The notes below the pieces were generated by a model. It searched no databases. It was given only the letters and a program-made list of their open reading frames with translations, and was not told the origin of the DNA. Of a stretch of 64,000 nt of DNA, positions 1 through 64,000 are shown in pieces. Origin of the DNA: Calothrix sp. NIES-4105 (GTDB taxonomy: Bacteria > Cyanobacteriota > Cyanobacteriia > Cyanobacteriales > Nostocaceae); NCBI RefSeq assembly GCF_002368415.1, contig NZ_AP018290.1, positions 8,857,717 to 8,921,716 of the forward strand, given 5' to 3'. Position numbers and translations under genes: made by a program. Position 1 is the first letter of the stretch; each line of letters starts with the position of its first letter.

Positions 1-1872
1 ACCGAAGGTGGAAGAACGACTCCAAGTATCGTCGGTTTTGGTAAGGGTGGTGAGCGCTTAGTCGGTCAATTGGCAAAACGCCAAGCTGTTACAAACGCAG
101 AAAATACTATTTTTAGTATCAAGCGATTTATTGGGCGCCGTTGGGAAGACACACAAATCGAACGGTCGAGGGTGCCTTATCAATGTATCAAAGGTCGTGA
201 TGATACCGTCGATGTGCAAATTCGCTCCAAGAACTACACACCCCAAGAAATCTCTGCGATGGTTTTGCAAAAGCTTAAACAAGACGCGGAGAATTTTTTG
301 GGTGAAACCGTTACGCAAGCAGTTATCACAGTACCTGCGTACTTTACTGATGCTCAACGCCAAGCTACAAAAGATGCAGGTACAATTGCTGGTCTTGAAG
401 TTTTACGCATTATCAACGAACCTACCGCAGCAGCTCTTGCATTTGGGTTAGATAAACAAGACCAAGAACAGTTAATTCTTGTATTTGACCTTGGTGGTGG
501 AACATTTGACGTATCTATTCTTCAACTTGGGGATTCTGTATTTGAAGTTAAAGCAACTTGTGGTAATAACCACTTAGGTGGTGATGACTTTGATAACGTT
601 ATCGTCGAGTGGATGATTGAAGTTTTCCGTTCTGCCGAAGCAGTTGACTTATCCCAAGACAAAATGGCGCTGCAACGTTTGCGTGAAGCTGCGGAAAAAG
701 CAAAAATTGAGCTATCAAGCATGGGCAGCACAAGCATCAACTTACCGTTCATTACTGCTGATGCAACTGGCCCTAAGCACTTAGAAACCGAACTTAGTCG
801 TGCGAAATTTGAAGAGTTAGCTAGTAGTTTGATAACAGCAACGCTTGAACCAATGGCGCAAGCGCTTAAAGATGCTGACCTCAAACCTCAAAATATCGAG
901 AAAATTATTTTGGTGGGTGGCTCGACACGCATTCCTGCGGTTCAAAACGCTTTAATGAAGTTTTTTAATGGTAAAGCTCCAGACCGTTCTATCAATCCTG
1001 ATGAAGCTGTTGCCCTTGGCGCCGCAATTCAAGCTGGGGTATTAGGTGGTGAGGTTGATAATTTATTGCTACTCGATGTCACTCCGCTTTCGTTAGGTAT
1101 TGAAACCCTAGGCGAAGTTTTCACTAAAATTATTGAGCGCAACACAACAATCCCTACCAGTAGATCTCAAGTTTTCTCCACCGCTATTGATGGACAAACT
1201 TCAGTCGAAATTCACGTTCTCCAAGGTGAACGGGCAATGGCGCGCGATAATAAAAGCCTTGGTAAATTCCTCCTTACTGGTATTCCACCTGCACCGCGCG
1301 GTGTTCCACAAATTGAGGTATCGTTTGAAATTGATGTCAACGGTATCATGCAAGTTGCTGCCCAAGATAAAGGTACTGGTAGAGAGCAAAGTATACGCAT
1401 TACTAATACAGGTGGTTTAAATGCATCGGAAATCGAAAAAATGCGTGCTGAAGCCGAAATCTTTGCAGAAGAAGATAAGAAGCGCATTGAATTAGTTGCT
1501 TTGAGAAATCAAGCTGATAACTTGCTAGGCAGCTATGAATCAACTTTAAGAAATGACGCTCATTTGATTAGCGATTCAATGAAACAGCTAGCTGATGAAA
1601 AATTATCTCAATTACAAGCTATAACTAACGATACTAGTGTCTCGATACACGAGTTCCAACAGCGTCTAGATGCGTTCCAACAAGCTTTATTTGCTATCGG
1701 CGCCGAGGTTTATAATCGAGCTAACAACAGTCAACCAGGCGAAATTGTCGAACTGACTAATACCTTAAGTCATGAAAACAGTAATGGTGTAAATGAAAAC
1801 ATGACACCGCAATTTAATTTTGATTTTGAAGAAGAAGCGAATGTGCTAGCAGATTACGAAGCAATTGACTAG
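1..1872 (+). CDS. dnaK: Hsp70 chaperone DnaK, 5-prime end outside the window
   Basis: ATP-dependent Hsp70 chaperone of the cytosol that works with DnaJ and GrpE in protein folding. The frame is open from base 1 and begins inside the N-terminal ATPase lobe ([13 protein letters not shown]); about 30 residues with the first phosphate loop lie upstream. Visible Hsp70 hallmarks are [17 protein letters not shown], the second phosphate loop [12 protein letters not shown] and the adenosine motif [10 protein letters not shown], followed by the substrate-binding domain ([11 protein letters not shown]) and an acidic helical lid. dnaJ follows 509 bp downstream on the same strand, the usual dnaK-dnaJ neighbourhood. 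Cyanobacteria carry several DnaK paralogs and I cannot number this one. Family assignment is certain. Confidence 0.96.
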
Positions 1873-1924
1873 GATAACAATTATTTTGCTCCAAAACTGC
1901 TAAATTGTTATAACAAGCTATAAT

Positions 1925-1949
1925 TGCCGGGACTTTTTGTGTCTCGGCA
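1925..1949 (+). terminator. hairpin downstream of dnaK
   Basis: Arms TGCCGGGAC (1925-1933) and GTCTCGGCA (1941-1949) pair over 9 bp with one G-U pair around a 7-nt T-rich loop. It lies 53 bp after the dnaK stop. The T tract behind it is short, so a rho-independent terminator is plausible but not certain. Confidence 0.45.
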
Positions 1950-2381
1950 TTTGCTGTTGAGCCGTATATATTCAAATTTTTGCGTTCTTCTATACGGTTT
2001 TCCACACCTACAGTACTATCACAAGCGTTAGGAGCTTAAGTAAACGAACATAAAAAATCAATCTAAAAATCAATAAGAACGGCTATTGCCGTATAAGGCG
2101 GTGGAAACCACACCTGCACTTCCTTGATGATTTTAAGTATACTCATACATGACGTTTAATAACGATTCGCTAACTAAAAAGTTACATACCTTTTCATTTA
2201 GTGGACGCTTTTACAGTCTAGATCGACTAAATATATTTATTTTTGGTGATTTTTGTAGAAGGTAAAAGGTAAAATTTATTATTAACAAAACTTAACTCTT
2301 GCCTTCGGCACCTCTATCAACCAGAAATTGAGAGAGGCTAACGTGCGATCTTTCTAACTTCTAACTCTCACCTTTTACAAT
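1950..2381. other. dnaK-dnaJ intergenic region
   Basis: No gene is visible in this AT-rich stretch. GGTAAAAGG near 2264 and CCTTTTAC near 2371 form a loose inverted repeat enclosing the dnaJ leader, which resembles common cyanobacterial filler repeats. No CIRCE operator (TTAGCACTC, 9-nt spacer, GAGTGCTAA) is present, so HrcA control from this gap is not supported. No clear ribosome binding site precedes dnaJ. Confidence 0.4.
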
Positions 2382-3524
2382 ATGGCTCGCGACTATTATG
2401 AAATTTTAGGTGTCTCTCGTGAGGCAGACAAGGACGAAATTAAAAGTGCTTACCGCCGATTAGCTCGTAAGTACCACCCAGATGTTAATAAAGAAGCGGG
2501 AGCCGAAGAACGTTTTAAAGAAATTAACCGTGCTTATGAAGTGCTTTCCGAGCCAGAAGTACGGGCACGCTACGACCGTTTCGGTCACGATGGTGTGAAC
2601 GCCGGTGCTGGTGTAGGCTTTCAAGATATGGGCGACATGGGTGGTTTTGCCGATATTTTTGAAAGTATTTTCAGCGGTTTTGCTGGTGGTATGGGTGGTC
2701 AAGGGCAACAGCGGCGCCGTAGTGGTCCGGTTCGTGGTGACGACCTACAACTCGACTTAAAGTTAGACTTTCGAGAAGCCGTGTTTGGTGGCGAAAAGCA
2801 AATTCGCATTGCTCATTTAGAAACTTGTGAAGTTTGTACTGGAAGTGGCGCCAAACCAGGTACTCGTCCACGTCAATGTTCAACCTGTAGTGGTTCTGGA
2901 CAAGTACGTCGCGTTACACGAACACCTTTTGGTAGCTTTACTCAAGTTTCCACTTGTCCTACGTGTAATGGAACGGGAATGGTTATCGAAGATAAATGCG
3001 ATAACTGTGGTGGCAAAGGCGCCAACCAAGTAGCTAAACAACTCAAAATTACAATTCCAGCAGGGGTATACGATGGACTTCGGTTGCGTATACCAGGTGA
3101 GGGAGATGCAGGTCAGCGCTCAGGTCCTGCCGGAGACTTGTATGTTCAGCTAACGGTTAACGAAGATAGCGAATTCCAACGCGAAGATTTAAATATTCGC
3201 TCTACTATCTCGATAAGTTATCTGCAAGCAATTTTAGGATGTAGACTACAGGTAAATACTGTAGATGGACCGGAGGAATTAACGATTCCTTCAGGAACAC
3301 AGCCTTATGCTGAGTTTAAATTAGAAAATCACGGTGTGCCAAGATTAGGTAATCCTGTGAATCGGGGTGACCAGTTGGTAACAGTCATGGTTGATATCCC
3401 AAATCCGTCTAAATTAAGCACTGAAGAGCGGAAATTGCTCGAAGAACTCGCTAAAATTAGAGGAGAACGCACGGGAAAAGGCGGTATTGAAGGATTTTTA
3501 GGTAACTTGTTCCACCAAAAATAA
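2382..3524 (+). CDS. dnaJ: type I Hsp40 co-chaperone DnaJ
   Basis: Stimulates DnaK ATP hydrolysis and delivers unfolded clients. The 380-residue product has every type I DnaJ module in order. The J domain spans about residues 1-70 with the HPD motif at 32-34. A Gly/Phe-rich linker with many GG pairs follows. Four zinc-binding CxxCxGxG-type repeats ([32 protein letters not shown]) lie at about 150-215, before the C-terminal substrate-binding domains. Length matches the family norm. The ATG at 2382 gives the canonical start [11 protein letters not shown]. Gene order dnaK-dnaJ-tusA-like-rsgA on one strand with short gaps after dnaJ suggests cotranscription from dnaJ onward. Confidence 0.97.
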
Positions 3525-3542
3525 ACATAAATATAGTTGCGA

Positions 3543-3797
3543 ATGAGCGTATCTTCTACTTACACACCCGATGCTCAACTTGATTTGCGCGGCACTCCTT
3601 GTCCGATTAATTTTGTTCGGACAAAGTTAAGTTTAGAAAAAATGACTCCAGGTAGTTTGCTAGAAGTGTGGTTAGACCCTGGTGAACCAATCGAGCAAGT
3701 ACCTGATAGCTTAACTATGGCAGGTTATCAAGTTGAGCAAGTAACCGATTGTTCTGGTTACTTTTCATTGTTAGTACGCCGTCCTAATACGCTATGA
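3543..3797 (+). CDS. TusA/SirA-family sulfur-carrier-like protein
   Basis: Small protein of 84 residues with the TusA fold signature: LDLRGTPCPINFVRTKLSL contains the conserved Cys-Pro at the start of helix 1, the residue that carries persulfide in TusA proteins. The rest matches the beta-alpha-beta-alpha layout, ending in FSLLVRR. I chose the ATG at 3543 (MSVSSTYTPD); a TTG at 3537 would add two residues. It starts 18 bp after dnaJ and overlaps rsgA by 4 bp (ATGA), so translation of the pair is probably coupled. The sulfur acceptor in cyanobacteria is not known from this sequence; the role as sulfur relay is a family inference. Confidence 0.85.
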   Translation: MSVSSTYTPDAQLDLRGTPCPINFVRTKLSLEKMTPGSLLEVWLDPGEPIEQVPDSLTMAGYQVEQVTDCSGYFSLLVRRPNTL

Positions 3798-4870
3798 ACG
3801 CGGTTGAAAAGGAACCAAAGGTACAACTGACAGGTACAGTGCTTGCTGTACAGGCTAATTTCTATCAGGTACAACTTGATTACGACAAGGGGGACAAGAG
3901 AGAACTTGTTCCCTTAACTCTCCTGTGTACTCGTCGAACTCGATTAAAAAAAATCGGGCATTCTGTGATGGTTGGAGACCGTGTTATTGTCGAAGAACCT
4001 GACTGGGCTGGTACTAGGGGTGCTATAGCCTCAGTTTTACCACGTTCGAGTTTATTAGACCGTCCGGCGATTGCTAACGTTGATCAAATTTTACTCGTAT
4101 TTGCTGCTGCTGACCCACCGTTAGAACCATATCAACTCAGCCGTTTCTTGGTCAAAGCTGAATCTACAGGGTTAGATGTGGTTTTATGTCTTAATAAATG
4201 TGATTTAATATCAGATACTCTTCAAGCTTCTATTTTTGAACGTTTAAGTTCATGGGGATATCAGCCTACTTTTATTAGTGTATATAACAGTATAAACACT
4301 GAAGCTTTATTGAGTAGACTTCAGAACAAAACTACTGTATTAGCAGGCGCCTCTGGTGTTGGTAAATCGAGCTTGATCAATAAATTAATACCTTCGGTCA
4401 ACCTGCGCGTTGGTGAAGTATCTGGAAAGCTCGCAAAGGGGCGCCATACTACCCGTCACGTTGAACTGTTTGAACTACCAAACGGTGGTCTACTCGCTGA
4501 TACACCCGGTTTTAATCAACCAGACTTAGATTGTAGCCCATCTGAACTAGCTTACTATTTTCCTGAAGCCAAACAAAAGTTAGAAGAGGGAACCTGTCGG
4601 TTTGGTGACTGCCTGCATCGTGATGAACCATCATGTGTTGTCCGGGGAGATTGGGAACGTTACGAACATTATTTGGTTCTTTTAGAAGAAACTTTATCGA
4701 GACAAGCTTACCTTAATTCTTCAACTGACCCCGAATCTACTTTGAAGCTCAAAACCAAAGGTAAAGGTGAAAGTCACTACGAACCGAAACTCGAAACAAA
4801 AAAATATCGTCAAAAGTCTCGACGTACTCAATTACAAGAATTACAGCAGTTTTATCAAGACGAAGATTAA
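3794..4870 (+). CDS. rsgA: ribosome small-subunit-dependent GTPase RsgA
   Basis: Circularly permuted GTPase that checks late 30S subunit maturation. The 358-residue protein has an N-terminal OB fold (about 10-80). The G motifs come in permuted order: G4 NKCD at 134-137, then G1 GASGVGKS at 185-192, then G3 DTPGF at 236-240. A C-terminal zinc site uses C268, C273, H275 and C281 (CRFGDCLH and SC). The last 60 residues are a basic, Lys/Gln-rich tail that may contact rRNA. Its ATG overlaps the stop of the TusA-like gene (ATGA). The family call is secure. Confidence 0.96.
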   Translation: MNAVEKEPKVQLTGTVLAVQANFYQVQLDYDKGDKRELVPLTLLCTRRTRLKKIGHSVMVGDRVIVEEPDWAGTRGAIASVLPRSSLLDRPAIANVDQILLVFAAADPPLEPYQLSRFLVKAESTGLDVVLCLNKCDLISDTLQASIFERLSSWGYQPTFISVYNSINTEALLSRLQNKTTVLAGASGVGKSSLINKLIPSVNLRVGEVSGKLAKGRHTTRHVELFELPNGGLLADTPGFNQPDLDCSPSELAYYFPEAKQKLEEGTCRFGDCLHRDEPSCVVRGDWERYEHYLVLLEETLSRQAYLNSSTDPESTLKLKTKGKGESHYEPKLETKKYRQKSRRTQLQELQQFYQDED

Positions 4871-5101
4871 TTTTTGTAATACGCACTATACGTTTAAATA
4901 CTTAAACACGAATATAACAAATATTAGTTATTTTCGTATTATTACTCTGCTACAAAAAAATAAAAACGGTTAAAGTTTTTATTAAAAGGGCAAACTACTG
5001 TTTTGTTTTGTAAGTCTTGAATATTAATACGGCAACTAACTATATATCTGGTAGCTGTAAATTTTAACGCATTAAAACACACATAAATTAAGTAATAACC
5101 C

Positions 5102-6004
5102 ATGACTTTATCTGTCTTGACTCCTAAACTTTCTCCGAGTCGAATATGGACTTGGCGGGGTTTTCCAATCTCTTACCAAGCACAAGGAACCACAGGGCCT
5201 GCAGTAATTTTGATACATGGTTTTGGCGCTTCGTGGTGGCATTGGCGGAAAAATATTCCGGTACTAGCAGATAATTGTCGTGTTTTTGCGATTGATTTGA
5301 TTGGGTTTGGTGGTTCGGCAAAGCCCAACCCGATAGAAGAGGTTGCCTACACTTTTGAAACTTGGGGACAGCAGATAGCTGACTTTTGTCGTGAAGTTGT
5401 TGGGGAACCCGTTTTTTTAGTGGGTAACTCAATTGGTTGTATTGTCGCTATGCAAGCAGCAGTAGATAACCCAGATATTGTCCGCTCAGTCGCGATGCTT
5501 AACTGTTCGCTACGTTTGTTACACGACCGTAAACGCGCGTCTTTACCTTGGCATCGTCGTTTCGGCGCCCCATTATTACAAAAAATATTATCGAATCAAG
5601 CAGTAGGTAATTTCTTTTTTAACCAACTTGCTAAACCTAAAACAGTTCGTAAAATCTTATTACAAGCTTACGTTAACCCCGATGCTGTCACCGACGAGCT
5701 AATAGATATTTTAATGTCACCGGCTTCAGACCCAGGTGCTGTTGCTGTATTTCTAGCATTTACATCATATTCGAGTGGACCTTTACCCGAAGACTTATTA
5801 CCTAAATTACCTTGTCCTGCGATTATTGTATGGGGTGCTGCTGACCCTTGGGAACCTATCGATTTGGGACGCGAATTCGCTAACTACCCCCAAGTACTCA
5901 AGTTTATCCCTATCGAAGGAGTTGGGCATTGTCCTCAAGATGAGGCACCGCAAATTGTTAACCCAATTTTACAAGATTGGATTTCAGAGCAATGTAGGTC
6001 TTAA
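5102..6004 (+). CDS. alpha/beta-fold hydrolase
   Basis: Serine hydrolase of the alpha/beta fold, 300 residues. The oxyanion motif HGFGASWWHWRKN is near residue 40. The nucleophile elbow is GNSIG with Ser near 109, a late Asp is in WGAADPWEP, and the catalytic His is in GVGHCPQDEAP near the C-terminus, so the triad is complete. No signal peptide is visible. The cyanobacterial and plastid relatives with this pattern include chlorophyll or pheophytin-acting and uncharacterised hydrolases. The substrate cannot be decided from sequence. It is a single gene with an AT-rich 230-bp leader. Confidence 0.88.
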   Translation: MTLSVLTPKLSPSRIWTWRGFPISYQAQGTTGPAVILIHGFGASWWHWRKNIPVLADNCRVFAIDLIGFGGSAKPNPIEEVAYTFETWGQQIADFCREVVGEPVFLVGNSIGCIVAMQAAVDNPDIVRSVAMLNCSLRLLHDRKRASLPWHRRFGAPLLQKILSNQAVGNFFFNQLAKPKTVRKILLQAYVNPDAVTDELIDILMSPASDPGAVAVFLAFTSYSSGPLPEDLLPKLPCPAIIVWGAADPWEPIDLGREFANYPQVLKFIPIEGVGHCPQDEAPQIVNPILQDWISEQCRS

Positions 6005-6207
6005 TGTAGCACGGGCCAAGGCGCCTGTGCAGTAACAAAAAGTATTTATTTTTACCACGCCCGTCACAGAGAACACAGAGTCGGGTTGGCGCCTGCCTGG
6101 AATATACAGAATATAATTGACGCTCCGGGATGCCCATCCCACAAGAAGCTATACACAAAATTAGATTAGGTTTGATAACCAATGGTTATCAAATGCTTTA
6201 CGCACGC

Positions 6208-6459
6208 TTATATAGCCACTTTATTTGACCAAATACTTAGTAAAATTTGATCATCAAAGTCTTCCCAGTGAGCCGATAATGCTTTGGTATCGCGGCAAAA
6301 TTTCTCAAAATCAGAACAAATGACAGATGTTGTCATTATTACGTTAGCCAAAATATCAACATCTGGGTACATTCGTAGTGTGGCTGTTCTTTCATCTAGC
6401 GACATATAAATAGTTCCGTATCCAAGCAATACATTACACTCACGGGAATAAGTGGGCAT
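6208..6459 (-). CDS. small hypothetical protein, uncertain
   Basis: An 83-residue frame (MPTYSRECNVLLGYG...) with balanced amino-acid use, an internal hydrophobic stretch around ILANVIMTTSVI and an acidic-aromatic segment AHWEDFDDQILLSIW. I recognise no family. It sits just beyond the terminator of the PEP-CTERM gene on the same strand, so it needs its own promoter. The codon pattern looks coding-like and no competing frame is present, but conservation was not tested, so it may be chance. Confidence 0.4.
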   Translation of the reverse strand: MPTYSRECNVLLGYGTIYMSLDERTATLRMYPDVDILANVIMTTSVICSDFEKFCRDTKALSAHWEDFDDQILLSIWSNKVAI

Positions 6460-6465
6460 AAATTA

Positions 6466-6499
6466 CAAAAAATCCCGGCTACGTAAAAGTTTCCGGGAT
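6466..6499 (-). terminator. rho-independent terminator of the PEP-CTERM gene
   Basis: On the minus strand ATCCCGG (complement of 6493-6499) pairs perfectly with CCGGGAT (complement of 6472-6478) and is followed at once by a run of T. It lies 27 bp after the stop codon of the gene at 6526-7359. This is a textbook intrinsic terminator. Confidence 0.88.
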
Positions 6500-6525
6500 G
6501 TTGATTTTCTATGCTTAATGAGCAA

Positions 6526-7359
6526 TTAATAACTCAATTTACGCTTGGCTTTTGCAACCAGAAGAATAGCGGCTGTGCCGAACAGAGCCAATGTGCTATT
6601 TGATTCTGGAACTGTAACACTTGCGCGATTACTTTTTAGCTCAAACAAACTTAGATTGGCGCCTGCTGTAAATTTCCGAGAATAGTAACCTGTAACGAGA
6701 GCAAGAGCGTCGTTATTTATACTCGTAGATTGTCGATTGAAAGATGTGCTTTTGGGAACAAAGGAAAAATTTTCACTTTTATTGTAAGTCAGATAATTTG
6801 AGTTGCTAGGATTTGCTACATTTCCTTTAATTGAAAGCGAATCTAAAAGACTTCCGTTTTCTTGGTCGTATAATAGCACCTCGATTAAACCACTGGCGCC
6901 TGCATTTTCAGTATCCGGATTATCAACTGAAGTCTCAAGACTAAGAAAACCCATGAAATTAAATGAAAAAATACCTCCTGGAGCTACTTTAAAGTCATAA
7001 CCTTTAGCAGAAGCCAAACTTTCAGCGATACCAAAATAATTTTTACCTTGACCAGCGGCTTGAGTTAAAGAAATATTATTCGCAAATGTTTCAGAGTACT
7101 TGGGGAAACTGCTAAAGTAAGCATTTGCTAGCGCATCAGAATTAACTCGACCTTGACCATTAAAACTAATTGCCTCGGTACTTGTATTTGTAAAAGTCTC
7201 AACATTTAAAGGGTTAACGCTGAAGTTTTGTAACTGAAAACCTGCTTCTGAAGATGCATAAGTTGCAGCTTGACTGGGTGTAGCAGTAGTTAGAAAAGTA
7301 GCAATAGCACTTGCTGTTAATAGTAAAAAACGCTCGAGCAATTCCAATTGCTTCTGCAT
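6526..7359 (-). CDS. exported PEP-CTERM-type protein
   Basis: Secreted or surface-anchored protein of 277 residues. The ATG at 7359 is chosen because AGAGGA sits 6 bp before it; an earlier in-frame start would add 14 residues with no binding site. An N-terminal signal peptide (LLLTASAIATFLTTATPSQA, cleavage after AQA-like) leads into a Ser/Asn/Thr-rich beta-type body. The C-terminus VPESNSTLALFGTAAILL plus KAKRK has the PEP-CTERM layout: a Pro-Glu motif, one membrane helix and a basic tail. Such tails are processed by exosortase, which is not in this window. The function of the body is unknown. A strong terminator follows. Confidence 0.8.
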   Translation of the reverse strand: MQKQLELLERFLLLTASAIATFLTTATPSQAATYASSEAGFQLQNFSVNPLNVETFTNTSTEAISFNGQGRVNSDALANAYFSSFPKYSETFANNISLTQAAGQGKNYFGIAESLASAKGYDFKVAPGGIFSFNFMGFLSLETSVDNPDTENAGASGLIEVLLYDQENGSLLDSLSIKGNVANPSNSNYLTYNKSENFSFVPKSTSFNRQSTSINNDALALVTGYYSRKFTAGANLSLFELKSNRASVTVPESNSTLALFGTAAILLVAKAKRKLSY

Positions 7360-7401
7360 ATAATTCCTCTGGTTTTTGGTTAAATTCTTGACAATACACA
7401 A

Positions 7402-7766
7402 GTCAATTCACGCCACCTAATTAAGTCAGGTAACTCCAAGAACAAAAATAAATTTTTTTGTTAAGTGATTATGTCAACTTCATACGCAATATAATTATCC
7501 TAAAAGTATACACTTAGTATTTATGTAAAATTATTGTAATTTTGTATGTAATTCTGACTAAGTATTTGTAATTTATATGTAAACTTACTTATAATGACCA
7601 CAGGCGAAGAAGGGCTGTCCTACAAGCTACAAGCGAGCAAAATTAATCACATAGTAAAAATTGACAATGAATCATTGTCAATTTTAGATTTTAAAATTTA
7701 TTTGTAACTATATAGTGATTTTTATTGTGGTGCATGACTATATAACATCACGCACCAAAAAGCAAG
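7402..7766. other. intergenic region with a long palindrome
   Basis: Very AT-rich leader region of the PEP-CTERM gene, downstream of the LCP gene. Apart from the perfect palindrome at 7657-7685, listed separately, I see no gene, tRNA or clear promoter pair. Confidence 0.4.
7657..7685. terminator. perfect 14-bp inverted repeat after the LCP gene
   Basis: AAAATTGACAATGA (7657-7670) and its exact reverse complement (7672-7685) are separated by one base. As RNA it forms a stem of about 12 bp flanked by A and T runs, which would work as a bidirectional terminator. It could instead be an operator dyad. It lies 82 bp after the stop of the LCP gene. Confidence 0.55.
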
Positions 7767-9200
7767 TTATCGTGAACTTGGAATTGAATTTTGAATCGAA
7801 TTAAGTTGCTGTAACCAGTCTTTGCCAACTTGGATACTAACATCCGAGCCAAGAGTACCTGTACTTTCGACTCGAACTTCACCGAAACCTATAGTATTAC
7901 GAACTGTCTCAGCTTCATTACCGTCACCTTGCTGGGCAACAATATGAGTTACTTGTAAAGGTTCACCCCAGCTTTTGGCGATAAATACGTTACGATAACC
8001 TGCTTTTTCTAAAGTCCTAATTAATGGTTGAAGGTTCGTTTTCTCATCACCTGTGCTATCTTGAATCGCAACGCGCAGCTTCCTTGGTTCAGTGTCTTTT
8101 GTAGTTGCTGTAGATTGCAAATCAAAGTGCTGCGCCATTGTTTTAGCAATCTTATCAGGATTTGGAACCCAATAGCTAGCATCGAATTCTTTGTTTTCGC
8201 TAAACCTACCTGGCACCATTAACTGTAAAATATTTGAGCGGTTTGTACGGGCGCCATATCCAACTAACGCTAATAATTCTTCAACCGTCAAGTTAGTATC
8301 AATGTGTTCTTTAACAACATTGAGTACATCTGGTAAGCGTCCTAAAGTCGCTGGATTGAGAGTTTGATCCATAAGCGCGCGCATTACCATTTGCTGACGC
8401 TGAATTCGACCAATATCGCCATTTTCATCGTGACGGTAACGTAATAACTGTAATGCTTTATTACCATCAAGATGCTGCTGCCCTTTTTTGAGGTTAATGT
8501 AAAGATGCTGCGAGTCATCTTGATATTTCATGTCTTTGGGGACAAAAACATTTACACCACCTAGCGCATCAATCAGCTTACCAACACCTAGAACGTTGAT
8601 ACGAACATAGCGGTCAACTCCTACACCACCCAGCAAGTTGCTGACTGTTTTAGCAGTCAAAGCTGGCCCTCCAAATGTATTAGCAGCATTAATTTTTTTC
8701 ATCCCATGTCCCTCAACTTCAATTCGGGTATCACGGGGAATCGAGAGCATTTTTAAAGTTTTGCTCTCTGGGTCAAAACGAATTAGTAACATTACATCCG
8801 CTAAACCGTCAAACGAATTCACTTGAGGAAGATAACGGAGATTTTGACTTTCAGCGGGAGGATTTTTGACATCGGGAGGAAGTACGCTCATCCCCATCAC
8901 AAGAATGTTGACAGGACGGGTTAATTCAGAAAAGCGTAACCCACCTCCAGCAATGCGGTCTCCATCGAATACTGCTGCTTCTTGTGGACTTAAGTTCGCT
9001 TGCATCAGAGGAGTGCTGCTTAAGGATACTGCTAGTAGTGCCCCAGCAGTTGCTGATACCATCGCAATTCCGCTCATTCCTACCCAAAACCACAGCCAAC
9101 GTCCAGATTTAGCAGGAATTTTTTTACTGCTTACATCCGAGGTTTCACTTGAAAAGTTCTCTTCCGCAGAAGTTCTTTGAATCGTCACTGACTTCCTCAC
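7767..9200 (-). CDS. LytR-CpsA-Psr family cell-envelope ligase
   Basis: LCP proteins transfer glycopolymers from lipid carriers to the cell wall on the outer face of the membrane. The 477-residue protein has a short cytoplasmic N-terminus, one membrane helix (about 33-60, WLWFWVGMSGIAMVSATAGALLA) and the LCP catalytic domain. Its conserved pieces are NILVMG, DGLADVMLLIRF, SIPRDTRIEV, INAANTFGG and the Arg cluster LLRYRHDENGDIGRIQRQQ. A C-terminal LytR_C-type domain (LRVAIQDSTGD to VRVES) completes it. In cyanobacteria the acceptor polymer is not established. It stands alone, with a 305-bp upstream gap. Confidence 0.93.
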   Translation of the reverse strand: MRKSVTIQRTSAEENFSSETSDVSSKKIPAKSGRWLWFWVGMSGIAMVSATAGALLAVSLSSTPLMQANLSPQEAAVFDGDRIAGGGLRFSELTRPVNILVMGMSVLPPDVKNPPAESQNLRYLPQVNSFDGLADVMLLIRFDPESKTLKMLSIPRDTRIEVEGHGMKKINAANTFGGPALTAKTVSNLLGGVGVDRYVRINVLGVGKLIDALGGVNVFVPKDMKYQDDSQHLYINLKKGQQHLDGNKALQLLRYRHDENGDIGRIQRQQMVMRALMDQTLNPATLGRLPDVLNVVKEHIDTNLTVEELLALVGYGARTNRSNILQLMVPGRFSENKEFDASYWVPNPDKIAKTMAQHFDLQSTATTKDTEPRKLRVAIQDSTGDEKTNLQPLIRTLEKAGYRNVFIAKSWGEPLQVTHIVAQQGDGNEAETVRNTIGFGEVRVESTGTLGSDVSIQVGKDWLQQLNSIQNSIPSSR

Positions 9201-9505
9201 ACTTAATCTATATAAATTTCACCGAGTCTACTTTTTATACGTAGATGCTTACAAATTTCGCTTGCTAATTATTAAATTATTAAGGCTAAGTACCGTATCC
9301 CGATGTTAACCTAAACACTTATAACTGTATTTTTCCTATTTTTCTGTTCCTCCCTTTGCAAATCCGGAGATACCAAAGCATATTTTATTGAAGTATGGCA
9401 ATATTTAAGCCGATTTGACTAGACCTAAATGCAGGATGTTTGTTCTGTTGGACAAAATCCCGTATAACTACTTATATATATTGCCTTATTGGCTAATTAT
9501 TACTT
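9201..9505. other. intergenic region, nothing recognised
   Basis: AT-rich spacer between the LCP gene and a small membrane-protein gene on the same strand. It must hold the LCP promoter, but I could not pick a confident -35/-10 pair and see no repeat, RNA gene or hairpin with a T tract. Confidence 0.35.
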
Positions 9506-9907
9506 TTACCTAGTATATTTACTTAAAATTTGCTCCGAAAGCTTATTAAATCCGGGTAAGCGCTTACGAGTGCCCCTAATCGTGCGTAATACAAGCCAAA
9601 CGCTAACCAAGAAGTAGCCTGAAGTTAGAAAAGTATTTAAAATCAGTAGACGCAATGCTAACAAATTTGACGTTTGCTCTGCCCCTGTTGCTAGTAGTAG
9701 ATATCCAAGTATCCAGGTAAGCATCAAAGTTATAGACAACTTACTAGCCGTAAGTTGTTCCCGTGTAGAATGACGACTATACAATGTCCATAGCGAAGGA
9801 AAAAAGCCAACAACCGGAATCATGTACAACGCTAACTGTAAACTTGACGAATTTGACTTGGCGCCAGCCGACCGAGAGATATTTTCAATTGATTTACGTT
9901 TTTTCAT
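9506..9907 (-). CDS. small conserved-type membrane protein
   Basis: A 133-residue protein with a basic, Ser-rich N-terminus and about three hydrophobic segments (LQLALYMIPVVGFFPSLW, LSITLMLTWILGYLLLATG and LLILNTFLTSGYFLVSVWLVL), ending in a basic tail. It is probably an inner- or thylakoid-membrane protein. I recognise its general look from cyanobacterial genomes but no characterised family. It is divergently oriented from the AI-2E family transporter gene starting at 10022, sharing a 114-bp promoter region. Confidence 0.7.
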   Translation of the reverse strand: MKKRKSIENISRSAGAKSNSSSLQLALYMIPVVGFFPSLWTLYSRHSTREQLTASKLSITLMLTWILGYLLLATGAEQTSNLLALRLLILNTFLTSGYFLVSVWLVLRTIRGTRKRLPGFNKLSEQILSKYTR

Positions 9908-10021
9908 ATATTAATTGTGCAATCCTGTTTCTAGACAGATGTGTGTAGGTCGTGTAGTCAGAGATAATAGACTAATGATTTCCAAACATATTCCCAAAGT
10001 TGTACAGTAATGTAGCAGCAG

Positions 10022-11206
10022 ATGCAGACACGCAAGCTCCTAAACTGGTGGCAAACACTAACGCCACTTGCGCGATTCCTGGCAATCGCACTCTTTGCTC
10101 CGCTACTTGTCCTTAATGGATGGGCGATTTCAGCAATTTTCGATTACTTTCATTCGCTAATTATTATTTTAGTCGGAGCATCAGTGTTAGCTTTTTTGCT
10201 TAACTATCCCGTAAGTTGGATGGAACGGCAAGGCGCCAAACGCGAACCAGTAGCTATATTAGTATTTTTACTAGCTTTGTCAATTCTACTGGCATTAGGC
10301 GTTACGCTGATTCCACTTGCTCTAACTCAAGCTCAACAATTAGTCGCGCGCATTCCAGAGTTGATTGACTCAGGACGCTCGCAATTAATGATGTTAAACG
10401 AAAAAGCCGAAATTTTGGGTTTACCTGTAAACCTAGATGCCTTAGTAGTACAAATAAATGACCGTGTAAAAGGACAATTGCAAGCCATCGCAGGACAAGT
10501 TCTAAATCTAGCAGTTATTACAGTTACTTCCTTGCTAGACTTCTTGCTGACAATGGTGTTGACATTTTACCTATTACAACACGGTGATGAACTTTGGCAA
10601 AGTCTGGTCGATTGGCTTCCTGCCAGATTCCGCGATCCGTTTTCACAAACGTTACGCTCTAGCTTTGAAAATTTCTTTATTACCCAGCTAATTATCTCGA
10701 CCTGTATGGCGAGTGCCTTAATTCCTACTTTTTTATGGCTGAAAGTGCCATTTGGGCTATTATTTGGCTTAACAATTGGTTTAATGGCGCTTATACCTTA
10801 TGGGGGTTCTGTTGGTATCGCCTTAACAACATCACTCGTAGCGCTGCAAGATTTTGCAATGGGGGGAAGAGTATTAATTGCAGCGGTTATCGTTCAACAA
10901 ATTTTGGAAAACTTGATTGCGCCTCGAATTCTAGGCAGTTTCACTGGCTTAAACCCTGTTTGGCTACTAATTTCTGTTTTAACTGGTGCTAGAATAGGGG
11001 GTTTACTAGGAGTTATTTTAGCTGTTCCTAGTGCGGTAGTAGTTAAAACTGCTTTAAGCGCCCTGCGAAATGGACGTGGTAGTGACGACTCTATTATTTT
11101 GTCAGAGGTAGCTACACCCGTCAGTAGTAGCGATTCATCGCTAACACAAATTAGTAATTCAACCTCTAATCCTTCTACGACTGTGGCGCCGCAATTGAAC
11201 CCATAA
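10022..11206 (+). CDS. AI-2E family transporter (UPF0118/PerM type)
   Basis: Polytopic membrane protein of 394 residues. It has the UPF0118 layout: two N-terminal helices, a third region ending in LLNYPVSWMERQG, a long extramembrane segment (about 105-165), and C-terminal helices with the conserved stretch LIPYGGSVGIAL and PRILGSFTGLNPVWLLISVLTGARIGGLLGVILAVP. The Ser/Thr-rich tail (about 355-394) is non-conserved. Relatives include AI-2 exporter TqsA and Na+/H+ antiporter-like members, so the substrate is unknown. Its last 32 bp overlap the 3-prime end of the serpin gene on the opposite strand. Confidence 0.9.
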   Translation: MQTRKLLNWWQTLTPLARFLAIALFAPLLVLNGWAISAIFDYFHSLIIILVGASVLAFLLNYPVSWMERQGAKREPVAILVFLLALSILLALGVTLIPLALTQAQQLVARIPELIDSGRSQLMMLNEKAEILGLPVNLDALVVQINDRVKGQLQAIAGQVLNLAVITVTSLLDFLLTMVLTFYLLQHGDELWQSLVDWLPARFRDPFSQTLRSSFENFFITQLIISTCMASALIPTFLWLKVPFGLLFGLTIGLMALIPYGGSVGIALTTSLVALQDFAMGGRVLIAAVIVQQILENLIAPRILGSFTGLNPVWLLISVLTGARIGGLLGVILAVPSAVVVKTALSALRNGRGSDDSIILSEVATPVSSSDSSLTQISNSTSNPSTTVAPQLNP

Positions 11207-12515
11207 ATAAAATGCTGCCCGTTTGATTATCGCGAATACAAGTGAAAAATGGACGGTCAACAATCATCGAAAATGGAGGTTCCATAGGGGCAGAAAGCGC
11301 AACAATACCAACCGAAGTTGCTGCTGCTGCCTCTGTTCCTTCTTCTGATACTTCAACAAAAGTTTTATGCTTAACAGCACTAATTGCAAGGTTTTTGCCA
11401 ATTCCTGAAAAATTAGCTTTATCGCTAAACGCTTCTCCCATACCCAACGCCGTTAAAGCATCATTCAGCGTTACTTCATAATCCATCTTAAAACGCGGTA
11501 ATCGAATTTCACCATCACGCTTCCTAAACTGCGACATCCATTTGTCCCAGTTTTCAGCGTTTAAAGTTTGATAAAACTCCTTCAAATTAGTATTATCTTT
11601 CGGTAAAAATACATAAAAGCTAATTTTACCGTCCTTACCATAAGGTAAGCTTATTGCTTGAAAATTTTCATCCTCTAAATACTTATACTTCCCGCTTTGG
11701 GACATCATCGGAGTTTGTACAACCTGTCCCGATGCTTTCTCGAATGGATATTGTTTAGTTTGAGTTTTATCAAATGGGGAAGTCCAAGCACCCTTAAAGT
11801 AAATCGCATTAATCAAGAACATTACTTGGTCTGGACTTATTTGTTCGACAATTTTATTAATCTTACCGCGCGTCGAATCTTTGACCCAGTTATTAATCGT
11901 ATCAGCGGCGCCACTCTTGGTAAAATCTAAATTTGTAACGCGCGAAGAATAAAAATCGCGATTTTTTTGTAGGAAATCTGGGTTTAACGACGTATTACTG
12001 TTAGTCCACAGCGAATTTGCTATCGTTAACTGTACTTTTGAGTCAGGATTCTCTAAAAGTGCTTTTAATGCAGCGTTTGATGAATTTATTTGTTGCAAGC
12101 TCAACCCGGAATATTCTAAAGCTTTCGCCATTGCTTGCTGCGTCGTTCCCGTAGCACCGTTATAAGTCATCGCCAACGCAAATGATACACTCGAAGGTGA
12201 AACAAAAACATTGGCGCCTTCATCTTTTTTGATAACTTCTGAAAATAACTTGAAACCAAACTTAGTATTACTATTAACAAGCTTTGTATCGGGAATTACG
12301 GCTTTTGACATTGGAGATTCTGTGTTGTACTGACGTGCGGCAATTGCGCTCGACTCACTAAGCGGCGAGCATCCAATCATTCCCATCAATACTACACCTG
12401 CTGCCGCCAATGCGTAACGTCTTCCCAAACGCACGCCATACCGTCTTTGTAGAAAATTATTGCAACGCTGGCTGGAGTTATGGAGCATCCGCTTCACCCT
12501 TGTGTCCACTTTCAT
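11175..12515 (-). CDS. serpin, predicted lipoprotein protease inhibitor
   Basis: Serpins trap serine or cysteine proteases by a suicide mechanism. The full serpin fold is present over about residues 75-446 (NVFVSPSSVSFALAMTYNGA, ANSLWTNS, MFLINAIYFKGAW, VDRPFFTCIRDNQTGSILFMG). The hinge EEGTEAAAATSVG is the small-residue type expected of inhibitory serpins. Counting from the hinge Gly as P15 places Leu-Ser at P1-P1-prime, suggesting chymotrypsin- or elastase-like targets. The N-terminus has a basic stretch, a hydrophobic helix and the lipobox-like MIGC, so it is probably lipid-anchored outside the cytoplasm. It overlaps the AI-2E transporter gene tail to tail by 32 bp. Confidence 0.93.
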   Translation of the reverse strand: MKVDTRVKRMLHNSSQRCNNFLQRRYGVRLGRRYALAAAGVVLMGMIGCSPLSESSAIAARQYNTESPMSKAVIPDTKLVNSNTKFGFKLFSEVIKKDEGANVFVSPSSVSFALAMTYNGATGTTQQAMAKALEYSGLSLQQINSSNAALKALLENPDSKVQLTIANSLWTNSNTSLNPDFLQKNRDFYSSRVTNLDFTKSGAADTINNWVKDSTRGKINKIVEQISPDQVMFLINAIYFKGAWTSPFDKTQTKQYPFEKASGQVVQTPMMSQSGKYKYLEDENFQAISLPYGKDGKISFYVFLPKDNTNLKEFYQTLNAENWDKWMSQFRKRDGEIRLPRFKMDYEVTLNDALTALGMGEAFSDKANFSGIGKNLAISAVKHKTFVEVSEEGTEAAAATSVGIVALSAPMEPPFSMIVDRPFFTCIRDNQTGSILFMGSIAAPQS

Positions 12516-12589
12516 GTTCGACTATGACACCTAAATCAGTGTGTACACAAGGCGGTTACACTTTTAGCAACAGTAGTTTTAATCTTTTT

Positions 12590-12691
12590 GGCAACGGATA
12601 ATGAACGGATGTAACGGATGAATTATTCGTTACAAGCAAAAACTTGTTCAATAAAACAAACTATCCGTTACATCCGTGTTCATCCGTTGCC
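12590..12691. repeat. inverted-repeat element with ends GGCAACGGAT
   Basis: A 102-bp element whose arms (12590-12612 and 12663-12691) are imperfect reverse complements built from CGGATGTAACGGATG words. The same words recur at 20148-20382 and near 37630. The last base of the right end completes the stop codon (TAG) of the neighbouring minus-strand gene at 12691. Confidence 0.75.
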
Positions 12692-13044
12692 TAAATATCT
12701 TCAACTTCCAAACGCGCGGCAGTAACAGCATCAAAAGCAAAAGCCAAAATCATTGGCATAGGACATTTTAGCAAGTAAGTAGAAATTACTGCAACAAACG
12801 TACCAACAATCGCTGATATTGACCAGAATTTTTCACTGCTGGTCATTCCATTTTTGGACTTAATATTTCTTAAAATTTTTCCAGGAATTGGTTCGGGCAT
12901 TACCGCTCCTGGAGGAAAAGCCCAATAGTTGTTTTTACGTTCCATGAACAAGTCAGTCCAGCCGTTTTCTTGGCACCAATCTTCAACCCATTCATCGTGG
13001 AAATGTTTAATATTAACGTTGGGGCGGGAGGTTAGGCTTAACAT
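12691..13044 (-). CDS. hypothetical protein with C-terminal membrane segment
   Basis: A 117-residue protein of unknown function. The N-terminal half is soluble and aromatic-rich (HFHDEWVEDWCQENGWTDLF, NNYWAFPPGAVMPEPIP). The C-terminal half holds a hydrophobic hairpin (FWSISAIVGTFVAVISTYLL and PMPMILAFAFDAVTAARLEV). The pattern of Trp and Pro looks like a conserved cyanobacterial protein, but I know no named family. It ends exactly at the edge of a repeat element and lies on the same strand as the serpin, about 175 bp upstream of it. Confidence 0.65.
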   Translation of the reverse strand: MLSLTSRPNVNIKHFHDEWVEDWCQENGWTDLFMERKNNYWAFPPGAVMPEPIPGKILRNIKSKNGMTSSEKFWSISAIVGTFVAVISTYLLKCPMPMILAFAFDAVTAARLEVEDI

Positions 13045-13531
13045 GTTGTTTAGATGACTATATATATTGGTTTGAGTAATTTAAGTTCTTGAGCGTTGCC
13101 GTAGCTAATCTACTTTTGCTTTAAGCGCTTTAATTTAGGAAATGTTAAATTATATTACGCACTGCATTATTCGGTTTCGTTACTTTTCAACCATATCAGC
13201 TTTAAATGAGTGAAGGGAAGAAATGAAAACAAACTTTACTTTTAAATTCCAATCTAAATATTTCGCAACAATTAAGATTGATAGGTATTGATTCATTAAT
13301 ATCTAACTTATTAAGTAAAGCTTAAAAAGGCGGTAATTAGCATCTTCATTGTTCGGTATTCTACTAAGCGATAGTGTTGAGAATCAAATCATAAAAATAA
13401 TAAAAAATTGTTCACTGTTAAACTCAGATAATTGAGTGTCAATATGTATATAGGTATAAAAAGCAAGGTAGTGCAACAATTCGCGGTAAGCTAAAAATAG
13501 CGGTAATCTTCTTTCGTATGACTGTATATAT
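13045..13531. other. divergent intergenic region, nothing recognised
   Basis: A 487-bp AT-rich region between divergent genes. It must hold both promoters. I see scattered poly-A and TATATA strings, none with a convincing -35 partner, and no RNA gene or repeat family member. Confidence 0.35.
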
Positions 13532-14038
13532 ATGTGGCGCCTCCTAAATGTTTACCATCAAGTAGTGGTAGTTTTGGTAATTGTAGTTTGTGTAGTATTT
13601 GTTTCTGATAACGCGCTTGCGGATTGGACGCATCCGATGTCTTTTAGCAATGCGGAATTGTCAAGAAGAGATTTTTCTGGGCAAGAATTACAAGCGTGTG
13701 AGTTTTCTAATGCCAATATGGAGTTAGTAAATTTTAGCAATGCTGATTTACGTGGGGCAGTAATGAGTGCTTCGGTGCTAACAAAAGCAAATTTACACTC
13801 GGCTAATCTATCGAATGCGCTAGTAGATCAGGTAGACTTAACAGGGGCAGACTTAAGTAATGCAATATTGCAAGAAGCGCTGCTGCTCCGTGCCACGTTC
13901 AAGGATGTGAATATTAATGGTGCTGATTTTACTGATGCAGTCCTTGACGGCGCACAGGTTAAAGAACTGTGTAGCAAGGCTAGTGGAGTAAATGAAGAGA
14001 CAGGTATTAATACTCGTGATTCGCTAGGGTGCAGATGA
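13532..14038 (+). CDS. exported pentapeptide-repeat protein, thylakoid-lumen type
   Basis: A 168-residue protein with an N-terminal hydrophobic signal (VVVVLVIVVCVVFVSDNALA) followed by mature DWTHPMSFSNAEL. About 15 pentapeptide repeats of the A(D/N)LXX kind (NADLRGAV, KANLHSANLSNA, GADLSNAIL, GADFTDAVLDGAQ) form the predicted right-handed quadrilateral helix. A C-terminal motif with two Cys (LCSKASGVN, TGINTRDSLGC) closes the fold. This arrangement matches lumenal pentapeptide proteins of cyanobacteria and chloroplasts, whose function is unclear. It overlaps purK by 4 bp (ATGA), so the two are probably cotranscribed and coupled. Confidence 0.85.
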   Translation: MWRLLNVYHQVVVVLVIVVCVVFVSDNALADWTHPMSFSNAELSRRDFSGQELQACEFSNANMELVNFSNADLRGAVMSASVLTKANLHSANLSNALVDQVDLTGADLSNAILQEALLLRATFKDVNINGADFTDAVLDGAQVKELCSKASGVNEETGINTRDSLGCR

Positions 14039-15294
14039 AACGTATAGGCGTAATTGGTGGTGGACAGCTTGCTTGGATGATGGATGAAGCAGCAAGCAAG
14101 CTTGGTTTGGAAGTAGTTGTACAAACTCCGAGTGCAAAAGATCCAGCTGTTGCACTCCGGCACAACAACGGTTGTCATAAGACTAACAGCGCGCAGTACT
14201 TAATTGAACCGCAGCAAAGATTATTTGCAATCACTGAGACTCCTGTAAAAGAGCCGATTAATTTTGTACAAGCGCGTGTTGATGATGCAGTCGCTACCGT
14301 ACAACTGGCTAAGAACAGTGATGTTATTACGTTTGAAAACGAATTCGTTGACTTAGAGGCGCTATCAACTTTAGCCGAACGTGGCGTTTGTTTTCGTCCG
14401 AGACTTGAAGCGCTTGCACCTCTTTTAGATAAGTATCATCAACGGTGCTATTTACGTGACATTGGTTTACCAGTGCCAGCATTTACTAGTTTTGATGTCA
14501 TCAATACCACCAACGGCGCCATTTCTAATTTAAATTTTCCTGTAGTTTTGAAAGCTCGCCGTCATGGCTATGATGGTCAAGGTACGTACATTATTAAAGA
14601 CGAACACTCATTTCGTAAGGTCATAAGCCAGCTTGAGAATGGACGTTTCAAAGCTAGTAACACCGAGTTTCTTCTTGAAGAGTTTGTCGGCTTTAAATAT
14701 GAACTCGCTGTTATTGCTGCCCGTTCAATCGATGGCGAAGTTGTCATCTATCCTGTGGTAGAAACTCAGCAGGAGCAGCAAGTATGTCGTCGTGTAATTG
14801 TGCCGGCTAATATCTCACCCCAGGTAACAGCCCAAATAGAAGATATTGCTAAAACTCTTTTATCTAGTCTTGATGCTGTTGGAGTATTTGGCATTGAACT
14901 CTTCTTAACCCAAAAAGACTCGGTATTGATTAATGAAGTGGCACCGCGTACCCATAATTCGGGACATTTTTCAATCGATGCCTGTGAAACTTCGCAATTC
15001 GAGCAGCACCTACGGGCAGTTTGTGGACTTCCATTAGGTAGTACTGCGCTAACTAGTCCTGGCGCCGTCATGGTAAACTTGCTTGGTTATGAAAACTCTC
15101 TTTCAGACTACCGTGAAAAGCGTGAGCGCATCGAGCATCTTGAAAATGCCCACCTTCACTGGTACGGTAAAACCGAATCGCGCCCAGGTCGCAAACTCGG
15201 ACATGTGACTATATTATTAGATAACAAGAGTCGAGATGCCGCCCAGTTAGCCGCACGTACTGTCGAATTAATTTGGTATCCAAATCAAAACTGA
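14035..15294 (+). CDS. purK: 5-(carboxyamino)imidazole ribonucleotide synthase PurK
   Basis: ATP-dependent carboxylation of AIR to N5-CAIR in purine synthesis. The N-terminal Rossmann-like motif IGVIGGGQLAWMM is diagnostic. The ATP-grasp core follows (FPVVLKARRHGYDGQGTY, LLEEFVGFKYELAVIAARS, GVFGIELFL), then the metal-binding INEVAPRTHNSGHFSIDAC and the terminal HLHWYGK and GRKLGHVT. The ATG at 14035 gives the canonical MKRIGVIGGG; a GTG 6 bp upstream is an alternative. At about 420 residues it is longer than enteric PurK, partly through an insert around 40-80. The 6S RNA gene follows directly, an arrangement known from cyanobacteria. Confidence 0.96.
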   Translation: MKRIGVIGGGQLAWMMDEAASKLGLEVVVQTPSAKDPAVALRHNNGCHKTNSAQYLIEPQQRLFAITETPVKEPINFVQARVDDAVATVQLAKNSDVITFENEFVDLEALSTLAERGVCFRPRLEALAPLLDKYHQRCYLRDIGLPVPAFTSFDVINTTNGAISNLNFPVVLKARRHGYDGQGTYIIKDEHSFRKVISQLENGRFKASNTEFLLEEFVGFKYELAVIAARSIDGEVVIYPVVETQQEQQVCRRVIVPANISPQVTAQIEDIAKTLLSSLDAVGVFGIELFLTQKDSVLINEVAPRTHNSGHFSIDACETSQFEQHLRAVCGLPLGSTALTSPGAVMVNLLGYENSLSDYREKRERIEHLENAHLHWYGKTESRPGRKLGHVTILLDNKSRDAAQLAARTVELIWYPNQN

Positions 15295-15347
15295 CTTATA
15301 AAAAATAAAAAAATGCCGTGCGGATGCACAACATGATTTTTGGAGGC

Positions 15348-15353
15348 TATAAT
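15348..15353 (+). promoter_or_regulatory. -10 element of the 6S RNA gene
   Basis: A perfect TATAAT ends 7 bp before the base where the paired RNA stem begins (15360), the standard spacing to a transcription start. No good -35 hexamer lies 17 bp upstream. Confidence 0.75.
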
Positions 15354-15359
15354 GGGGTT

Positions 15360-15541
15360 GTTGTACTGCAACGTTGGTGACTGCCATCAAGTTTTTTGAT
15401 CTATGTCTTTAAGAATTAGGGAACCAATTATTGTTCGTGGCAGTAGACTGAGCTTGTACTCAGAAACTTTAAACGAAACACAAGGCTCCCACCTGGTTAT
15501 ACCAGGTCATAAACTTAGGTAAAACGGCGTCGCGGTATAAC
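15360..15541 (+). ncRNA. ssaA: 6S RNA
   Basis: 6S RNA mimics an open promoter and binds the housekeeping RNA polymerase holoenzyme. The assignment rests on four observations. First, position directly behind purK, as known for cyanobacteria. Second, a consensus -10 box at the right distance. Third, a length of about 182 nt, the expected size. Fourth, a long closing stem: 15360-15373 pairs with 15528-15541 over 14 positions with one mismatch and two G-U pairs, leaving a large central region for the open-promoter bubble. A terminator hairpin follows 10 bp later. The exact 3-prime end may be processed. Confidence 0.87.
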
Positions 15542-15550
15542 AAAATTATT

Positions 15551-15590
15551 AGCTCCTGAAGTCTTTGGACGCGGGAGCTTTCACTTTTTT
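15551..15590 (+). terminator. terminator of the 6S RNA transcript
   Basis: AGCTCC (15551-15556) pairs with GGGAGCT (15573-15579), followed by TTCACTTTTTT. It lies right after the 6S RNA closing stem and before the M16 peptidase gene. Confidence 0.8.
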
Positions 15591-15752
15591 AACAAACCCA
15601 GTTTCTAGATATCATAAACAATACCTTTGGCTGATCAAAATAAATTTGTATAAATTGAAGCTAAATGGCGCCACATTCAGAGCTACAATCATTAGAATTG
15701 TAAGAAATTGTGATTACAATTACAAAAAATATTATAACCTCCAATAAATACA

Positions 15753-17042
15753 GTGTTTCCAGCCTCTATATTCAAACTGGACAGCGGTTTAACGTTAATA
15801 CATCAAGAAATACCCACAACACCCGTAGTTGTGGCAGATGTTTGGGTCAGTGCGGGTAGTCTAAGAGAACCATTAGCTGGGTTCGGAATAGCGCATTTCC
15901 TAGAGCATATGATATTCAAAGGTACGTCAAAACTGCCCGCAGGAGTTTTTGACTACAATATTGAAAATCAAGGTGGGGTCAGCAATGCAGCAACAAGTTA
16001 CGACTACGCGCATTATTCTATTACATCCACCAACTCTTATTTACACTCTTCTTTCCCACAGCTAGCAGAAATGCTGTTAAATGCTGCAATTCCCGATGAT
16101 GAGTTAGAGCGAGAACGTGATGTTGTATTAGAAGAAATTCGGTCGTATAATGATGACCCAGATTGGGTAGGATACCAGCATTTAGTTCAGAGCATTTATC
16201 AACAGCATCCCTACGGACGTTCAATTTTGGGTAACGAAGCTGATATTGAGCAGCACTCTAGCTCCAAGATGCGATGTTTTCACCGCACTTATTATCGACC
16301 AGAAAATATGACCGTCGTTATTGTAGGTGGAATTCCTGTTGCACCTGCTTTAGAATTAGTAAAAAAGACTTTTAAATCAGATAGTCAGCCTTCGTTATCT
16401 AACAATAATAAAAACGATAATGATAATGATATTAACTGTAATTATCATTCTAGAGAATTTGAACCATTTATAGCAGGTATTCGGCGCCAGGAAATAAACT
16501 TACCGCGTCTTGAAAACGCACGTTTGATGATGGCATGGACTGGGCCTGGAGTACATCAGCTAACAACGGCATGTGGATTAGACTTATTATCAGTATTATT
16601 AGCATCCGGTAGAACTTCACGTTTAGTAAGAGACTTACGTGAAGAACAGCAGTTAGTGCGCTATATTTGCTGCAATTTTTCGCTGCAAAAAGAATCAAGC
16701 TTATTTACAATTAGCGCAATTTTAGAACCAGAATATCTAGAAAAAGTCGAGGGAGCAATTCGCTTTCATTTGCAAGATATTATTACTAATGGTATCAGTG
16801 AACATGAACTAAGGCGCGCTCAACGGTTATTGTGTAACGACTTTGCTTTTTCAACCGAAACACCCAATCAAATAGCTGGACTTTACGGTTATTACAACAC
16901 AATTTCTAATGTTGAGTTAGCTGTAACCTACCCAGACCAAATTTTATCGTTTAACACCCAAGAACTGCAAAAATTAGCGCAAGAATATCTTTCGCCAAAT
17001 CAATATGCGGTAACTACGCTCAAACCATCAGTGATTGAATAA
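15753..17042 (+). CDS. M16 zinc peptidase, catalytic subunit
   Basis: Processing-peptidase-like metalloprotease of 429 residues. The inverted zinc motif HFLEH is at residues 48-52 (GIAHFLEHMIFKGT), with the downstream zinc-ligand Glu in the stretch ERERDVVLEEI. The second half has the usual M16 C-terminal domain (LASGRTSRLVRDLREEQQLVRYI). An Asn/Asp-rich insert (about 213-232) is non-conserved. GTG at 15753 is the only sensible start. It ends 1 bp before the next gene, which encodes the paired non-catalytic M16 protein. Substrates of these cyanobacterial pairs are not settled. No signal peptide is visible. Confidence 0.93.
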   Translation: MFPASIFKLDSGLTLIHQEIPTTPVVVADVWVSAGSLREPLAGFGIAHFLEHMIFKGTSKLPAGVFDYNIENQGGVSNAATSYDYAHYSITSTNSYLHSSFPQLAEMLLNAAIPDDELERERDVVLEEIRSYNDDPDWVGYQHLVQSIYQQHPYGRSILGNEADIEQHSSSKMRCFHRTYYRPENMTVVIVGGIPVAPALELVKKTFKSDSQPSLSNNNKNDNDNDINCNYHSREFEPFIAGIRRQEINLPRLENARLMMAWTGPGVHQLTTACGLDLLSVLLASGRTSRLVRDLREEQQLVRYICCNFSLQKESSLFTISAILEPEYLEKVEGAIRFHLQDIITNGISEHELRRAQRLLCNDFAFSTETPNQIAGLYGYYNTISNVELAVTYPDQILSFNTQELQKLAQEYLSPNQYAVTTLKPSVIE

Positions 17043-17043
17043 A

Positions 17044-18315
17044 ATGACAATTACGCCACGAAAATCTCATGTTCATCGCACAGTATTAAATAATGGTATT
17101 GTCGTTATAGTTACAGAAAATCCAGTAGCTGATATTGTTGCTGCGCGTTTATTTATCCGTGCTGGAAGTTTTTGTGAGCAACCGGAAAAAGCGGGTTTGT
17201 CGCATTTATTATCAGCAGTAATGACGAAAGGATGTGATGGACTTTCGAGCATGGAAATTGCTGAAGCTGTAGAGTCGGTTGGAGCTTCTTTAAGTGCTGA
17301 TAGCACAACTGATTATTTTTTAGTATCGCTAAAAACAGTAACGGCAGATTTTGTTGAGATTTTAGCGTTAGCAGCAAGGATATTACGATTTCCAACTTTT
17401 CCAGAACTCGAAGTTGAACTTGAAAGACGACTAGCACTTCAAGATATTCGCTCTCAAAAGGAACAACCGTTTAGCGTTGCATTCGAGCAGCTACGTCAAG
17501 CAATGTACCAAAATCATCCTTATGCAATGTCAGCATTAGGAGATGAAGTAACAATGAGCAGTTTAACGCGCGCTGATTTAGTTGAGTTTCATAACACCTA
17601 TTTTCGTCCCAATAATTTAGTTATTAGCATAGCTGGACGTATAACGAGTGAAAACGCAATTGCATTAGTTGAAAAAATCTTTGGTGACTGGAAAGATACT
17701 CATCAAACGATTTCTACAAACTTATACGACATCGAAATTGCTCCTCAAAGTGTCTTCACACATCAAAATACACAGCAGTCGATTTTAATGTTAGGGTATT
17801 TGGCGCCATCGGTACATTCTTCTGATTATGCTGCACTTAAATTATTATCTACATATTTAGGTAACGGACTGTCGAGTCGATTATTTGTTGAGTTACGTGA
17901 AAAACGCGGTTTAGCTTACGAAGTATCAGCACTTTATCCAACTCGGTTATCGAATGCTGCATTTGTTGTTTACATGGGAACGGCGCCAGAAAATACTAAA
18001 ATAGCACTTACTGAACTCCAAAACGAAGTCGCCTTACTGAGAACTGTACAATTAGAAGAAACATCGCTCCAAGCAGCAAAAAATAAAATTTTAGGACAAT
18101 ATGCACTAGGTAAACAAACTAACGCTCAACTTGCCCAATTATACGGTTGGTATGAAACATTAGGACTTGGAATTGAGTTTGACTCAGAATTCCAAGACTT
18201 AATTACAGCAGTCACATCAAAAAGCGCTCAATCCGCTGCATGTACTTATTTACGGGAACCTTATATATCACTAGTAGGTCAAAAAGAAGCGATTGACAAT
18301 GCTTTAAATAAGTAA
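17044..18315 (+). CDS. M16 peptidase-like, non-catalytic partner
   Basis: A 423-residue paralog of the preceding gene. The zinc motif is degenerate (HLLSA at 54-58 instead of HxxEH), so it should not bind zinc. The C-terminal domain keeps the Arg/Tyr pair in KRGLAYEVSALYP that helps bind substrate in M16 heterodimers. This matches the catalytic plus R/Y subunit arrangement known for bacterial M16B pairs. The ATG at 17044 follows the previous stop by one base; a TTG nine bases earlier is less likely. The two genes surely form one operon and probably one heterodimer. A tandem-repeat block begins right after its stop. Confidence 0.92.
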   Translation: MTITPRKSHVHRTVLNNGIVVIVTENPVADIVAARLFIRAGSFCEQPEKAGLSHLLSAVMTKGCDGLSSMEIAEAVESVGASLSADSTTDYFLVSLKTVTADFVEILALAARILRFPTFPELEVELERRLALQDIRSQKEQPFSVAFEQLRQAMYQNHPYAMSALGDEVTMSSLTRADLVEFHNTYFRPNNLVISIAGRITSENAIALVEKIFGDWKDTHQTISTNLYDIEIAPQSVFTHQNTQQSILMLGYLAPSVHSSDYAALKLLSTYLGNGLSSRLFVELREKRGLAYEVSALYPTRLSNAAFVVYMGTAPENTKIALTELQNEVALLRTVQLEETSLQAAKNKILGQYALGKQTNAQLAQLYGWYETLGLGIEFDSEFQDLITAVTSKSAQSAACTYLREPYISLVGQKEAIDNALNK

Positions 18316-18316
18316 A

Positions 18317-18494
18317 AAGTGCGCTCGTGCTGAGTGCTGAGTGCTGAGGAGCGGAGTTAGGAGTTAGGAGTTAGGAGTTAGGAGTTAGGAGTTAGGAGTT
18401 AGGAGTTAGGAGTTAGAATACTACTCAGCACTCAGCACTTTCTACTCAGCACTATTACTCAGCACTTTCTACTCAGCACTATTACTCAGCACTT
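18317..18494. repeat. short tandem repeat block, 9 x GAGTTAG
   Basis: Nine perfect copies of GAGTTAG run from 18354 to 18416, flanked by GTGCTGAGT units on the left and their reverse complement ACTCAGCAC on the right. The outer blocks can fold back on each other. This is the STRR class typical of heterocystous cyanobacteria. It begins next to the stop of the M16 gene. Confidence 0.92.
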
Positions 18495-18537
18495 GGTAAT
18501 TGTACTATTAGTGTAAAGACGCCGGGGGCAAATTCCA

Positions 18538-19677
18538 ATGAAAGGTAGAAACAAGAGAAGTATATTTTATTACGTCGTATCAGTCATCTCGTTCAACTTC
18601 TTCACTAAGAAGAACTTTTACTGCTTGCTTTTATGTTCTTCTGTGCCCTTACTATTTAGCTCTCCGTCTGTAGCTTCTGTTACAGTTGAACAGCAAATAG
18701 CTCAAGTTACGACTACAGGCACTATAAACCGTCCAACTCTTAAAGTTGGTAGTACTGGAGAAGCAGTAAGTGAACTACAAGCTGCTTTAAAAATCATGGG
18801 CTATTATAACGGCGCCGTTGATGGGACGTATGGTCAGACGACAGCAACAGCAGTTTCTCAGTTTAAACAATCAGCAGGATTGGCGCCAGATGGTGTAGTT
18901 GATGCCGCAACTTGGCAACAGCTATTTCCTGGTGGACAAACAGTAGCTGCTAATGCCGAACAAATATCTTCAACTCCAACCACTACAAACAATTTCCCTA
19001 AGCCTAATCAAACTGCTGCTAGTTTACCTAGACCAGTAGTAACATCCAACCAAGAATCTAGGACTACTACTACCACAAGAATAAATACAGGTAACGCACA
19101 ACAGTTAGAAACAGTGCGTACTACATCTACAAGTCGTACTACAAATAATAACTCACGCTCAGAAAGCTCACGCAATAATACACGACAAAGCGCGCGCACA
19201 ACGAATGTAACTAGTACGAATAACAGTACTAATCGTGGACGCAGCACGAATAACACGTCAAGTACTAATACAAATCGTAACAATGCGAATGCCAGTACAA
19301 CTAATCGTAGACGTACTGCGACTAATACAACATCAACAAGAAATACAGGCAATTCTGGACGTAATACGGCAAACAATACGTCCAATTACCGCACTCGTCA
19401 AACTGACCAAAATTCACAAAAACCTGGTATTCAATATACAGCAGCGGGATTGCCGATTTTGCGTTTAGGAATGCGCGGTGAAGAAGTTTACGACTTACAA
19501 ACGAGATTACAGCGATTAGGATATCTAAAAAATAACCCTGATGGTGATTTTGGCGCCGCTACCGAAGCAGCAGTCAAAGCGTTACAACAGCGTTTTGGTC
19601 TAGAGGCTGATGGTGTTGCAGGTGGCGAAACCTGGGAAATTTTAACTCGCCGCCGCACTAACCGCACCCAGTCTTAA
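18538..19677 (+). CDS. exported protein with two peptidoglycan-binding domains
   Basis: A 379-residue protein that probably binds the murein layer. The basic N-terminus and hydrophobic segment (FYCLLLCSSVPLLFSSPSVAS) form a signal peptide. The first PG_binding_1 domain is at about 60-130 (LKVGSTGEAVSELQAALKIMGYYNG to DAATWQQLF). The second is at about 310-372 (LRLGMRGEEVYDLQTRLQRLGY to GGETWEIL). Between them is a 170-residue linker almost entirely of Thr, Asn, Ser and Arg, low-complexity and presumably flexible. No catalytic domain is present, so it may be a tether or structural protein. It stands alone behind a tandem-repeat block. Confidence 0.9.
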   Translation: MKGRNKRSIFYYVVSVISFNFFTKKNFYCLLLCSSVPLLFSSPSVASVTVEQQIAQVTTTGTINRPTLKVGSTGEAVSELQAALKIMGYYNGAVDGTYGQTTATAVSQFKQSAGLAPDGVVDAATWQQLFPGGQTVAANAEQISSTPTTTNNFPKPNQTAASLPRPVVTSNQESRTTTTTRINTGNAQQLETVRTTSTSRTTNNNSRSESSRNNTRQSARTTNVTSTNNSTNRGRSTNNTSSTNTNRNNANASTTNRRRTATNTTSTRNTGNSGRNTANNTSNYRTRQTDQNSQKPGIQYTAAGLPILRLGMRGEEVYDLQTRLQRLGYLKNNPDGDFGAATEAAVKALQQRFGLEADGVAGGETWEILTRRRTNRTQS

Positions 19678-19791
19678 AATAAAGGTTAGGGATTAAGCGG
19701 TTCTTAATTCTTAATCCCTATTCTTTAGCGCTTGTTAGTAAGATTATGGGAAAAATTAGGTCATCCTGTTTATTTTCTCTAGAGTAACCAT

Positions 19792-20145
19792 ATGAAGCAC
19801 TTTTTATTAACTTTAGTGGGTTCTGCTGTAGCTCTACTTATTACAGCGCATATTGTCCCTGGCTTTTTTGTTAAAAACTTTGTTGCTGCTCTTGTTGCTG
19901 CTTTCGTTATTGGGTTAGTAAATGCTTTCATCCGTCCTATTTTAGGCTTTTTTGCATTCCCAATTACTTTGGTCACTTTTGGATTATTTACATTTGTCCT
20001 TAATGCATTTGCACTAATGATTGCTAGCGCTTTGACCCCTAGTTATGGTTTTATTGTTAGAGGGTTTGTTCCGGCATTTTTAGGTTCAATAGTATTATCT
20101 ATCGTTTCAAGTATTATTAATTACCTTTTGAGAGCAGTTGATTAA
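19792..20145 (+). CDS. phage holin family / YvlD-like small membrane protein
   Basis: A 117-residue protein with four predicted membrane helices (FLLTLVGSAVALLITAHIV, FVAALVAAFVIGLVNAFI, ITLVTFGLFTFVLNAFALMIA and AFLGSIVLSIVSSIINYLL). The motif GLVNAFIRPIL and the spacing are typical of the Phage_holin_4_2 domain found in many bacteria. Despite the domain name there is no sign of phage genes here, and a role in envelope stress is only a family-level guess. Its stop codon lies 2 bp before an inverted-repeat element. Confidence 0.82.
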   Translation: MKHFLLTLVGSAVALLITAHIVPGFFVKNFVAALVAAFVIGLVNAFIRPILGFFAFPITLVTFGLFTFVLNAFALMIASALTPSYGFIVRGFVPAFLGSIVLSIVSSIINYLLRAVD

Positions 20146-20147
20146 AC

Positions 20148-20382
20148 TGGCAACGGATATAACGGATATAACGGATGTAACGGATGTTGTAGCACAAAAT
20201 CCTAGATGTGTATTGAAGTAATTATTTTTACCACAGAGGCGCAGAGGGCACAGAGGGGTATAGCAATAAACCACGTAATCCGGAGGATTTCCCGCTCTTT
20301 AGACACGCTCGTACACAAAGAAAGAAAAAAGAAGAGAGAAGACCCCAAAACTTTATTAGAAGCACCGTTACATCCGTTGCCA
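20148..20382. repeat. MITE-like element between convergent genes
   Basis: Ends TGGCAACGGATATAACGG (20148-20165) and CCGTTACATCCGTTGCCA (20365-20382) are reverse complements with one mismatch. The interior carries an unrelated repeat (ACCACAGAGGCGCAGAGG type) and no gene. The right end supplies the last codons and stop of the CbiG-like gene. The same end sequence bounds the element at 12590-12691. Confidence 0.78.
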
Positions 20383-20790
20383 ACTGACCGCTAATGTAAC
20401 GGCGCCTTTTAAATCTTGAACTGAACGAATAATTTGTTTGGGTACACGTAGAGACGTTACATGTAACGTCTTTACAGATGCGGCAAGAATGGCGGCAGCT
20501 TCGGCTACACTTAGAGTTTGAACTATACTACCAACAATTTGTGATGGGTTGGGTACATTCACATTTTGTAATTCTTCAGCAGTAAAAAATATTAAAGGTA
20601 AATTACGCGAATAGCAATACTCAATTAAACCAGCTTCGTTTGCTTTACTATCTATAGTGGCAACTCCGGCAATGGCGCCAAGAGATAAGTTGTTTTCTTG
20701 GAACACATGTTTTATTGCTGCTTCGATAAATTTGCACTCCGTTCCACGCTGGCAACCAATACCAACCCATAAATTGCTTTGATGGCTCAT
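20368..20790 (-). CDS. CbiG C-terminal domain protein (cobalamin biosynthesis)
   Basis: Stand-alone 140-residue version of the C-terminal domain of cobalt-precorrin-5A hydrolase CbiG, marked by LWVGIGCQRGT near the start, then VATIDSKANEAGL, LPLIFFTAEEL and VAEAAAIL. In the anaerobic cobalamin route CbiG opens the lactone and releases the C20 fragment; the role of a lone C-domain is uncertain. Three parts derive from repeats. The ATG lies in the end block of the adjacent IS element. Residues around 106-114 come from a 28-bp palindrome (20448-20475). The final WQRM and stop are in the CGGATGTAA repeat. Gene integrity should therefore be treated with some caution. Confidence 0.85.
   Translation of the reverse strand: MSHQSNLWVGIGCQRGTECKFIEAAIKHVFQENNLSLGAIAGVATIDSKANEAGLIEYCYSRNLPLIFFTAEELQNVNVPNPSQIVGSIVQTLSVAEAAAILAASVKTLHVTSLRVPKQIIRSVQDLKGAVTLAVSWQRM
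20448..20475. repeat. 28-bp palindrome inside the CbiG-like gene
   Basis: GTAGAGACGTTAC followed by ATGTAACGTCTTTAC is a near-perfect palindrome (one mismatch) and belongs to the family also seen at 24740-24763, 28101-28128 and 36425-36452. It is in frame in the coding sequence. Confidence 0.85.
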
Positions 20791-20857
20791 AAGATTACAT
20801 GGTATGCGGGAAACGAGCGAGGCTTTAGCTCTTCCTAGGGAAGCGACCCAAGTGACT

Positions 20858-21031
20858 TTAGTCGCATTGTTCTTCTATTAGCTTATCAACTGCTTGTCTT
20901 AAGCGTTCTTGCCAGTTAGGAATATTTTTAAGTCTTTCTTTAACTCCGGGTAATACTTTGAAGCACACGGGGTCTTTGTCAAACGGCTGATTACTCGTAA
21001 AACCTAATTTATTTTTTTTCTCGAATGTCAT
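20858..21031 (-). CDS. small IS-borne protein divergent from tnpB
   Basis: A 57-residue protein starting at MTFEKKNKLGFTSN and ending LRQAVDKLIEEQCD; an upstream start would add 20 residues running into tnpB and is less likely. The motif PVCFKVLPGVKERLKNIPNWQERLR resembles the C-terminal helices of short cyanobacterial proteins seen beside TnpB genes. It lies wholly inside the IS element and is transcribed divergently from tnpB through a shared 53-bp promoter gap. A regulatory or DNA-binding role is conceivable, but no function is known. Confidence 0.65.
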   Translation of the reverse strand: MTFEKKNKLGFTSNQPFDKDPVCFKVLPGVKERLKNIPNWQERLRQAVDKLIEEQCD

Positions 21032-21059
21032 TGTAATTTTCTGTACATGTTGATATACT
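21031..21059 (+). promoter_or_regulatory. predicted tnpB promoter
   Basis: TTGTAA (21031-21036) and TATACT (21054-21059) are separated by 17 bp, close to sigma-70 consensus. GAGGT at about 21073 is a plausible ribosome binding site for the ATG at 21085. Confidence 0.55.
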
Positions 21060-21084
21060 AACAGTATAACATTGAGGTCGAACA

Positions 21085-22440
21085 ATGGCAAAGAAGAAAA
21101 AAGATAGAAAGACTATAGGAGTACAGCAAGTGCTGTTACAGCCAGATGTAGAAACACAAGCAATATTGTGCTACTTGTGTGAGCAGTCGGGCAAGTTGTA
21201 CAACAACGGGGTTTACTTTGCACGTCAAACATTTTTCAAAACAGGGAAGTTGTTGACAGGTAAATTTGATGTAGCTTTTGAACCATCTGTTGCAAAGACA
21301 TTAATCGCCCAATCCTTGCCATCAACACCGATGCAGCAAACGCTAATGTCGGTAACAGAAGCATTTAAGTCTTTCAAAGAATTGCGGTCTTTATTCAAGA
21401 GTGGTCAATTGCATTTTAAGCCACAAGTACCTAATTATTTAACAGGTTCTAAGTTGTTTAAAGTTGCTTATCCAAATTCAGGAGCGCAAAGACCAACTAT
21501 TGTTGACGGGCAGCTTAGATTTTCTTTAGGCTTGACAATTAGACGATGGTTTGGAATATCTGATTTTTTCCTCCCTATGCCTTCAAATCTTGATTATTCT
21601 AAGGTTAAAGAGTTTACTATTCTCCCTAAAAATGGCGCTTTTTACCTTGAAATGTCTTATGAGATTGAGGAGAAGAAACACGAGCTAGATATTAATCAAG
21701 CTTTATCTATTGACTTGGGAACTGCGGATAACTTAGCAGCATGTGTTGATACTTTGGGTAATTCCTTATTAATTGATGCACGTGCGATGAAGGCAATGAA
21801 TCAGTTATGGAACAAGAAAGTAGCTACCCGCGCATATGATAAACCCCAAGCATATTGGGATAGTTGGCTAGACCGTGTTACCCGTAAACGCAATCACCAA
21901 ATGCGTGATGGGATTAACAAAGCAGCAAAGTTAATAATTGACCATTGCTTAAAATATGGCATTGGAACATTAGTAATAGGGTGGAATGAAGGCTTTAAAG
22001 CTAACGCTAATATTGGACGAGTTCAAAATCAGAAGTTCGTCCAAATGCCGTTAGGTAAATTGAAAGACAGATTAGAACAATTGTGTAATTTGCATGGTAT
22101 TAGGTTTCAAGTAACTGAAGAATCCTACACGTCAAAAGCAAGCTATTTAGATGGAGACTCCCTACCCGTTTATGGTAACAAACCTTTATGGTGGAAAGCA
22201 TCTGGGAAGCGCGTTCAACGTGGATTATACCGCACAGCAAATGGTTTAATTGTCAATGCCGATTTGAACGGCAGTGCGAATATTTTAAAAAAAGTAGCTA
22301 GAAACTTAAGCCTGGACTTAAGCAGACTAGGTAGGCGGTGTTTGACGACCGCAGCAAGGATAAGAGTCTGGAACGGTTCGAGTAAGAATCCTCTTCCTGG
22401 TAGTCTCCTGTTAGCAGAATCTCAGTGTCTAAAGACCTGA
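21085..22440 (+). CDS. tnpB: TnpB, RNA-guided RuvC-like nuclease, zinc finger lost
   Basis: 451-residue TnpB of an IS605-type element. TnpB proteins are nucleases guided by an RNA from the element's 3-prime end and are ancestors of Cas12. The RuvC triad looks intact: D210 (SIDLGTADN), E302 (VIGWNEGFK) and D393 (NADLNGSANI). Between E302 and D393 the usual four-Cys zinc ribbon is absent: the segment reads EESYTSKASYLDGD with no CxxC pairs. The N-terminal wedge and REC-like region (1-200) is present and full length. A guide RNA would be expected over the gene end and the right flank (about 22300-22451). No tnpA is present. Confidence 0.93.
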   Translation: MAKKKKDRKTIGVQQVLLQPDVETQAILCYLCEQSGKLYNNGVYFARQTFFKTGKLLTGKFDVAFEPSVAKTLIAQSLPSTPMQQTLMSVTEAFKSFKELRSLFKSGQLHFKPQVPNYLTGSKLFKVAYPNSGAQRPTIVDGQLRFSLGLTIRRWFGISDFFLPMPSNLDYSKVKEFTILPKNGAFYLEMSYEIEEKKHELDINQALSIDLGTADNLAACVDTLGNSLLIDARAMKAMNQLWNKKVATRAYDKPQAYWDSWLDRVTRKRNHQMRDGINKAAKLIIDHCLKYGIGTLVIGWNEGFKANANIGRVQNQKFVQMPLGKLKDRLEQLCNLHGIRFQVTEESYTSKASYLDGDSLPVYGNKPLWWKASGKRVQRGLYRTANGLIVNADLNGSANILKKVARNLSLDLSRLGRRCLTTAARIRVWNGSSKNPLPGSLLLAESQCLKT

Positions 22441-22445
22441 GAGTG

Positions 22446-23048
22446 TCAATTTCTCTGAAACCAATTTACAACTTTTTCACGCCACAAACGTGGACTGTCA
22501 TTTTTTCGGTATGTTGTATCGAGCATTGAAAGCAATAATGGCAAACCTCCAACTTTAGCACTCATTAATAAGTGCATTAATAGTGCAAGTACTATTACAA
22601 CCCAAGCTATTAAATGAATATAATAAGCAATGTGGTTTAATTCACCTTGCGGAAGCCAATTTTCGTCTTGAAATTTACCTGAAATTACTGAAAATAATGC
22701 TGATATCAATACTAAAGTGTTGGTAACGTGCTGGAGTGCGTACCACCATGCTGGTGTTCCGATATTGCCTAGTTGCTTGAATGTTGAAGCTTCAATTAAA
22801 CGCTTTCTACCTGCATTCCAACAGTAAATTAAAAATATTGGCAGTGCAACATACGAGATAAAAAATCCAAATGTTCCATGAATGTCTATTAACGCGCGGT
22901 TCGCTTTGGTTATTCCTATGCTTCCAAACCTACCATCCCAACTATCGTAAACTAGAAATCCTGTAAGAGAGGCGCCGATGATTAGTACTGCGTTTATATT
23001 GTGTAAAAGTCGTAGCAGTAAGGGTTGGTAGGGTTTGGAGGGAGGCAT
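22446..23048 (-). CDS. cytochrome b561-like membrane protein
   Basis: A 200-residue di-heme type membrane cytochrome of the prokaryotic b561 / hydrogenase cytochrome b fold. About four helices are visible, with candidate heme ligand His residues at RLLHNINAV, DIHGTFGF, LQHVTNTL and YYIHLIAW. It likely passes electrons between quinones and a partner protein, but no partner gene is adjacent. Its final codon and stop (Asn-TGA) lie in the end block of the neighbouring IS element (CAATT on the plus strand), so the original C-terminus may have been slightly cut or extended by the insertion. Confidence 0.85.
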   Translation of the reverse strand: MPPSKPYQPLLLRLLHNINAVLIIGASLTGFLVYDSWDGRFGSIGITKANRALIDIHGTFGFFISYVALPIFLIYCWNAGRKRLIEASTFKQLGNIGTPAWWYALQHVTNTLVLISALFSVISGKFQDENWLPQGELNHIAYYIHLIAWVVIVLALLMHLLMSAKVGGLPLLLSMLDTTYRKNDSPRLWREKVVNWFQRN

Positions 23049-23169
23049 AAGTACATTTACAGAAATAGCACTATGTTAATTGTACTATGCATAATACAGC
23101 ACAGGCGGGACGCCTATGCTACAAAAACTCCTGACTCCTAACTTTTAACTCCTAACTCTTAACTGATAA

Positions 23170-24591
23170 CTACGTTTTGCCTTTGAGGACGTCGGCTGCG
23201 GAGATGCCGTCACCTTGTGTGCCAAAATACCATAAAGCTGCTGCTGCTTCTGCGCGCGTTACGGTTCTTTTGGGTTGAAAGAGCGTGGTAAATCCGAATA
23301 CACGCCGAATATTCGATTGTTCTCCATTTTGAAAATCGGCTAATACTGCTCGCAATGCTCTAGAGTCTATTTTACCTGCATCTTGAAAGCCCCAAGTTTG
23401 TTTGACTGCTTCTAGATTTGCTGCTGGTAACGCTGCGCGCGTATCAAGGGGTAATTTCCATAAAAGTAACTGTTCGCGCGTGAGTGGTGCATCTGGTCGA
23501 AATAATACTTCAGTAGAATCACCTGATAAAGTGCTGGGGATTATACCTGCTTCTGCAAGTCCTTGTATAAAAGCAAAATCAGGATTGGTTTTAGGTACAT
23601 CGCTAAATGCGGGTTGTGCTGTTTCTGAAACTGTACGAATTTGTTTTGCTGGGTTATTAGTATACATCGCGTTATTCGCAGCAACTAACCAGCGCGCGTA
23701 TTCACGTCGGGTTATAACTTTATTCGGTTCAAATAAACCTGTATTAGAACTTTTAGCTTGATTATTAGAATTTACTGTTAAGACACCTAGTGTTCCTAGG
23801 TCTTGAATATAACGCTGTAACTGTTGCGGAGCTTTGCTTACATCACTAAACTGTTGCGCTGTTTGTGTGTTTGTAGCTGTGCTTGGTAATGTATTTGTTG
23901 GTGTTGGTGTACTTGTAGGCGCCGAGTTATTATCTGGTAAGACTGGACCAATAAAATCTGGACTTCCAGGTTGGGGAATGTTGCTTGCGACTTCGGAATT
24001 AGTTGTACTAGTCGGGTTGGGAGTTGGTGTTGTATCTGTTGATGGAATAGGGGATGCAAAAGCTACACCGTTTGGAGAATAATCTATCCGCAACTCGGTT
24101 GATGTTTGAGATTGATTTGGTGTAGCGTTTGTAACTGACTTTGGCTGAATTGTAACTCTTACTAACAGATTATTGCGTCGAGCTTCAAATGTTCCAGTAT
24201 CTTCGCTCGGTTGCTGGACAATTTGCCAATTATTGGCGCCAAATTGACTACGGTAAAAGCTTGTAATGAAATTACTAGGGTCAATACTTTGCCAACGTGC
24301 TGTAGATTGACCATCGGCGCCTGGTATAACTTCTTGTAATTGGGAATTTGGATATATTGGAATATATGAAGGAAAATCCGCTGGTAGCTGAACTGTTGGC
24401 TGCGGTTGTGGTGTAGTTTGAGGTGATTGATTTGCACCTAGAATAGCAGGATTATTTTGCAGTCGCGAATCTGCTGCTAAAGAGTTTTCCCAGTTTTTAG
24501 CAGTAGGACTATTCGCACAGGCAGTTAAAGAACTTAATATAACTACCGAACTTAGATACACAACCAAACGTTTGCAGTAAAGCACAGACAC
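23170..24591 (-). CDS. lipoprotein with S-layer homology domains
   Basis: A 473-residue predicted lipoprotein. The signal ends in the lipobox LTAC (Cys25), and a Pro/Gln/Thr-rich linker follows. A first globular part (about 70-170) contains FPSYIPIYPNSQLQEV. A Thr/Pro/Ser-rich linker (about 180-245) leads to two to three SLH modules (FSDVSKAPQQLQRYIQDL, ITRREYARWLVAANNAMY, AFSDVPKTNPDFAFIQGLAEAG, LTREQLLLWKL, VTRAEAAAALWYFG). SLH modules bind pyruvylated cell-wall polymers, so an outer-envelope tether role is likely. The pattern is common in cyanobacteria. The neighbour downstream is the cytochrome gene on the same strand. Confidence 0.88.
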   Translation of the reverse strand: MSVLYCKRLVVYLSSVVILSSLTACANSPTAKNWENSLAADSRLQNNPAILGANQSPQTTPQPQPTVQLPADFPSYIPIYPNSQLQEVIPGADGQSTARWQSIDPSNFITSFYRSQFGANNWQIVQQPSEDTGTFEARRNNLLVRVTIQPKSVTNATPNQSQTSTELRIDYSPNGVAFASPIPSTDTTPTPNPTSTTNSEVASNIPQPGSPDFIGPVLPDNNSAPTSTPTPTNTLPSTATNTQTAQQFSDVSKAPQQLQRYIQDLGTLGVLTVNSNNQAKSSNTGLFEPNKVITRREYARWLVAANNAMYTNNPAKQIRTVSETAQPAFSDVPKTNPDFAFIQGLAEAGIIPSTLSGDSTEVLFRPDAPLTREQLLLWKLPLDTRAALPAANLEAVKQTWGFQDAGKIDSRALRAVLADFQNGEQSNIRRVFGFTTLFQPKRTVTRAEAAAALWYFGTQGDGISAADVLKGKT

Positions 24592-24668
24592 AAGGGTAAT
24601 TTTAATTCCATCATTCCTACACTAGCGCATTTGGATTTTGGATTGTTGTGGGGAGGCGACTTCTGGCG

Positions 24669-24721
24669 GGGCGGGTTTACAATATTGTAAATATGAATTT
24701 AGATTGTAACTTAACCCGCCC
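24669..24721. repeat. small GGGCGGGTT inverted-repeat element
   Basis: GGGCGGGTT (24669-24677) and AACCCGCCC (24713-24721) bound a 53-bp AT-rich unit. The ends match the terminal repeats of the element at 46445-46730, so it looks like a minimal member of that family. Confidence 0.65.
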
Positions 24722-24739
24722 TTACAGGATTTTGCATTT

Positions 24740-24763
24740 GTAGACGTTACATGTAACGTCTCT
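24740..24763. repeat. palindrome of the GTAGAGACG family
   Basis: AGACGTTACATGTAACGTCT is a perfect 20-bp palindrome within GTAG...CTCTA context. It shares its core with the palindrome at 20448-20475. It lies upstream of the SLH lipoprotein gene and just past the 3-prime end of the next minus-strand gene. Confidence 0.8.
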
Positions 24764-24807
24764 ATATGTGGTCTATTTACATGAAAATTGCTACAACTCC
24801 ATGCTGA

Positions 24808-26268
24808 TTAATATTTCAAATAGGTTTCTAAATCTTCGATTTGTGGTGCGCTTAATCTATTTACTACGCGCCAAAGCACGGTATAACTGCCATCAGAACG
24901 TTGTCTAACTGGACGAAACGCTACAATCGTATCGCTGCTTTGGATTTTTAGTAATTCATCAATTCTTAAACGTTCTTGTGGGGTAAGCTTTTCGCCACTG
25001 ACTATAGCTTCAGGAAGTTGAAACTGAAACAAACGCACTAAATAGGTATTGTTTAGTCGTGCTGGAACACTTGATAGTAAATTGAAATTATTTTTTTTAT
25101 TGCTGGCTAAACGGCGCCGTTCCTGCTGTAATGTACTTAACTGTCTAGGTGGTTGGTAAGTCAGAAAAGCTTTGGCAATTTCTGGACTCACAGGTAGTAA
25201 AGTCGCGTCTAATTTTTCAATCGGTATATTCCCTAAGTTCGCCATCAAGCTGTAATCAATGCCGTTTGGTAAGATTTGAAAGTTATCTCCAACTAGAGAA
25301 AGTGCTAAATTAGGAGTAAAACTATCTTTTTCGCCAAGAGTTGGAAAAGGATATCGTTCGGCAACAGTTTTGGATAATCGATTTTGGAGCGTGTTTAACG
25401 GACGATGATAAACTGAATATGGTAGGACGCGAAAAATACCTGTTTGAGGCAATGCTAAAAATTTAGAGTAGGTTTGCCTTTCTTGTGGGTCAAGGTCGTA
25501 AGCAAAACGGTCAAGTGCGAGTGCTGTCTGTTTTGGGTCGTGAAAGTTTGCTTCAGTACCAAACTCAGCTTGCGCTTGTGCAATGTATTTTTCTGCTGTT
25601 TCTAACACTCTTATTGCTTCTTGGGGAATCTTAATGGCGCCGGAGATTGGTGGCGTATAATTTGCAATTAGCTTTTTAGTAGAACTACCAGTAATAAGCT
25701 TCGGTGTCAAAACAGGTAGATTCGGTTCAAGCGTTGCATGGGGAGTTGCAGGACTGCCCAAATTTGGACGTGTTACGGGTGACATTGCCAGTACTGGGTC
25801 TGATTGACGTTCTCCACTAACTAATGGTAGTTCGCGAACAAGAGCTGATTCACCTCGTCGCGATAAGATACGGTCAAGTAAAGGAGAAAGTTTTAATAAC
25901 TCTTGGCTTGATGCGTATAGCGGACAAAGAATTTTTGCTTCTTTGTTCTCTAGTGGCAAAGCACAAACGGTTTTAAAATTAGGGTCTTGTCGCTTAACAA
26001 AACCGGAAATTGCTTTGAACTGCACAAGTACTTGTCCACGTACCGCACGAACTCGGTTAGGGTCTTTATTTTCAAGCGCTTTTTCAATACGCGCGATTAA
26101 GTTGATTTGCTCTTGGACAAAACCTCTTGTCACAGTATAAAAACTGTCAATAGGTCGCGACTGAGCATTGTAAATCATCTTTGATTGTGGCTTATATTCG
26201 ACAAGCGCACTTACAGGCATCGCTTGTAGGCAAAAAGGTGCCAAAAAGCTCAAAAAAATGTATCTCAT
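24808..26268 (-). CDS. exported hypothetical protein
   Basis: A 486-residue protein of unknown function. The first 22 residues form a signal peptide (YIFLSFLAPFCLQAMPVSA). A helical region with a conserved-looking CALPLENKEAKILCPLY (two Cys, about 105-120) is followed by a Pro-rich spacer (about 160-200). A large mixed domain (about 215-486) carries FPTLGEKDSF, LALSLVGDNFQI and TIVAFRPVRQRSDGSYTVLWRVVNRL. I know similar periplasmic proteins from cyanobacterial genomes but no assigned role. It is upstream of the SLH lipoprotein gene on the same strand, separated by repeats. Confidence 0.75.
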   Translation of the reverse strand: MRYIFLSFLAPFCLQAMPVSALVEYKPQSKMIYNAQSRPIDSFYTVTRGFVQEQINLIARIEKALENKDPNRVRAVRGQVLVQFKAISGFVKRQDPNFKTVCALPLENKEAKILCPLYASSQELLKLSPLLDRILSRRGESALVRELPLVSGERQSDPVLAMSPVTRPNLGSPATPHATLEPNLPVLTPKLITGSSTKKLIANYTPPISGAIKIPQEAIRVLETAEKYIAQAQAEFGTEANFHDPKQTALALDRFAYDLDPQERQTYSKFLALPQTGIFRVLPYSVYHRPLNTLQNRLSKTVAERYPFPTLGEKDSFTPNLALSLVGDNFQILPNGIDYSLMANLGNIPIEKLDATLLPVSPEIAKAFLTYQPPRQLSTLQQERRRLASNKKNNFNLLSSVPARLNNTYLVRLFQFQLPEAIVSGEKLTPQERLRIDELLKIQSSDTIVAFRPVRQRSDGSYTVLWRVVNRLSAPQIEDLETYLKY

Positions 26269-26424
26269 TCCAAATTTATGATTGGATGGTAGTATGAAAA
26301 ATCTAAAATTGATATTAAATTTGTAAACAATAAGCGGCAGGTACAGACGTTTGACGAATTTATCGTTGAATGCTGACTTTTATATAGCCTCGTCAGTTTG
26401 TTAACGGTGTTAAGACACGATTAC

Positions 26425-27615
26425 ATGCAAGCAGAAGCAAACCAGCCAGTTGAATCAGAGGTTTCACTCCAACTGTTTCTTTTTGTTGATGACCGTCCTA
26501 AGTCTCGACAAGAAGTACAGCAGGTAAAGTCATATCTAGACAAATTACAAACTGAGTATAGGTTTGAACTTCAGGTTGTTGATGTCGGGCAAAAACCATA
26601 TTTGGCGGAACATTACAAGTTAGTTGCGACACCCGCGCTGGTGAAAGTTTATCCCGAACCTAGCCAAACTATCGCCGGCAGTAATATTATTAACGAATTG
26701 AAAACTTGGTGGCCCCATTGGCAAGCTGCTGCGGACGCTTCTAGTCGTTTAGAAACTGAACTAGAACCACAGCCAGAAGTCGAAAATGGTCATTCTACAT
26801 CTTCAAAATCCTCAATTCGTTCGCTAGCTTTATCAACAGAGTTAATTCAACTTTCTGACGAGATTTTTCGTCTCAAGCAGGAAAAAGAAAAGCTTACTGA
26901 ACAACTTTTGTTTAAAGACCGGGTTATTGGGATGCTCGCGCACGACCTTCGTAACCCTTTGACAGCAGCTTCTATTGCCATTGAGACTTTACAATCGAAC
27001 TACAACGTCTCTAGCGGCGCCTTCGAGCGTTTAAAACCGAGTTTAACTGCGAGTCTTTTCAAACAAGCACGTACCCAGGTTAAAACTATCGACCGCATGA
27101 TTACCGACTTGTTGCAGGTAGGTCGTAGAAGTGATAGTGAGTTTCGCATTCAGCCCGAAAAAATGGAGATTGCGAAGCTGTTTCAAGAAGTTTTTGATGA
27201 ATTTCGTGACCGCATCGCCTCGAAATCACTTGTAGTTGAAAAAGACATTCCCAAAGATTTGCCTGCTGTTTACGCTGACCCTGACCGTATTCGTCAAGTT
27301 TTGGTTAATCTCCTTGATAATGCAATTAAATACACCCCTTCGAGCGGCAGTTTAATTATTTCTGGACTTCATCGCACTACCCAAAAAGTGCAGTTTAGCA
27401 TCGGTGACTCTGGACCTGGTATCCCCGAAGAAAACCGCGAGCGCATCTTTGAAAATCGTTACCGTTTAGAACGTGACGAAGACGTAGATGGATATGGCAT
27501 TGGTTTGTGTTTATGCCAGCGTATTATCCGCGCGCACTATGGTCAAATTTGGGTTGATGACTCACCTATTGGTGGAGCATGGTTCCATTTGATACTGCCC
27601 GTTTATCCAAAATAA
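26425..27615 (+). CDS. sasA: circadian clock output histidine kinase SasA
   Basis: SasA binds the KaiC clock protein and phosphorylates the regulator RpaA. The N-terminal KaiB-like thioredoxin fold (about 14-100) has [27 protein letters not shown] and [10 protein letters not shown]. After a linker and a coiled segment comes the HisKA box with H173 in [11 protein letters not shown]. The ATPase domain follows: N box [15 protein letters not shown]1 [16 protein letters not shown] and G2 [12 protein letters not shown]. The ATG at 26425 gives the expected MQAEA start; earlier GTG or TTG codons are in frame. Its 396 residues are the normal size. No kai genes are in this window. It ends 6 bp before the convergent mutT. 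Confidence 0.95.
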
Positions 27616-27621
27616 TTTACA

Positions 27622-28083
27622 TTAACTAAAAATAACTTCAGTATTACTTCGTAATTTCTCTAATGCTGAAATAATCTGCGTATTAGCTTCAGGAAATTCA
27701 AACTGAGATAATTCATCTAAATTCACCCACCGCACTTCATCACATTCAATTGGCTGGGGAACTCCGCTTACATACTTACACATGTGTACTGTTAACGTAA
27801 CTTTTAAGTGGCTATACGTATGGTCGATTGTGATTAATAACTCACAAACTTCAATATTTATCCCTAATTCTTCTTTGATTTCTCTTTGAATACATTCTAT
27901 AACCGTTTCACCCGGTTCTACTTTTCCACCAGGAAACTCCCATAACCCCCCCATCACTCCTTCCGGGCGCCGACGATCAATTAAAATTTGACCAGAACAG
28001 TTCCAAATAACAGCAACACCAATAATTTTATGTGGTGGAGAGGATATATCTTGATTCATGATTGGTAATGCGAATTGATACAT
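27622..28083 (-). CDS. mutT: MutT-like 8-oxo-dGTP diphosphatase
   Basis: Nudix hydrolase of 153 residues that probably removes oxidised nucleotides. The Nudix box is complete (GGKVEPGETVIECIQREIKEELGI), preceded by LIDRRRPEGVMGGLWEFPG, the sequence context of true MutT proteins, and followed by the DEVRWVNLDEL motif. A second in-frame Met at residue 9 (28059) is an equally good start. It is tail to tail with sasA. Just upstream lies a GTAGAGACG-family palindrome. Confidence 0.9.
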   Translation of the reverse strand: MYQFALPIMNQDISSPPHKIIGVAVIWNCSGQILIDRRRPEGVMGGLWEFPGGKVEPGETVIECIQREIKEELGINIEVCELLITIDHTYSHLKVTLTVHMCKYVSGVPQPIECDEVRWVNLDELSQFEFPEANTQIISALEKLRSNTEVIFS

Positions 28084-28100
28084 AAATGTAGAGACGCGAA

Positions 28101-28128
28101 GTAGAGACGCGATTAATCGCGTCTCTAC
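28101..28128. repeat. perfect 28-bp palindrome, GTAGAGACGCG family
   Basis: Arms GTAGAGACGCGATT and AATCGCGTCTCTAC are exact reverse complements. The identical 28-mer occurs at 36425-36452. Here it lies 18 bp upstream of mutT and past the DUF760 gene end region. Confidence 0.9.
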
Positions 28129-28211
28129 AACCTACAATATTACAAATGATTTAGGACTGCTATATTATTGAATTTCTAGAAATTATATTGATGCCAGCAA
28201 ATAATCAAAGC

Positions 28212-28553
28212 TTATTCTGATTGTTCTTCTGTATCAGTACCGTGTAAAGCTACCTCAAAATTCATGCGCTGTTCAGCATTGCGTAAAAAATAACCGCTCA
28301 TCATCGCACTTGCTAGTAACCGACCAAGATTTTCTCTATTAGTAGTAATGGTCACGTTGAAATGCTCAGAAGGCAAATTACCTAGCAAACCAACTATATT
28401 GCGCTCCATCACTTGAAACACTTCAGGTGAAGACGGTTTAGACAACTGAGACAACGTTTCTGGACTCAAGGACTTGACATACTGCCATAGCAAGTTCACA
28501 TTTTCTGACTCGCTATCAAAGAATTCGGAAACTCGATTAGGTTGATTACTCAC
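28212..28553 (-). CDS. DUF760 family protein
   Basis: A 113-residue protein matching the DUF760 pattern shared by cyanobacteria and chloroplasts: LWQYVKSLSPETLSQLSKPSSPEVFQVMERN, then LLGNLPSEHFNVTITTNRENLGRLLASAMMSGYFLRNAEQRM. Plastid relatives have been linked to chloroplast protein homeostasis, but no biochemical function is established for the bacterial form. It is soluble, with no signal peptide. The C-terminus is acidic. The gene stands alone, with a tandem-repeat block upstream. Confidence 0.88.
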   Translation of the reverse strand: MSNQPNRVSEFFDSESENVNLLWQYVKSLSPETLSQLSKPSSPEVFQVMERNIVGLLGNLPSEHFNVTITTNRENLGRLLASAMMSGYFLRNAEQRMNFEVALHGTDTEEQSE

Positions 28554-28730
28554 TTTTTGCCTCCTATACTTTTACAGCTAGCGTTTAGTTTATGCAATTC
28601 TATACTTTATGCAGTTACAATGCCTTTAACTCCAGCTAACTGTTTTCTACTGTTGCTAACTAATGTAACAAGCTGTGAGTCTAGTTGGCAGCCGGTGTAA
28701 CCGTACAAGTAAAGCGTATTATCTCTAATT

Positions 28731-28922
28731 AGTGCTGAGTCGAAAGTGCTGAGTGCTGAGTATAGTTAGCAGTTAGCAGTTAGCAGTTAGCAGTTAGCAG
28801 TTAGCAGTTAGCAGTTAGCAGTTAGCAGTTAGCAGTTAGCAGTTAGCACTCAGCACTCAGCACTCATTACTCAGCACTCAGCACTCAGCACTCAGCACTC
28901 ATTACTCAGCACTCATTACTCA
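28731..28922. repeat. short tandem repeat block, 12 x AGTTAGC
   Basis: Twelve perfect AGTTAGC heptamers run from 28764 to 28847, flanked by AGTGCTGAGT on the left and a long run of ACTCAGC units on the right. Its right edge overlaps the stop codon of the sigma factor gene. Between it and the DUF760 gene (28554-28730) nothing else is visible. Confidence 0.92.
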
Positions 28923-29876
28923 GCTTGCTAAATATTCGTTAATGCTGATTTTCGATTTACGAAGTTTTGTTAAAGCTTCACGTTCAATTTGTCTGACTCT
29001 TTCACGACTGATATTAAGCATTTCACCAATACGCGCGAGAGTCATTGATTGCCCATCTGCTAATCCATATCTTAACGATATAACTTCGCGCTGCTGGGTA
29101 GTCAAACTTGACATTAAACGTTCTAAGTCAGTTGAAAGCGAAGATTGAACTACAAACTCTTCTGGTGTTGCATTTGTATCTTCCAGCATTTCCCCAAGCT
29201 CAGTGTCATGGTTGTCACCCAGACGCAGGTCGAGCGAAAGTGGTAAGCGCGCTCTTTCTAAATATTCACGCACTTGCCTAGGAGTTAACTCAAGCTCTTC
29301 GGCTAACTCTCCTACACTAGGCGCCCGTCCCAACTGCTGAGATAAATAGCGCTGTGCTTTTTTGATCTTATTTAACTTTTCTGTGATATGAATTGGTAAA
29401 CGTATAGTTCTACCCTTCTCTGCTATAGCACGGGTAATCGCTTGCCGTATCCACCAATAAGCATATGTAGAAAAACGGTATCCCTTAGTCGGGTCAAATT
29501 TCTCTACACCCCGTTGCATTCCGATACTACCTTCTTGAATCAAATCAAGCAGGTCTACATTTCGTTTTATATATTTTTTTGCCACGGATACCACAAGTCG
29601 CAAATTGGCTTCCACCATCTTACGCTTGGCAAACTCGCCTTCTGCAATTGCGGTATTTAAATCTTTTATATCTAGGTCTGCGGCTTTCGCCCACTCATCA
29701 AGTGTTGGCTCGTGACCCAACTGAGCGGCAAGAGACTCTTTAACTTCATACAAGCCAGTTACACGCTTAACTTGCTTTCCATAATATATCTCTTCCTCGT
29801 GGGTTAAGAGTGGCACTTTGCCAATCTCACGCAGGTAAGCCCGCACGAGGTCTGTAGCTGTCTGAGCGGTCTTCAT
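28920..29876 (-). CDS. group 2 sigma-70 factor
   Basis: Alternative principal-type sigma factor of 318 residues. It lacks the long acidic region 1.1 of SigA and starts with [25 protein letters not shown] (region 1.2), a typical group 2 start; 41 further in-frame codons upstream are not conserved-looking. Region 2 has [15 protein letters not shown] and [19 protein letters not shown] for -10 recognition and melting. Region 3 has [13 protein letters not shown]. Region 4 has the helix-turn-helix [30 protein letters not shown]. Such factors serve nutrient or stress responses; I cannot assign the letter. The stop TGA falls in a tandem-repeat block. Confidence 0.92.
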
Positions 29877-30310
29877 GGCGCTACTCTGTAAATGAATTAG
29901 TTTGACAGTGGGCAGGGATTGTGTACACCGATAGATACCTAGTATCAAGCTTTTCCAAATTTGATTGGAAGCTTCAAAAGGCAATCTAAGTATAAACACC
30001 GCTTCGGTACAGAGCGGTCATTTGAGAACTTTTATAGTTATTAATTCGAGTAAAGGTACTATATTTTGGACTTTGCTCGCAATTATCTAAAGTTAGATTA
30101 AAAGTCACGAGCTACACAAATGTTATTTTCTAAGCTTTCGTGTTAATCATTGTAACATTTATTAGAGAGGTTTGGCTAGTCATTTTTCAATTATTTTTAG
30201 GCGTTTCAGCTTTTACCATGAATAAAATTATACCTAAAATACCCTAAAATTACTGTTATTCTTTAATTAATAATTAATGTCAATCATCAAGAAATGTAAC
30301 CAATTCTCAG
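29877..30310. other. leader of the sigma factor gene
   Basis: AT-rich region upstream of the sigma factor. It contains 41 extra in-frame codons up to 29999, which I take as untranslated. I see no confident promoter hexamers, RNA gene or repeat. Confidence 0.35.
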
Positions 30311-30455
30311 AAATGAGTATTGAGTGTTGAGTGCTGAGTGCTGAGTGTTGAGTGCTGAGTGTTGAGTACTGAAGAGCAGAGTTAGAAGTTAAAAGTTTAA
30401 ACTTACTACTTCAACCCTCATATACTCAGCACTCAGCACTTTCTACTCAGCACTG
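30311..30455. repeat. GTGCTGAGT / GTGTTGAGT repeat block at the carB end
   Basis: Left half has GAGTGCTGAGTGCTGAGTGT units, right half ACTCAGCACTCAGCACT, so the block can fold into a hairpin. The right edge encodes the last residues Ser-Ala-Glu and the stop of carB. Confidence 0.88.
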
Positions 30456-33400
30456 TTTACTGCGTATTCTTGAATGACTCGCACGTCTAAGTTGGTATTT
30501 TGTAACGAGCGAATAGCAGCAGCAGTGGCTTTGGCGCCTGCGAGGGTAGTGATAATGGGAATTTTGTAGGTTAGTGCGGTACGACGGATGAGTCGGCCAT
30601 CAGATTGTGCTTCCCCTCCAGAGGGAGTATTAATAATGATTTGGATTTTGTGGTTTTTGATTGCATCTAGAACATGAGGGCGCCCTTCATGAAGTTTCAG
30701 TATAAGTTCCACATCTAAGCCATTTTCTTTTAAAATGCGGCGTGTGCCGTCGGTGGCGATAATGTGAAAACCCATATCAATGAATTCCTTGACAATGGGC
30801 ACTACAGGTGTTTTATCGCGGTCGTTCATTGTCACAAACACTGTTCCTGTTAAAGGTAATTGTTCGCCGGCGCCGAGTTCAGCTTTAGCATAAGCCCGTC
30901 CAAAGTCGGTATCAATTCCCATTACTTCGCCAGTTGAGCGCATTTCTGGACCTAGTAACGTATCGGTTCCTGGGAATTTATTAAATGGTAATACAGCTTC
31001 TTTCACAGCGATGTGCGAAGGAATAACTTCTTGGGTAAAACCTAGTTCTTCTAAGGTTTTGCCTGACATAATTAAAGAAGCTAATTTCGCCAGTTGTATA
31101 CCTGTTGCTTTAGAAACAAACGGTACAGTTCGCGAAGCGCGCGGGTTTGCTTCCAGAATATACACGCTCGGTGAATAACCTTGGGCGCCGACAACAGCAA
31201 ACTGGATATTCATTAACCCAATTACAGAAAGCTCTTTTGCTAACTGTACTGTCCAGGTGCGAATTTTATCTAGTACTGCTGGAGGGAGTGAAATTGATGG
31301 CAACGCACAAGCTGAGTCACCTGAGTGAATACCCGCTTGCTCAATGTGTTCCATAATACCGCCAATCACAACACGTCCGGTATGATCGGCAATTGCATCA
31401 ACATCTACTTCAATGGCATTTTCTAAAAATTTATCAATTAAAATTGGATGCTCAGGCTCTACTTGGACGGCAAAGGTCATGTAACGCTCAAGTTCCGAGT
31501 CGGAGTACACAATTTCCATCGCGCGTCCACCTAAAACGTAACTAGGACGAACTACAACTGGATAACCGATACGTTTAGCAACAACTAAAGCATCTTCGTA
31601 AGTGCGAGCAAGACCATTTGGTGGTTGAGCAATATCGAGTTGCTTAAGAATCTTCTCAAACCGCTCCCTATCTTCAGCAATATCAATAGAATCAGGAGAC
31701 GTGCCCCAAATTTTTGTGCTGACCACTAAATTCTGACCACTGACCACTGAATTCTGACCACTGACCACTAAATTCTGACCACTGACCACTGAATTCTGAC
31801 TACTGAGTGCTTGTTGTAAAGGAACTGATAATTTTAAAGGTGTTTGTCCACCAAATTGAACAATGACGCCAACAGGGTTTTCGGCTTCAATAATATTGAG
31901 AACGTCTTCTAAAGTTAACGGCTCAAAATATAACCTATCGCTGGTGTCATAGTCAGTAGAGACGGTTTCAGGGTTGGAGTTAACCATTATCGTCTCAAAA
32001 CCTGCTTTTCTCAAAGCATAAGCAGCATGGCAACAACAATAATCAAACTCGATACCCTGTCCAATACGATTTGGACCACCTCCCAAAATCATCACTTTGG
32101 GTTTATCAGTGGGCATTATTTCGGTTTCTTCTTCGTAAGTTGAGTAGTGATATGGCGTAAACGCTTCAAATTCAGCAGCACAGGTATCTACTGTTTTATA
32201 AACTGGAATGACTCCTAACTGCTTACGATACGCGCGCACTTGGGCTTCATTAGTTTTAGTTGCAAAAGCTATTTGTTTATCGCTAAATCCTTGACGTTTT
32301 ATCTCATATAAATGCTCTTTTGTCAACTGTTGTAAAGGTGTGCGCTTGAGAAATTTCTCAACATCAAGAATTGACAGCATTTTGTCGAGGAACCAAGGGT
32401 CAATACCTGTCAGTTCAAAAATATCCTCGGTACTCATTCCCAGTTGCATCGCGTGACGCAAAGCAAAAATTCGTTCGGGGTTCGGAGTTCGCAGTTGCGC
32501 GCGAATTTGTTCTCCACTCGGCAGTTTTTCTGGTTTATCACACCCCCAACCCGCGCGTCCTGTTTCTAATGAACGCAACGCTTTTTGGAATGATTCGTTG
32601 AAAGTGCGTCCTATTGCCATCGCTTCCCCAACAGATTTCATCTGGGTAGTTAATACCGGTTCAGACCCAGGAAACTTTTCAAAGGCAAAGCGAGGAATTT
32701 TAGTAACTACATAATCAATAGTAGGTTCAAACGATGCAGGAGTTTGCTTCGTAATATCGTTTCTAATTTCATCAAGCGTATAACCAACCGCGAGTTTTGC
32801 TGCCATTTTGGCGATAGGGAAACCAGTTGCTTTAGAAGCAAGTGCCGAAGAGCGAGAAACGCGCGGGTTCATCTCGATTACAACAACTTCACCATTAACA
32901 GGATTTACGGCAAACTGAATATTAGAGCCACCCGTCTCTACACCAATTTCACGAATTATTTTAATAGCCATATCCCGCAACCGCTGATATTCTTTATCAG
33001 TCAGCGTTTGAGCAGGAGCAACCGTAATCGAGTCTCCTGTATGGATACCCATTGGGTCAAGGTTTTCAATCGAGCAAATAATTACCACATTATCTGCTAA
33101 GTCGCGCATGACTTCAAGTTCGTACTCTTTCCATCCCAGCAGCGACTGGTCGATTAAAATTTGTGAAACAGGGGAAGCATCAATACCCCCTTGTGCCATT
33201 TCCGCAAACTCTTCCTCGTTATAACTAATACCTCCACCCGTACCACCCATTGTAAAAGCTGGACGAATAATTAGAGGATAAGTACCAATACGACGCGCGA
33301 TACTCTTAGCTTCTTCCAAAGTTGAAGCAGTTCCGCTAGGACAAACATCTACACCGATTTTTGCCATTGCTTCATTAAACAGCTTTCTATCTTCAGCTTT

Positions 33401-33772
33401 TTCGATAGCTGGTAGCTTGGCGCCGATTAGCTCCACATTATATTTATCTAAAACCCCATTTTTTGCCAATGCCACAGCAATATTCAACGCAGTTTGTCCC
33501 CCCATCGTTGGCAACAAAGCATCGGGACGTTCTTTAGCAATTACTTTTTCTACCAACTCCGGCGTTAGTGGTTCAATATAAGTACGGTCAGCAGTTTCCG
33601 GGTCGGTCATGATTGTAGCTGGGTTTGAGTTCACTAGTACTACTATATAACCTTCCTCACGTAGTGCTTTACAAGCTTGAGTACCCGAATAATCAAATTC
33701 GCAAGCTTGTCCAATAACGATGGGCCCAGAACCAAGAAGCAATATTTTTTTGATGTCGTTGCGGCGAGGCAT
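30443..33772 (-). CDS. carB: carbamoyl-phosphate synthase large subunit
   Basis: Makes carbamoyl phosphate for arginine and pyrimidine synthesis, with CarA supplying ammonia. The 1109-residue protein starts canonically ([30 protein letters not shown]). It holds two ATP-grasp synthetase halves (first with [17 protein letters not shown], second with [18 protein letters not shown]) and a C-terminal MGS-type allosteric domain. It is about 28 residues longer than usual because four 21-bp repeats insert SGQN(L/S)VV units at about 657-684, just before [16 protein letters not shown]. The last three residues and stop come from another repeat. The frame is intact, so I expect a functional enzyme. Confidence 0.96.
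31721..31804. repeat. 4 x 21-bp tandem repeat inside carB
   Basis: Four units of GACCACT(A/G)AATTCTGACCACT, each 21 bp and so 7 codons, lie in frame between conserved CarB segments. A last partial unit runs into GAGTGC, the common STRR word. Confidence 0.93.
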
Positions 33773-33893
33773 AATTTTGGAGTACGAGAATACAAATCCT
33801 GATTATTGTACACGGATTATTATGGATGGCACGGATTTGACGGATTTAGGGATGTCACTGTAGCATCGGACAAAGCGCCTGTGCAGTGACAGC

Positions 33894-33928
33894 AAAAAAG
33901 GCAGATAGATAATAATATCTTTTCTGCC
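33894..33928 (-). terminator. rho-independent terminator of the dps-like gene
   Basis: On the minus strand GGCAGA (complement of 33923-33928) pairs with TCTGCC (complement of 33900-33905), followed directly by six T. It is 60 bp after the stop of the Dps gene. Confidence 0.85.
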
Positions 33929-33988
33929 TCTTATAAGATTATGTCAACAAATTTTGATTAAACTTAAACAAGCTTTATAAAGATGTTG

Positions 33989-34540
33989 CTAGTTGCTTGC
34001 TTGGACAAATCCTAAAGTTAAGCTATCTTTTGCTAAGAAGTGTGCTAAATGATAAGCTCTTTCTTCGGTTTTAAGTAGAATTTGTTCGTAAAGATATCTT
34101 GTCGCGCGGTCACCTAAACTTTCTGCTTGCGAAGCTTGGCGCCGAATTAACCCAATCATTGCTTGCTCTGCTTTCAGGTCATTTTCTACCATTTGACGGC
34201 AAGCAAATACACCATCTGGTTCTTGCTCGAAGCAGCATAATTCCGCCAATTTTGTCAGATTTGCTACTGGCACACCACCTAGCCCATCTAAACGTTCACC
34301 AATGTCGTGAACATGTCCTTGAACTTGTTCATAGCTTTCACTAAAGAACTCGTGTAATGAGTAAAATTCGGCGCCATCTACTACAAAATGATGCTTTTGA
34401 TACTGTAAATACAGCGCTTGAAAACTAGCTAAAACAACATTAAATCCTTCACAAACTGGAGTTGTTACACTCTTGTCAAGCAATATGGGGTTGTCATATA
34501 CCTCACCATAATTGCGTAAAATTGTTTGTGTTTCAGACAT
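33989..34540 (-). CDS. dps: Dps-family ferritin-like protein
   Basis: Dodecameric iron-storage and peroxide-protection protein, 183 residues. The Dps four-helix pattern is clear: [54 protein letters not shown] contains the His, Asp and Glu residues of the inter-subunit ferroxidase site. The long C-terminal helix is [10 protein letters not shown]. Length and the short non-basic N-terminus suggest iron handling rather than strong DNA binding. The gene is monocistronic, with its own terminator; control by iron or peroxide is likely by family, but no operator was recognised. Confidence 0.9.
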
Positions 34541-34971
34541 TAGCTTTTCTCCCTTTTGTAGCAGTTATAGCGATTAACCGCTTGGTTTTTATATCATAGC
34601 ACTCAAAATTATGAATGCAACCCCAACTAATATTAAATAGTTTTGACTTTTGTTATGAAAAATTATTTTTATGTCTCTTTTTTTGCACTGTTATGAATCT
34701 AAAATAATTATGTATAAATTATATAGCATTCCTATATGAGTTGTAAAATCTCTTCTTTTCTTCCTTTGTGTCCTTTGTGCCCTTTGTGGTTCATTCTCGA
34801 ATTATAAATTTTATGAATGATGCGCGGACTGCTACATATGTAAATTATAAAAATGTATAATTTTTAACGTATATATATCAGTAATAATTGCGGCGTTATA
34901 ACAGAGGGTGAAGTGTAAATGAGATAATATTATGTTGTAATTTACTGACAAAATTATTACCTAGATTAATA
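34541..34971. other. intergenic region with CTTTGTG repeat
   Basis: Shared promoter region of the divergent dps-like and DUF2079 genes. It contains TTTGTGTCCTTTGTGCCCTT followed by TGTGGTTCA (about 34763-34792), a dispersed word also found at 43085, 61975 and 62290. Nothing else was recognised. Confidence 0.5.
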
Positions 34972-36417
34972 ATGGCTGTGAATCAGCAAAATCCTGGCAA
35001 TCATAAAATATTTAACAACCTAAAAAGTTTAACTGAGAGTTTTAGGCACCATAGTTTGGCTTGGTTGATTGGTGCGAGTATACTAATATTTTTTACATGT
35101 AGCAGTGTACGCCATATTCTATTCCAATCACTCGCTTTTGATTTAGGAATTTTTGACCAAGCGGTATATTTAATTAGTCAAGGAAAAGAACCGTTCTCTA
35201 CGTTCCTCGGATTTCATATTCTAGGTGACCATGCGGCTCTTATTTGGTATCCCTTAGCATTACTTTACAAAATTTACCCTAGCGTTTACTGGTTATTTGC
35301 TGTACAGTCTGTGGCTTTGGCTGCTGGCGCCTTACCAGTTTGGCATTTAGCGAAGCTTGCCGGTTTAGATAAATATGCTACGACAATATCGGCTGTTTAT
35401 TTGCTCTATCCGGTGATATTTAACGTCAACTTGTTTGACTTTCACTCCGAAGTTATTGCTATGCCAATGCTATTTACAGCAGTTTGGTGCGCGCGCACGC
35501 ATAAATGGGGGTACTTTTGCCTCAGTGTTGTTGTTGTATTGATGTGCAAAGCAGTACTTGCTTTTACTGTTGTGGGGATGGGTGTTTGGTTATTGCTGTT
35601 TGAGAGGCGACGCTGGTATGGCGCCACAGCAATTATTATGGGTGTATTTTGGTTCGTAATCGCGTCTAAAGTAATTATTCCGACTTTTAACAGTCAAGAG
35701 TTAACGGCTGTGGCGCGGTATAGTTATTTAGGTAGCTCGATTTGGGAAATTGCCAAGAACCTGATAATCAGTCCAAGTCTAGTATTGAGTAAAATTTTCA
35801 CGTTGGACAATTTGGTATATCTAATATTACTTTCAGCACCTATATTTTGGGGACTATCATTAAAAGGCGCCGCACCATTAGTAGGTGCCATTCCCTGTGT
35901 TGCGCTAAATCTAATCGCGGACTATCAACCACAGAAAGATTTAGTTCATCAATACTCTGTACCAGCAGTACCATTTTTAATACTAGCGGTAATTGCGACC
36001 TTGGCGGCAGGAAAAGGATTAGTGCGTAGCCAACGTGGCATTATTATCTGGTCACTAATCGGATTTTTATTACTGGCAAAATTTACTTACTTTGGTAGTA
36101 TATACCTGAAAAAACTTGATACTTGGCAAGCGACCAACGAAGCTGTCCAAAGAGTTAAAACTCAAGGAAGCGTTCTCACTACTGCCTCAATATCACCTCA
36201 TCTCAGTCACCGGCAAGTTATAAATCTGGCTTTTAGCGGGCAAACAGTTAAAGATGCCCTCAAGTTTGATTATATATTGATGGATGTTCGTTATCCTGGC
36301 TGGAACAATGATTCACAATCCGCACGGCGCCTGGTTGAGGAGCTAAAACGCAGTGACTTTAAGTTAATTTATCAGCGTACAGACGTTTATTTGTTCCAAA
36401 AGGTTGTAGAGACGTGA
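34972..36417 (+). CDS. DUF2079 polytopic membrane protein
   Basis: A 481-residue membrane protein with roughly ten hydrophobic segments. Typical DUF2079 signatures near the start are FDLGIFDQAVYLISQGKEPFST and GFHILGDHAALIWYPLALLY. The fold resembles GT-C lipid-linked glycosyltransferases, with an Asp-bearing first loop, but no activity is established. A soluble C-terminal part (about 385-481) carries VLTTASISPHLSHR and FDYILMDVRYPGW. The stop codon falls inside a GTAGAGACG repeat word, and the perfect palindrome of that family follows at once. Confidence 0.85.
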   Translation: MAVNQQNPGNHKIFNNLKSLTESFRHHSLAWLIGASILIFFTCSSVRHILFQSLAFDLGIFDQAVYLISQGKEPFSTFLGFHILGDHAALIWYPLALLYKIYPSVYWLFAVQSVALAAGALPVWHLAKLAGLDKYATTISAVYLLYPVIFNVNLFDFHSEVIAMPMLFTAVWCARTHKWGYFCLSVVVVLMCKAVLAFTVVGMGVWLLLFERRRWYGATAIIMGVFWFVIASKVIIPTFNSQELTAVARYSYLGSSIWEIAKNLIISPSLVLSKIFTLDNLVYLILLSAPIFWGLSLKGAAPLVGAIPCVALNLIADYQPQKDLVHQYSVPAVPFLILAVIATLAAGKGLVRSQRGIIIWSLIGFLLLAKFTYFGSIYLKKLDTWQATNEAVQRVKTQGSVLTTASISPHLSHRQVINLAFSGQTVKDALKFDYILMDVRYPGWNNDSQSARRLVEELKRSDFKLIYQRTDVYLFQKVVET

Positions 36418-36424
36418 GCAGGCA

Positions 36425-36452
36425 GTAGAGACGCGATTAATCGCGTCTCTAC
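36425..36452. repeat. perfect 28-bp palindrome after the DUF2079 gene
   Basis: Identical to the 28-mer at 28101-28128; arms GTAGAGACGCGATT and AATCGCGTCTCTAC. It starts 8 bp after the stop codon and could act as a transcript-end hairpin. Confidence 0.9.
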
Positions 36453-36605
36453 TGCTTACATTTCAAGCATTTTGAGAAATATTTTTATTTTTTTTTCAAA
36501 AATTACTGATAATTATTTGCACTTGTAGTATGCTATTAAAAAGGGCTAATTTGCTATCTTTCTCAACTGGCGCGTGATTTTATTGGATTTTTAAAGAGGA
36601 TTTTT

Positions 36606-36851
36606 GTGAAACCTTTAACTACACCAGACGTAAAGATAGTTGTTTCCGTGGATTGGACAGACCGTTGGCAAGTTTATACACGCTTGCAAGAACTTAATAT
36701 AAATTGTTCGTGTGGAATGAACCAGCCACTGACTGTAGAAATAAGTAACGTAACAACAGCTATTCAACTGTGGAGCGTAGTTCAGCAATTTACTGCATCG
36801 CGTTGCCAGTTAATAAAGGCTTTAGAGCAATGTTGGTGTTGTGATGCTTAA
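36606..36851 (+). CDS. small Cys-rich protein of unknown function
   Basis: An 81-residue protein starting at GTG with AAAGAGGA a few bases upstream. It contains six Cys: C34 and C36 in NINCSCGMNQ, C67, and C76, C78, C79 in the tail QCWCCDA. This suggests metal or Fe-S binding or redox chemistry. The rest looks like a compact alpha/beta domain (IVVSVDWTDRWQVYTRLQEL, LTVEISNVTTAIQLW). I recognise it as a cyanobacterial-type protein but know no name. It is followed 53 bp later by a gene for a 2Fe-2S thioredoxin-like ferredoxin, so the two may share a transcript and a function. Confidence 0.72.
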   Translation: MKPLTTPDVKIVVSVDWTDRWQVYTRLQELNINCSCGMNQPLTVEISNVTTAIQLWSVVQQFTASRCQLIKALEQCWCCDA

Positions 36852-36889
36852 ATAGTTTTTATTTCGCAATTATAAAAAACTTTGTCAAT

Positions 36890-36897
36890 AAGGAGGT
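36890..36897 (+). promoter_or_regulatory. strong ribosome binding site of the ferredoxin-like gene
   Basis: AAGGAGGT lies 7 bp before the ATG at 36905. It is a full Shine-Dalgarno match, unusual in this window, where most genes lack one. Confidence 0.85.
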
Positions 36898-36904
36898 TTG
36901 AATA

Positions 36905-37549
36905 ATGGGTAAAGTATGTCTAGAGCAAATTTCAGAGTTTTACCTTGAAGGACGTTTTGTTGAATTAGTAATCAAAGATGGCTACAAGCTCAAGGGTTTG
37001 ATGCTTGAAACGAGTGAAGGTGAGTGTTATGTGAAGTTAGCCAAGCATTTGCGAGGTACATTTGACTGGAGATTGGCGCCTCAAACTAAACTGCAAATTG
37101 TTGGTACCAAAAAGCTTTGCTCCAAAACAGGTGAGTATAAACTCAAAGCCGAAAGAATAATGGCAGCGCGCGCTTCGGGAGAAGAATACATAAGTCCTCC
37201 TCAAGCGAGTGAATCGGTTAAAAATAAACCAGCAAAACAGACAACTATTTTGATGTGTCAAAAGTCTGATTGTATGAACCGGGGTGGAAAGGCGCTTTGT
37301 CAGGCAATGCAGCAACAGTTACAAGAACGAAATCTCGATACTGAAGTTATAATTAAACCTACAGGTTGCATGAAAAACTGTAAGGGTGGACCGAATTTAA
37401 TCATGCCCGACAAAACTCGCTACAGTCGTATTCAAGCTAAAGATGTGTCGGCATTGTTAGATAAATATTTTCCAGTTAGTGCAAAAAGCAAAACTTCTGA
37501 TAAGCAAAACGATGCGGCGCCAGTTACTGTATTGCGCGTGTTTGCATGA
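36905..37549 (+). CDS. (2Fe-2S) thioredoxin-like ferredoxin domain protein
   Basis: A 214-residue protein with two parts. The N-terminal part (1-90) is a small beta-rich domain of unknown role (YLEGRFVELVIKDGYKLKG). The C-terminal part (about 112-190) is a thioredoxin-fold [2Fe-2S] ferredoxin with ligands C118, C123, C155 and C159 in MCQKSDCMNRGG and PTGCMKNCKGGPN, as in the NuoE/hydrogenase-diaphorase type. It probably carries electrons in the cytoplasm; its partner is unknown. The start is fixed by a perfect Shine-Dalgarno. The Cys-rich gene just upstream is the likely partner. Confidence 0.88.
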   Translation: MGKVCLEQISEFYLEGRFVELVIKDGYKLKGLMLETSEGECYVKLAKHLRGTFDWRLAPQTKLQIVGTKKLCSKTGEYKLKAERIMAARASGEEYISPPQASESVKNKPAKQTTILMCQKSDCMNRGGKALCQAMQQQLQERNLDTEVIIKPTGCMKNCKGGPNLIMPDKTRYSRIQAKDVSALLDKYFPVSAKSKTSDKQNDAAPVTVLRVFA

Positions 37550-37580
37550 TTATTTAATAAAAAAATATATTGATTTTGAT

Positions 37581-37612
37581 GCCCCCCAACAGGAACCGCG
37601 TGGAAGGGGGGC
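37581..37612. terminator. GC hairpin between convergent genes
   Basis: GCCCCCC (37581-37587) and GGGGGGC (37606-37612) form a 7-bp GC stem with an 18-nt loop, between the ends of the ferredoxin-like and phnE genes. Toward the left on the minus strand it is followed by T-rich sequence. The arms resemble the dispersed CCCCCCAACCCCCCTTAA repeat. Confidence 0.5.
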
Positions 37613-37645
37613 TAAGAGTATTAACGGGAGCATCCGTTGCCAATA

Positions 37646-38452
37646 TTACATCTCATCAAGGCGCCGTCTTAGAAAGCTGCTGAAAAAATCAATTACCGTT
37701 ACAACGACAAGCAGCACGAGCATAAAAGTTGTAGCTTTATTATATTCAAACCCATCGATATAGCTTTTTAACTCAAACCCAATACCACCTGCTCCAACAA
37801 CACCAAGAACTGAAGCCGCGCGAATGTTGTATTCAAACATCCAGAGCGTGTAGCCCAATGCTAATGGTAAGACTTGGGGCACAATACCATATTGAGTAAT
37901 TTGCCAACGTGAGGCGCCAATAACTTGTAAAGATTCTATAGAACGAGAATTCACAGCTTCAATAGCTTGTTGATAAAATTTTGCAAGGTAGCCGATAGTA
38001 TAAATGCTCAAAGCTAAAGTTCCAGCAGGGGCGCCAAGTCCGGTAGCAGCGACAAAAATCAAGCCTAAAATAATTGAAGGCACAGAACGGACAGCATTTT
38101 GGATAAAGTTGGCTAACCATTGCAACCATATAGGTGCAATATTACTAGCACTGGCAATCGCAATTGGCACTGAAATAATTGCCCCAATTGTTGTTCCCCA
38201 AAGTGACATTTGTATTGTTTGTATAAGTGACTGTACAGCATTGGGAAAAACATCAAGATTGGGTGGGAAAAACCGAGAAATAAAATCTGTAACGTAAAAC
38301 CAGCTATTATTTAGAACTTCTGCGTTTATACCTATACCTTCGAGTGACCAAGCATAAACTATAACTAATAAAATAACTACAGGGATAATTAATAACTTAC
38401 CTACCCAAGGATGCCGCCCAGTTAATTTATTTATATGAGTTAAATTATTCAT
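37646..38452 (-). CDS. phnE: phosphonate/phosphite-type ABC transporter permease
   Basis: A 268-residue inner-membrane permease. About six helices are visible, and the cytoplasmic coupling loop is EAVNSRSIESLQVIGASRWQITQYGIVPQVLPL, the EAA motif of binding-protein-dependent importers, in the form typical of PhnE. It overlaps phnC by 4 bp (ATGA) and is the last gene of a phnD-phnC-phnE set on the minus strand. Substrate could be phosphonate, phosphite or phosphate esters. No C-P lyase or phosphite dehydrogenase gene is in the window. Confidence 0.9.
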   Translation of the reverse strand: MNNLTHINKLTGRHPWVGKLLIIPVVILLVIVYAWSLEGIGINAEVLNNSWFYVTDFISRFFPPNLDVFPNAVQSLIQTIQMSLWGTTIGAIISVPIAIASASNIAPIWLQWLANFIQNAVRSVPSIILGLIFVAATGLGAPAGTLALSIYTIGYLAKFYQQAIEAVNSRSIESLQVIGASRWQITQYGIVPQVLPLALGYTLWMFEYNIRAASVLGVVGAGGIGFELKSYIDGFEYNKATTFMLVLLVVVTVIDFFSSFLRRRLDEM

Positions 38453-39195
38453 TTTTTTGATAAAGAGTTAATTTGGGCAAATTCAGATTGTAAGTTATTA
38501 CAGGCGCCATTATAAACAATACGTCCAGCATCAAGCACAAGCGCGCGCTGGGCATATTCGGCTGCAATACCTAAATCATGTAGTACAGTTACAATAGTAA
38601 TTCCATGCTCATTGTTTAATTTTGCTAAAGTATCCATCACCTGTTTAGCTGCCATTACATCTAAACCCGTAATTGGTTCATCAGCTAAAAGTATTTGAGG
38701 TGACTGTATTAAAGCGCGTGCGATAGCTACACGCTGCTGCTGTCCACCACTTAGAGAACTAGTTTTTTGATAAGCATGTTTATGCAATCCTAATTCCGAG
38801 AGTAGTTGAAGCGCTAAACGGTAATCTTGCTTTGGAAACCCAAATAAAGTTTGCCAAGGTTTTCTAACTCCCAATCTGCCACAAAGAACATTTTCCACTG
38901 CACTCAGTTGGCGAATTAAACCTCCTCCTTGAAATAACATTCCGACTTGGCGCCGAATTTTGGGCAATGTTTGTGGAGTCATCACCGTATTATTTATACT
39001 AATCGTTCCCTGTACAACTGGTGTAAGTCCCACGAATGAACGTAGTAACGTAGATTTTCCAGCGCCATTTAATCCCAAAAGAACTACAAACTCACCGCTT
39101 TGAATCTCACAGTTGACTTGATTTAATATAGGACGATTCAGCGACGTTAAAAACGCCGTTTCGACATTACGACATTCGATTACTGTTTCATTCAT
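38449..39195 (-). CDS. phnC: phosphonate/phosphite-type ABC transporter ATPase
   Basis: A 248-residue ATP-binding subunit. Walker A is GLNGAGKSTLL, the signature LSGGQQQRVAIARAL, Walker B ILLADEP and the switch His is in TVLHDLG. The sequence fits the PhnC branch and the gene context (phnE downstream with ATGA overlap, phnD upstream) supports it. A tandem-repeat block of about 115 bp separates it from phnD, which may reduce cotranscription or add a hairpin in the message. Confidence 0.92.
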   Translation of the reverse strand: MNETVIECRNVETAFLTSLNRPILNQVNCEIQSGEFVVLLGLNGAGKSTLLRSFVGLTPVVQGTISINNTVMTPQTLPKIRRQVGMLFQGGGLIRQLSAVENVLCGRLGVRKPWQTLFGFPKQDYRLALQLLSELGLHKHAYQKTSSLSGGQQQRVAIARALIQSPQILLADEPITGLDVMAAKQVMDTLAKLNNEHGITIVTVLHDLGIAAEYAQRALVLDAGRIVYNGACNNLQSEFAQINSLSKK

Positions 39196-39199
39196 TTTA

Positions 39200-39315
39200 A
39201 AAGTTAGGAGTGAGTCGTGCGCTCGTGCGCTCGTGCGCTCGTGTTGAGTGAGTCGTGCTGAGTGCTGAGTTAATAGTTACTCCTAATTCCTTACTCAGAA
39301 CTCAGCACTCATAAC
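39200..39315. repeat. repeat block between phnD and phnC
   Basis: Contains GTGCGCTC runs (GTGCGCTCGTGCGCTCGTG) and GTGCTGAGTGCTGAG on one side and ACTCAGAACTCAGCACTC on the other, so it can fold back. The block lies inside the transporter operon. Confidence 0.85.
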
Positions 39316-39324
39316 TTTCAACTG

Positions 39325-40281
39325 TTAAATATCAATACCCGCGCGTTTTAACGCATCACGAACAGGCGCCAAGTGACGGTTATGATCAACTCTGACTAAT
39401 TCTGTTGAATTGTATAAATTACGCAGCAAACCATTATTTGATCCCTGGTTGAGCTTCAACATGGCATTGATTAAACGTTCACGCATTGGTGCTGGAACAT
39501 CATCATCTATGGCAACACCATGTGCTGGGACACCAGGTATTTTGTGTAAGATTCGCAGTTGTGACCGTTCTTGGTTAGTTATGTAGGGAGGAAATAGAGC
39601 ATATTCTGATACTGCTGCAACTTCTGCTTGACCACGTAGAACTGCTTGTAAAGCTTTACTATAATTACCACCGTAGCTTACCTGACCGAAGAATCTATTT
39701 AAGTTATCACGGTTAGGCACTAAACCTAATCTAACTAACTCACTTGTAGGGAAAATAAATCCTGAACCAGAGGTAGGAGAAGTAAATGCCATTTTTCTTC
39801 CTCGAAGCTGTTCGAGTGAAGCTTTACCAGAGTTCTTGGTTTTTAGAGGACTCGAAGCTGGAACAACAAAAACTGAATTATATGTAAATCTTCCTGAGTA
39901 GTTATCGCGAACTTCAGCAAGATAGAGCTTTGCGTTTGCTAGCTGTTCAGCTTTGAGCGCTGGACGACTGCTCAAAAATGCTACATCCGCACGGTTCGCG
40001 CGTAATGCTTCTACTGCTGCAGTGTCATCACCAACCTGCGCTCTTACTGGCATTCCGGTTTCTCTAGAAAGAAACGCTGCAACTGCATTTGCTTTATTTT
40101 GCAGGTCAGTGGAATCTGAACGACTCGGAAAAACTATGTTGATAGTTCTATTTTGAGCAATTAAAGTACCTTGAGTTTTATTAACAAGGTTAGCAATTGC
40201 TTCTTTATTTCCAACAGCGCTCAATAATCCACCTACTACTATTACAGCACTAATGCCTAGCAAACCTCGACTCCAAGCCAT
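39325..40281 (-). CDS. phnD: phosphate/phosphite/phosphonate-binding protein PhnD
   Basis: Periplasmic substrate-binding protein of 318 residues that feeds the phnCE transporter. A signal peptide covers about 1-30 (SRGLLGISAVIVVGGLLSAVG). The PhnD-type ligand-binding stretches include INIVFPSRSDSTDLQNKANAV, ADVAFLSSRPAL, MAFTSPTSGSGFIFPTSEL and AEVAAVSEYALF, with the Ser/Thr-rich SPTSGSG loop expected to contact the phospho group. The ATG at 40281 is chosen because GGAGGT sits 5 bp upstream; another in-frame ATG lies 18 bp earlier. I saw no Pho-box pair upstream. Confidence 0.9.
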   Translation of the reverse strand: MAWSRGLLGISAVIVVGGLLSAVGNKEAIANLVNKTQGTLIAQNRTINIVFPSRSDSTDLQNKANAVAAFLSRETGMPVRAQVGDDTAAVEALRANRADVAFLSSRPALKAEQLANAKLYLAEVRDNYSGRFTYNSVFVVPASSPLKTKNSGKASLEQLRGRKMAFTSPTSGSGFIFPTSELVRLGLVPNRDNLNRFFGQVSYGGNYSKALQAVLRGQAEVAAVSEYALFPPYITNQERSQLRILHKIPGVPAHGVAIDDDVPAPMRERLINAMLKLNQGSNNGLLRNLYNSTELVRVDHNRHLAPVRDALKRAGIDI

Positions 40282-40535
40282 GACTACCTCCCAATGCAAA
40301 TAGTTGCAGTAATATTACGAATTAATCTCAATATTAATGTATAAATATTCAATCATTACGCTAGGTAAAGTCAATCAATATAGCTATAGAGGTTTTCTAT
40401 GATTTTAATAGGTTTAACTTATATGATTAAATTGATACTTTTGTTTGAAGCTAATAACTATTGCCAGCAGTGGTATTTCTTGGTAAATAGAACAATAATG
40501 TAGGTATAGGGATTAAATCACGGCGCCGATAAGCA

Positions 40536-42950
40536 ATGATAAAGCAACCATCAGTATTAATAATTAGTGATTTTCCAGAAACTAGGGAGAATTTTCGACG
40601 TTATTTACTGGAATCAAAATTTACATTCAGAATATTGGTAGAAAAGTCGGTTAGCGCTAGTTTACTCTTGTGTCAACAGCAAATTGATTTAATTTTATTT
40701 GACTTTAGTTTACCTGATTATAATGCGTTAGAATTTTTAGCTAAATTACGAGCATCAGTCAATGAGAACTGTCCAGCGGTAATAATACTAGGTGAAAACG
40801 ATGTAGCACTGGCAGTTAAGCTGATCAAAAGCGGAGCAAAAGATTATTTAGTTAAACAACAATTAACAAAAGAAATATTATTACAAGCTGTTATAGACGC
40901 AGTTATAAAAAAAGATATTGAGCTTCTTCAAACAAATCAAACAAATCAAACATCATGTGCGAATGAATTAGCAGAACTTAATCAGGTCGAACAAGCTTTA
41001 CGTGAAAGTGAAGAGAAATTAAGCTTTATTCTTAACAACGTTAATGTCTCAATTAGCAGGTTTTGTGTATTTGCTAATCGTGAGTGGCAGTATGACTACT
41101 ATTCATCGGGTTGCGAAACAATTTTTGGTTACACAAGTCAAGAGTTAGTGGCAGATAAAAACCTCTGGTTGTCGCGCGTATTGCCCCAAGATTTAGAGCA
41201 GGTGATTACACCAATGTTTGAAGATATATTTGCCGAACGCAAAATTGACTATCAATATCGATTTTATCATAAAGACGGCAGTTTACGATGGATTCGTGCA
41301 ACCCTAACTTCTCGACGTGATGATATTCGAGATGTTTGGTATGTAACTTCAGTTGACAATGATATTACTGAACAGAAACGCGCGGAGTTAGCGCTACAGG
41401 AAAGCGAAGCATTATTTCGAGGTATCTTCGAGTCGGGTTTGATAGGGATTTTATTGTGGAATTTGGAAGGTCAAATTACCGATGCCAACAATGTTTTTAC
41501 TCAAATGACGGGTTACAGTCGCGAAGAATTGCAATCGGGAAAAATTTACTATAGTGATATTACACCAAAAGAGTATCATCAACTTGATATCGATAAACTT
41601 CAACTATTATTGAAGGGAGAAAGTTATATCCCTTATGAAAAAGAATATATATGTAAAGATGGCACTTGCCTACCAATAATGATTGGTTGCGCTTTTTTAC
41701 CAGGTTTTACTGACCGTGGTGTTGCATTTGTCTTGGATATTAGCGACCAAAAACGGTTGCAACAAGAAAAACAAAGGCTTTTAGCTACTGCTGAAGCGGC
41801 ACGTAATCAAGCTGAAATTGCTAATACTACAAAAGATGAATTTTTAGCAATAGTATCGCATGAATTGCGGTCGCCTTTAAACTCGATTTTGGGCTGGGCA
41901 AAACTCATGCAAACTCGTAAGTTAGACGAAAATGCAAAACTTCGCGCGCTCCAAACTATCGAACGCAATGCGAAAGCACAAGCTCAACTAATCGAAGATT
42001 TACTCGATATTTCCCGGATGATTCAAGGGTTACTTCGTTTGAATATGGCGCCTGTTAATTTGATTAATATTATAGAGGCTGCAATTGATGTAGTTAGTCC
42101 ATTAGCTCAAATCAAACAAATTAATATTGAATTAAACGTGGATAATTCTGTAGGTTATGTTTCAGGTGACTTTAACCGCTTACAGCAAATCGTTGTTAAC
42201 TTGTTAACCAACGCCGTTAAATTTACACCAGCTCGGGGAAAAGTTGAAGTAAGTTTATCAGTTAATAATTCATCTCATGCTCAATTTACTGTTACGGACA
42301 CAGGTAAAGGTATTAGTCCTGACTTTCTACCTCATGTCTTTGAAAGATTTCGTCGCGCGGATAGTACAACAACAAGAAGTAAAGATGGGTTAGGACTTGG
42401 GTTGGCAATAGTTTACAACCTCGTAGAATTACATAATGGTAAGGTGACAGCTGCAAGTCCAGGTGTGGGAATGGGAGCTACATTCACCGTTACATTACCG
42501 ATTTTAGATAATTTGGCGCCGCAATTACCGCAAGACTCAGAAAATCCTGAAGTCTCCTTGTCTGGAATAAAATTATTAGTTGTTGATGATGATAAAGACT
42601 GCTGTGAATTTGTGGAGTTCATACTTACAAACGCGGGAGGCGCAGTTAAAATAGCTACATCGGTGATTGAGGCATTTAATATTCTTCAAGATTTTCACCC
42701 CAATATTATTATCAGCGATATTAGTATGCCCGAACAAGATGGCTACATGTTTTTAGAAAATTTACGCTTACAAGAATCACAAACAAGCCAAAATAAAATC
42801 CCAGCAATTGCTTTAACTGCTAATGTTTCAGAGGAGGATAAACAAAAAGCCATTAAGGCAGGTTTTCAATTCCATTTATCTAAACCAGTTGAACCTGAGA
42901 TGTTGCTTAGTACGATAGCTGAGGTTTTGATCCCCCCCAACCCCCCTTAA
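40536..42950 (+). CDS. hybrid sensor histidine kinase with two receiver domains
   Basis: An 804-residue soluble two-component protein with no membrane segment. In order it has: an N-terminal receiver domain (1-125) with acceptor D56 in LILFDFSLPDY; a coiled linker; PAS 1 (about 160-285, YDYYSSGCETIFGYTSQELV); PAS 2 (about 288-405); HisKA with H442 in FLAIVSHELRSPLNSILGWAKLM; an ATPase domain (VVNLLTNAVKFTP, DTGKGISPDFLPHVFERF, GLGLGLAIVYNLVELHNG); and a C-terminal receiver (about 680-800) with D728 in IIISDISMPEQDG. The signal is unknown. The C-terminal PPNPP and stop codon are encoded by a dispersed CCCCCCAACCCCCCTTAA repeat. Confidence 0.93.
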   Translation: MIKQPSVLIISDFPETRENFRRYLLESKFTFRILVEKSVSASLLLCQQQIDLILFDFSLPDYNALEFLAKLRASVNENCPAVIILGENDVALAVKLIKSGAKDYLVKQQLTKEILLQAVIDAVIKKDIELLQTNQTNQTSCANELAELNQVEQALRESEEKLSFILNNVNVSISRFCVFANREWQYDYYSSGCETIFGYTSQELVADKNLWLSRVLPQDLEQVITPMFEDIFAERKIDYQYRFYHKDGSLRWIRATLTSRRDDIRDVWYVTSVDNDITEQKRAELALQESEALFRGIFESGLIGILLWNLEGQITDANNVFTQMTGYSREELQSGKIYYSDITPKEYHQLDIDKLQLLLKGESYIPYEKEYICKDGTCLPIMIGCAFLPGFTDRGVAFVLDISDQKRLQQEKQRLLATAEAARNQAEIANTTKDEFLAIVSHELRSPLNSILGWAKLMQTRKLDENAKLRALQTIERNAKAQAQLIEDLLDISRMIQGLLRLNMAPVNLINIIEAAIDVVSPLAQIKQINIELNVDNSVGYVSGDFNRLQQIVVNLLTNAVKFTPARGKVEVSLSVNNSSHAQFTVTDTGKGISPDFLPHVFERFRRADSTTTRSKDGLGLGLAIVYNLVELHNGKVTAASPGVGMGATFTVTLPILDNLAPQLPQDSENPEVSLSGIKLLVVDDDKDCCEFVEFILTNAGGAVKIATSVIEAFNILQDFHPNIIISDISMPEQDGYMFLENLRLQESQTSQNKIPAIALTANVSEEDKQKAIKAGFQFHLSKPVEPEMLLSTIAEVLIPPNPP

Positions 42951-42954
42951 TAAG

Positions 42955-43183
42955 GCTACAGTGTACACATATTTTTATAATCCTTCTCATATTCCCCCTT
43001 TGTGTCCTACCCTACCATAAGCGGATATCCTTCGGATAACGGGAAAACCTCCGGTTTACGTGACGAGAGTGGTTACTCCTTTAATGAACCACAAAGGTCA
43101 CAAAGGGCACAAAGAAAGAGGAGGAAAGTAGAGAGTTATCTCGTACTTAAGCAACTTTAAAGGACTTGTGTATACACAGTAGC
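42955..43183. repeat. MITE-like element with GCTACNGTGTACACA ends (copy A)
   Basis: Left end GCTACAGTGTACACA (42955-42969) and right end TGTGTATACACAGTAGC (43167-43183) are near-perfect reverse complements. The interior holds CACAAAGG words (GGTCACAAAGGGCACAAAG). A second copy in opposite orientation is at 62185-62363. Confidence 0.75.
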
Positions 43184-43212
43184 GCTCCGGAGGGGGGGCT
43201 AAGAGAAGAAGC

Positions 43213-43437
43213 TTAAATTCCTGTAATGGTAATTTTGGCGCCTTGTTGAGATTTTTCGACTTTGATTTGTGTTCCTAGTTCTTCACCTAAAGCGGGAACG
43301 TAGGTAATTATGCCAACTAATTTGTCTTGTTGCCCTAGTGACTGTAAGATACTTGAGACACTTTGTAAGGTTTCAGCGTCTAATGTCCCAAATCCTTCAT
43401 CTATAAATAAACTACCAAGTTTGGCGCCAGTTTCCAT
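43213..43437 (-). pseudogene. sbcC: 3-prime remnant of sbcC
   Basis: Only the last 72 or so residues of the SbcC exonuclease ATPase remain: TGAKLGSLFIDEGFGTLDAE contains Walker B and the D-loop, followed by the typical end LGQQDKLVGIITYVPALGEELGTQIKVEKSQQG. The intact protein is about 1000 residues. No Walker A, coiled coil or sbcD is nearby. The break lies at about 43437, where the VapC-like gene takes over in another frame. It is therefore a dead gene fragment. Confidence 0.85.
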
Positions 43438-43931
43438 AATAAAGCCGCATACTTATCGCTTAAATAACTTTTGTGCATTGTTTTGATATAGCCCAAAACA
43501 TAATTCGGCGAATCATAAGGCAATCTTCCATCACGTATTACCAAAGTATCAGAAACAAGGTTCAAGCTATGCTGGATTGCTGTTGCCGCAATCCAGATAT
43601 CATGATCATCGAAGCCCAGAGAGGCAATACTTGTCCCTCGACGTTTACTTTTGTCCTTGGGAGCAAACTTATTAAATATCGCTGGCTTAAGTTGACTATA
43701 TAAAATAGCTGTTTCTTCGTCTATAAAGTATAAATCAACACTTTGCAGGAATGATTGAACTACATCAAAGTTTTGAGCTTTACGTTCTGATTTTTCAGTC
43801 ATATACAACAGTTCACCATATGTTATAATACTAATTCCTATTTCATTAGTAGAACGTGAGCGTAAAGCAGTAGTCACTTTAGGGTTATTATTAATGATGT
43901 AACTGCAATGGTTAGTGTCGAGTAGATACAT
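43401..43931 (-). CDS. VapC-like PIN-domain toxin, altered C-terminus
   Basis: A 176-residue PIN ribonuclease-like toxin. The conserved acidic residues are D5 (LLDTNHCSYII), E40 (ITYGELLYM) and D111 (DDHDIWIAATAIQHSLNLVS). After LNLVS the usual short ending with its DSDF-type Asp is replaced by about 49 residues that do not look like VapC (RDGRLPYDSPNYVLGYIK...). The last 12 (KLAPNLVVYL region) are read out of frame from the sbcC remnant. The gene is thus chimeric and probably inactive or weakened, consistent with the broken antitoxin next to it. Confidence 0.75.
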   Translation of the reverse strand: MYLLDTNHCSYIINNNPKVTTALRSRSTNEIGISIITYGELLYMTEKSERKAQNFDVVQSFLQSVDLYFIDEETAILYSQLKPAIFNKFAPKDKSKRRGTSIASLGFDDHDIWIAATAIQHSLNLVSDTLVIRDGRLPYDSPNYVLGYIKTMHKSYLSDKYAALLWKLAPNLVVYL

Positions 43932-43954
43932 TGATTAAATTTGAGAGATAGTTG

Positions 43955-44215
43955 TTAGAATTGAGTTTTAGAGCGAGTTTCCTTGACAAAGCTAAGACAC
44001 TCTTCTAAATCATCACCTTGCCATGTTCCGGCAAATTTTAGCAAATCACGTGCTTTCATCCCTCGCTTAATTGGCGCCATACGACGGAGTGGTTGCTGAT
44101 TAACAGAGCTTTTGTTTTGGATAGAATCTAGAAAATCACTGACCAAAGAAAGTTCATTGGGTGAAAGTTGGGTTAGTTGCTGTTAAACTTTTTGGCGTAG
44201 TTCTGTATAAGTCAT
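43955..44215 (-). pseudogene. VapB-like antitoxin with in-frame stop
   Basis: Reading from the ATG at 44215 gives MTYTELRQKV, then TAA (complement of 44183-44185), then QQLTQLSPNELSLVSDFLDS and on to FAGTWQGDDLEECLSFVKET, the typical end of antitoxins partnered with this VapC type. A single change of CAA to TAA explains the stop. The gene is placed right before the toxin, as in intact modules. Reinitiation at TTG 44146 could still yield a 63-residue C-terminal piece that keeps the toxin-binding tail. Confidence 0.8.
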
Positions 44216-44282
44216 ATTTCACCTCATTACATAAACTGTTTGCTGACTCTTTAATTGTACAAGAGGACAATAGTATTATAAT

Positions 44283-44338
44283 GCGTCACTGCACGCTTAT
44301 TTTTTCGTTTTTGGTTTGCTTGGTTGATGCAGTGACGC
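44283..44338. terminator. inverted repeat after the pentapeptide-RidA gene
   Basis: GCGTCACTGCA (44283-44293) and TGCAGTGACGC (44328-44338) are perfect 11-bp complements with a 34-nt T-rich loop. It lies just past the stop of the minus-strand gene at 44349. The words recur in other intergenic regions (near 6010 and 33870), so it is a repeat that may also end transcripts. Confidence 0.6.
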
Positions 44339-44348
44339 ACCCTACGGG

Positions 44349-45539
44349 TTAAACTACTGCAATGCACTCAATCTCGACTAGTACATCTTTGGGTAAGCGT
44401 GATACTTCTACACAAGCGCGCGCTGGCGCCGAATCTGATGGAAAATATTTAGCGTAGATAGCATTCATTGCGGCAAAGTCGTTCATATCTTTAAGGAAAA
44501 CGCTTGTTTTGACTACATTTTCAAATGTGGCGCCTGCTGCTGTTAAAATAGCTTCTAAATTTGCCATTACTTGCTCGGTTTGCTTACTAACATCATCTTT
44601 GTGTAATACATCACCTAACCTAGGGTCAATAGCAATTTGTCCAGCAACAAATATCATTTGCCCGGAAGCTACTATAGCTTGGTTATAAGGTCCAACTGGT
44701 GCAGGTGCTTTTTCGGTATTAATTACTTTACGTGCCATAGATAATATATTTTCGTTCAGTTTTGTTACACTAATTTCTCCATCAGGCATTATCGCATCTA
44801 TTAGGTCAGCATTATCGAAACTCACACCATAAATATTTGCTTGGGTTAAATCTACTTTTTTTAGGTTGGCACAATCAAGATTTGCACTAATTAAGTTTGT
44901 TCTTTGAAGCGATGCTACCTCTAGATTAGCAGATTGTAAACACGATGCTGTTAAATTACAATCTTCAATATTTGCTCCAACAAGATAGGCATTAGTAAGA
45001 TTTGCACCTGATAAATCTGATTTTGACAAATTGCTTAACTGAAGTTGGGCAAACTGAAGGTTAGCATTTATGAGTTTAACATTAGTTAATATGGCTCGAT
45101 TTAAATTAGCTCTTTCTAAATTTGAAGAAGTTAAGTTTGCGCTGGATAAGTTTACTTTGACTAAATTCGCTTGGCTAAGAGTTGCTGCAATTAAGCTGGC
45201 AGAAGTTAAATTTGCTTCGTTTAAATTTACTCGTTCAAGATTGCTATTCTTGAGATTAGTAGAATTTAAAGTTGCTTTACTTAAATCTGCTTGGCTAAGT
45301 ATTGATCCGTTTAAATTTGCTGAGTCTAAACTCGCGCTTTTTAGACTCGCACCTGTGAGACAAGCATTGGTCAAATTTATTTGATACAAATTTGATTCAC
45401 TCAAGTTGACATTACTTAAATCAGCTTCGGATAAGTCAGCGTATTGTAAATTTATACTACTTAGGTCGGCATCCTTGAGATTTATTCCATTTAACTTTGC
45501 TTTGTCAAAGTTTCTTTCACCTTTTGCGTATTTTTCCAA
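44349..45539 (-). CDS. pentapeptide-repeat protein fused to RidA
   Basis: One 396-residue frame with two unrelated parts. Residues 1 to about 255 are about 45 pentapeptide repeats ([20 protein letters not shown] and so on), ending in [10 protein letters not shown], which looks like the natural end of such a protein. Residues 268-396 are a complete RidA/YjgF deaminase ([49 protein letters not shown]), which hydrolyses reactive 2-aminoacrylate and other enamines. An internal ATG (44736-44738) at the RidA start could give a separate protein, though I see no good ribosome site before it. This may be a recent readthrough fusion. Confidence 0.88.
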
Positions 45540-45721
45540 AAGCTCTTGCGCGTCAATACTGCAGCTTTTTATACATTTAGCCCAGTATATTCGCTTTGTT
45601 TTAGGATTTGGGTATAATTTAAGATGTTAATGTTGGGTTACGCGATAGCTTCAGCCAACCTACGGTGGCAACTTTTGGTTTTTTGTTTAGTCTCTATATA
45701 TATGTAAGAAATTTTGGACTT

Positions 45722-46447
45722 ATGCTGAAGCGGTTGTTGTGGGTATTTGGCGGCGCCCTAGGTATTGTGTTTATAGTTTTAATAGTAGTGTGGCGCCAAG
45801 CAACGTATTTACCTAGTTGGTATGTTTTGTCGGCGCCAACACCAAATGCTACTTCAGTTCAGGAGACTAAACCGAAAGATTTAACGCGCGAAGAAATCTG
45901 GAGCAAAGTTAGTGATACGTTGAAAAAACAATCATCTGCAGGTGAGCGTGTTGGAACAGTACAGTTAAACTCTGATGAAATGAATCGCTTGATTTTTTCA
46001 GAGATACAGGTTAACGAGGAAGTTACAAGCGATGCTAAGTTAGAAAAAATTATTGTTGGTAAAAATACTCAATTTCGTGATGGTAAGTTGGTTGTAGGCG
46101 CCGTTATTAATTTACAGGAATTGACGCAGCACAAAGAATTGCAAGGTGGACGCGCGGACTTTGCTCAAGCTTTTTTAAATTTACCTATCGTTAAAGACCG
46201 TCCTGTATATATTGAAGTCGAAGCCACACCAATAGTCAAAAATCGAAAAATTGCTTTAGACTCACCCCGCATCAAATTAGCTAATGTGAGTATGACTGTT
46301 GAGGAATTATCTAAATATTTAGGTGTTTCACCTGCGTTTATTAATCAACGTATTACCCGCGAGCGCGCGTTAGTTCCGATGTCCGTCCAGGATGTGAAAA
46401 TACAGGGAGACATAATTTCGATTAGCGGCACAGGTACGGCACGGTAG
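45722..46447 (+). CDS. membrane-anchored hypothetical protein
   Basis: A 241-residue protein with one N-terminal membrane helix (LLWVFGGALGIVFIVLIVVW) and a soluble extracytoplasmic domain (VGTVQLNSDEMNRLIFSEIQ, DRPVYIEVEATPIVKNRKIAL, NVSMTVEELSKYLGV). The start at 45722 (MLKRLLWVFG) is chosen over a GTG 57 bp upstream because the membrane helix then begins properly. The domain looks like a lipid- or polymer-binding beta sheet but I assign no family. The stop TAG lies in the terminal repeat of the adjacent mobile-like element. Confidence 0.7.
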   Translation: MLKRLLWVFGGALGIVFIVLIVVWRQATYLPSWYVLSAPTPNATSVQETKPKDLTREEIWSKVSDTLKKQSSAGERVGTVQLNSDEMNRLIFSEIQVNEEVTSDAKLEKIIVGKNTQFRDGKLVVGAVINLQELTQHKELQGGRADFAQAFLNLPIVKDRPVYIEVEATPIVKNRKIALDSPRIKLANVSMTVEELSKYLGVSPAFINQRITRERALVPMSVQDVKIQGDIISISGTGTAR

Positions 46448-46730
46448 GGGCGGGTTAACCAACAATTCATCATATCAACGAAACGCCATTTAAACCCGCC
46501 CCCATCCCAAATACCAACAATTCATCATATCAACGAAACGCCATCTAAACCCGCCCCCATCCCAAATACCAACAATTCATCATATCAACGAAACGTCATC
46601 TAAACCCGCCCCCATCCCAAATGTTAAACGGCGCCATAAATATACCCATCCACCACATATATCATGATGCCGGGGCGGGTTTAGAGTGATTGTTTGTTGA
46701 GGTGATAGATTGTTGGTTAACCCGCCCCTA
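46445..46730. repeat. MITE-like element: 22-bp perfect TIRs and 3 x 55-bp tandem repeats
   Basis: The ends 46445-46466 (TAGGGGCGGGTTAACCAACA plus AT) and 46709-46730 are exact 22-bp inverted repeats. Inside are three 55-bp tandem units starting at 46458, 46513 and 46568 with only one or two changes. No coding capacity is present. The left end supplies the stop codon of the upstream gene and the right end the last codons and stop of the convergent Nudix gene. Confidence 0.88.
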
Positions 46731-47151
46731 CCCTTGGACGTATTCCATAATTACGGTATTGCCAATAATCGTGCAAAATTTTATTGTGGTCGAAACATAG
46801 ATTGCTGGGCAGGCGCCATTGTTCAAATATATCTAGACCTTTTGCGTCATCTCCCGCTTGGGGTTTTCCTGTGGCGGTCGCTAGGAATACAATACTTAAT
46901 GTGTGTTGGCGCGGGTCGCGACTGGGGTCAGAATAAACTAGGAATTGTTCGATTAATTCAACCTGTAAACCAGTCTCTTCTTGTGCTTCGCGTTTTGCAG
47001 CAACCTCAACTGATTCGCCATAATCGACAAATCCACCTGGAATTGCCCACCCTAATGGCTCGTTATGACGTTCAATTAAGACTATTGGTCGATGAGGACG
47101 GTCGATTAGTTCGATGATGATATCAACTGTTGGCGCCGGATTTCTATACAT
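46717..47151 (-). CDS. Nudix hydrolase
   Basis: A 144-residue Nudix protein with the complete box [24 protein letters not shown]. The start [15 protein letters not shown] and the following [20 protein letters not shown] are typical of the ADP-ribose or nucleotide-sugar pyrophosphatase-like group rather than MutT; the exact substrate is open. The tail [19 protein letters not shown] ends inside the right terminal repeat of the neighbouring element, which provides Val-Gly-Ala-Gly and the TAA stop. malQ is divergently transcribed 62 bp away. Confidence 0.88.
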
Positions 47152-47213
47152 GGAATTCGTGCTGAATTGTTGGGTTAATGTAAAATTTTATATTTTCTAT
47201 TTGGTGAATATCT

Positions 47214-48728
47214 ATGCCATTTCCGAGATCCAGTGGTGTTTTACTGCATCCTACTAGTTTTCCCAGTCGATTTGGAATTGGGGACTTAGGATACGAAGCT
47301 TATCGTTTTATTGATTTTTTGGAAAGTAGTAATCAACAGTACTGGCAGGTTTTACCTCTCGGCCCCACTGGGTATGGTAATTCTCCGTATATGTGTTACT
47401 CAGCTATGGCAGGAAATCCCTTTTTAATTAGTTTGGACAAGTTACGCGAAGACCATTTGCTCGCAGATTGGGATTTGGCGGATATACCAGCATTTCCAAC
47501 GCATAAAGTTGATTTTAATGCTGTGTTCCCGTACAAAACCAATTTACTCAAACTTGCTTGCAACAACTTTAAAAATCAAGCAGATTCAAAACTGCGCCAA
47601 GAATTTGACACTTTCTGCGAAACTAAAGCGAAGTGGCTGGATGATTATGCTTTGTTTATGGCTTTAAAGGAAGCACATGATGGCGCCAGTTGGTACACTT
47701 GGGAACCAGGATATGCAAAACGCAAACCTGACAGCATTGCCACCGCGCGCAAAGAACTCGAAGATTTGATATTTTACCAAAAATTCGTCCAGTTTCAATT
47801 CTTTCACCAATGGTCAGAACTAAAAACTTACGCTAATAAACGCGGTATCGAAATTATTGGTGATATCCCAATTTATGTTGCCCACGATAGTGCAGATGTA
47901 TGGGCAAATCCAGAAATTTTTTGTTTGGATGAAGAAACAGGTGAAACTTTATTAGTAGCAGGGGTTCCACCAGATTACTTTAGTGCTACAGGTCAACTGT
48001 GGGGAAACCCAGTTTACAAATGGGAAGAATTAGAGAAACAAGACTTTGCGTGGTGGATAAAACGTTTTGAAGTCATGCTCGACTACGTTGATATTATTCG
48101 TATCGACCATTTTCGAGGATTTGAAGCTTTTTGGGCTGTTCCCCAAGGTGAAGAAACAGCAGAAAATGGTAAATGGATAAAGGCGCCTGGTGAAGCATTA
48201 TTTAAAACGATTGCGAAAAAGTTAGGTAAATTACCTGTCTTAGCTGAAGATTTAGGGGTAATTACACCAGATGTTGAAGCATTACGTGACAAGTTTGAAT
48301 TTCCAGGTATGAAGATACTACAATTTGCTTTTGGTTCTGACCCTGGAAATCCGTTTTTACCGTTTAATTACACTCGAAATTCTGTAGTTTACACAGGTTC
48401 TCACGATAACGATACCTGTGAGGGTTGGTTTAGCCAAGCCAGCGATTGGGAGAAAGATAAACTTCGGATGTATCTAGGTAATATCAACCATGATGGCGCC
48501 CACTGGGATTTTATCCGATTGGCGTTAAGTTCAATTGCAAATCAAGCAATTATTCAACTGCAGGATGTTTTAGGACATGGTGGTGACGCGCGGATGAATT
48601 TTCCAGGTAAAGCTGAAGGTAACTGGGAATGGCGATATCACGACCATGAATTAACACCCGAACTCATCACTAAATTTAAAGACTTAACTACATTATATGG
48701 ACGGGCACCAATAAAAAGTAGAAAGTGA
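47214..48728 (+). CDS. malQ: 4-alpha-glucanotransferase (GH77)
   Basis: Amylomaltase that transfers glucan segments during glycogen and maltodextrin metabolism. The 504-residue protein is full length. GH77 landmarks are SSGVLLHPTSFPSRFGIGDLG, GYGNSPY, DIPIYVAHDSADVWANPE, the nucleophile D298 in IRIDHFRGFEAFW, the acid/base E345 in LAEDLG and the stabilising D398 in GSHDNDT. The C-terminus has WEWRYHDHEL. The gene stands alone, divergent from the Nudix gene. Its TGA stop is the first part of a GTGAGTC repeat block. Confidence 0.96.
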   Translation: MPFPRSSGVLLHPTSFPSRFGIGDLGYEAYRFIDFLESSNQQYWQVLPLGPTGYGNSPYMCYSAMAGNPFLISLDKLREDHLLADWDLADIPAFPTHKVDFNAVFPYKTNLLKLACNNFKNQADSKLRQEFDTFCETKAKWLDDYALFMALKEAHDGASWYTWEPGYAKRKPDSIATARKELEDLIFYQKFVQFQFFHQWSELKTYANKRGIEIIGDIPIYVAHDSADVWANPEIFCLDEETGETLLVAGVPPDYFSATGQLWGNPVYKWEELEKQDFAWWIKRFEVMLDYVDIIRIDHFRGFEAFWAVPQGEETAENGKWIKAPGEALFKTIAKKLGKLPVLAEDLGVITPDVEALRDKFEFPGMKILQFAFGSDPGNPFLPFNYTRNSVVYTGSHDNDTCEGWFSQASDWEKDKLRMYLGNINHDGAHWDFIRLALSSIANQAIIQLQDVLGHGGDARMNFPGKAEGNWEWRYHDHELTPELITKFKDLTTLYGRAPIKSRK

Positions 48729-48870
48729 GTCGTGAGTCGTGAGTCGTGCTGAGTGATGAGTGAGTCGTGAGTCGTGCTGAGTAATACTCCTAACTCAATA
48801 CTCCTAACTCAATACTCCTAACTCAATACTCCTAACTCCTCTCAGCACTCAGCACTTTTCACTCAGCACT
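48724..48870. repeat. short tandem repeat block between malQ and the RodZ-like gene
   Basis: Begins with GTGAGTC copies, passes into CTCCTAACTCAATA units repeated about four times, and ends in CTCAGCACTCAGCACT. It touches the stop codons of both flanking convergent genes. Confidence 0.88.
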
Positions 48871-49659
48871 TCTTGCTGCGATTTTCATTTCTTCGGGTTT
48901 ACCAGGTTCTCCCATTGGTTTTGGTTGTTGCTGGTTGACACTTACCATTACGCTACCAGCATTACCCGCGCGAACAATGAGTTGTGCTTGTGCTTTCCAT
49001 GTACGCTGGGTTCCTTGGGGAAGAATACCCTCAAATTCAGTTTTACCATCAGCTTCAACGCGAATCCATGATGAGTCTTTCAATGTGACTCCCACTTGAA
49101 CAGCACGATTTTTATCGTCGCTAGTTTGGCTGTTGATAGCAGGTTGAAGAGCAAACGAATTGCTGGATGAAGATGGTGGTGATTGCGATGTTGCTTGGCT
49201 TTGATTATTGTTTGTGACTGTTGCGATATTTAAAACGTGGGATAAACCGCTAACAGAGCAAACTATTAAACCAACATAAATTAAATATAAATGAACTGGG
49301 CGCAATTGACCTGGTGACTTGGTTTTCCAACCAGACATACGCTTAACGCGGTTGATCCCAATTGGGTAGCTCGAAGCGAGTTCTGCACCATCAAGACCAA
49401 GTGCATCAGCATAACGCTTGATTAATCCTTGGGTATAAATGGGTTCTGGTAAATTATCAAAATTTACGTCTTCAATCGCTTGTAGCAATCGACGAGCTAT
49501 TTTTGTGTAGGCAGCTACGTCATCTAATCCAAATCCATATCCTTCACGTGTCGAACGAAGCTTGGCACTAATTTCGGTCAAAATTGTAGCTCTTTGTTCT
49601 TCTAATGAAGGAGACTGTTCAATATTATTTTCTTCGGCTTTTTCTCTTGACCACTTCAT
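48859..49659 (-). CDS. RodZ-like helix-turn-helix membrane protein
   Basis: A 266-residue protein with the RodZ layout. A cytoplasmic HTH_25 domain (about 25-100, AKLRSTREGYGFGLDDVAAYTKIARRLLQAIE and YTQGLIKRYADALGLD) is followed by a basic juxtamembrane stretch and one membrane helix (LYLIYVGLIVCSVSGLSHVL). A Gln/Ser-rich linker leads to an extracytoplasmic DUF4115-type domain (VGVTLKDSSWIRVEADGKTEFEGILPQGTQRTW). RodZ links MreB to the elongation machinery; that role is inferred. The ATG at 49659 has AAGGAG 8 bp upstream. The tail Ser-Ala-Glu-stop is encoded by a GTGCTGAGT repeat. Confidence 0.85.
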   Translation of the reverse strand: MKWSREKAEENNIEQSPSLEEQRATILTEISAKLRSTREGYGFGLDDVAAYTKIARRLLQAIEDVNFDNLPEPIYTQGLIKRYADALGLDGAELASSYPIGINRVKRMSGWKTKSPGQLRPVHLYLIYVGLIVCSVSGLSHVLNIATVTNNNQSQATSQSPPSSSSNSFALQPAINSQTSDDKNRAVQVGVTLKDSSWIRVEADGKTEFEGILPQGTQRTWKAQAQLIVRAGNAGSVMVSVNQQQPKPMGEPGKPEEMKIAARSAE

Positions 49660-49705
49660 GTTTTTCACTCCTTAACCAAGCTGAATCTTTAATAGGGATC
49701 TATTT

Positions 49706-50461
49706 TCACGAATCTGCGTCTAAATATAAATGCAAACTGCGAATTTCAAAATCTTCTAGATAACGATAGGAACCCTCTGGCAACTTTGACTGTCCTGTTT
49801 TTTGTAACTCAATCGAACCGATCGCGGTACGATGTAGTTCAATAACTGGATGCCCTAGTTGCTGTGCAACCCTGCGAATTTGGCGATTCCTACCCTCAAA
49901 CAAAATTATTTCTAACCTTGTTTGTGTTGGCATTTTCTTGACAACATACACTTGAGCAGGGCGTGTTTTTCTGCCGTCAAGCATTACCCCTTGGCGCCAC
50001 TCAGAGAGTACGACATCGCTTACTTGTCCTTGTACCAATACGCGATAAGTTTTAGGAATACTATGTTTTGGATGAGTTAACGAGTACGTTAAATCACCAT
50101 CATTAGTTAGAATTAGCGCTCCTGTTGACTCTGCGTCAAGACGACCTACTGGATGAATACCTAGACCAGAGTTCAATTCTTTTGGTAGTAAGTCTAGTAC
50201 CGTTGTTCGTCCTTGGGGATCGTCGCAAGTCGAGACTACTCCAACTGGCTTATTTAGTAATAAATATATTAAAGATGGACGTTCAACTGTAGTTATTGCT
50301 TTTCCGTCAACTGTAATCATATCGCGTTCTGGGTCTACTTTTTGCCCTAAAGACGCGACGGTTCCATTTATTCGCACTCTTGAATGCCGAATCATTTCTT
50401 CGGCTTGGCGACGGGAAGCAACACCCCACTGCGAAAGTACTTTTTGTAACCTAGCCTCCAT
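49706..50461 (-). CDS. RsuA/RluB-family pseudouridine synthase
   Basis: rRNA-modifying enzyme of 251 residues. The N-terminal S4 RNA-binding domain (MEARLQKVLSQWGVASRRQAEEMI) is followed by the catalytic domain with LLLNKPVGVVSTCDDPQGRTTVLDLLP and the catalytic Asp in GRLDAESTGALILTNDGDL. ILFEGRNRQIRRVAQQLGHPV is the usual C-terminal motif. It is closest in pattern to RluB (23S rRNA) but RluB, RluE and RsuA cannot be separated safely here. The Met at 50461 is the natural start. It lies upstream of the RodZ-like gene on the same strand, 46 bp away, and may be cotranscribed with it. Confidence 0.92.
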   Translation of the reverse strand: MEARLQKVLSQWGVASRRQAEEMIRHSRVRINGTVASLGQKVDPERDMITVDGKAITTVERPSLIYLLLNKPVGVVSTCDDPQGRTTVLDLLPKELNSGLGIHPVGRLDAESTGALILTNDGDLTYSLTHPKHSIPKTYRVLVQGQVSDVVLSEWRQGVMLDGRKTRPAQVYVVKKMPTQTRLEIILFEGRNRQIRRVAQQLGHPVIELHRTAIGSIELQKTGQSKLPEGSYRYLEDFEIRSLHLYLDADS

Positions 50462-50618
50462 AATAATACTGTGATGAGCGAACAATGGTAATTAAATAAT
50501 ATATGTTGTGCCATGTACTTAATAGAGTCTGATGCTACAGTTAAAACTTGTTTAATCAAGCAAAGTATATTGACTAAATTTAGTATTCATGGCTTGAGCT
50601 GTTTACCGATCTAATTAA

Positions 50619-51332
50619 ATGTCAAGTAATCAAACAGAAAATAAAACTACACCCAGAATCCGAGTTATTACTAGTGTCCTTAAAGGCGCCCTCAAGTTGT
50701 TCTTACGCTCACAAGTCAGCGATATCGAAGATTTGGACATCGATATTCAGGCTAGTGACCGTCAACTTTTATCTGGCGTAATCCCTAAAGTTTCTGTGTT
50801 TGCTAGTGGCGCCGTTTACAAAGGTCTTCACATTACGTCAGTTCAACTAGCCGCCGAAAATATCCGCATCAATACTGGCTCTATACTTAAGGGGCAATCG
50901 CTTAGGTTGTCAGAAGCAATACCAGTAAGTGGAACCTTGGTTTTAGAGGAAGAAGACATAAATGCCTCTCTTACATCTGCGTTATTATCGTCAGCTCTAA
51001 ATGACGTCTTGCTACAACTTATACCAGAACTCGCTAAAAATTCCAAGTCTATTATTTGGAAAAAAATTATTCTTAGCAATAATCGATTTACACTTTTTGC
51101 AAATCCAACTGCTCAAACCAACACCAAACCCGAACCACCATTAAAAATTGGCATCGACTTGGAGTTACTCAATAGTCAAGAGCTAAAGCTTACACCAACT
51201 TTACAGCACAGCGAAAAGTTCCACAAGGTCAATGGGCAACATTTTGACCTCGGTTCTGATGTTGATATTGAAGAACTAGACCTTACACCAGGTAAAGTCA
51301 CTTGTAAAGGGCGAATTAATGTGAACCCCTAA
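50619..51332 (+). CDS. DUF2993 (LmeA-like) protein
   Basis: A 237-residue protein of the DUF2993 family, recognised by VSDIEDLDIDIQASDRQLLSGVIPKVSVFASGAVYKGLHITSVQLAAENIRIN and the LEEEDINASLTS segment. Actinobacterial relatives (LmeA) bind phospholipid and act in lipoglycan assembly; the cyanobacterial role is unknown. There is no clear signal peptide, only a hydrophobic N-terminal helix. It is divergent from the pseudouridine synthase gene, with a 157-bp shared leader. Confidence 0.82.
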   Translation: MSSNQTENKTTPRIRVITSVLKGALKLFLRSQVSDIEDLDIDIQASDRQLLSGVIPKVSVFASGAVYKGLHITSVQLAAENIRINTGSILKGQSLRLSEAIPVSGTLVLEEEDINASLTSALLSSALNDVLLQLIPELAKNSKSIIWKKIILSNNRFTLFANPTAQTNTKPEPPLKIGIDLELLNSQELKLTPTLQHSEKFHKVNGQHFDLGSDVDIEELDLTPGKVTCKGRINVNP

Positions 51333-51740
51333 TTACTATATTATCAGGGGCGGCGCCAGGGGTGTATCAAATAAAAAAGCGATAGCAGTTTTGATTGCAT
51401 CAATACAACTCATATTGAAGCGATTGCTTGTACCATTCATTGCTCTCTCCTTGTTCCTTAACAGCAATAAATTAAAAAGTGGTACAGCACCTGAGTCATA
51501 TGCACTCAGCAGAAGTATAATTGCATACACTTCAAAACTGTTCGCTTATGCTAAGATTCCCATAAACTACCTAAATTTTAAGCTTGACTGTGCCGATAAG
51601 CACTGCTTAGGAAGTAATGGGGATCACCTTGGGCTGAAAACCACTAACCGATTAATTGGGACTTACACACTTAATCTTCAGAATATTAAACACAGGGTAC
51701 TGCTGTATAGAAGATTATTGCTTTTTTATTAGAAGATTCT
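51333..51740. other. gene-poor spacer
   Basis: About 400 bp with short open frames on both strands that I do not believe. The only hint is a 34-codon minus-strand frame beginning MNGTSNRFNMSCIDAI (about 51440) with a weak GGAGAG upstream. No RNA gene or promoter was recognised. Confidence 0.4.
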
Positions 51741-51749
51741 TGCTTTAAG

Positions 51750-51860
51750 AAGTGCTGAATTCTGAGTGCTGAGTGCTGAGTGCTGAGTTCTGAGTGCTGA
51801 ATTCTAAATTCTGAGTACTAAATTCTGAATTCTGAATTCTAACTCCTAACTCCTAACTTA
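51750..51860. repeat. GTGCTGAGT / AATTCTGA repeat block
   Basis: Copies of GTGCTGAATTCTGAGTGCTG and AATTCTGAATTCTG, then CTAACTCCTAACTCCTAACT. It ends at the stop codon of the AraC-type regulator gene. Confidence 0.85.
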
Positions 51861-52823
51861 TCTTAAAACTTCTTGTGGTGTGGCTCCAACTAAGCGTTTA
51901 AAGTGTCGTGTAAATTGACTTTGGTCGCTAAATCCTACTGTTGAAGCCACTTCAGAAATCTTTGCTGTTTTATCTCGGAGCAATATTTTAGCACGTTCAA
52001 TGCGACATTTTATTAAATATTGATAAGGAGACATTCCTGTTGATTGTTTAAATAAACGCGCGAAATGATATTTGCTCATCCCAATTTCTGAGGCCATCGA
52101 ACCTACCAACAATTCTTCTGCTAAGTGATTAAAGATAAACTCGTTGACTTTGAGTAACTTCGATAACGGTAAACCCTTACAACACTTAGTTCTTTGTCTT
52201 TTATATACTGAGTAATTTTGTACCAAATGTGCCGCCAATGCTGTTGCCATTGATTCAGCATACGAATAACTGCATGTAGCATCTGATGCCAGCGTGGCTT
52301 TGAGCGCTACCCCGATTTGATGAATCAGTGGGTCGGGTTTGGCGAAATGTGGTATGACTTCATAAATTTCCTCTTGAAAATCTTTGCTTTGAGCTTCAAA
52401 TATTAACTTTGAAGAAAGTATCAAAATAATAAACTCAGATTTTTGTGTTGTTGTACAAGAGTGAATCACACCTGGAGGAATTACTGCGATATCCCCAGTT
52501 TTGATATTTTCGACTTTAAAGCATTCACCCAATCTTCTATTTACCTCTCCCATGTGCAAATGAATTACAACTGTGTAATCGTTTTGATAATGCGCTGGGA
52601 TTTCAAACGCTGGAAGTTGATAATACTCTAGACAGATGTTTTCCCAACCTGCTTTGTGGCTACATATCACCGGGGGTATAGGTAAGATACTTCTGCGATT
52701 TTCTACTCTTGTCACATCAATTGCTGGGGACTGACACATTAACATGGTTTCCACCTGCGAGCGTTGACTAACAATTAGTGCTACACAAGCACGAATACTA
52801 TTTCCACTTTTAGCAAATAACAT
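51858..52823 (-). CDS. AraC-family transcriptional regulator
   Basis: A 321-residue regulator. The N-terminal part (about 60-150) is a cupin-like sensing domain (VVIHLHMGEVNRR, GDIAVIPPGVIHSCTT). The C-terminal 100 residues hold two helix-turn-helix motifs of the AraC type (LLVGSMASEIGMSKYHFARLFKQSTGMSPYQYLIKCRIERAKILL and ISEVASTVGFSDQSQFTRHFKRLVGATPQEVLR). The ligand and target are unknown; no metabolic operon is adjacent. A 60-bp IS remnant lies just upstream and a repeat block at its stop codon. Confidence 0.9.
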   Translation of the reverse strand: MLFAKSGNSIRACVALIVSQRSQVETMLMCQSPAIDVTRVENRRSILPIPPVICSHKAGWENICLEYYQLPAFEIPAHYQNDYTVVIHLHMGEVNRRLGECFKVENIKTGDIAVIPPGVIHSCTTTQKSEFIILILSSKLIFEAQSKDFQEEIYEVIPHFAKPDPLIHQIGVALKATLASDATCSYSYAESMATALAAHLVQNYSVYKRQRTKCCKGLPLSKLLKVNEFIFNHLAEELLVGSMASEIGMSKYHFARLFKQSTGMSPYQYLIKCRIERAKILLRDKTAKISEVASTVGFSDQSQFTRHFKRLVGATPQEVLR

Positions 52824-52864
52824 TAAGAAAATCTAAATAAATTCATGGGTTTTACCAATGATTT

Positions 52865-52924
52865 TCATAAGATTACATGGTATGCGGGAAACGAGCGAGT
52901 ATGCGCGCCCTGAGAGTGTCAATT
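52865..52924. mobile_element. 60-bp remnant of the TnpB element
   Basis: The first 34 bases match the left end of the IS at 20787 and the last 16 match its right end, joined by about 10 bp. It is either an internal deletion derivative or a minimal non-autonomous copy. It lies between the AraC-type and cdsA genes, 7 bp from the cdsA stop codon. Confidence 0.88.
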
Positions 52925-52930
52925 AGTTTT

Positions 52931-53917
52931 CTAGTTAAGTAGTGGTAGTAATAGAGTTACAAAGTAGTATACGAGCGGCGCCGTAAAAATATAGCTATCA
53001 GTGCGGTCTAATATACCACCATGACCGGGGATCAATTGTCCTGAGTCTTTAACCCCAGCATCACGTTTAAGCATTGACTCAGTTAAATCACCCAAAAGAC
53101 TTGCGATACCAATTAATAATCCTAGCGCGGCGCCTGTAAGTAAAAATTGCGGGAATTTCAGGTAGTACGCGCTAATTACTGCAACCGTAATACTGCCACC
53201 GACACCAAAGACGGCGCCTTCGACTGTTTTCTTGGGACTGATGCCTGATAGCGGAGTTTTACCAAAGTATTTACCAATAAAATAGGCGCCGATGTCAGAA
53301 GCCCAGATACATAAAAACGTAACAACTGTAACACTTAATCCTTGAGGTATAGAATTTACATTAGCTCTATCAAATAAATCACTCCATGAAGATGGGAAAT
53401 AACCACCTAAAGGCAAATTTGCTGCTAAGTCGCTATTTATTTGTCGTAATCTTACCCAATAAGAAGGTAAATAACCTGTATAAAATAAACCTAATATAGA
53501 AGCCGCAATATCAGCAATAGTTGCAATTTTAGGTTGGAAAAGTAAGTAAAAACAAATAAAAGTGCCAGCAATAGGCATTACCGCATCAGCAAGACTTCCA
53601 TCAACAGTACAAATTCCTAGAAGCGTAAGACTAACAACAAGCGTAGTTTTAGCAGCAGGTGCAATACCCTTCGCGCGCACAAGATTAAAAAACTCGTTTT
53701 GACCAAGATAAATAATTACCGCGTAAACAAACGTAAAATACCAGCCACCCAAAAGCGTAGCAGTAAGCGCAACTGCGATTGCAACAACTCCACTAAAAAT
53801 CCGAGTCCAAGGAACACCAGGATTTTTAATTTTTGATTTTTGATTATGGATTAGATTATCTTGCGGTATATCACCATCACGGTTTTGAATTTTGGATTGG
53901 TTAGCCACTTTTTGCAT
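52931..53917 (-). CDS. cdsA: phosphatidate cytidylyltransferase
   Basis: Makes CDP-diacylglycerol, the precursor of phosphatidylglycerol, in the membrane. The 328-residue protein has about eight membrane helices and the full CdsA signature near the C-terminus, SLLGDLTESMLKRDAGVKDSGQLIPGHGGILDRTDS. The N-terminal 35 residues (IHNQKSKIKNPG) are polar and resemble translated AATTTTTGATTTTTG filler repeat, so the true start could be a little downstream, although the ATG at 53917 is the only one before the first helix. It ends next to an IS remnant. Confidence 0.94.
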   Translation of the reverse strand: MQKVANQSKIQNRDGDIPQDNLIHNQKSKIKNPGVPWTRIFSGVVAIAVALTATLLGGWYFTFVYAVIIYLGQNEFFNLVRAKGIAPAAKTTLVVSLTLLGICTVDGSLADAVMPIAGTFICFYLLFQPKIATIADIAASILGLFYTGYLPSYWVRLRQINSDLAANLPLGGYFPSSWSDLFDRANVNSIPQGLSVTVVTFLCIWASDIGAYFIGKYFGKTPLSGISPKKTVEGAVFGVGGSITVAVISAYYLKFPQFLLTGAALGLLIGIASLLGDLTESMLKRDAGVKDSGQLIPGHGGILDRTDSYIFTAPLVYYFVTLLLPLLN

Positions 53918-54053
53918 CTCCTATCATTGAATCATTTATTTTATTGGCTTATGAACATAAGCTCATAACTGTACACTTTATCTAGTAAATAAGTTAATTT
54001 AACCATTGCTAGTTCTTTACTCCCCAATCCAAAATCGAAAATCGAAAATCTAG

Positions 54054-54656
54054 TCAGTCTAATTTTTCTCCGCTCAAAATAAAAATTGGGTCAACAGCAG
54101 CAAAAGCTTGAGAAAAGCCACGCATCTCTAAGCGGTTAACAGAAGATTGAACGACCTCGATATTTACTGCTCGTAACTGAGCAAAGCTTTGAGAAACGGC
54201 ATACAGACTTTCTAGATTAGCAGCTGTAGCGACGACTCGACCATTGGCTGGTAAATAACTCCATACTGCCTGCATAATTTCACTGATAGCGCGTCCTCCC
54301 TCGATACATACACGGTCAGGCGCCATTTTTAAGTCATGTAAGCATTCTGGCGCGCTTCCTTCGATAACTTCAACATTTTTGACTTCAAAACGTGTACAGT
54401 TATGTCGAATTAAATTTGCTACTTCTTCATCACGCTCAACTGCCACGATTTTACCCTGCGGACACAGTAATCCTGCTTCAACTGGAATAGTCCCTGTTCC
54501 TGCACCAATATCCCATAATACCGAATCAGACTTCAGTCGTAATTGTGACAATAACTGCAATCTGATTTCGCGCGGACTCAAGGGAATACCCGGTAAATTT
54601 TCAAATAAATCATCAGGGATACCAGGAGTAACATAAGGCCAAAGTTTAGAAGTCAT
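54054..54656 (-). CDS. cbiT: cobalt-precorrin-6B C15-methyltransferase CbiT
   Basis: SAM-dependent methyltransferase that methylates C15 and decarboxylates the C12 side chain in cobalamin synthesis. The 200-residue protein has the CbiT start (GIPDDLFENLPGIPLSPREIRLQLLSQL), SAM motif I in LWDIGAGTGTIPVEAGLLCP, the acidic motif II in IVAVERDEEVANLIRHNC, and later VCIEGGRAISEIMQAVWSYLPANGRVVATAANLESL. It is the stand-alone form, as opposed to fused CobL. The other cobalamin-related gene in the window is the CbiG-like one at 20368. Its neighbour downstream on the same strand is cdsA. Confidence 0.93.
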   Translation of the reverse strand: MTSKLWPYVTPGIPDDLFENLPGIPLSPREIRLQLLSQLRLKSDSVLWDIGAGTGTIPVEAGLLCPQGKIVAVERDEEVANLIRHNCTRFEVKNVEVIEGSAPECLHDLKMAPDRVCIEGGRAISEIMQAVWSYLPANGRVVATAANLESLYAVSQSFAQLRAVNIEVVQSSVNRLEMRGFSQAFAAVDPIFILSGEKLD

Positions 54657-54830
54657 AATAAAAATTTACCATTCATAAAAGCGTTACTAATCCGCTTCTA
54701 GCTTACAAGCTCTTCTGTAATCTTTACATATCTATCTACACGCGCGGTAATAGCACGAAATTTGTAGAGAGGCTAATGTATTAATAGATATTTACTAATC
54801 AATATAATCATCAAGAATCATAAGTTCGTA

Positions 54831-56216
54831 ATGGCTAATCAAATGCTAGGACGCTACGAGATATTACAGCAGCTAGGTAAAAAAGCTGGAAGGCGCACAC
54901 TATTAGCTCGTGACATACAATCTGATCAACAAGTAGTCATTAAGCTATTATCCTTTAGCAATGACTTCGAGTGGGATGATTTAAAGCTATTTGAGCGCGA
55001 AGCTGAAACCCTCAAAACTCTCAAGCATTTAGCGATACCCAGTTATATAGATTATTTTGAAGTTAACACGCCCGAACAAAAGGGTTTTGCGCTTGTTCAA
55101 ACTTACATACAAGCTAAAACTCTTGAACAATATACCATGTCGGGGCGTAGTTTTACGGAAGCAGAAGTCAAAGAAATAGCCCAATCACTTCTTGAAATCT
55201 TAATTTATCTTCACTCCCAAAACCCTCCAGTTATCCACCGCGACATTAAACCCAGTAATATTTTGCTTGGTGACAGGTCAGGCAATAGTCCAGGAAAAGT
55301 CTACTTAGTAGATTTTGGCTCAGTGCAAAACATCGCTGCTACTGAAGGTGGCACGATTACCATTGTCGGTACTTATGGCTACATGCCACCCGAACAATTT
55401 AGCGGTCGTACTGTTTCTAGTTCAGACCTTTATAGTTTAGGCGCCACATTAATTTATCTTTTAACAGGTACACACCCAGCAAACTTACCACAGCAAGATT
55501 TACGATTAAAGTTTGAACATCTTACCAATATAAGCGTTGGTTTTGCTTATTGGCTGCGGTTGATGGTAGAACCCAGTTTAGAGAAACGCATTTCAACAGC
55601 GCGCGAAGCTGTAGAAGTATTAAACCGTGACTACGCACCGTTGACCGTCAAAAAACCATTGGCAAGTAAAATTCGTCTTAAAAAAGACAGCGATGGGTTT
55701 GAAATTTTTATTCCGCCAGTTGGGTTTCATCCGTTGTTTGGTGTGGGAAGTTTGTTTGCTATTGGCTGGAACTCGTTTATTTTACTGTGGACACTGGGTG
55801 TAACGACCATACCCTTTCCCGCTAACTTACTGCTTGCTATCATGTCCATCCCTTTTTGGGGCGCCAGTTTTTTGATGGGTAACACGGTGTTGTTTGCGCT
55901 GTTTCTCAGCATTCGTTTAAAACTCAACCGCCAACAGCTAGCTTTGAATTGGGAAATTCTTGGTTTAAAATTACCTCGGTTCCGCAAAGCTAAAAGAGAA
56001 GACATTAGCAAAATAATATATATCCCTCAGCAATATAAATCTGATTTTCTCGGCGCCAAACTCGAAATTCCTCCGCAGTTAATTCTATGGGCAGGAAAGC
56101 AAAAGTACCAAATTTGCGGTATTGGTGGAGGAGTTAACACCGAAGCCGAAGTTCAATGGTTAGCACACGAACTAAATGATTGGTTAGGTTTGAGTATTAC
56201 TACAGAACAAACGTGA
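54831..56216 (+). CDS. Ser/Thr protein kinase with C-terminal membrane domain (first of pair)
   Basis: A 461-residue Hanks-type kinase. Kinase domain (about 8-270): K38 in VVIKLL, E54 or E56 in the C-helix, catalytic loop HRDIKPSN with D137 and N142, DFG at 160-162, and GTYGYMPPEQF. The glycine-rich loop is atypical: LGKKAGRRTLLA has no GxGxxG. The C-terminal part has a short beta domain, two hydrophobic segments (about 310-365, FGVGSLFAIGWNSFILLWTLG and LLLAIMSIPFWGASFLMG) and a last domain ending in EVQWLAHELNDWLGL. Substrates are unknown. It overlaps the next paralog by GTGA. Confidence 0.9.
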   Translation: MANQMLGRYEILQQLGKKAGRRTLLARDIQSDQQVVIKLLSFSNDFEWDDLKLFEREAETLKTLKHLAIPSYIDYFEVNTPEQKGFALVQTYIQAKTLEQYTMSGRSFTEAEVKEIAQSLLEILIYLHSQNPPVIHRDIKPSNILLGDRSGNSPGKVYLVDFGSVQNIAATEGGTITIVGTYGYMPPEQFSGRTVSSSDLYSLGATLIYLLTGTHPANLPQQDLRLKFEHLTNISVGFAYWLRLMVEPSLEKRISTAREAVEVLNRDYAPLTVKKPLASKIRLKKDSDGFEIFIPPVGFHPLFGVGSLFAIGWNSFILLWTLGVTTIPFPANLLLAIMSIPFWGASFLMGNTVLFALFLSIRLKLNRQQLALNWEILGLKLPRFRKAKREDISKIIYIPQQYKSDFLGAKLEIPPQLILWAGKQKYQICGIGGGVNTEAEVQWLAHELNDWLGLSITTEQT

Positions 56217-57523
56217 AAAATCTAATTGGCAAAACACTGGGTAATTACGAAATTGTAAGCGAACTTAGCAAGAAAGCTGGAAGAAGAACCGTTATAGCGC
56301 GCGACTTGAAAACACAAGAATCCGTCGTTATCAAGCTGCTGTTATTTAGTGACGAATTTGAGTGGGATGATTTAAAGCTGTTTGAACGCGAAGTACAAAC
56401 GCTCAAAAACCTTAACCATCCAGCTATTCCGCGCTATATAGATAGTTTTGACTCCCAAACCGAAGCATTTTTTGCCCTTGTTCAAAGTTATATTCCCATT
56501 CCAACTTTAGAACAGCACCTCAAAGCAGGGCGTAGTTTTACTGAGATAGAAGTTAAGCAAATCGCGCGGCAAATTCTAGAAATACTGATTTATTTACACG
56601 AACAAAACCCTCCCGTTATCCATCGTGATATTAAGCCCAGTAATATATTGCTTGATTTCAAGCCTGATAATACGATTGGTCAAGTTTATTTAATCGATTT
56701 TGGTTCAGTTAAAACTATCACATCTAACTTTGAGCATACCGTTGTTGGAACTTATGGATATATGGCGCCCGAACAATTTGGAAGTCAATCAGTTCCTGCA
56801 TCAGACCTTTACAGTTTAGGCGCCACATTAATTCACTGTTGTACAGGTACTCATCCTGCTGACTTACCGCAAAATAATTTACAAATTCAATTTAAACAAG
56901 CAACCAATTTAAGTATAGAGTTTACACATTGGTTACAGTTAATGACTCAACCAAGTTTAGATAAAAGATTACATTCTGCACGTAATGCAATAGAAGTATT
57001 AGAGGTGCCATCTCAACTAGTAAGCACTACTATCAAGCCGAGCGGGAGCAAAATTCAACTAACTAAAAGTGAAGGTGCCTTAGATATTTTGATACCGCCA
57101 TCAGGACTTGATACATCGTTAATATTTATCGCGTTATTTGCCGTTGCTTGGAATGCAGGAATTTTTGCTTGGACAATAGGCGCCTTGAATATACCATCTC
57201 CTCTAAATATTGCTTTAGCTTTATTTTCCCTGCCGTTTTGGGGAGTAGGTGTTTTTATGGTGTACTGGGTACTATTTTGCTTATTTGCTAAAACTCGCTT
57301 GCGACTAAATCAATATCAAATCTCTTTAACTTACGAATTGTTCGGCGCCAAATTTCATAATTTCTGGAAAGAAGCTCCTTCACAGCTAACTATTGATGCT
57401 GTAAAGAGCGAATATCAACTTCTAGCGGATGCAGCTTGTATTAAATCAGAAGTTGAACTCCAATGGTTAGCGGGCGAAATAAGTGATTGGTTGGCGCCTA
57501 TTGATCAAAAACTTCATAAATAA
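56213..57523 (+). CDS. Ser/Thr protein kinase with C-terminal membrane domain (second of pair)
   Basis: A 436-residue tandem paralog of the preceding kinase. GTG at 56213 overlaps the previous TGA, giving VKNLIGKTLGNYEI; I prefer it to a TTG upstream. K41, HRD with D139, N144 and DFG from D162 are intact, so activity is expected. The same SKKAGRRTVIA replaces the glycine-rich loop. The C-terminal part keeps the two hydrophobic segments, but the last domain is about 25 residues shorter than in its neighbour. Tight coupling suggests the two are made in equal amounts and may work as a pair. Confidence 0.9.
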   Translation: MKNLIGKTLGNYEIVSELSKKAGRRTVIARDLKTQESVVIKLLLFSDEFEWDDLKLFEREVQTLKNLNHPAIPRYIDSFDSQTEAFFALVQSYIPIPTLEQHLKAGRSFTEIEVKQIARQILEILIYLHEQNPPVIHRDIKPSNILLDFKPDNTIGQVYLIDFGSVKTITSNFEHTVVGTYGYMAPEQFGSQSVPASDLYSLGATLIHCCTGTHPADLPQNNLQIQFKQATNLSIEFTHWLQLMTQPSLDKRLHSARNAIEVLEVPSQLVSTTIKPSGSKIQLTKSEGALDILIPPSGLDTSLIFIALFAVAWNAGIFAWTIGALNIPSPLNIALALFSLPFWGVGVFMVYWVLFCLFAKTRLRLNQYQISLTYELFGAKFHNFWKEAPSQLTIDAVKSEYQLLADAACIKSEVELQWLAGEISDWLAPIDQKLHK

Positions 57524-57629
57524 GCGTGCGATAATAAAGATTGCGTAATAATTAATTATCGTATTCCATTTCATGCAACAACTATTATCACTCCGGAGTA
57601 ATATGGTCTAGGTAATATTTTTCACGTCT

Positions 57630-58187
57630 ATGAAAATAATGAGAGCATTTTTAATTGCTGCTGCCTTAACGGTATTTTATCCTAGTTCAATTCTTTTAAC
57701 TCCCGCTCAAACATCGACTCAAAGAAAAGTAAATTTAAATATAGTTAAAGACAAAAGAGGAAACGTAATAGCAATCAATAATTTAACAATTGACAACCAA
57801 CGCTATAATGCTAAGTTTATCTACGGAACTTTTGGTGAAATTTTTAAGAATCCAAGTACTCCAATGTGGCAAAATGAGCAAATAGCTTTACGCGCGCTCT
57901 TATCAATTAATACAGCATTGAACGCACGTAAACCTGTGACGACATTTAGAGGAGTTATGCCCACAAATCAATCATCTTTTGCTGGGAGTGGAAACAACTT
58001 CATGATTCCAGTTGCACAGGCGCGCGTTGTACGCCAATATGGTAAAGAACGCACCGAGAACGTTTATGTGAATGGAGTTTTAGGCGGTTTTGACGAAAAG
58101 CAAAAAACTTGGAGCAATTACTCGTTTGATGCGTTTTCGCTGACTCCGGATACTCCATTCATGTTTGTAAAATTAGAAGCAAGGTAA
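57630..58187 (+). CDS. exported hypothetical protein
   Basis: A 185-residue protein with a signal peptide (MRAFLIAAALTVFYPSSILLTPAQ). The mature part has NVIAINNLTIDNQRYNAKFIYGTFGEIF, PVTTFRGVMPTNQSSFAGSGNNFMIPVAQ and a final FSLTPDTPFMFVKLEAR, a pattern of a small beta-rich extracytoplasmic domain. The mature protein has no Cys. I know no family for it. It sits between the kinase pair and the Yip1-like gene on one strand; the 106-bp gap before it leaves room for its own promoter. Confidence 0.72.
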   Translation: MKIMRAFLIAAALTVFYPSSILLTPAQTSTQRKVNLNIVKDKRGNVIAINNLTIDNQRYNAKFIYGTFGEIFKNPSTPMWQNEQIALRALLSINTALNARKPVTTFRGVMPTNQSSFAGSGNNFMIPVAQARVVRQYGKERTENVYVNGVLGGFDEKQKTWSNYSFDAFSLTPDTPFMFVKLEAR

Positions 58188-58214
58188 GTGGCCTAAATAA
58201 TTAGGCGCCAAAAT

Positions 58215-58892
58215 ATGAGTGCAACAGTACTGGATAAATTTTGGGAAGTTGTAATTGCAGCAATTACGCTTAACCCAGAAGCATTTAAGGCAATGGAAAC
58301 GCTTCCACGAGGTAATGAAGCAGCTTTTCTATTGCTGTTGATGGTGGGTCTTTCTAATGCACTCGCGCAAGCAATTGTACTATTTATAAATCGCGTTAGT
58401 AAATTACGTTTTGTTCTTAGCCTTTTGATTTCAGCTTTATTATTTGCTTTTAGCTATGTATTTTGGATTTGTAGCGTCTGGCTTGTATCGCACTTTTTAT
58501 TTAGAGCTGATGTTTCTTTTGATGCGGTGTTTCGCACTCTCGCACTAGCAACGGCGCCATTATTGCTCTCGTTCTTTGTTGCGTTACCGTATTTGGGAGT
58601 TCCAGTACAGATTCTGCTATCGCTGTGGAATTTGTTGGCATTTGTGCGGGGATTTTCAATTACATCGAGTTTAACTTTGTGGCAAGTATTTTGGTGCGGT
58701 ATTATTGGTTGGTTTGTACTTCAAGTAGCACAACGTAGTATTGGAAAACCTGTAGCAACCTTTGGAAAGTGGTTATCTAATACTGCCGCAGGTACATATC
58801 TTGTCACTGATTTGCGACAATTAGAAGAAACTTTGCAAACGGGTCTTGGTATTAAGCCCGTGCGCGAACAAAAGCGAAGGAGACGGAGATGA
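58215..58892 (+). CDS. Yip1-like polytopic membrane protein
   Basis: A 225-residue membrane protein. The N-terminal amphipathic stretch VLDKFWEVVIAAITLNPEAFKAMET and five helices arranged as in YIP1-domain proteins are visible (AFLLLLMVGLSNALAQAIVLF, LVSHFLFRADVSFDAVFRTLALATAPLLLSFF and others). A basic tail ends KREQKRRRRR-like. It overlaps the next gene by 4 bp (ATGA), so the two are coupled and probably functionally linked. No function is assigned. Confidence 0.75.
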   Translation: MSATVLDKFWEVVIAAITLNPEAFKAMETLPRGNEAAFLLLLMVGLSNALAQAIVLFINRVSKLRFVLSLLISALLFAFSYVFWICSVWLVSHFLFRADVSFDAVFRTLALATAPLLLSFFVALPYLGVPVQILLSLWNLLAFVRGFSITSSLTLWQVFWCGIIGWFVLQVAQRSIGKPVATFGKWLSNTAAGTYLVTDLRQLEETLQTGLGIKPVREQKRRRRR

Positions 58893-61741
58893 GTCGAAAG
58901 CAAGTTATCAAATTTTTAGTCATAGCTTTAGTTGGATTACTCGCTTTTGGTGCCTTATTCCAGTTTCAGGTTGTTGTCAAGGGTACTTATTCAGCTTTAA
59001 CTGGTACATTTAAAATTACTTTAAATCTAGCTACCATTGGTTTGATTGCTTTGATTTTAGCGGCAATGCTGGCGCCTTTAGAAGCACTCGGTTGGTGGGC
59101 TGGATGGTATGGTGATTCGGTTGATACGAGTATTTACCCTGAACTTAAACAGCAGCAAAGCCAGAATGCACCTCCAATTAAAGTATCTCATTATATTATT
59201 TACTTAGACGGAGTTGGGCAAGCTAAGTACGAATATTTACCCGATGTTGAGCGATTTCTTAGGGATTTAACTACAGCATTACCAGAAAGCTTTTATTTGA
59301 TACGGGGAGTAATGCCGTATTCGGTGTTAAATCGCTCTTTAACTGAAGATTATCCGTTATCTTGGTTTTGGCGATTTGCTGACAAACTGCGTATAAAAAA
59401 TCCTGCTAATATTCTTGGCGCCATTATTAATATACGCAATGCTTTAATTGTTTGGGTTTCTGCTGACCAGCGATACGGCACCATTTACAACCGAGGAACC
59501 GCGCAAGTAATATATAACAGTTTAATCAAACATGGTTATCAACCAGGTAGTAATGTTCCTATCACCTTAATTGGGTTTAGCGGTGGGGGACAGATATCAA
59601 TGGCTGCAGCACCCCATCTCGATGATGTTCTATTTTCACCACCGATTGATATTATTTCCCTAGGGGGAGTGTTCAGCGGTAATAATAATATTCTTAAAAT
59701 TCAACATGTTTATCACTTAGCTGGGAAAAAAGACCCACTAGCAAAACTAGGCGCCATTGCGTTTCCCAAACGTTGGAAGGTGTTTTTTCTATCTTATTGG
59801 AACCGTGCTCTTCGACGTGGTAAAGTTAGTTTGATTTCTCTAGGTCAAGTTGGTCATCAACTACCTGGAGGAGTAATGGATCCAGATAAACGTTTACCTG
59901 ATGGTCGCACTTACTTAGAGCAAACAATTGACTGGGTAGCCAATATTTTACAGGATAAGGCGCCTTTAAAAGAACTTGCGCTTCCCAGGCATCAAAGCAA
60001 CTACGAAAAATACTGGCAAGCTGCATTTAACCGTCCAGAATTTTATCCGTTACATCAATCTTTATTGCCAGAATACCGAGCGCTTGCTGATTGGATGGGA
60101 AGATTAATTTTGCCAGCTAAAAACGAGCGTCGCAACATTAAAGATGTATTATTTGAAGTACACCATACACCACCTGAGTATAAACATTTAATTGGACAAG
60201 TAGTGCAATTACGGTGGCTAGATACTCCGGAGTTGCAAAAAGATATACGGTCAGTAACATTAGATGTGCATTTTAATGCTGAAGCCGAGTATAGCACTGA
60301 GCAGGGCTTGATTCTTCCTACCCGTATTAATCACTGGCGCCTAGTAAACCCGCTTGAGTCACTAGCAGGCGCCCATCCTTATGATGACATGATGGTGATG
60401 TTAAATGACCCAATATTGATGCATATAGGAGATAAATATTCCCTGTGTATTGCATCTGAACCCGTACAAATCACTGGTTTATATTATGGCTTAGTGCAAT
60501 TTATCAAACCAATTGGAAACGATTTATTTAGAGTTATTCACTATAACCGTAATTCGCAGAAATTTGATGGCGCTGAAGAATTTGTATCAATGCCTTCTGT
60601 AGTAGCGTCGGTCGATGGCTTACAACCATTTACTAACCAAGATATCGAAAAATCACCCCTCAATCAAACTGGTTGGTATATATATGGTACCCATGATGAC
60701 TCCAAACGATTTGTAGTACGTTCACTTGCTCCCCGCGCGCTTCTACAATTAAAACCAGAACGTCAAATCGTTGGCGAAGATGCAGTTAAGCATTATCTTA
60801 AAAAAGAGTCTTGGAATAACTTAGCTGTTCAAAAAGGCAATATAAGTTCAGTTTTATTATGTAACGATTCAGGAAATATACAGAGCGAGCAAACTTGGCG
60901 AGAAGGTGACCGCGCGCTGTTACTGCACAACTACGGTGGTATTGGTGGTAGAAAAACCGAGGCAGCAGCAAAAGGTCCTGTATACTTTGGACACTTCGCT
61001 TATGGTGTCGCAACAGTAGTACGCGAACCATTAACAGGAGAGCTTCGATTTGACATTGTATACCACCAAATATATACCCAAAATATAGACGGAGTGATAG
61101 CAGGTACATTACACTGGTCACGATTTTTAGGCGACCGTCAATATGGTTGGGCAGGAATACGTCCAACATGTGATATTTTATTAAAATTTGAACCCTTCAC
61201 AGGACACTTTGAAACTACCGAAGGCACAGTGTATTCACCTTTAGACCAAATGATTCGTCAACTCGAAATAATGGCAGCACGCTATCGTATCGGTGACGGA
61301 ACAGGAGGTACTTATGTAGGCGCTGCGAACAACTGTTCTCAAGATTCAAACCAAGCGCTATATGCTGCACTCAGACAAATAACTCAAGCGATCCGTTCTC
61401 ACTCTCTCATTGACGAGTGGATGCAACAGCGTCCCGAACAAGCAGATAATTTAACCCAGCTTGAAGAACTAGGCAAAAAACTCAAGCGTCAACTGCTTCC
61501 TTTAGGTTCACGCGCGGACTGGCAAAAACCAGGCAAAAGCTTAGGAAGCAGTTTAGAAGACGACCCTATCAAAAACCTAGTCACCGGCTTACTAAGTTGG
61601 CGTGCCATACTGCCCCGTGTAGCCAACGATACCGTCGCTGAAACATTTCTAAAACTTGGCGCCACCGCATGGGTACTGCGAACAAACCAAATAGGTGGGT
61701 CTAACCCTGACATTGAACCAGTGGCGCCAATCACATTTTAA
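58889..61741 (+). CDS. 950-residue membrane protein with serine-hydrolase-like domain
   Basis: Large protein of unknown function. Two N-terminal membrane helices (LVIALVGLLAFGALFQFQVV and LATIGLIALILAAMLAPLEALG) precede an alpha/beta-hydrolase-like region (about 95-380). This has IIYLDGVGQAKYEY, the nucleophile elbow LIGFSGGGQISMAA (GxSxG), ISLGGVFSG and LISLGQVGHQLPGG, whose His could complete a triad. The long C-terminal half (about 400-950) has no fold I can name but contains GGTYVGAANNCSQDSNQALY, a conserved-looking Cys/Asn motif. It is coupled to the Yip1-like gene. A lipase or protease role is only a guess. Confidence 0.78.
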   Translation: MSRKQVIKFLVIALVGLLAFGALFQFQVVVKGTYSALTGTFKITLNLATIGLIALILAAMLAPLEALGWWAGWYGDSVDTSIYPELKQQQSQNAPPIKVSHYIIYLDGVGQAKYEYLPDVERFLRDLTTALPESFYLIRGVMPYSVLNRSLTEDYPLSWFWRFADKLRIKNPANILGAIINIRNALIVWVSADQRYGTIYNRGTAQVIYNSLIKHGYQPGSNVPITLIGFSGGGQISMAAAPHLDDVLFSPPIDIISLGGVFSGNNNILKIQHVYHLAGKKDPLAKLGAIAFPKRWKVFFLSYWNRALRRGKVSLISLGQVGHQLPGGVMDPDKRLPDGRTYLEQTIDWVANILQDKAPLKELALPRHQSNYEKYWQAAFNRPEFYPLHQSLLPEYRALADWMGRLILPAKNERRNIKDVLFEVHHTPPEYKHLIGQVVQLRWLDTPELQKDIRSVTLDVHFNAEAEYSTEQGLILPTRINHWRLVNPLESLAGAHPYDDMMVMLNDPILMHIGDKYSLCIASEPVQITGLYYGLVQFIKPIGNDLFRVIHYNRNSQKFDGAEEFVSMPSVVASVDGLQPFTNQDIEKSPLNQTGWYIYGTHDDSKRFVVRSLAPRALLQLKPERQIVGEDAVKHYLKKESWNNLAVQKGNISSVLLCNDSGNIQSEQTWREGDRALLLHNYGGIGGRKTEAAAKGPVYFGHFAYGVATVVREPLTGELRFDIVYHQIYTQNIDGVIAGTLHWSRFLGDRQYGWAGIRPTCDILLKFEPFTGHFETTEGTVYSPLDQMIRQLEIMAARYRIGDGTGGTYVGAANNCSQDSNQALYAALRQITQAIRSHSLIDEWMQQRPEQADNLTQLEELGKKLKRQLLPLGSRADWQKPGKSLGSSLEDDPIKNLVTGLLSWRAILPRVANDTVAETFLKLGATAWVLRTNQIGGSNPDIEPVAPITF

Positions 61742-61829
61742 TAAGTAGAAAGTGCGCTCGTGCGCTCGTGCTGAGTATGTAGGTTGGGTGAAGCTCCGCG
61801 CGTAACCCAACAATATGTGATTAATCCTC
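61742..61829. repeat. GTGCGCTC and GTTGGGT repeat stretch
   Basis: Starts directly after the stop of the 950-residue gene with GTGCGCTCGTGCGCTCGTG, then an inverted repeat GTTGGGT (61783-61789) with ACCCAAC (61805-61811), a common intergenic hairpin in this genome. Confidence 0.7.
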
Positions 61830-62041
61830 TAGTGGTCTATGTCATAAGTTTTGAGATGTTGGTACCAAGCGTAAGTGCGGCAAAAGCCACCCTACAACAC
61901 ACCAAAATTAATGACATGAACTACTAGTATTCCATGTCAAAAGTTTTGGGAGGTTTACTTCTTAAAAATTCTTTCTTTGTGTCCTTTGTGTCTTTGTGGT
62001 TCATTCCTCCAACACCCCAAAATTAATGACATAGACCACTA
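61830..62041. repeat. MITE-like element with TAGTGGTCTATGTCAT ends
   Basis: Arms of 33 bp at 61830-61862 and 62009-62041 are imperfect reverse complements, sharing TAGTGGTCTATGTCAT exactly. An inner partial copy of the same end (about 61893-61928) suggests nested insertion. The interior carries the CTTTGTG repeat (about 61975-62003). No coding frame is present. Confidence 0.75.
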
Positions 62042-62063
62042 GGAATTTTAGCCCCGTCCGATG

Positions 62064-62173
62064 TTTTCCGCTTAGGATATATCTATATCTAATTTATCCT
62101 CTAGGAATTCTGGTGCCAGATTTAAATTTTCCGCTTAGGATATATCTATATCTAATTTATCCTCTAGGAATTC
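62064..62173. repeat. 47-bp direct duplication
   Basis: The segment from TTTTCCGCTTAGGATATATC to CTCTAGGAATTC occurs at 62064-62110 and again at 62127-62173 without change, a 63-bp period. CTAGGAATT also stands at 62038 before the first copy. Confidence 0.9.
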
Positions 62174-62184
62174 CCTTTCACGCG

Positions 62185-62363
62185 GCTACCGTGTACACAC
62201 AAATCTTTTAAGTAGCTTTACTACGAGATTACCCATAAGTTAATTCTCTGACTTTGTGCCCTTTGTGACATGCAGTGGTTTATTTTTTTACGAACCACAA
62301 AGAACACAAAGAACACAAAGGGGGGATATGCTCTTAATCATGCATATGTGTGTACACAGTAGC
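62185..62363. repeat. MITE-like element with GCTACNGTGTACACA ends (copy B)
   Basis: GCTACCGTGTACACAC (62185-62200) and GTGTGTACACAGTAGC (62348-62363) match as inverted repeats in 15 of 16 positions. The interior shares words with copy A at 42955-43183 in reverse orientation (CTCGTA, TTTAAAGG-like, CACAAAG runs). Confidence 0.78.
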
Positions 62364-62386
62364 TTCCACGCTCTCTCCGTGGGGGA

Positions 62387-62989
62387 TCAATTCTGCTTCA
62401 TAATCCAAACTAAAAAGCCCAAAATTTGCTCAACGGGTGGAATTGGGTAATCCATCAAATCTAAAGTTAATATATTTCCTTCTAACTTCAAAAATCGCCA
62501 CTGAGTGCCAGTACTAACACTACCGTAAATTGCTTTAACTGATTGCTGTTTATTTTGGTTAAACCTTTGAGCAGCTACCATTGTTGCCGCACATTGTCCC
62601 AAACCAGATTTAATATTTTCCTGCTTTGCTTCTACAACTACAACAACAGGCGCCTCAACTTCAATTTGTTCAGATGATTTACTAATCAAAAAATCGCAGA
62701 AGCCATTAAGTCCAACGCTCGCATCAACATCAAACTTCTCACCGGAAAAAACGCTAATTTGCCGTTCTAATATATCGCGCACTTCTAACAAAATAGGATT
62801 AATAATACCTTCCGAACGAGCTTTTTCATTTCCTGTAGCAGTTGCCCAAGGTAAAGAGCGCGCAAGTAACATAGTTAACAAATTACTTGGCGCCACTGGT
62901 TCAATTTCTGGGAAAAAGCGTGTTCCTTCAATTGCTGTTAACCCAAAATCTTGCCTAGCTTTGCCCCAAGTAAACTCGTTGTATGCCAT
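62387..62989 (-). CDS. PD-(D/E)XK nuclease-like protein
   Basis: A 200-residue protein with a nuclease-like core. D99 in GLNGFCDFLIS, then E120-A-K122 in VVVVVEAKQENIKSG form the PD-(D/E)XK pattern, with Q132 in GLGQCAATMVAA as the usual helix residue and E69 upstream. The N-terminus (YNEFTWGKARQDFGLTAIEGTRFFPEIEPVAPS) is characteristic of a family common in cyanobacteria. It could be a restriction-like or repair nuclease, or an inactive relative. No methyltransferase or helicase is adjacent, so a defence role is not supported by context. Confidence 0.72.
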   Translation of the reverse strand: MAYNEFTWGKARQDFGLTAIEGTRFFPEIEPVAPSNLLTMLLARSLPWATATGNEKARSEGIINPILLEVRDILERQISVFSGEKFDVDASVGLNGFCDFLISKSSEQIEVEAPVVVVVEAKQENIKSGLGQCAATMVAAQRFNQNKQQSVKAIYGSVSTGTQWRFLKLEGNILTLDLMDYPIPPVEQILGFLVWIMKQN

Positions 62990-63136
62990 AAGACCTCCAG
63001 GAAGTATGAAAACCGCATGTTGTTTTACCTTACTCCTTGTAAACTCGTAATTGTGCTATTTCAACTTCAAGTGATGCTGCGAGTTTACATATCACTAAAG
63101 CGAGGTATCATACAAGTACATTAATATAAATTAACA

Positions 63137-63601
63137 ATGGTAGAACGTCCAATCAAGAAATCTGAACGTCAGGCGATTGCTGAAACTCAATTAGAACCTC
63201 AATCACAACCTCAATCAGAACCTCAATCAGAACCTCAATTAGAAGAGCAATCTCAATCCCAGCCTTCACCTGTCCCTTTACCTGTACTTAAAAAGAGAAC
63301 TGACAAAGATTCTGAAGATTCAGATGTTGAAGAGCGTCGTGAGTCGAATCCTAGAGGTTCAAACCGTAATGACCGTAATGAACGTAACGACCGTAACGAC
63401 CGTAATGACCGTAACGACCGTAACGACCGTAACGATAAACGATCGGGTAAAGGTAAAAAAGGTTCTTTCGGTGATGATCAAAGGCCACCAGCTAATCCAG
63501 CATTAGCGCGCGGTCCCAAACCTGTTAGACCTGTTGCTAAAGTAGAGCCTGAGCCAGAAGCAGAACAAACCGAGTCGGAACCAAGTGAAGAGTCCGAATA
63601 A
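63137..63601 (+). CDS. low-complexity charged protein
   Basis: A 154-residue soluble protein with three zones. A Gln/Glu/Pro/Ser region (about 15-50) is built from QPQSEPQSEPQ units. A central region (about 75-105) has RNDRNDRNDRND tandem tripeptides from a 9-bp DNA repeat. A conserved-looking zone ANPALARGPKPVRP is followed by an acidic tail. Such proteins are probably disordered and nucleic-acid or ribosome associated, but I know no function. The ANPAL-RGPKP motif suggests a real conserved cyanobacterial protein with length-variable repeats. Confidence 0.7.
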   Translation: MVERPIKKSERQAIAETQLEPQSQPQSEPQSEPQLEEQSQSQPSPVPLPVLKKRTDKDSEDSDVEERRESNPRGSNRNDRNERNDRNDRNDRNDRNDRNDKRSGKGKKGSFGDDQRPPANPALARGPKPVRPVAKVEPEPEAEQTESEPSEESE

Positions 63602-63608
63602 AATCTAA

Positions 63609-63630
63609 GTGTAAATGATAAAATTTACAC
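63609..63630. terminator. 8-bp inverted repeat after the low-complexity gene
   Basis: GTGTAAAT (63609-63616) and ATTTACAC (63623-63630) pair perfectly over a 6-nt loop, 8 bp after the stop codon. It is AT-rich and may be a weak terminator or processing hairpin. Confidence 0.45.
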
Positions 63631-63642
63631 AAAAACTAATAT

Positions 63643-63679
63643 ATGTGGAGGCGCCGAGATTAAACTGACGACTCCACAT
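63643..63679 (+). terminator. hairpin with ATGTGGAG arms
   Basis: ATGTGGAG (63643-63650) and CTCCACAT (63672-63679) form a perfect 8-bp stem around a 21-nt loop. The downstream T content is modest. It likely ends the transcript of the gene at 63137. Confidence 0.55.
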
Positions 63680-63827
63680 TATTCATGTACAATTAAGTGA
63701 ATACTTATAAGTTTAATAATTTTATAATAATTCTATAATAATTAAATTTTAAAGCTAACTAAAAAGCTACCGCCTTCGCCTCATAAAATCTGAATCCAAC
63801 AGTATTTTATTAAAACTAGAAAAAAGA

Positions 63828-64000
63828 ATGATGAAGCTTCTCGAAGGTTATCAGTTTCAAGAGATAATTTACCAACATAATAGTACTGTTGTTTATCGTG
63901 GTTTGGAAGAATCAGCAGCATTACCTGTACTGGTCAAATTTATAGACTCTGAATTTCCTACGCTCGTTCAATTAGCTCGAATCAAGCACGAGTATAATAT
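63828..64000 (+). CDS. start of a kinase-type signalling protein, cut by the window end
   Basis: The first 57 codons read MMKLLEGYQFQEIIYQHNST, then VVYRGLEESAALPVLVKFID, then SEFPTLVQLARIKHEYN. This is the N-lobe pattern (Tyr-x-x-x-E start, VVYRG strand, VLVKF with the ATP-binding Lys) of the very long cyanobacterial proteins that join a Ser/Thr kinase domain, an ATPase domain, GAF and a histidine kinase. Only the N-lobe is visible, so that full architecture is an inference. Either of two adjacent ATG codons may be the start. Confidence 0.7.
   Translation, partial: MMKLLEGYQFQEIIYQHNSTVVYRGLEESAALPVLVKFIDSEFPTLVQLARIKHEYN

Follow-up and report, generated by a model that had tools for sequence, protein, structure and literature searches.

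STRR and other small dispersed repeats were reportedly described in heterocystous cyanobacteria by Mazel in 1990 and by Elhai in 2008. Moreover, as Liang, Rudd and Deutscher are said to have found in 2015, E. coli REPs that lie 15 nt or less from stop codons stall ribosomes; the repeats analyzed here resemble them in position, a hairpin lying very near the stop.

For single families, parts of the arrangement are already in print, namely REPs and heptamers that overlap stop codons (PMC3733652, PMC4692102). Di Nocera et al. (2013) reported GTAG-tagged REP palindromes together with RAYTs in Anabaena and Nostoc punctiforme (PMC3733652). These likewise are small palindromes with a terminal GTAG near the 3′-ends of convergent or co-directional genes; however, the available text of that study treats REPs only and does not compare orthologous gene ends for swaps between unrelated families, and heptamer arrays and the element termed N9 here fall outside its families. 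Rehm et al. (2015) described intergenic repeats with heptameric units in both Xanthomonas and Nostoc sp. PCC 7120 (PMC4692102). In line with our observations, their coding-strand arrays lie mostly 0-50 bp from the stop, counting all that overlap it, and are anchored to the gene at their 5′-side. In contrast, their units are GGGAATC and GGGGA(C/T)T, and the available portion of the paper describes no mixture with palindromes or MITEs at the same ends. The TAACTGA direct repeats of Beggiatoaceae, which occur in cyanobacteria too (MacGregor 2015, PMC4679880), differ in that most arrays are located immediately upstream of start codons. Finally, STRR have been named as repeats with 7-bp units and hairpins, their function being given as unknown (PMC2670836); the heptamer family studied here is likewise dispersed, hairpin-forming and intergenic.

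The DNA was taken from the filamentous cyanobacterium Calothrix sp. NIES-4105 (GCF_002368415.1, contig NZ_AP018290.1, 8,857,717-8,921,716, forward strand), and this stretch of 64,000 nt is referred to as the window. Inspection of the 3′-ends of 53 ORFs confirmed all nine stop codons that the initial annotation had placed in or against repeats, and eight of the named gene identities are consistent with Pfam. Heptamer arrays, REP-type palindromes and a MITE-like element make up the families at stops; two of the palindromes lie beside tyrosine transposase genes. The repeats at gene ends of the window are:

12590-12691 (start approximate), minus strand: N9 element with the nonamer CAACGGAT/ACGGATGTA and inverted arms, abutting the stop of 12691-13044.
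18316-18494, plus strand: heptamer (STRR) element whose inverted arms point outward, immediately 3′ of the TAA of 17035-18315.
20149-20386, unstranded: N9 insertion of 238 bp, 4 nt past the TAA of 19792-20145.
23126-23171, minus strand: heptamer array immediately beyond the TAG of 23170-24591.
28726-28924, minus strand: heptamer array headed by the stop of the sigma factor gene (28920-29999, minus strand), a TGA at 28920-28922.
30314-30459, minus strand: heptamer element encoding Ser-Ala-Glu and the TAG (30443-30445) of carB.
36403-36453, plus strand: P1 repeat (GTAGAGACG) encoding the last residues and the TGA of the DUF2079 gene (34972-36417, plus strand), which ends GTAGAGACG-TGA.
42930-42965, plus strand: K repeat (CCCCCCAACCCCCCTTAATAAGGCTAC) giving PPNPP and the TAA of the hybrid kinase.
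46443-46732, unstranded: H element with GGGCGGGTT arms and a 55-nt tandem core, the inverted arms spanning 46443-46503 and 46672-46732.
48725-48870, unstranded: heptamer element between the convergent malQ and RodZ-like genes, with an arm at either stop.
51746-51859, unstranded: heptamer element between the convergent genes 51391-51732 and 51858-52823, covering the TAA of the latter.
61736-61776, plus strand: head of a heptamer element at the TAA of 58889-61741.

Correspondingly, carB (30443-33772, minus strand) ends NSAE-TAG inside GTGCTGAGTAGAAAGTGCTGAG, and the RodZ-like gene (48859-49668, minus strand) ends RSAE-TGA in a word of the same kind, its stop at 48859-48861 facing the TGA of malQ (47214-48728, plus strand) at 48726-48728. 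The hybrid kinase (40536-42950, plus strand) ends IPPNPP-TAA in CCCCCCAACCCCCCTTAA, and a complete P1 palindrome is present at 36425-36452, beyond the stop of the DUF2079 gene. One end of the H element is the TAG of 45665-46447 (plus strand), the other encodes Val-Gly-Ala-Gly-TAA of the Nudix gene (46717-47151, minus strand). The N9 insertion at 20149-20386 provides the final residues and the TAA of the CbiG-like gene (20368-20790, minus strand), which ends CGGATG-TAA, and the sequence GCAACGGAT directly follows the stop of 12691-13044 (minus strand), a member of the slr1957 family.

Comparison with six congeners revealed unrelated families in different genomes at 11 of the 22 gene ends at which some genome has a repeat no farther than 10 nt from the stop. 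This swapping of unrelated families at the same gene end is the newest part of our observations; among open-licence papers, nothing turned up on such an exchange between unrelated families at the stops of orthologs. At the end of 17035-18315, for example, congeners contain P1 (TTTGTAGAGACG), a different heptamer array or nothing, three congeners harbor a W palindrome at the end of 58889-61741, and the N9 insertion at 20149-20386 is missing from five of them, leaving an empty site in G002-G006. Repeats cluster at the same genes across congeners (22 genes vs 39 expected under shuffling), which we do not count as independent insertions, as it partly reflects shared ancestry. The repeat dictionary was built from the genome of the window only, and orthologs classed as repeat-free may therefore hide repeats outside it; five genes (21085, 40536, 43401, 54831 and 56180) were omitted from the ortholog counts because their orthologs are missing or doubtful.

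The repeats had also been proposed to remodel C-termini, and in examples (carB, malQ and the CbiG-like gene, with shifts of 1-5 residues) they do. Thus, carB with the heptamer element ends NSAE and is two residues longer than in congeners without it, which end VNN; the CbiG-like protein ends WQRM vs YSTTLKT in orthologs that lack this repeat, the product of 17035-18315 NK, NNL or NKC, and the DUF2079 protein VVET vs VT. In G006, the hybrid kinase ortholog stops four residues earlier, with AKILTN. A different C-terminus is thus frequent where the repeat is not shared, but the stop is unmoved in 7 of 16 comparable genes, and that of 12691-13044 keeps its position in congeners, as TAG or TAA. Displaced stops were found in 59% of 85 pairs of a repeat-free and a repeat-covered ortholog vs 22% of 484 repeat-free pairs, the pairs not being independent. 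However, the rate of remodelling does not significantly exceed the background of the same genes: within the same gene, repeat-covered and repeat-free orthologs (13 genes) do not differ significantly in stop displacement (0.47 vs 0.33, p = 0.30), and some C-termini are thus simply labile.

Concerning the nature of the repeats, the heptamers qualify as STRR, as they consist of tandem 7-bp units and are dispersed and intergenic; 80 of 129 noncoding arrays have period 7, and a single 17-mer matches the genome 433 times in forward and 355 times in reverse orientation. In the palindromes, GTA precedes the core in 91-100% of copies. The Z family (88 copies at up to 7 mismatches in 2.4 Mb) is of the REP type, being a short palindrome with a GTAG-type end, and its copies flank a REP-associated tyrosine transposase gene, that is, a RAYT gene, on both sides (locus L171; NF047646, 184.7 bits, cut-off 80). 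H arrays lie on either side of a Y1 transposase gene at L065 (Y1_Tnp, 29.7 bits, cut-off 23), which reaches just 68 bits against NF047646 (cut-off 80). At L167 and L160, a P2 palindrome adjoins Y1 genes, in each case on a single side, and the Y1 loci inspected showed neither W nor G copies. N9 is MITE-like, as indicated by the terminal inverted repeats GGCAACGG at 20149-20386 together with the empty site in relatives, and in 37 of 39 two-armed gaps its arms point outward. At this insertion, AACT may form a 4-bp repeat; none was seen at a second case, in G004. A TA target duplication was considered for the palindromes and dropped: TA flanks the core, but the preceding G and the following C are likewise conserved, so that TA lies within the palindrome, and the one clean P2 empty site shows no TA duplication.

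The initial annotation had considered repeats at stops too many for chance placement, which is borne out in a sample of 2.4 of the 12.04 Mb of the genome (six 400-kb blocks), with genes called by our own dicodon model and not by curated annotation. Of 1376 gene ends, 105 have a stop overlain by a repeat and a further 141 have one beginning within 10 nt; in the richer window, the stop is covered in 10 of 52 genes. At or within 3 nt of a stop lie 167 repeat edges vs 53 expected by random placement within the same gaps, which by its nature cannot cover a stop. On the start side, 19 edges face 18.6 expected and 12 starts are covered; among 1743 genes of at least 300 nt, 6.8% of the stop codons and 1.2% of the start codons lie under a repeat. 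The share of sequence occupied by repeats climbs from 1% at positions -30 to -21 of the stop to 21% at +11 to +30, and 52% of convergent gaps (n = 335) contain a repeat, compared with 31% of co-directional (n = 1159) and 24% of divergent ones (n = 345). That short words were over-read and that repeats merely fill a small intergenic space, some touching stops, is consistent with the little other DNA left in repeat-holding gaps, where random placement alone yields the 53 edges at 1-3 nt. This explanation is nevertheless very improbable in view of the covered stops, the excess of edges and the flat start control; moreover, of 149 single blocks flanked by co-directional genes, 109 are closer to the stop (p = 1.4e-8), and a dictionary-free search for arrays of period 5 to 11 in the 2.4 Mb concurs (stop side 27 vs 8.6, start side 2 vs 3.0). 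The excess could instead reflect transposases or a heptamer-copying machinery that favors the stop or the DNA just past it, for example TA or TAG, or single-stranded DNA at transcription ends. Repeat edges indeed peak at -4 to +9 of stops, GTAG or GTAA is the beginning of five families, at 8 of the 29 sites of the G palindrome GTAGGGTGCGTGA the stop codon is the TAG of the palindrome itself, near-consensus and thus young copies already lie within 20 nt of stops (N9 6/9, Z 10/21), and one-armed N9 blocks in convergent gaps abut the stop with their 5′-end in 10 of 12 cases and with their 3′-end in none of 12. However, only the stop-covering repeats exceed random placement: downstream of the stop, 62 edges vs 53 at 1-3 nt and 79 vs 71 at 4-10 nt match random placement in the remaining non-repeat DNA, and the idea that repeats insert preferentially at stops is therefore not supported. 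Per nucleotide, the density is 17 at the stop codon (51/3) and 11 at the last codon (32/3), no higher than the 25, 15 and 12 at 1-3, 4-6 and 7-10 nt downstream, and it falls to about 1.7 at -6 to -20; targeting of stops is thus not required. Moreover, unrelated families would all need one target, P1 shows an age trend opposite to that of N9 and Z, with more of the diverged copies within 20 nt of stops (5/18, 7/18, 6/12 and 12/16), leaving the age test mixed, and no consistent target duplication was found in the few clean empty sites. Hence, targeted insertion appears unlikely to us.

The alternative offered with it, that only repeats carrying stops survive at gene ends, is plausible but likewise gains no support, since the stop-bearing orientation is equally strong 1-10 nt beyond the stop, at positions that require none (heptamers 42:0, N9 17:1), and over it (47:4 and 18:1), most elements carrying outward-facing arms at both ends. 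We therefore rejected orientation as proof of stop supply, it being largely a product of outward arms in inverted elements. When only one-armed gaps were counted, a set in which some gaps are very long, one of them holding an rRNA operon, since gene calling covered protein genes alone, significance was lost for heptamers (8/11 and 18/28) and kept for N9 (11/12 and 9/10). Of the 105 covered stops, 42 are TAG, compared with 176 of the 807 stops without a repeat (p = 9e-5). A further possibility is that selection for 3′-hairpins is the main cause, gene ends needing a terminator or an RNase-protecting stem and any hairpin repeat being kept. Where a repeat lies no more than 10 nt from the stop, the flanks fold strongly (median z -3.1 and -2.3), the 3′-flank of malQ reaches z < -2 in 25 of 36 loci despite unrelated sequences, and convergent gaps are the richest in repeats; in addition, cyanobacteria lack Rho, and transcript ends of Synechococcus elongatus are mostly not canonical terminators (PMC13289151). 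Yet repeat-free 3′-flanks of the same genome fold barely better than chance (median z -0.8, compared with -0.2 upstream of starts), so that a hairpin is not required, and a stem overlapping the stop is melted by the ribosome. Such selection as the main cause is therefore about as improbable as targeting.

In other cyanobacteria, the 3′-flank of malQ is periodic in 29 of 78 loci (of 80, L191 and L221 being left out), of which 20 have period 7, with units of many kinds; this end was picked because it looked striking, which limits any claim of generality. In the 80 loci, arrays located between co-directional genes show no bias toward the stop (30/59), and in 74 of these loci, with crude ORFs, starts are enriched like stops (12 vs 4.8 and 16 vs 5.8). 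Both results tell against the reading favored below.

Taken together, we consider it probable that the repeats are tolerated, and possibly useful, as 3′-hairpins in constant turnover, by tolerance and not by targeting. Several hairpin-forming kinds, namely STRR with outward arms, the MITE-like N9 and REP palindromes, would spread in the genome, some of the REP-type palindromes beside their own tyrosine transposase. Insertions within genes or at promoters would be purged, whereas a single tolerant stretch would extend from the last one or two codons across the stop codon into the 3′-flank, so that repeats would accumulate against and slightly over stops. With TAG, TAA or TGA occurring no more than a few codons into many element ends, an element landing in the last codons would terminate the protein close to its former end and change 0-5 residues. 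Given the strong folding of the elements, it is probable that some are retained as mRNA 3′-hairpins in this lineage without Rho, and different families replace each other at one gene end. Enrichment, hairpin folding, turnover among congeners and, in examples, altered C-termini are observed, whereas tolerance in place of targeting and any benefit of the hairpin are inferences.

A farther-reaching reading of these data, which we regard as doubtful, is that gene 3′-ends act as sockets, in which the stop, the last residues and the mRNA 3′-hairpin are one exchangeable module. If so, unrelated selfish elements would be swapped under selection for hairpins, and C-termini would turn over alongside. 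One genome, a start-codon control and relatives together reveal the stop as a common site of very different repeats, with one taking the place of another. For annotation, this is a warning that a core gene such as carB can owe its stop position and final residues to a repeat. Two questions thereby become testable: how bacteria that lack Rho, and mostly lack canonical terminators, end their transcripts, and what share of the C-terminal variation among close species is due to small repeats.

Inspection of the 3′-ends of 53 ORFs in the window (bases 8,857,717-8,921,716 of an 11.06-Mb contig; genome total 12.04 Mb) revealed that all nine stop codons named in the initial annotation lie in or against repeats as described there. 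Further stops touching repeats terminate the genes 17035-18315, 23170-24591, 45665-46447, 51858-52823 and 58889-61741, designated by their window coordinates. For the genome sample, 1983 genes were called with a dicodon model in six 400-kb blocks, and repeats were marked with 1155 words of 12 nt, each lying mainly in noncoding DNA and found there 8 or more times. In these blocks repeat cover amounts to 1.0% at positions -30 to -21 relative to the stop, 4.0% at -6 to -3, 6.8% in the stop codon itself and 21% at +11 to +30. On the start side, cover is 1.2% for the start codon, against 6.4% at a distance of 21-30 nt upstream. In the set of 1468 well-supported genes from these blocks, repeats cover 105 of 1376 stop ends, and begin within 10 nt of the stop at 141 more.

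The edge-placement test drew on the same 1468 genes. Within 3 nt, 167 repeat edges were observed on the stop side versus 53 expected when repeats are positioned at random inside their own gaps, and 19 versus 18.6 on the start side. Since this null is unable to put a repeat over a stop, the stop-side excess is carried by the 105 covered stops. Downstream of the stop, the counts are close to the null (62 versus 53 at 1-3 nt and 79 versus 71 at 4-10 nt). Of 149 single repeat blocks between co-directional genes, 109 are closer to the stop; TAG is used at 42 of 105 repeat-covered stops versus 176 of 807 repeat-free ones.

Several repeat families contribute. For the STRR heptamers (GTGCTGA, GAGTTAG and others), stop-side neighbours number 108, and 80 of these are at most 5 nt away; half of the gaps holding heptamers have both arms, and of 99 such gaps 78 have the arms directed outward. 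The nonamer-armed family N9 (TTGGCAACGGATATAACGGATGTAACGGAT) behaves like a MITE. One-armed N9 blocks in convergent gaps (L001-L120) show a fixed polarity, the stop being touched by the 5′-end in 10 of 12 and by the 3′-end in 0 of 12. The palindromes P1, Z, W, G and H start with GTAG or GTAA, and the TAG of the G palindrome itself is the stop of the gene in 8 of 29 occurrences. The genome contains 23 matches to Y1 transposases, and four genes resembling REP-associated tyrosine transposases (RAYT) are bracketed by palindromes on both sides.

An N9 copy in the window and palindromes flanking RAYT-like genes (bit scores against the RAYT model)
Window 20149-20386: N9 copy of 238 bp, absent from five congeners
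Locus L171: Z palindromes on both sides of a RAYT-like gene, 184.7 bits (cut-off 80)
Locus L065: H palindromes on both sides of a RAYT-like gene, 68 bits (under the cut-off of 80)
Locus L169: AGATTCCCGACTTCTT palindrome on both sides of a RAYT-like gene, 81.5 bits
Locus L172: AAGCACTTCAGTGCTT palindrome on both sides of a RAYT-like gene, 94.8 bits

The initial annotation offered preferential insertion at 3′-ends, or survival of stop-carrying repeats, as explanations. Counted per nt, repeat edges number ~1.7 at -6 to -20, 11 in the final codon and 17 in the stop codon; past the stop the figure is 25 at 1-3 nt, 15 at 4-6 nt and 12 at 7-10 nt. In this respect the stop and the last codon resemble adjoining intergenic DNA, and an attraction to stops is most likely unnecessary to account for the edges there. 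Tolerance would suffice and matches the observed densities, provided that an element landing at a gene end soon brings a stop. Some results fit poorly. The stop-bearing orientation prevails over the stop (heptamers 47:4, N9 18:1) and equally strongly 1-10 nt past it (42:0 and 17:1). In P1 the distance to stops is smaller for diverged copies than for fresh copies, an age trend found for none of Z, N9 and P2.

We compared the window with six same-genus genomes that are collinear over it (~76-90% DNA identity), giving 47 genes with usable orthologs, or 293 gene-genome cells. A repeat lies within 9 nt of the stop in 73 cells, and over the stop in 37. The repeat-bearing cells fall on 22 genes, and at 11 of these unrelated families occupy the end in different genomes. 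At 37646-38452 the stop and the anchor downstream are shared, and the repeat between them is N9, a TTGTGGAATGGGCA repeat or Z; at 58889-61741 it is heptamers or W. For carB, five genomes carry heptamers, one carries G and one has no repeat.

The claim that repeats remodel C-termini holds in part. C-termini vary along with the repeats: orthologs end in NSAE versus VNN (carB), NK, NNL or NKC (17035-18315) and WQRM versus YSTTLKT (the CbiG-like gene), and malQ has six different ends in the six genomes with data. Displaced stops occur in 59% of 85 covered/free ortholog pairs versus 22% of 484 free/free pairs; however, most of this contrast arises between genes. The within-gene test, possible for 13 genes, gave mean displacements of 0.47 versus 0.33 (p = 0.30). 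Of the 16 genes with covered orthologs, 7 show no displaced stop (12691, 23170, 28920, 36905, 37646, 45665 and 48859), but 48859 does vary in its last residues. Repeats therefore alter C-termini, by 1 to 5 residues, but also occupy ends that vary anyway, and often swap the stop codon only. In addition, a linker of carB (window 31719-31806) contains an in-frame heptamer-derived insert of 21-nt units, differing in length and residues in all six congeners examined; thus, one gene takes repeats both in a linker and at its end.

Other features of the window include a TnpB-family gene (21085-22440) and a VapC-like gene (43401-43931; 65 bits, cut-off 140), the former not found in the corresponding stretches of the six relatives and the latter without an ortholog there. 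A 35-nt repeat occurs in two identical copies separated by 32 kb (20787-20821 and 52865-52899), one of them adjoining the TnpB-family gene. The sole Rfam match, 6S RNA (15360-15542), is located between two genes.

In loci fetched with malQ from other cyanobacteria, arrays between co-directional genes show no bias towards the stop (30 of 59). With the end of malQ excluded, stops (16 versus 5.8 expected) and starts (12 versus 4.8) are alike in 74 loci with crude ORFs. The strong stop bias is therefore demonstrated for this genome and, judging by examples, its genus, but not for the phylum. The malQ stop has a periodic flank in 29 of 78 loci, with period 7 and many different units in 20 of these. 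In distant cyanobacteria (L199, L200, L212 and others) heptamer arrays begin at the malQ stop; their units are quite different, and several include the stop codon (CAGTGAC, CAGTTAA).

Repeat-bearing flanks fold strongly, with median z of -3.1 at co-directional (100 of 107) and -2.3 at convergent ends (91 of 91), versus -0.8 where the end has no repeat (100 of 344 and 100 of 110). A role as 3′-hairpins is therefore possible. A recent paper on Synechococcus elongatus (PMC13289151) describes Rho as absent and reports that, of the transcription-unit ends whose position is known, only 22% resemble intrinsic terminators; this leaves space for a hairpin function without demonstrating it.

Earlier papers describe GTAG REP termini that often supply TAG stops, and convergent REPs located no more than 20 bp from 3′-ends (Di Nocera et al. 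2013, PMC3733652), heptamers that in Xanthomonas and Nostoc lie near stops and overlap them (Rehm et al. 2015, PMC4692102), and TAACTGA repeats that lie over stop codons and contain stops in every frame (MacGregor 2015, PMC4679880). As far as literature searches go, what is new is that unrelated families occur together at stops in one genome and replace each other at the stops of orthologs, the C-terminal residues changing along with them.
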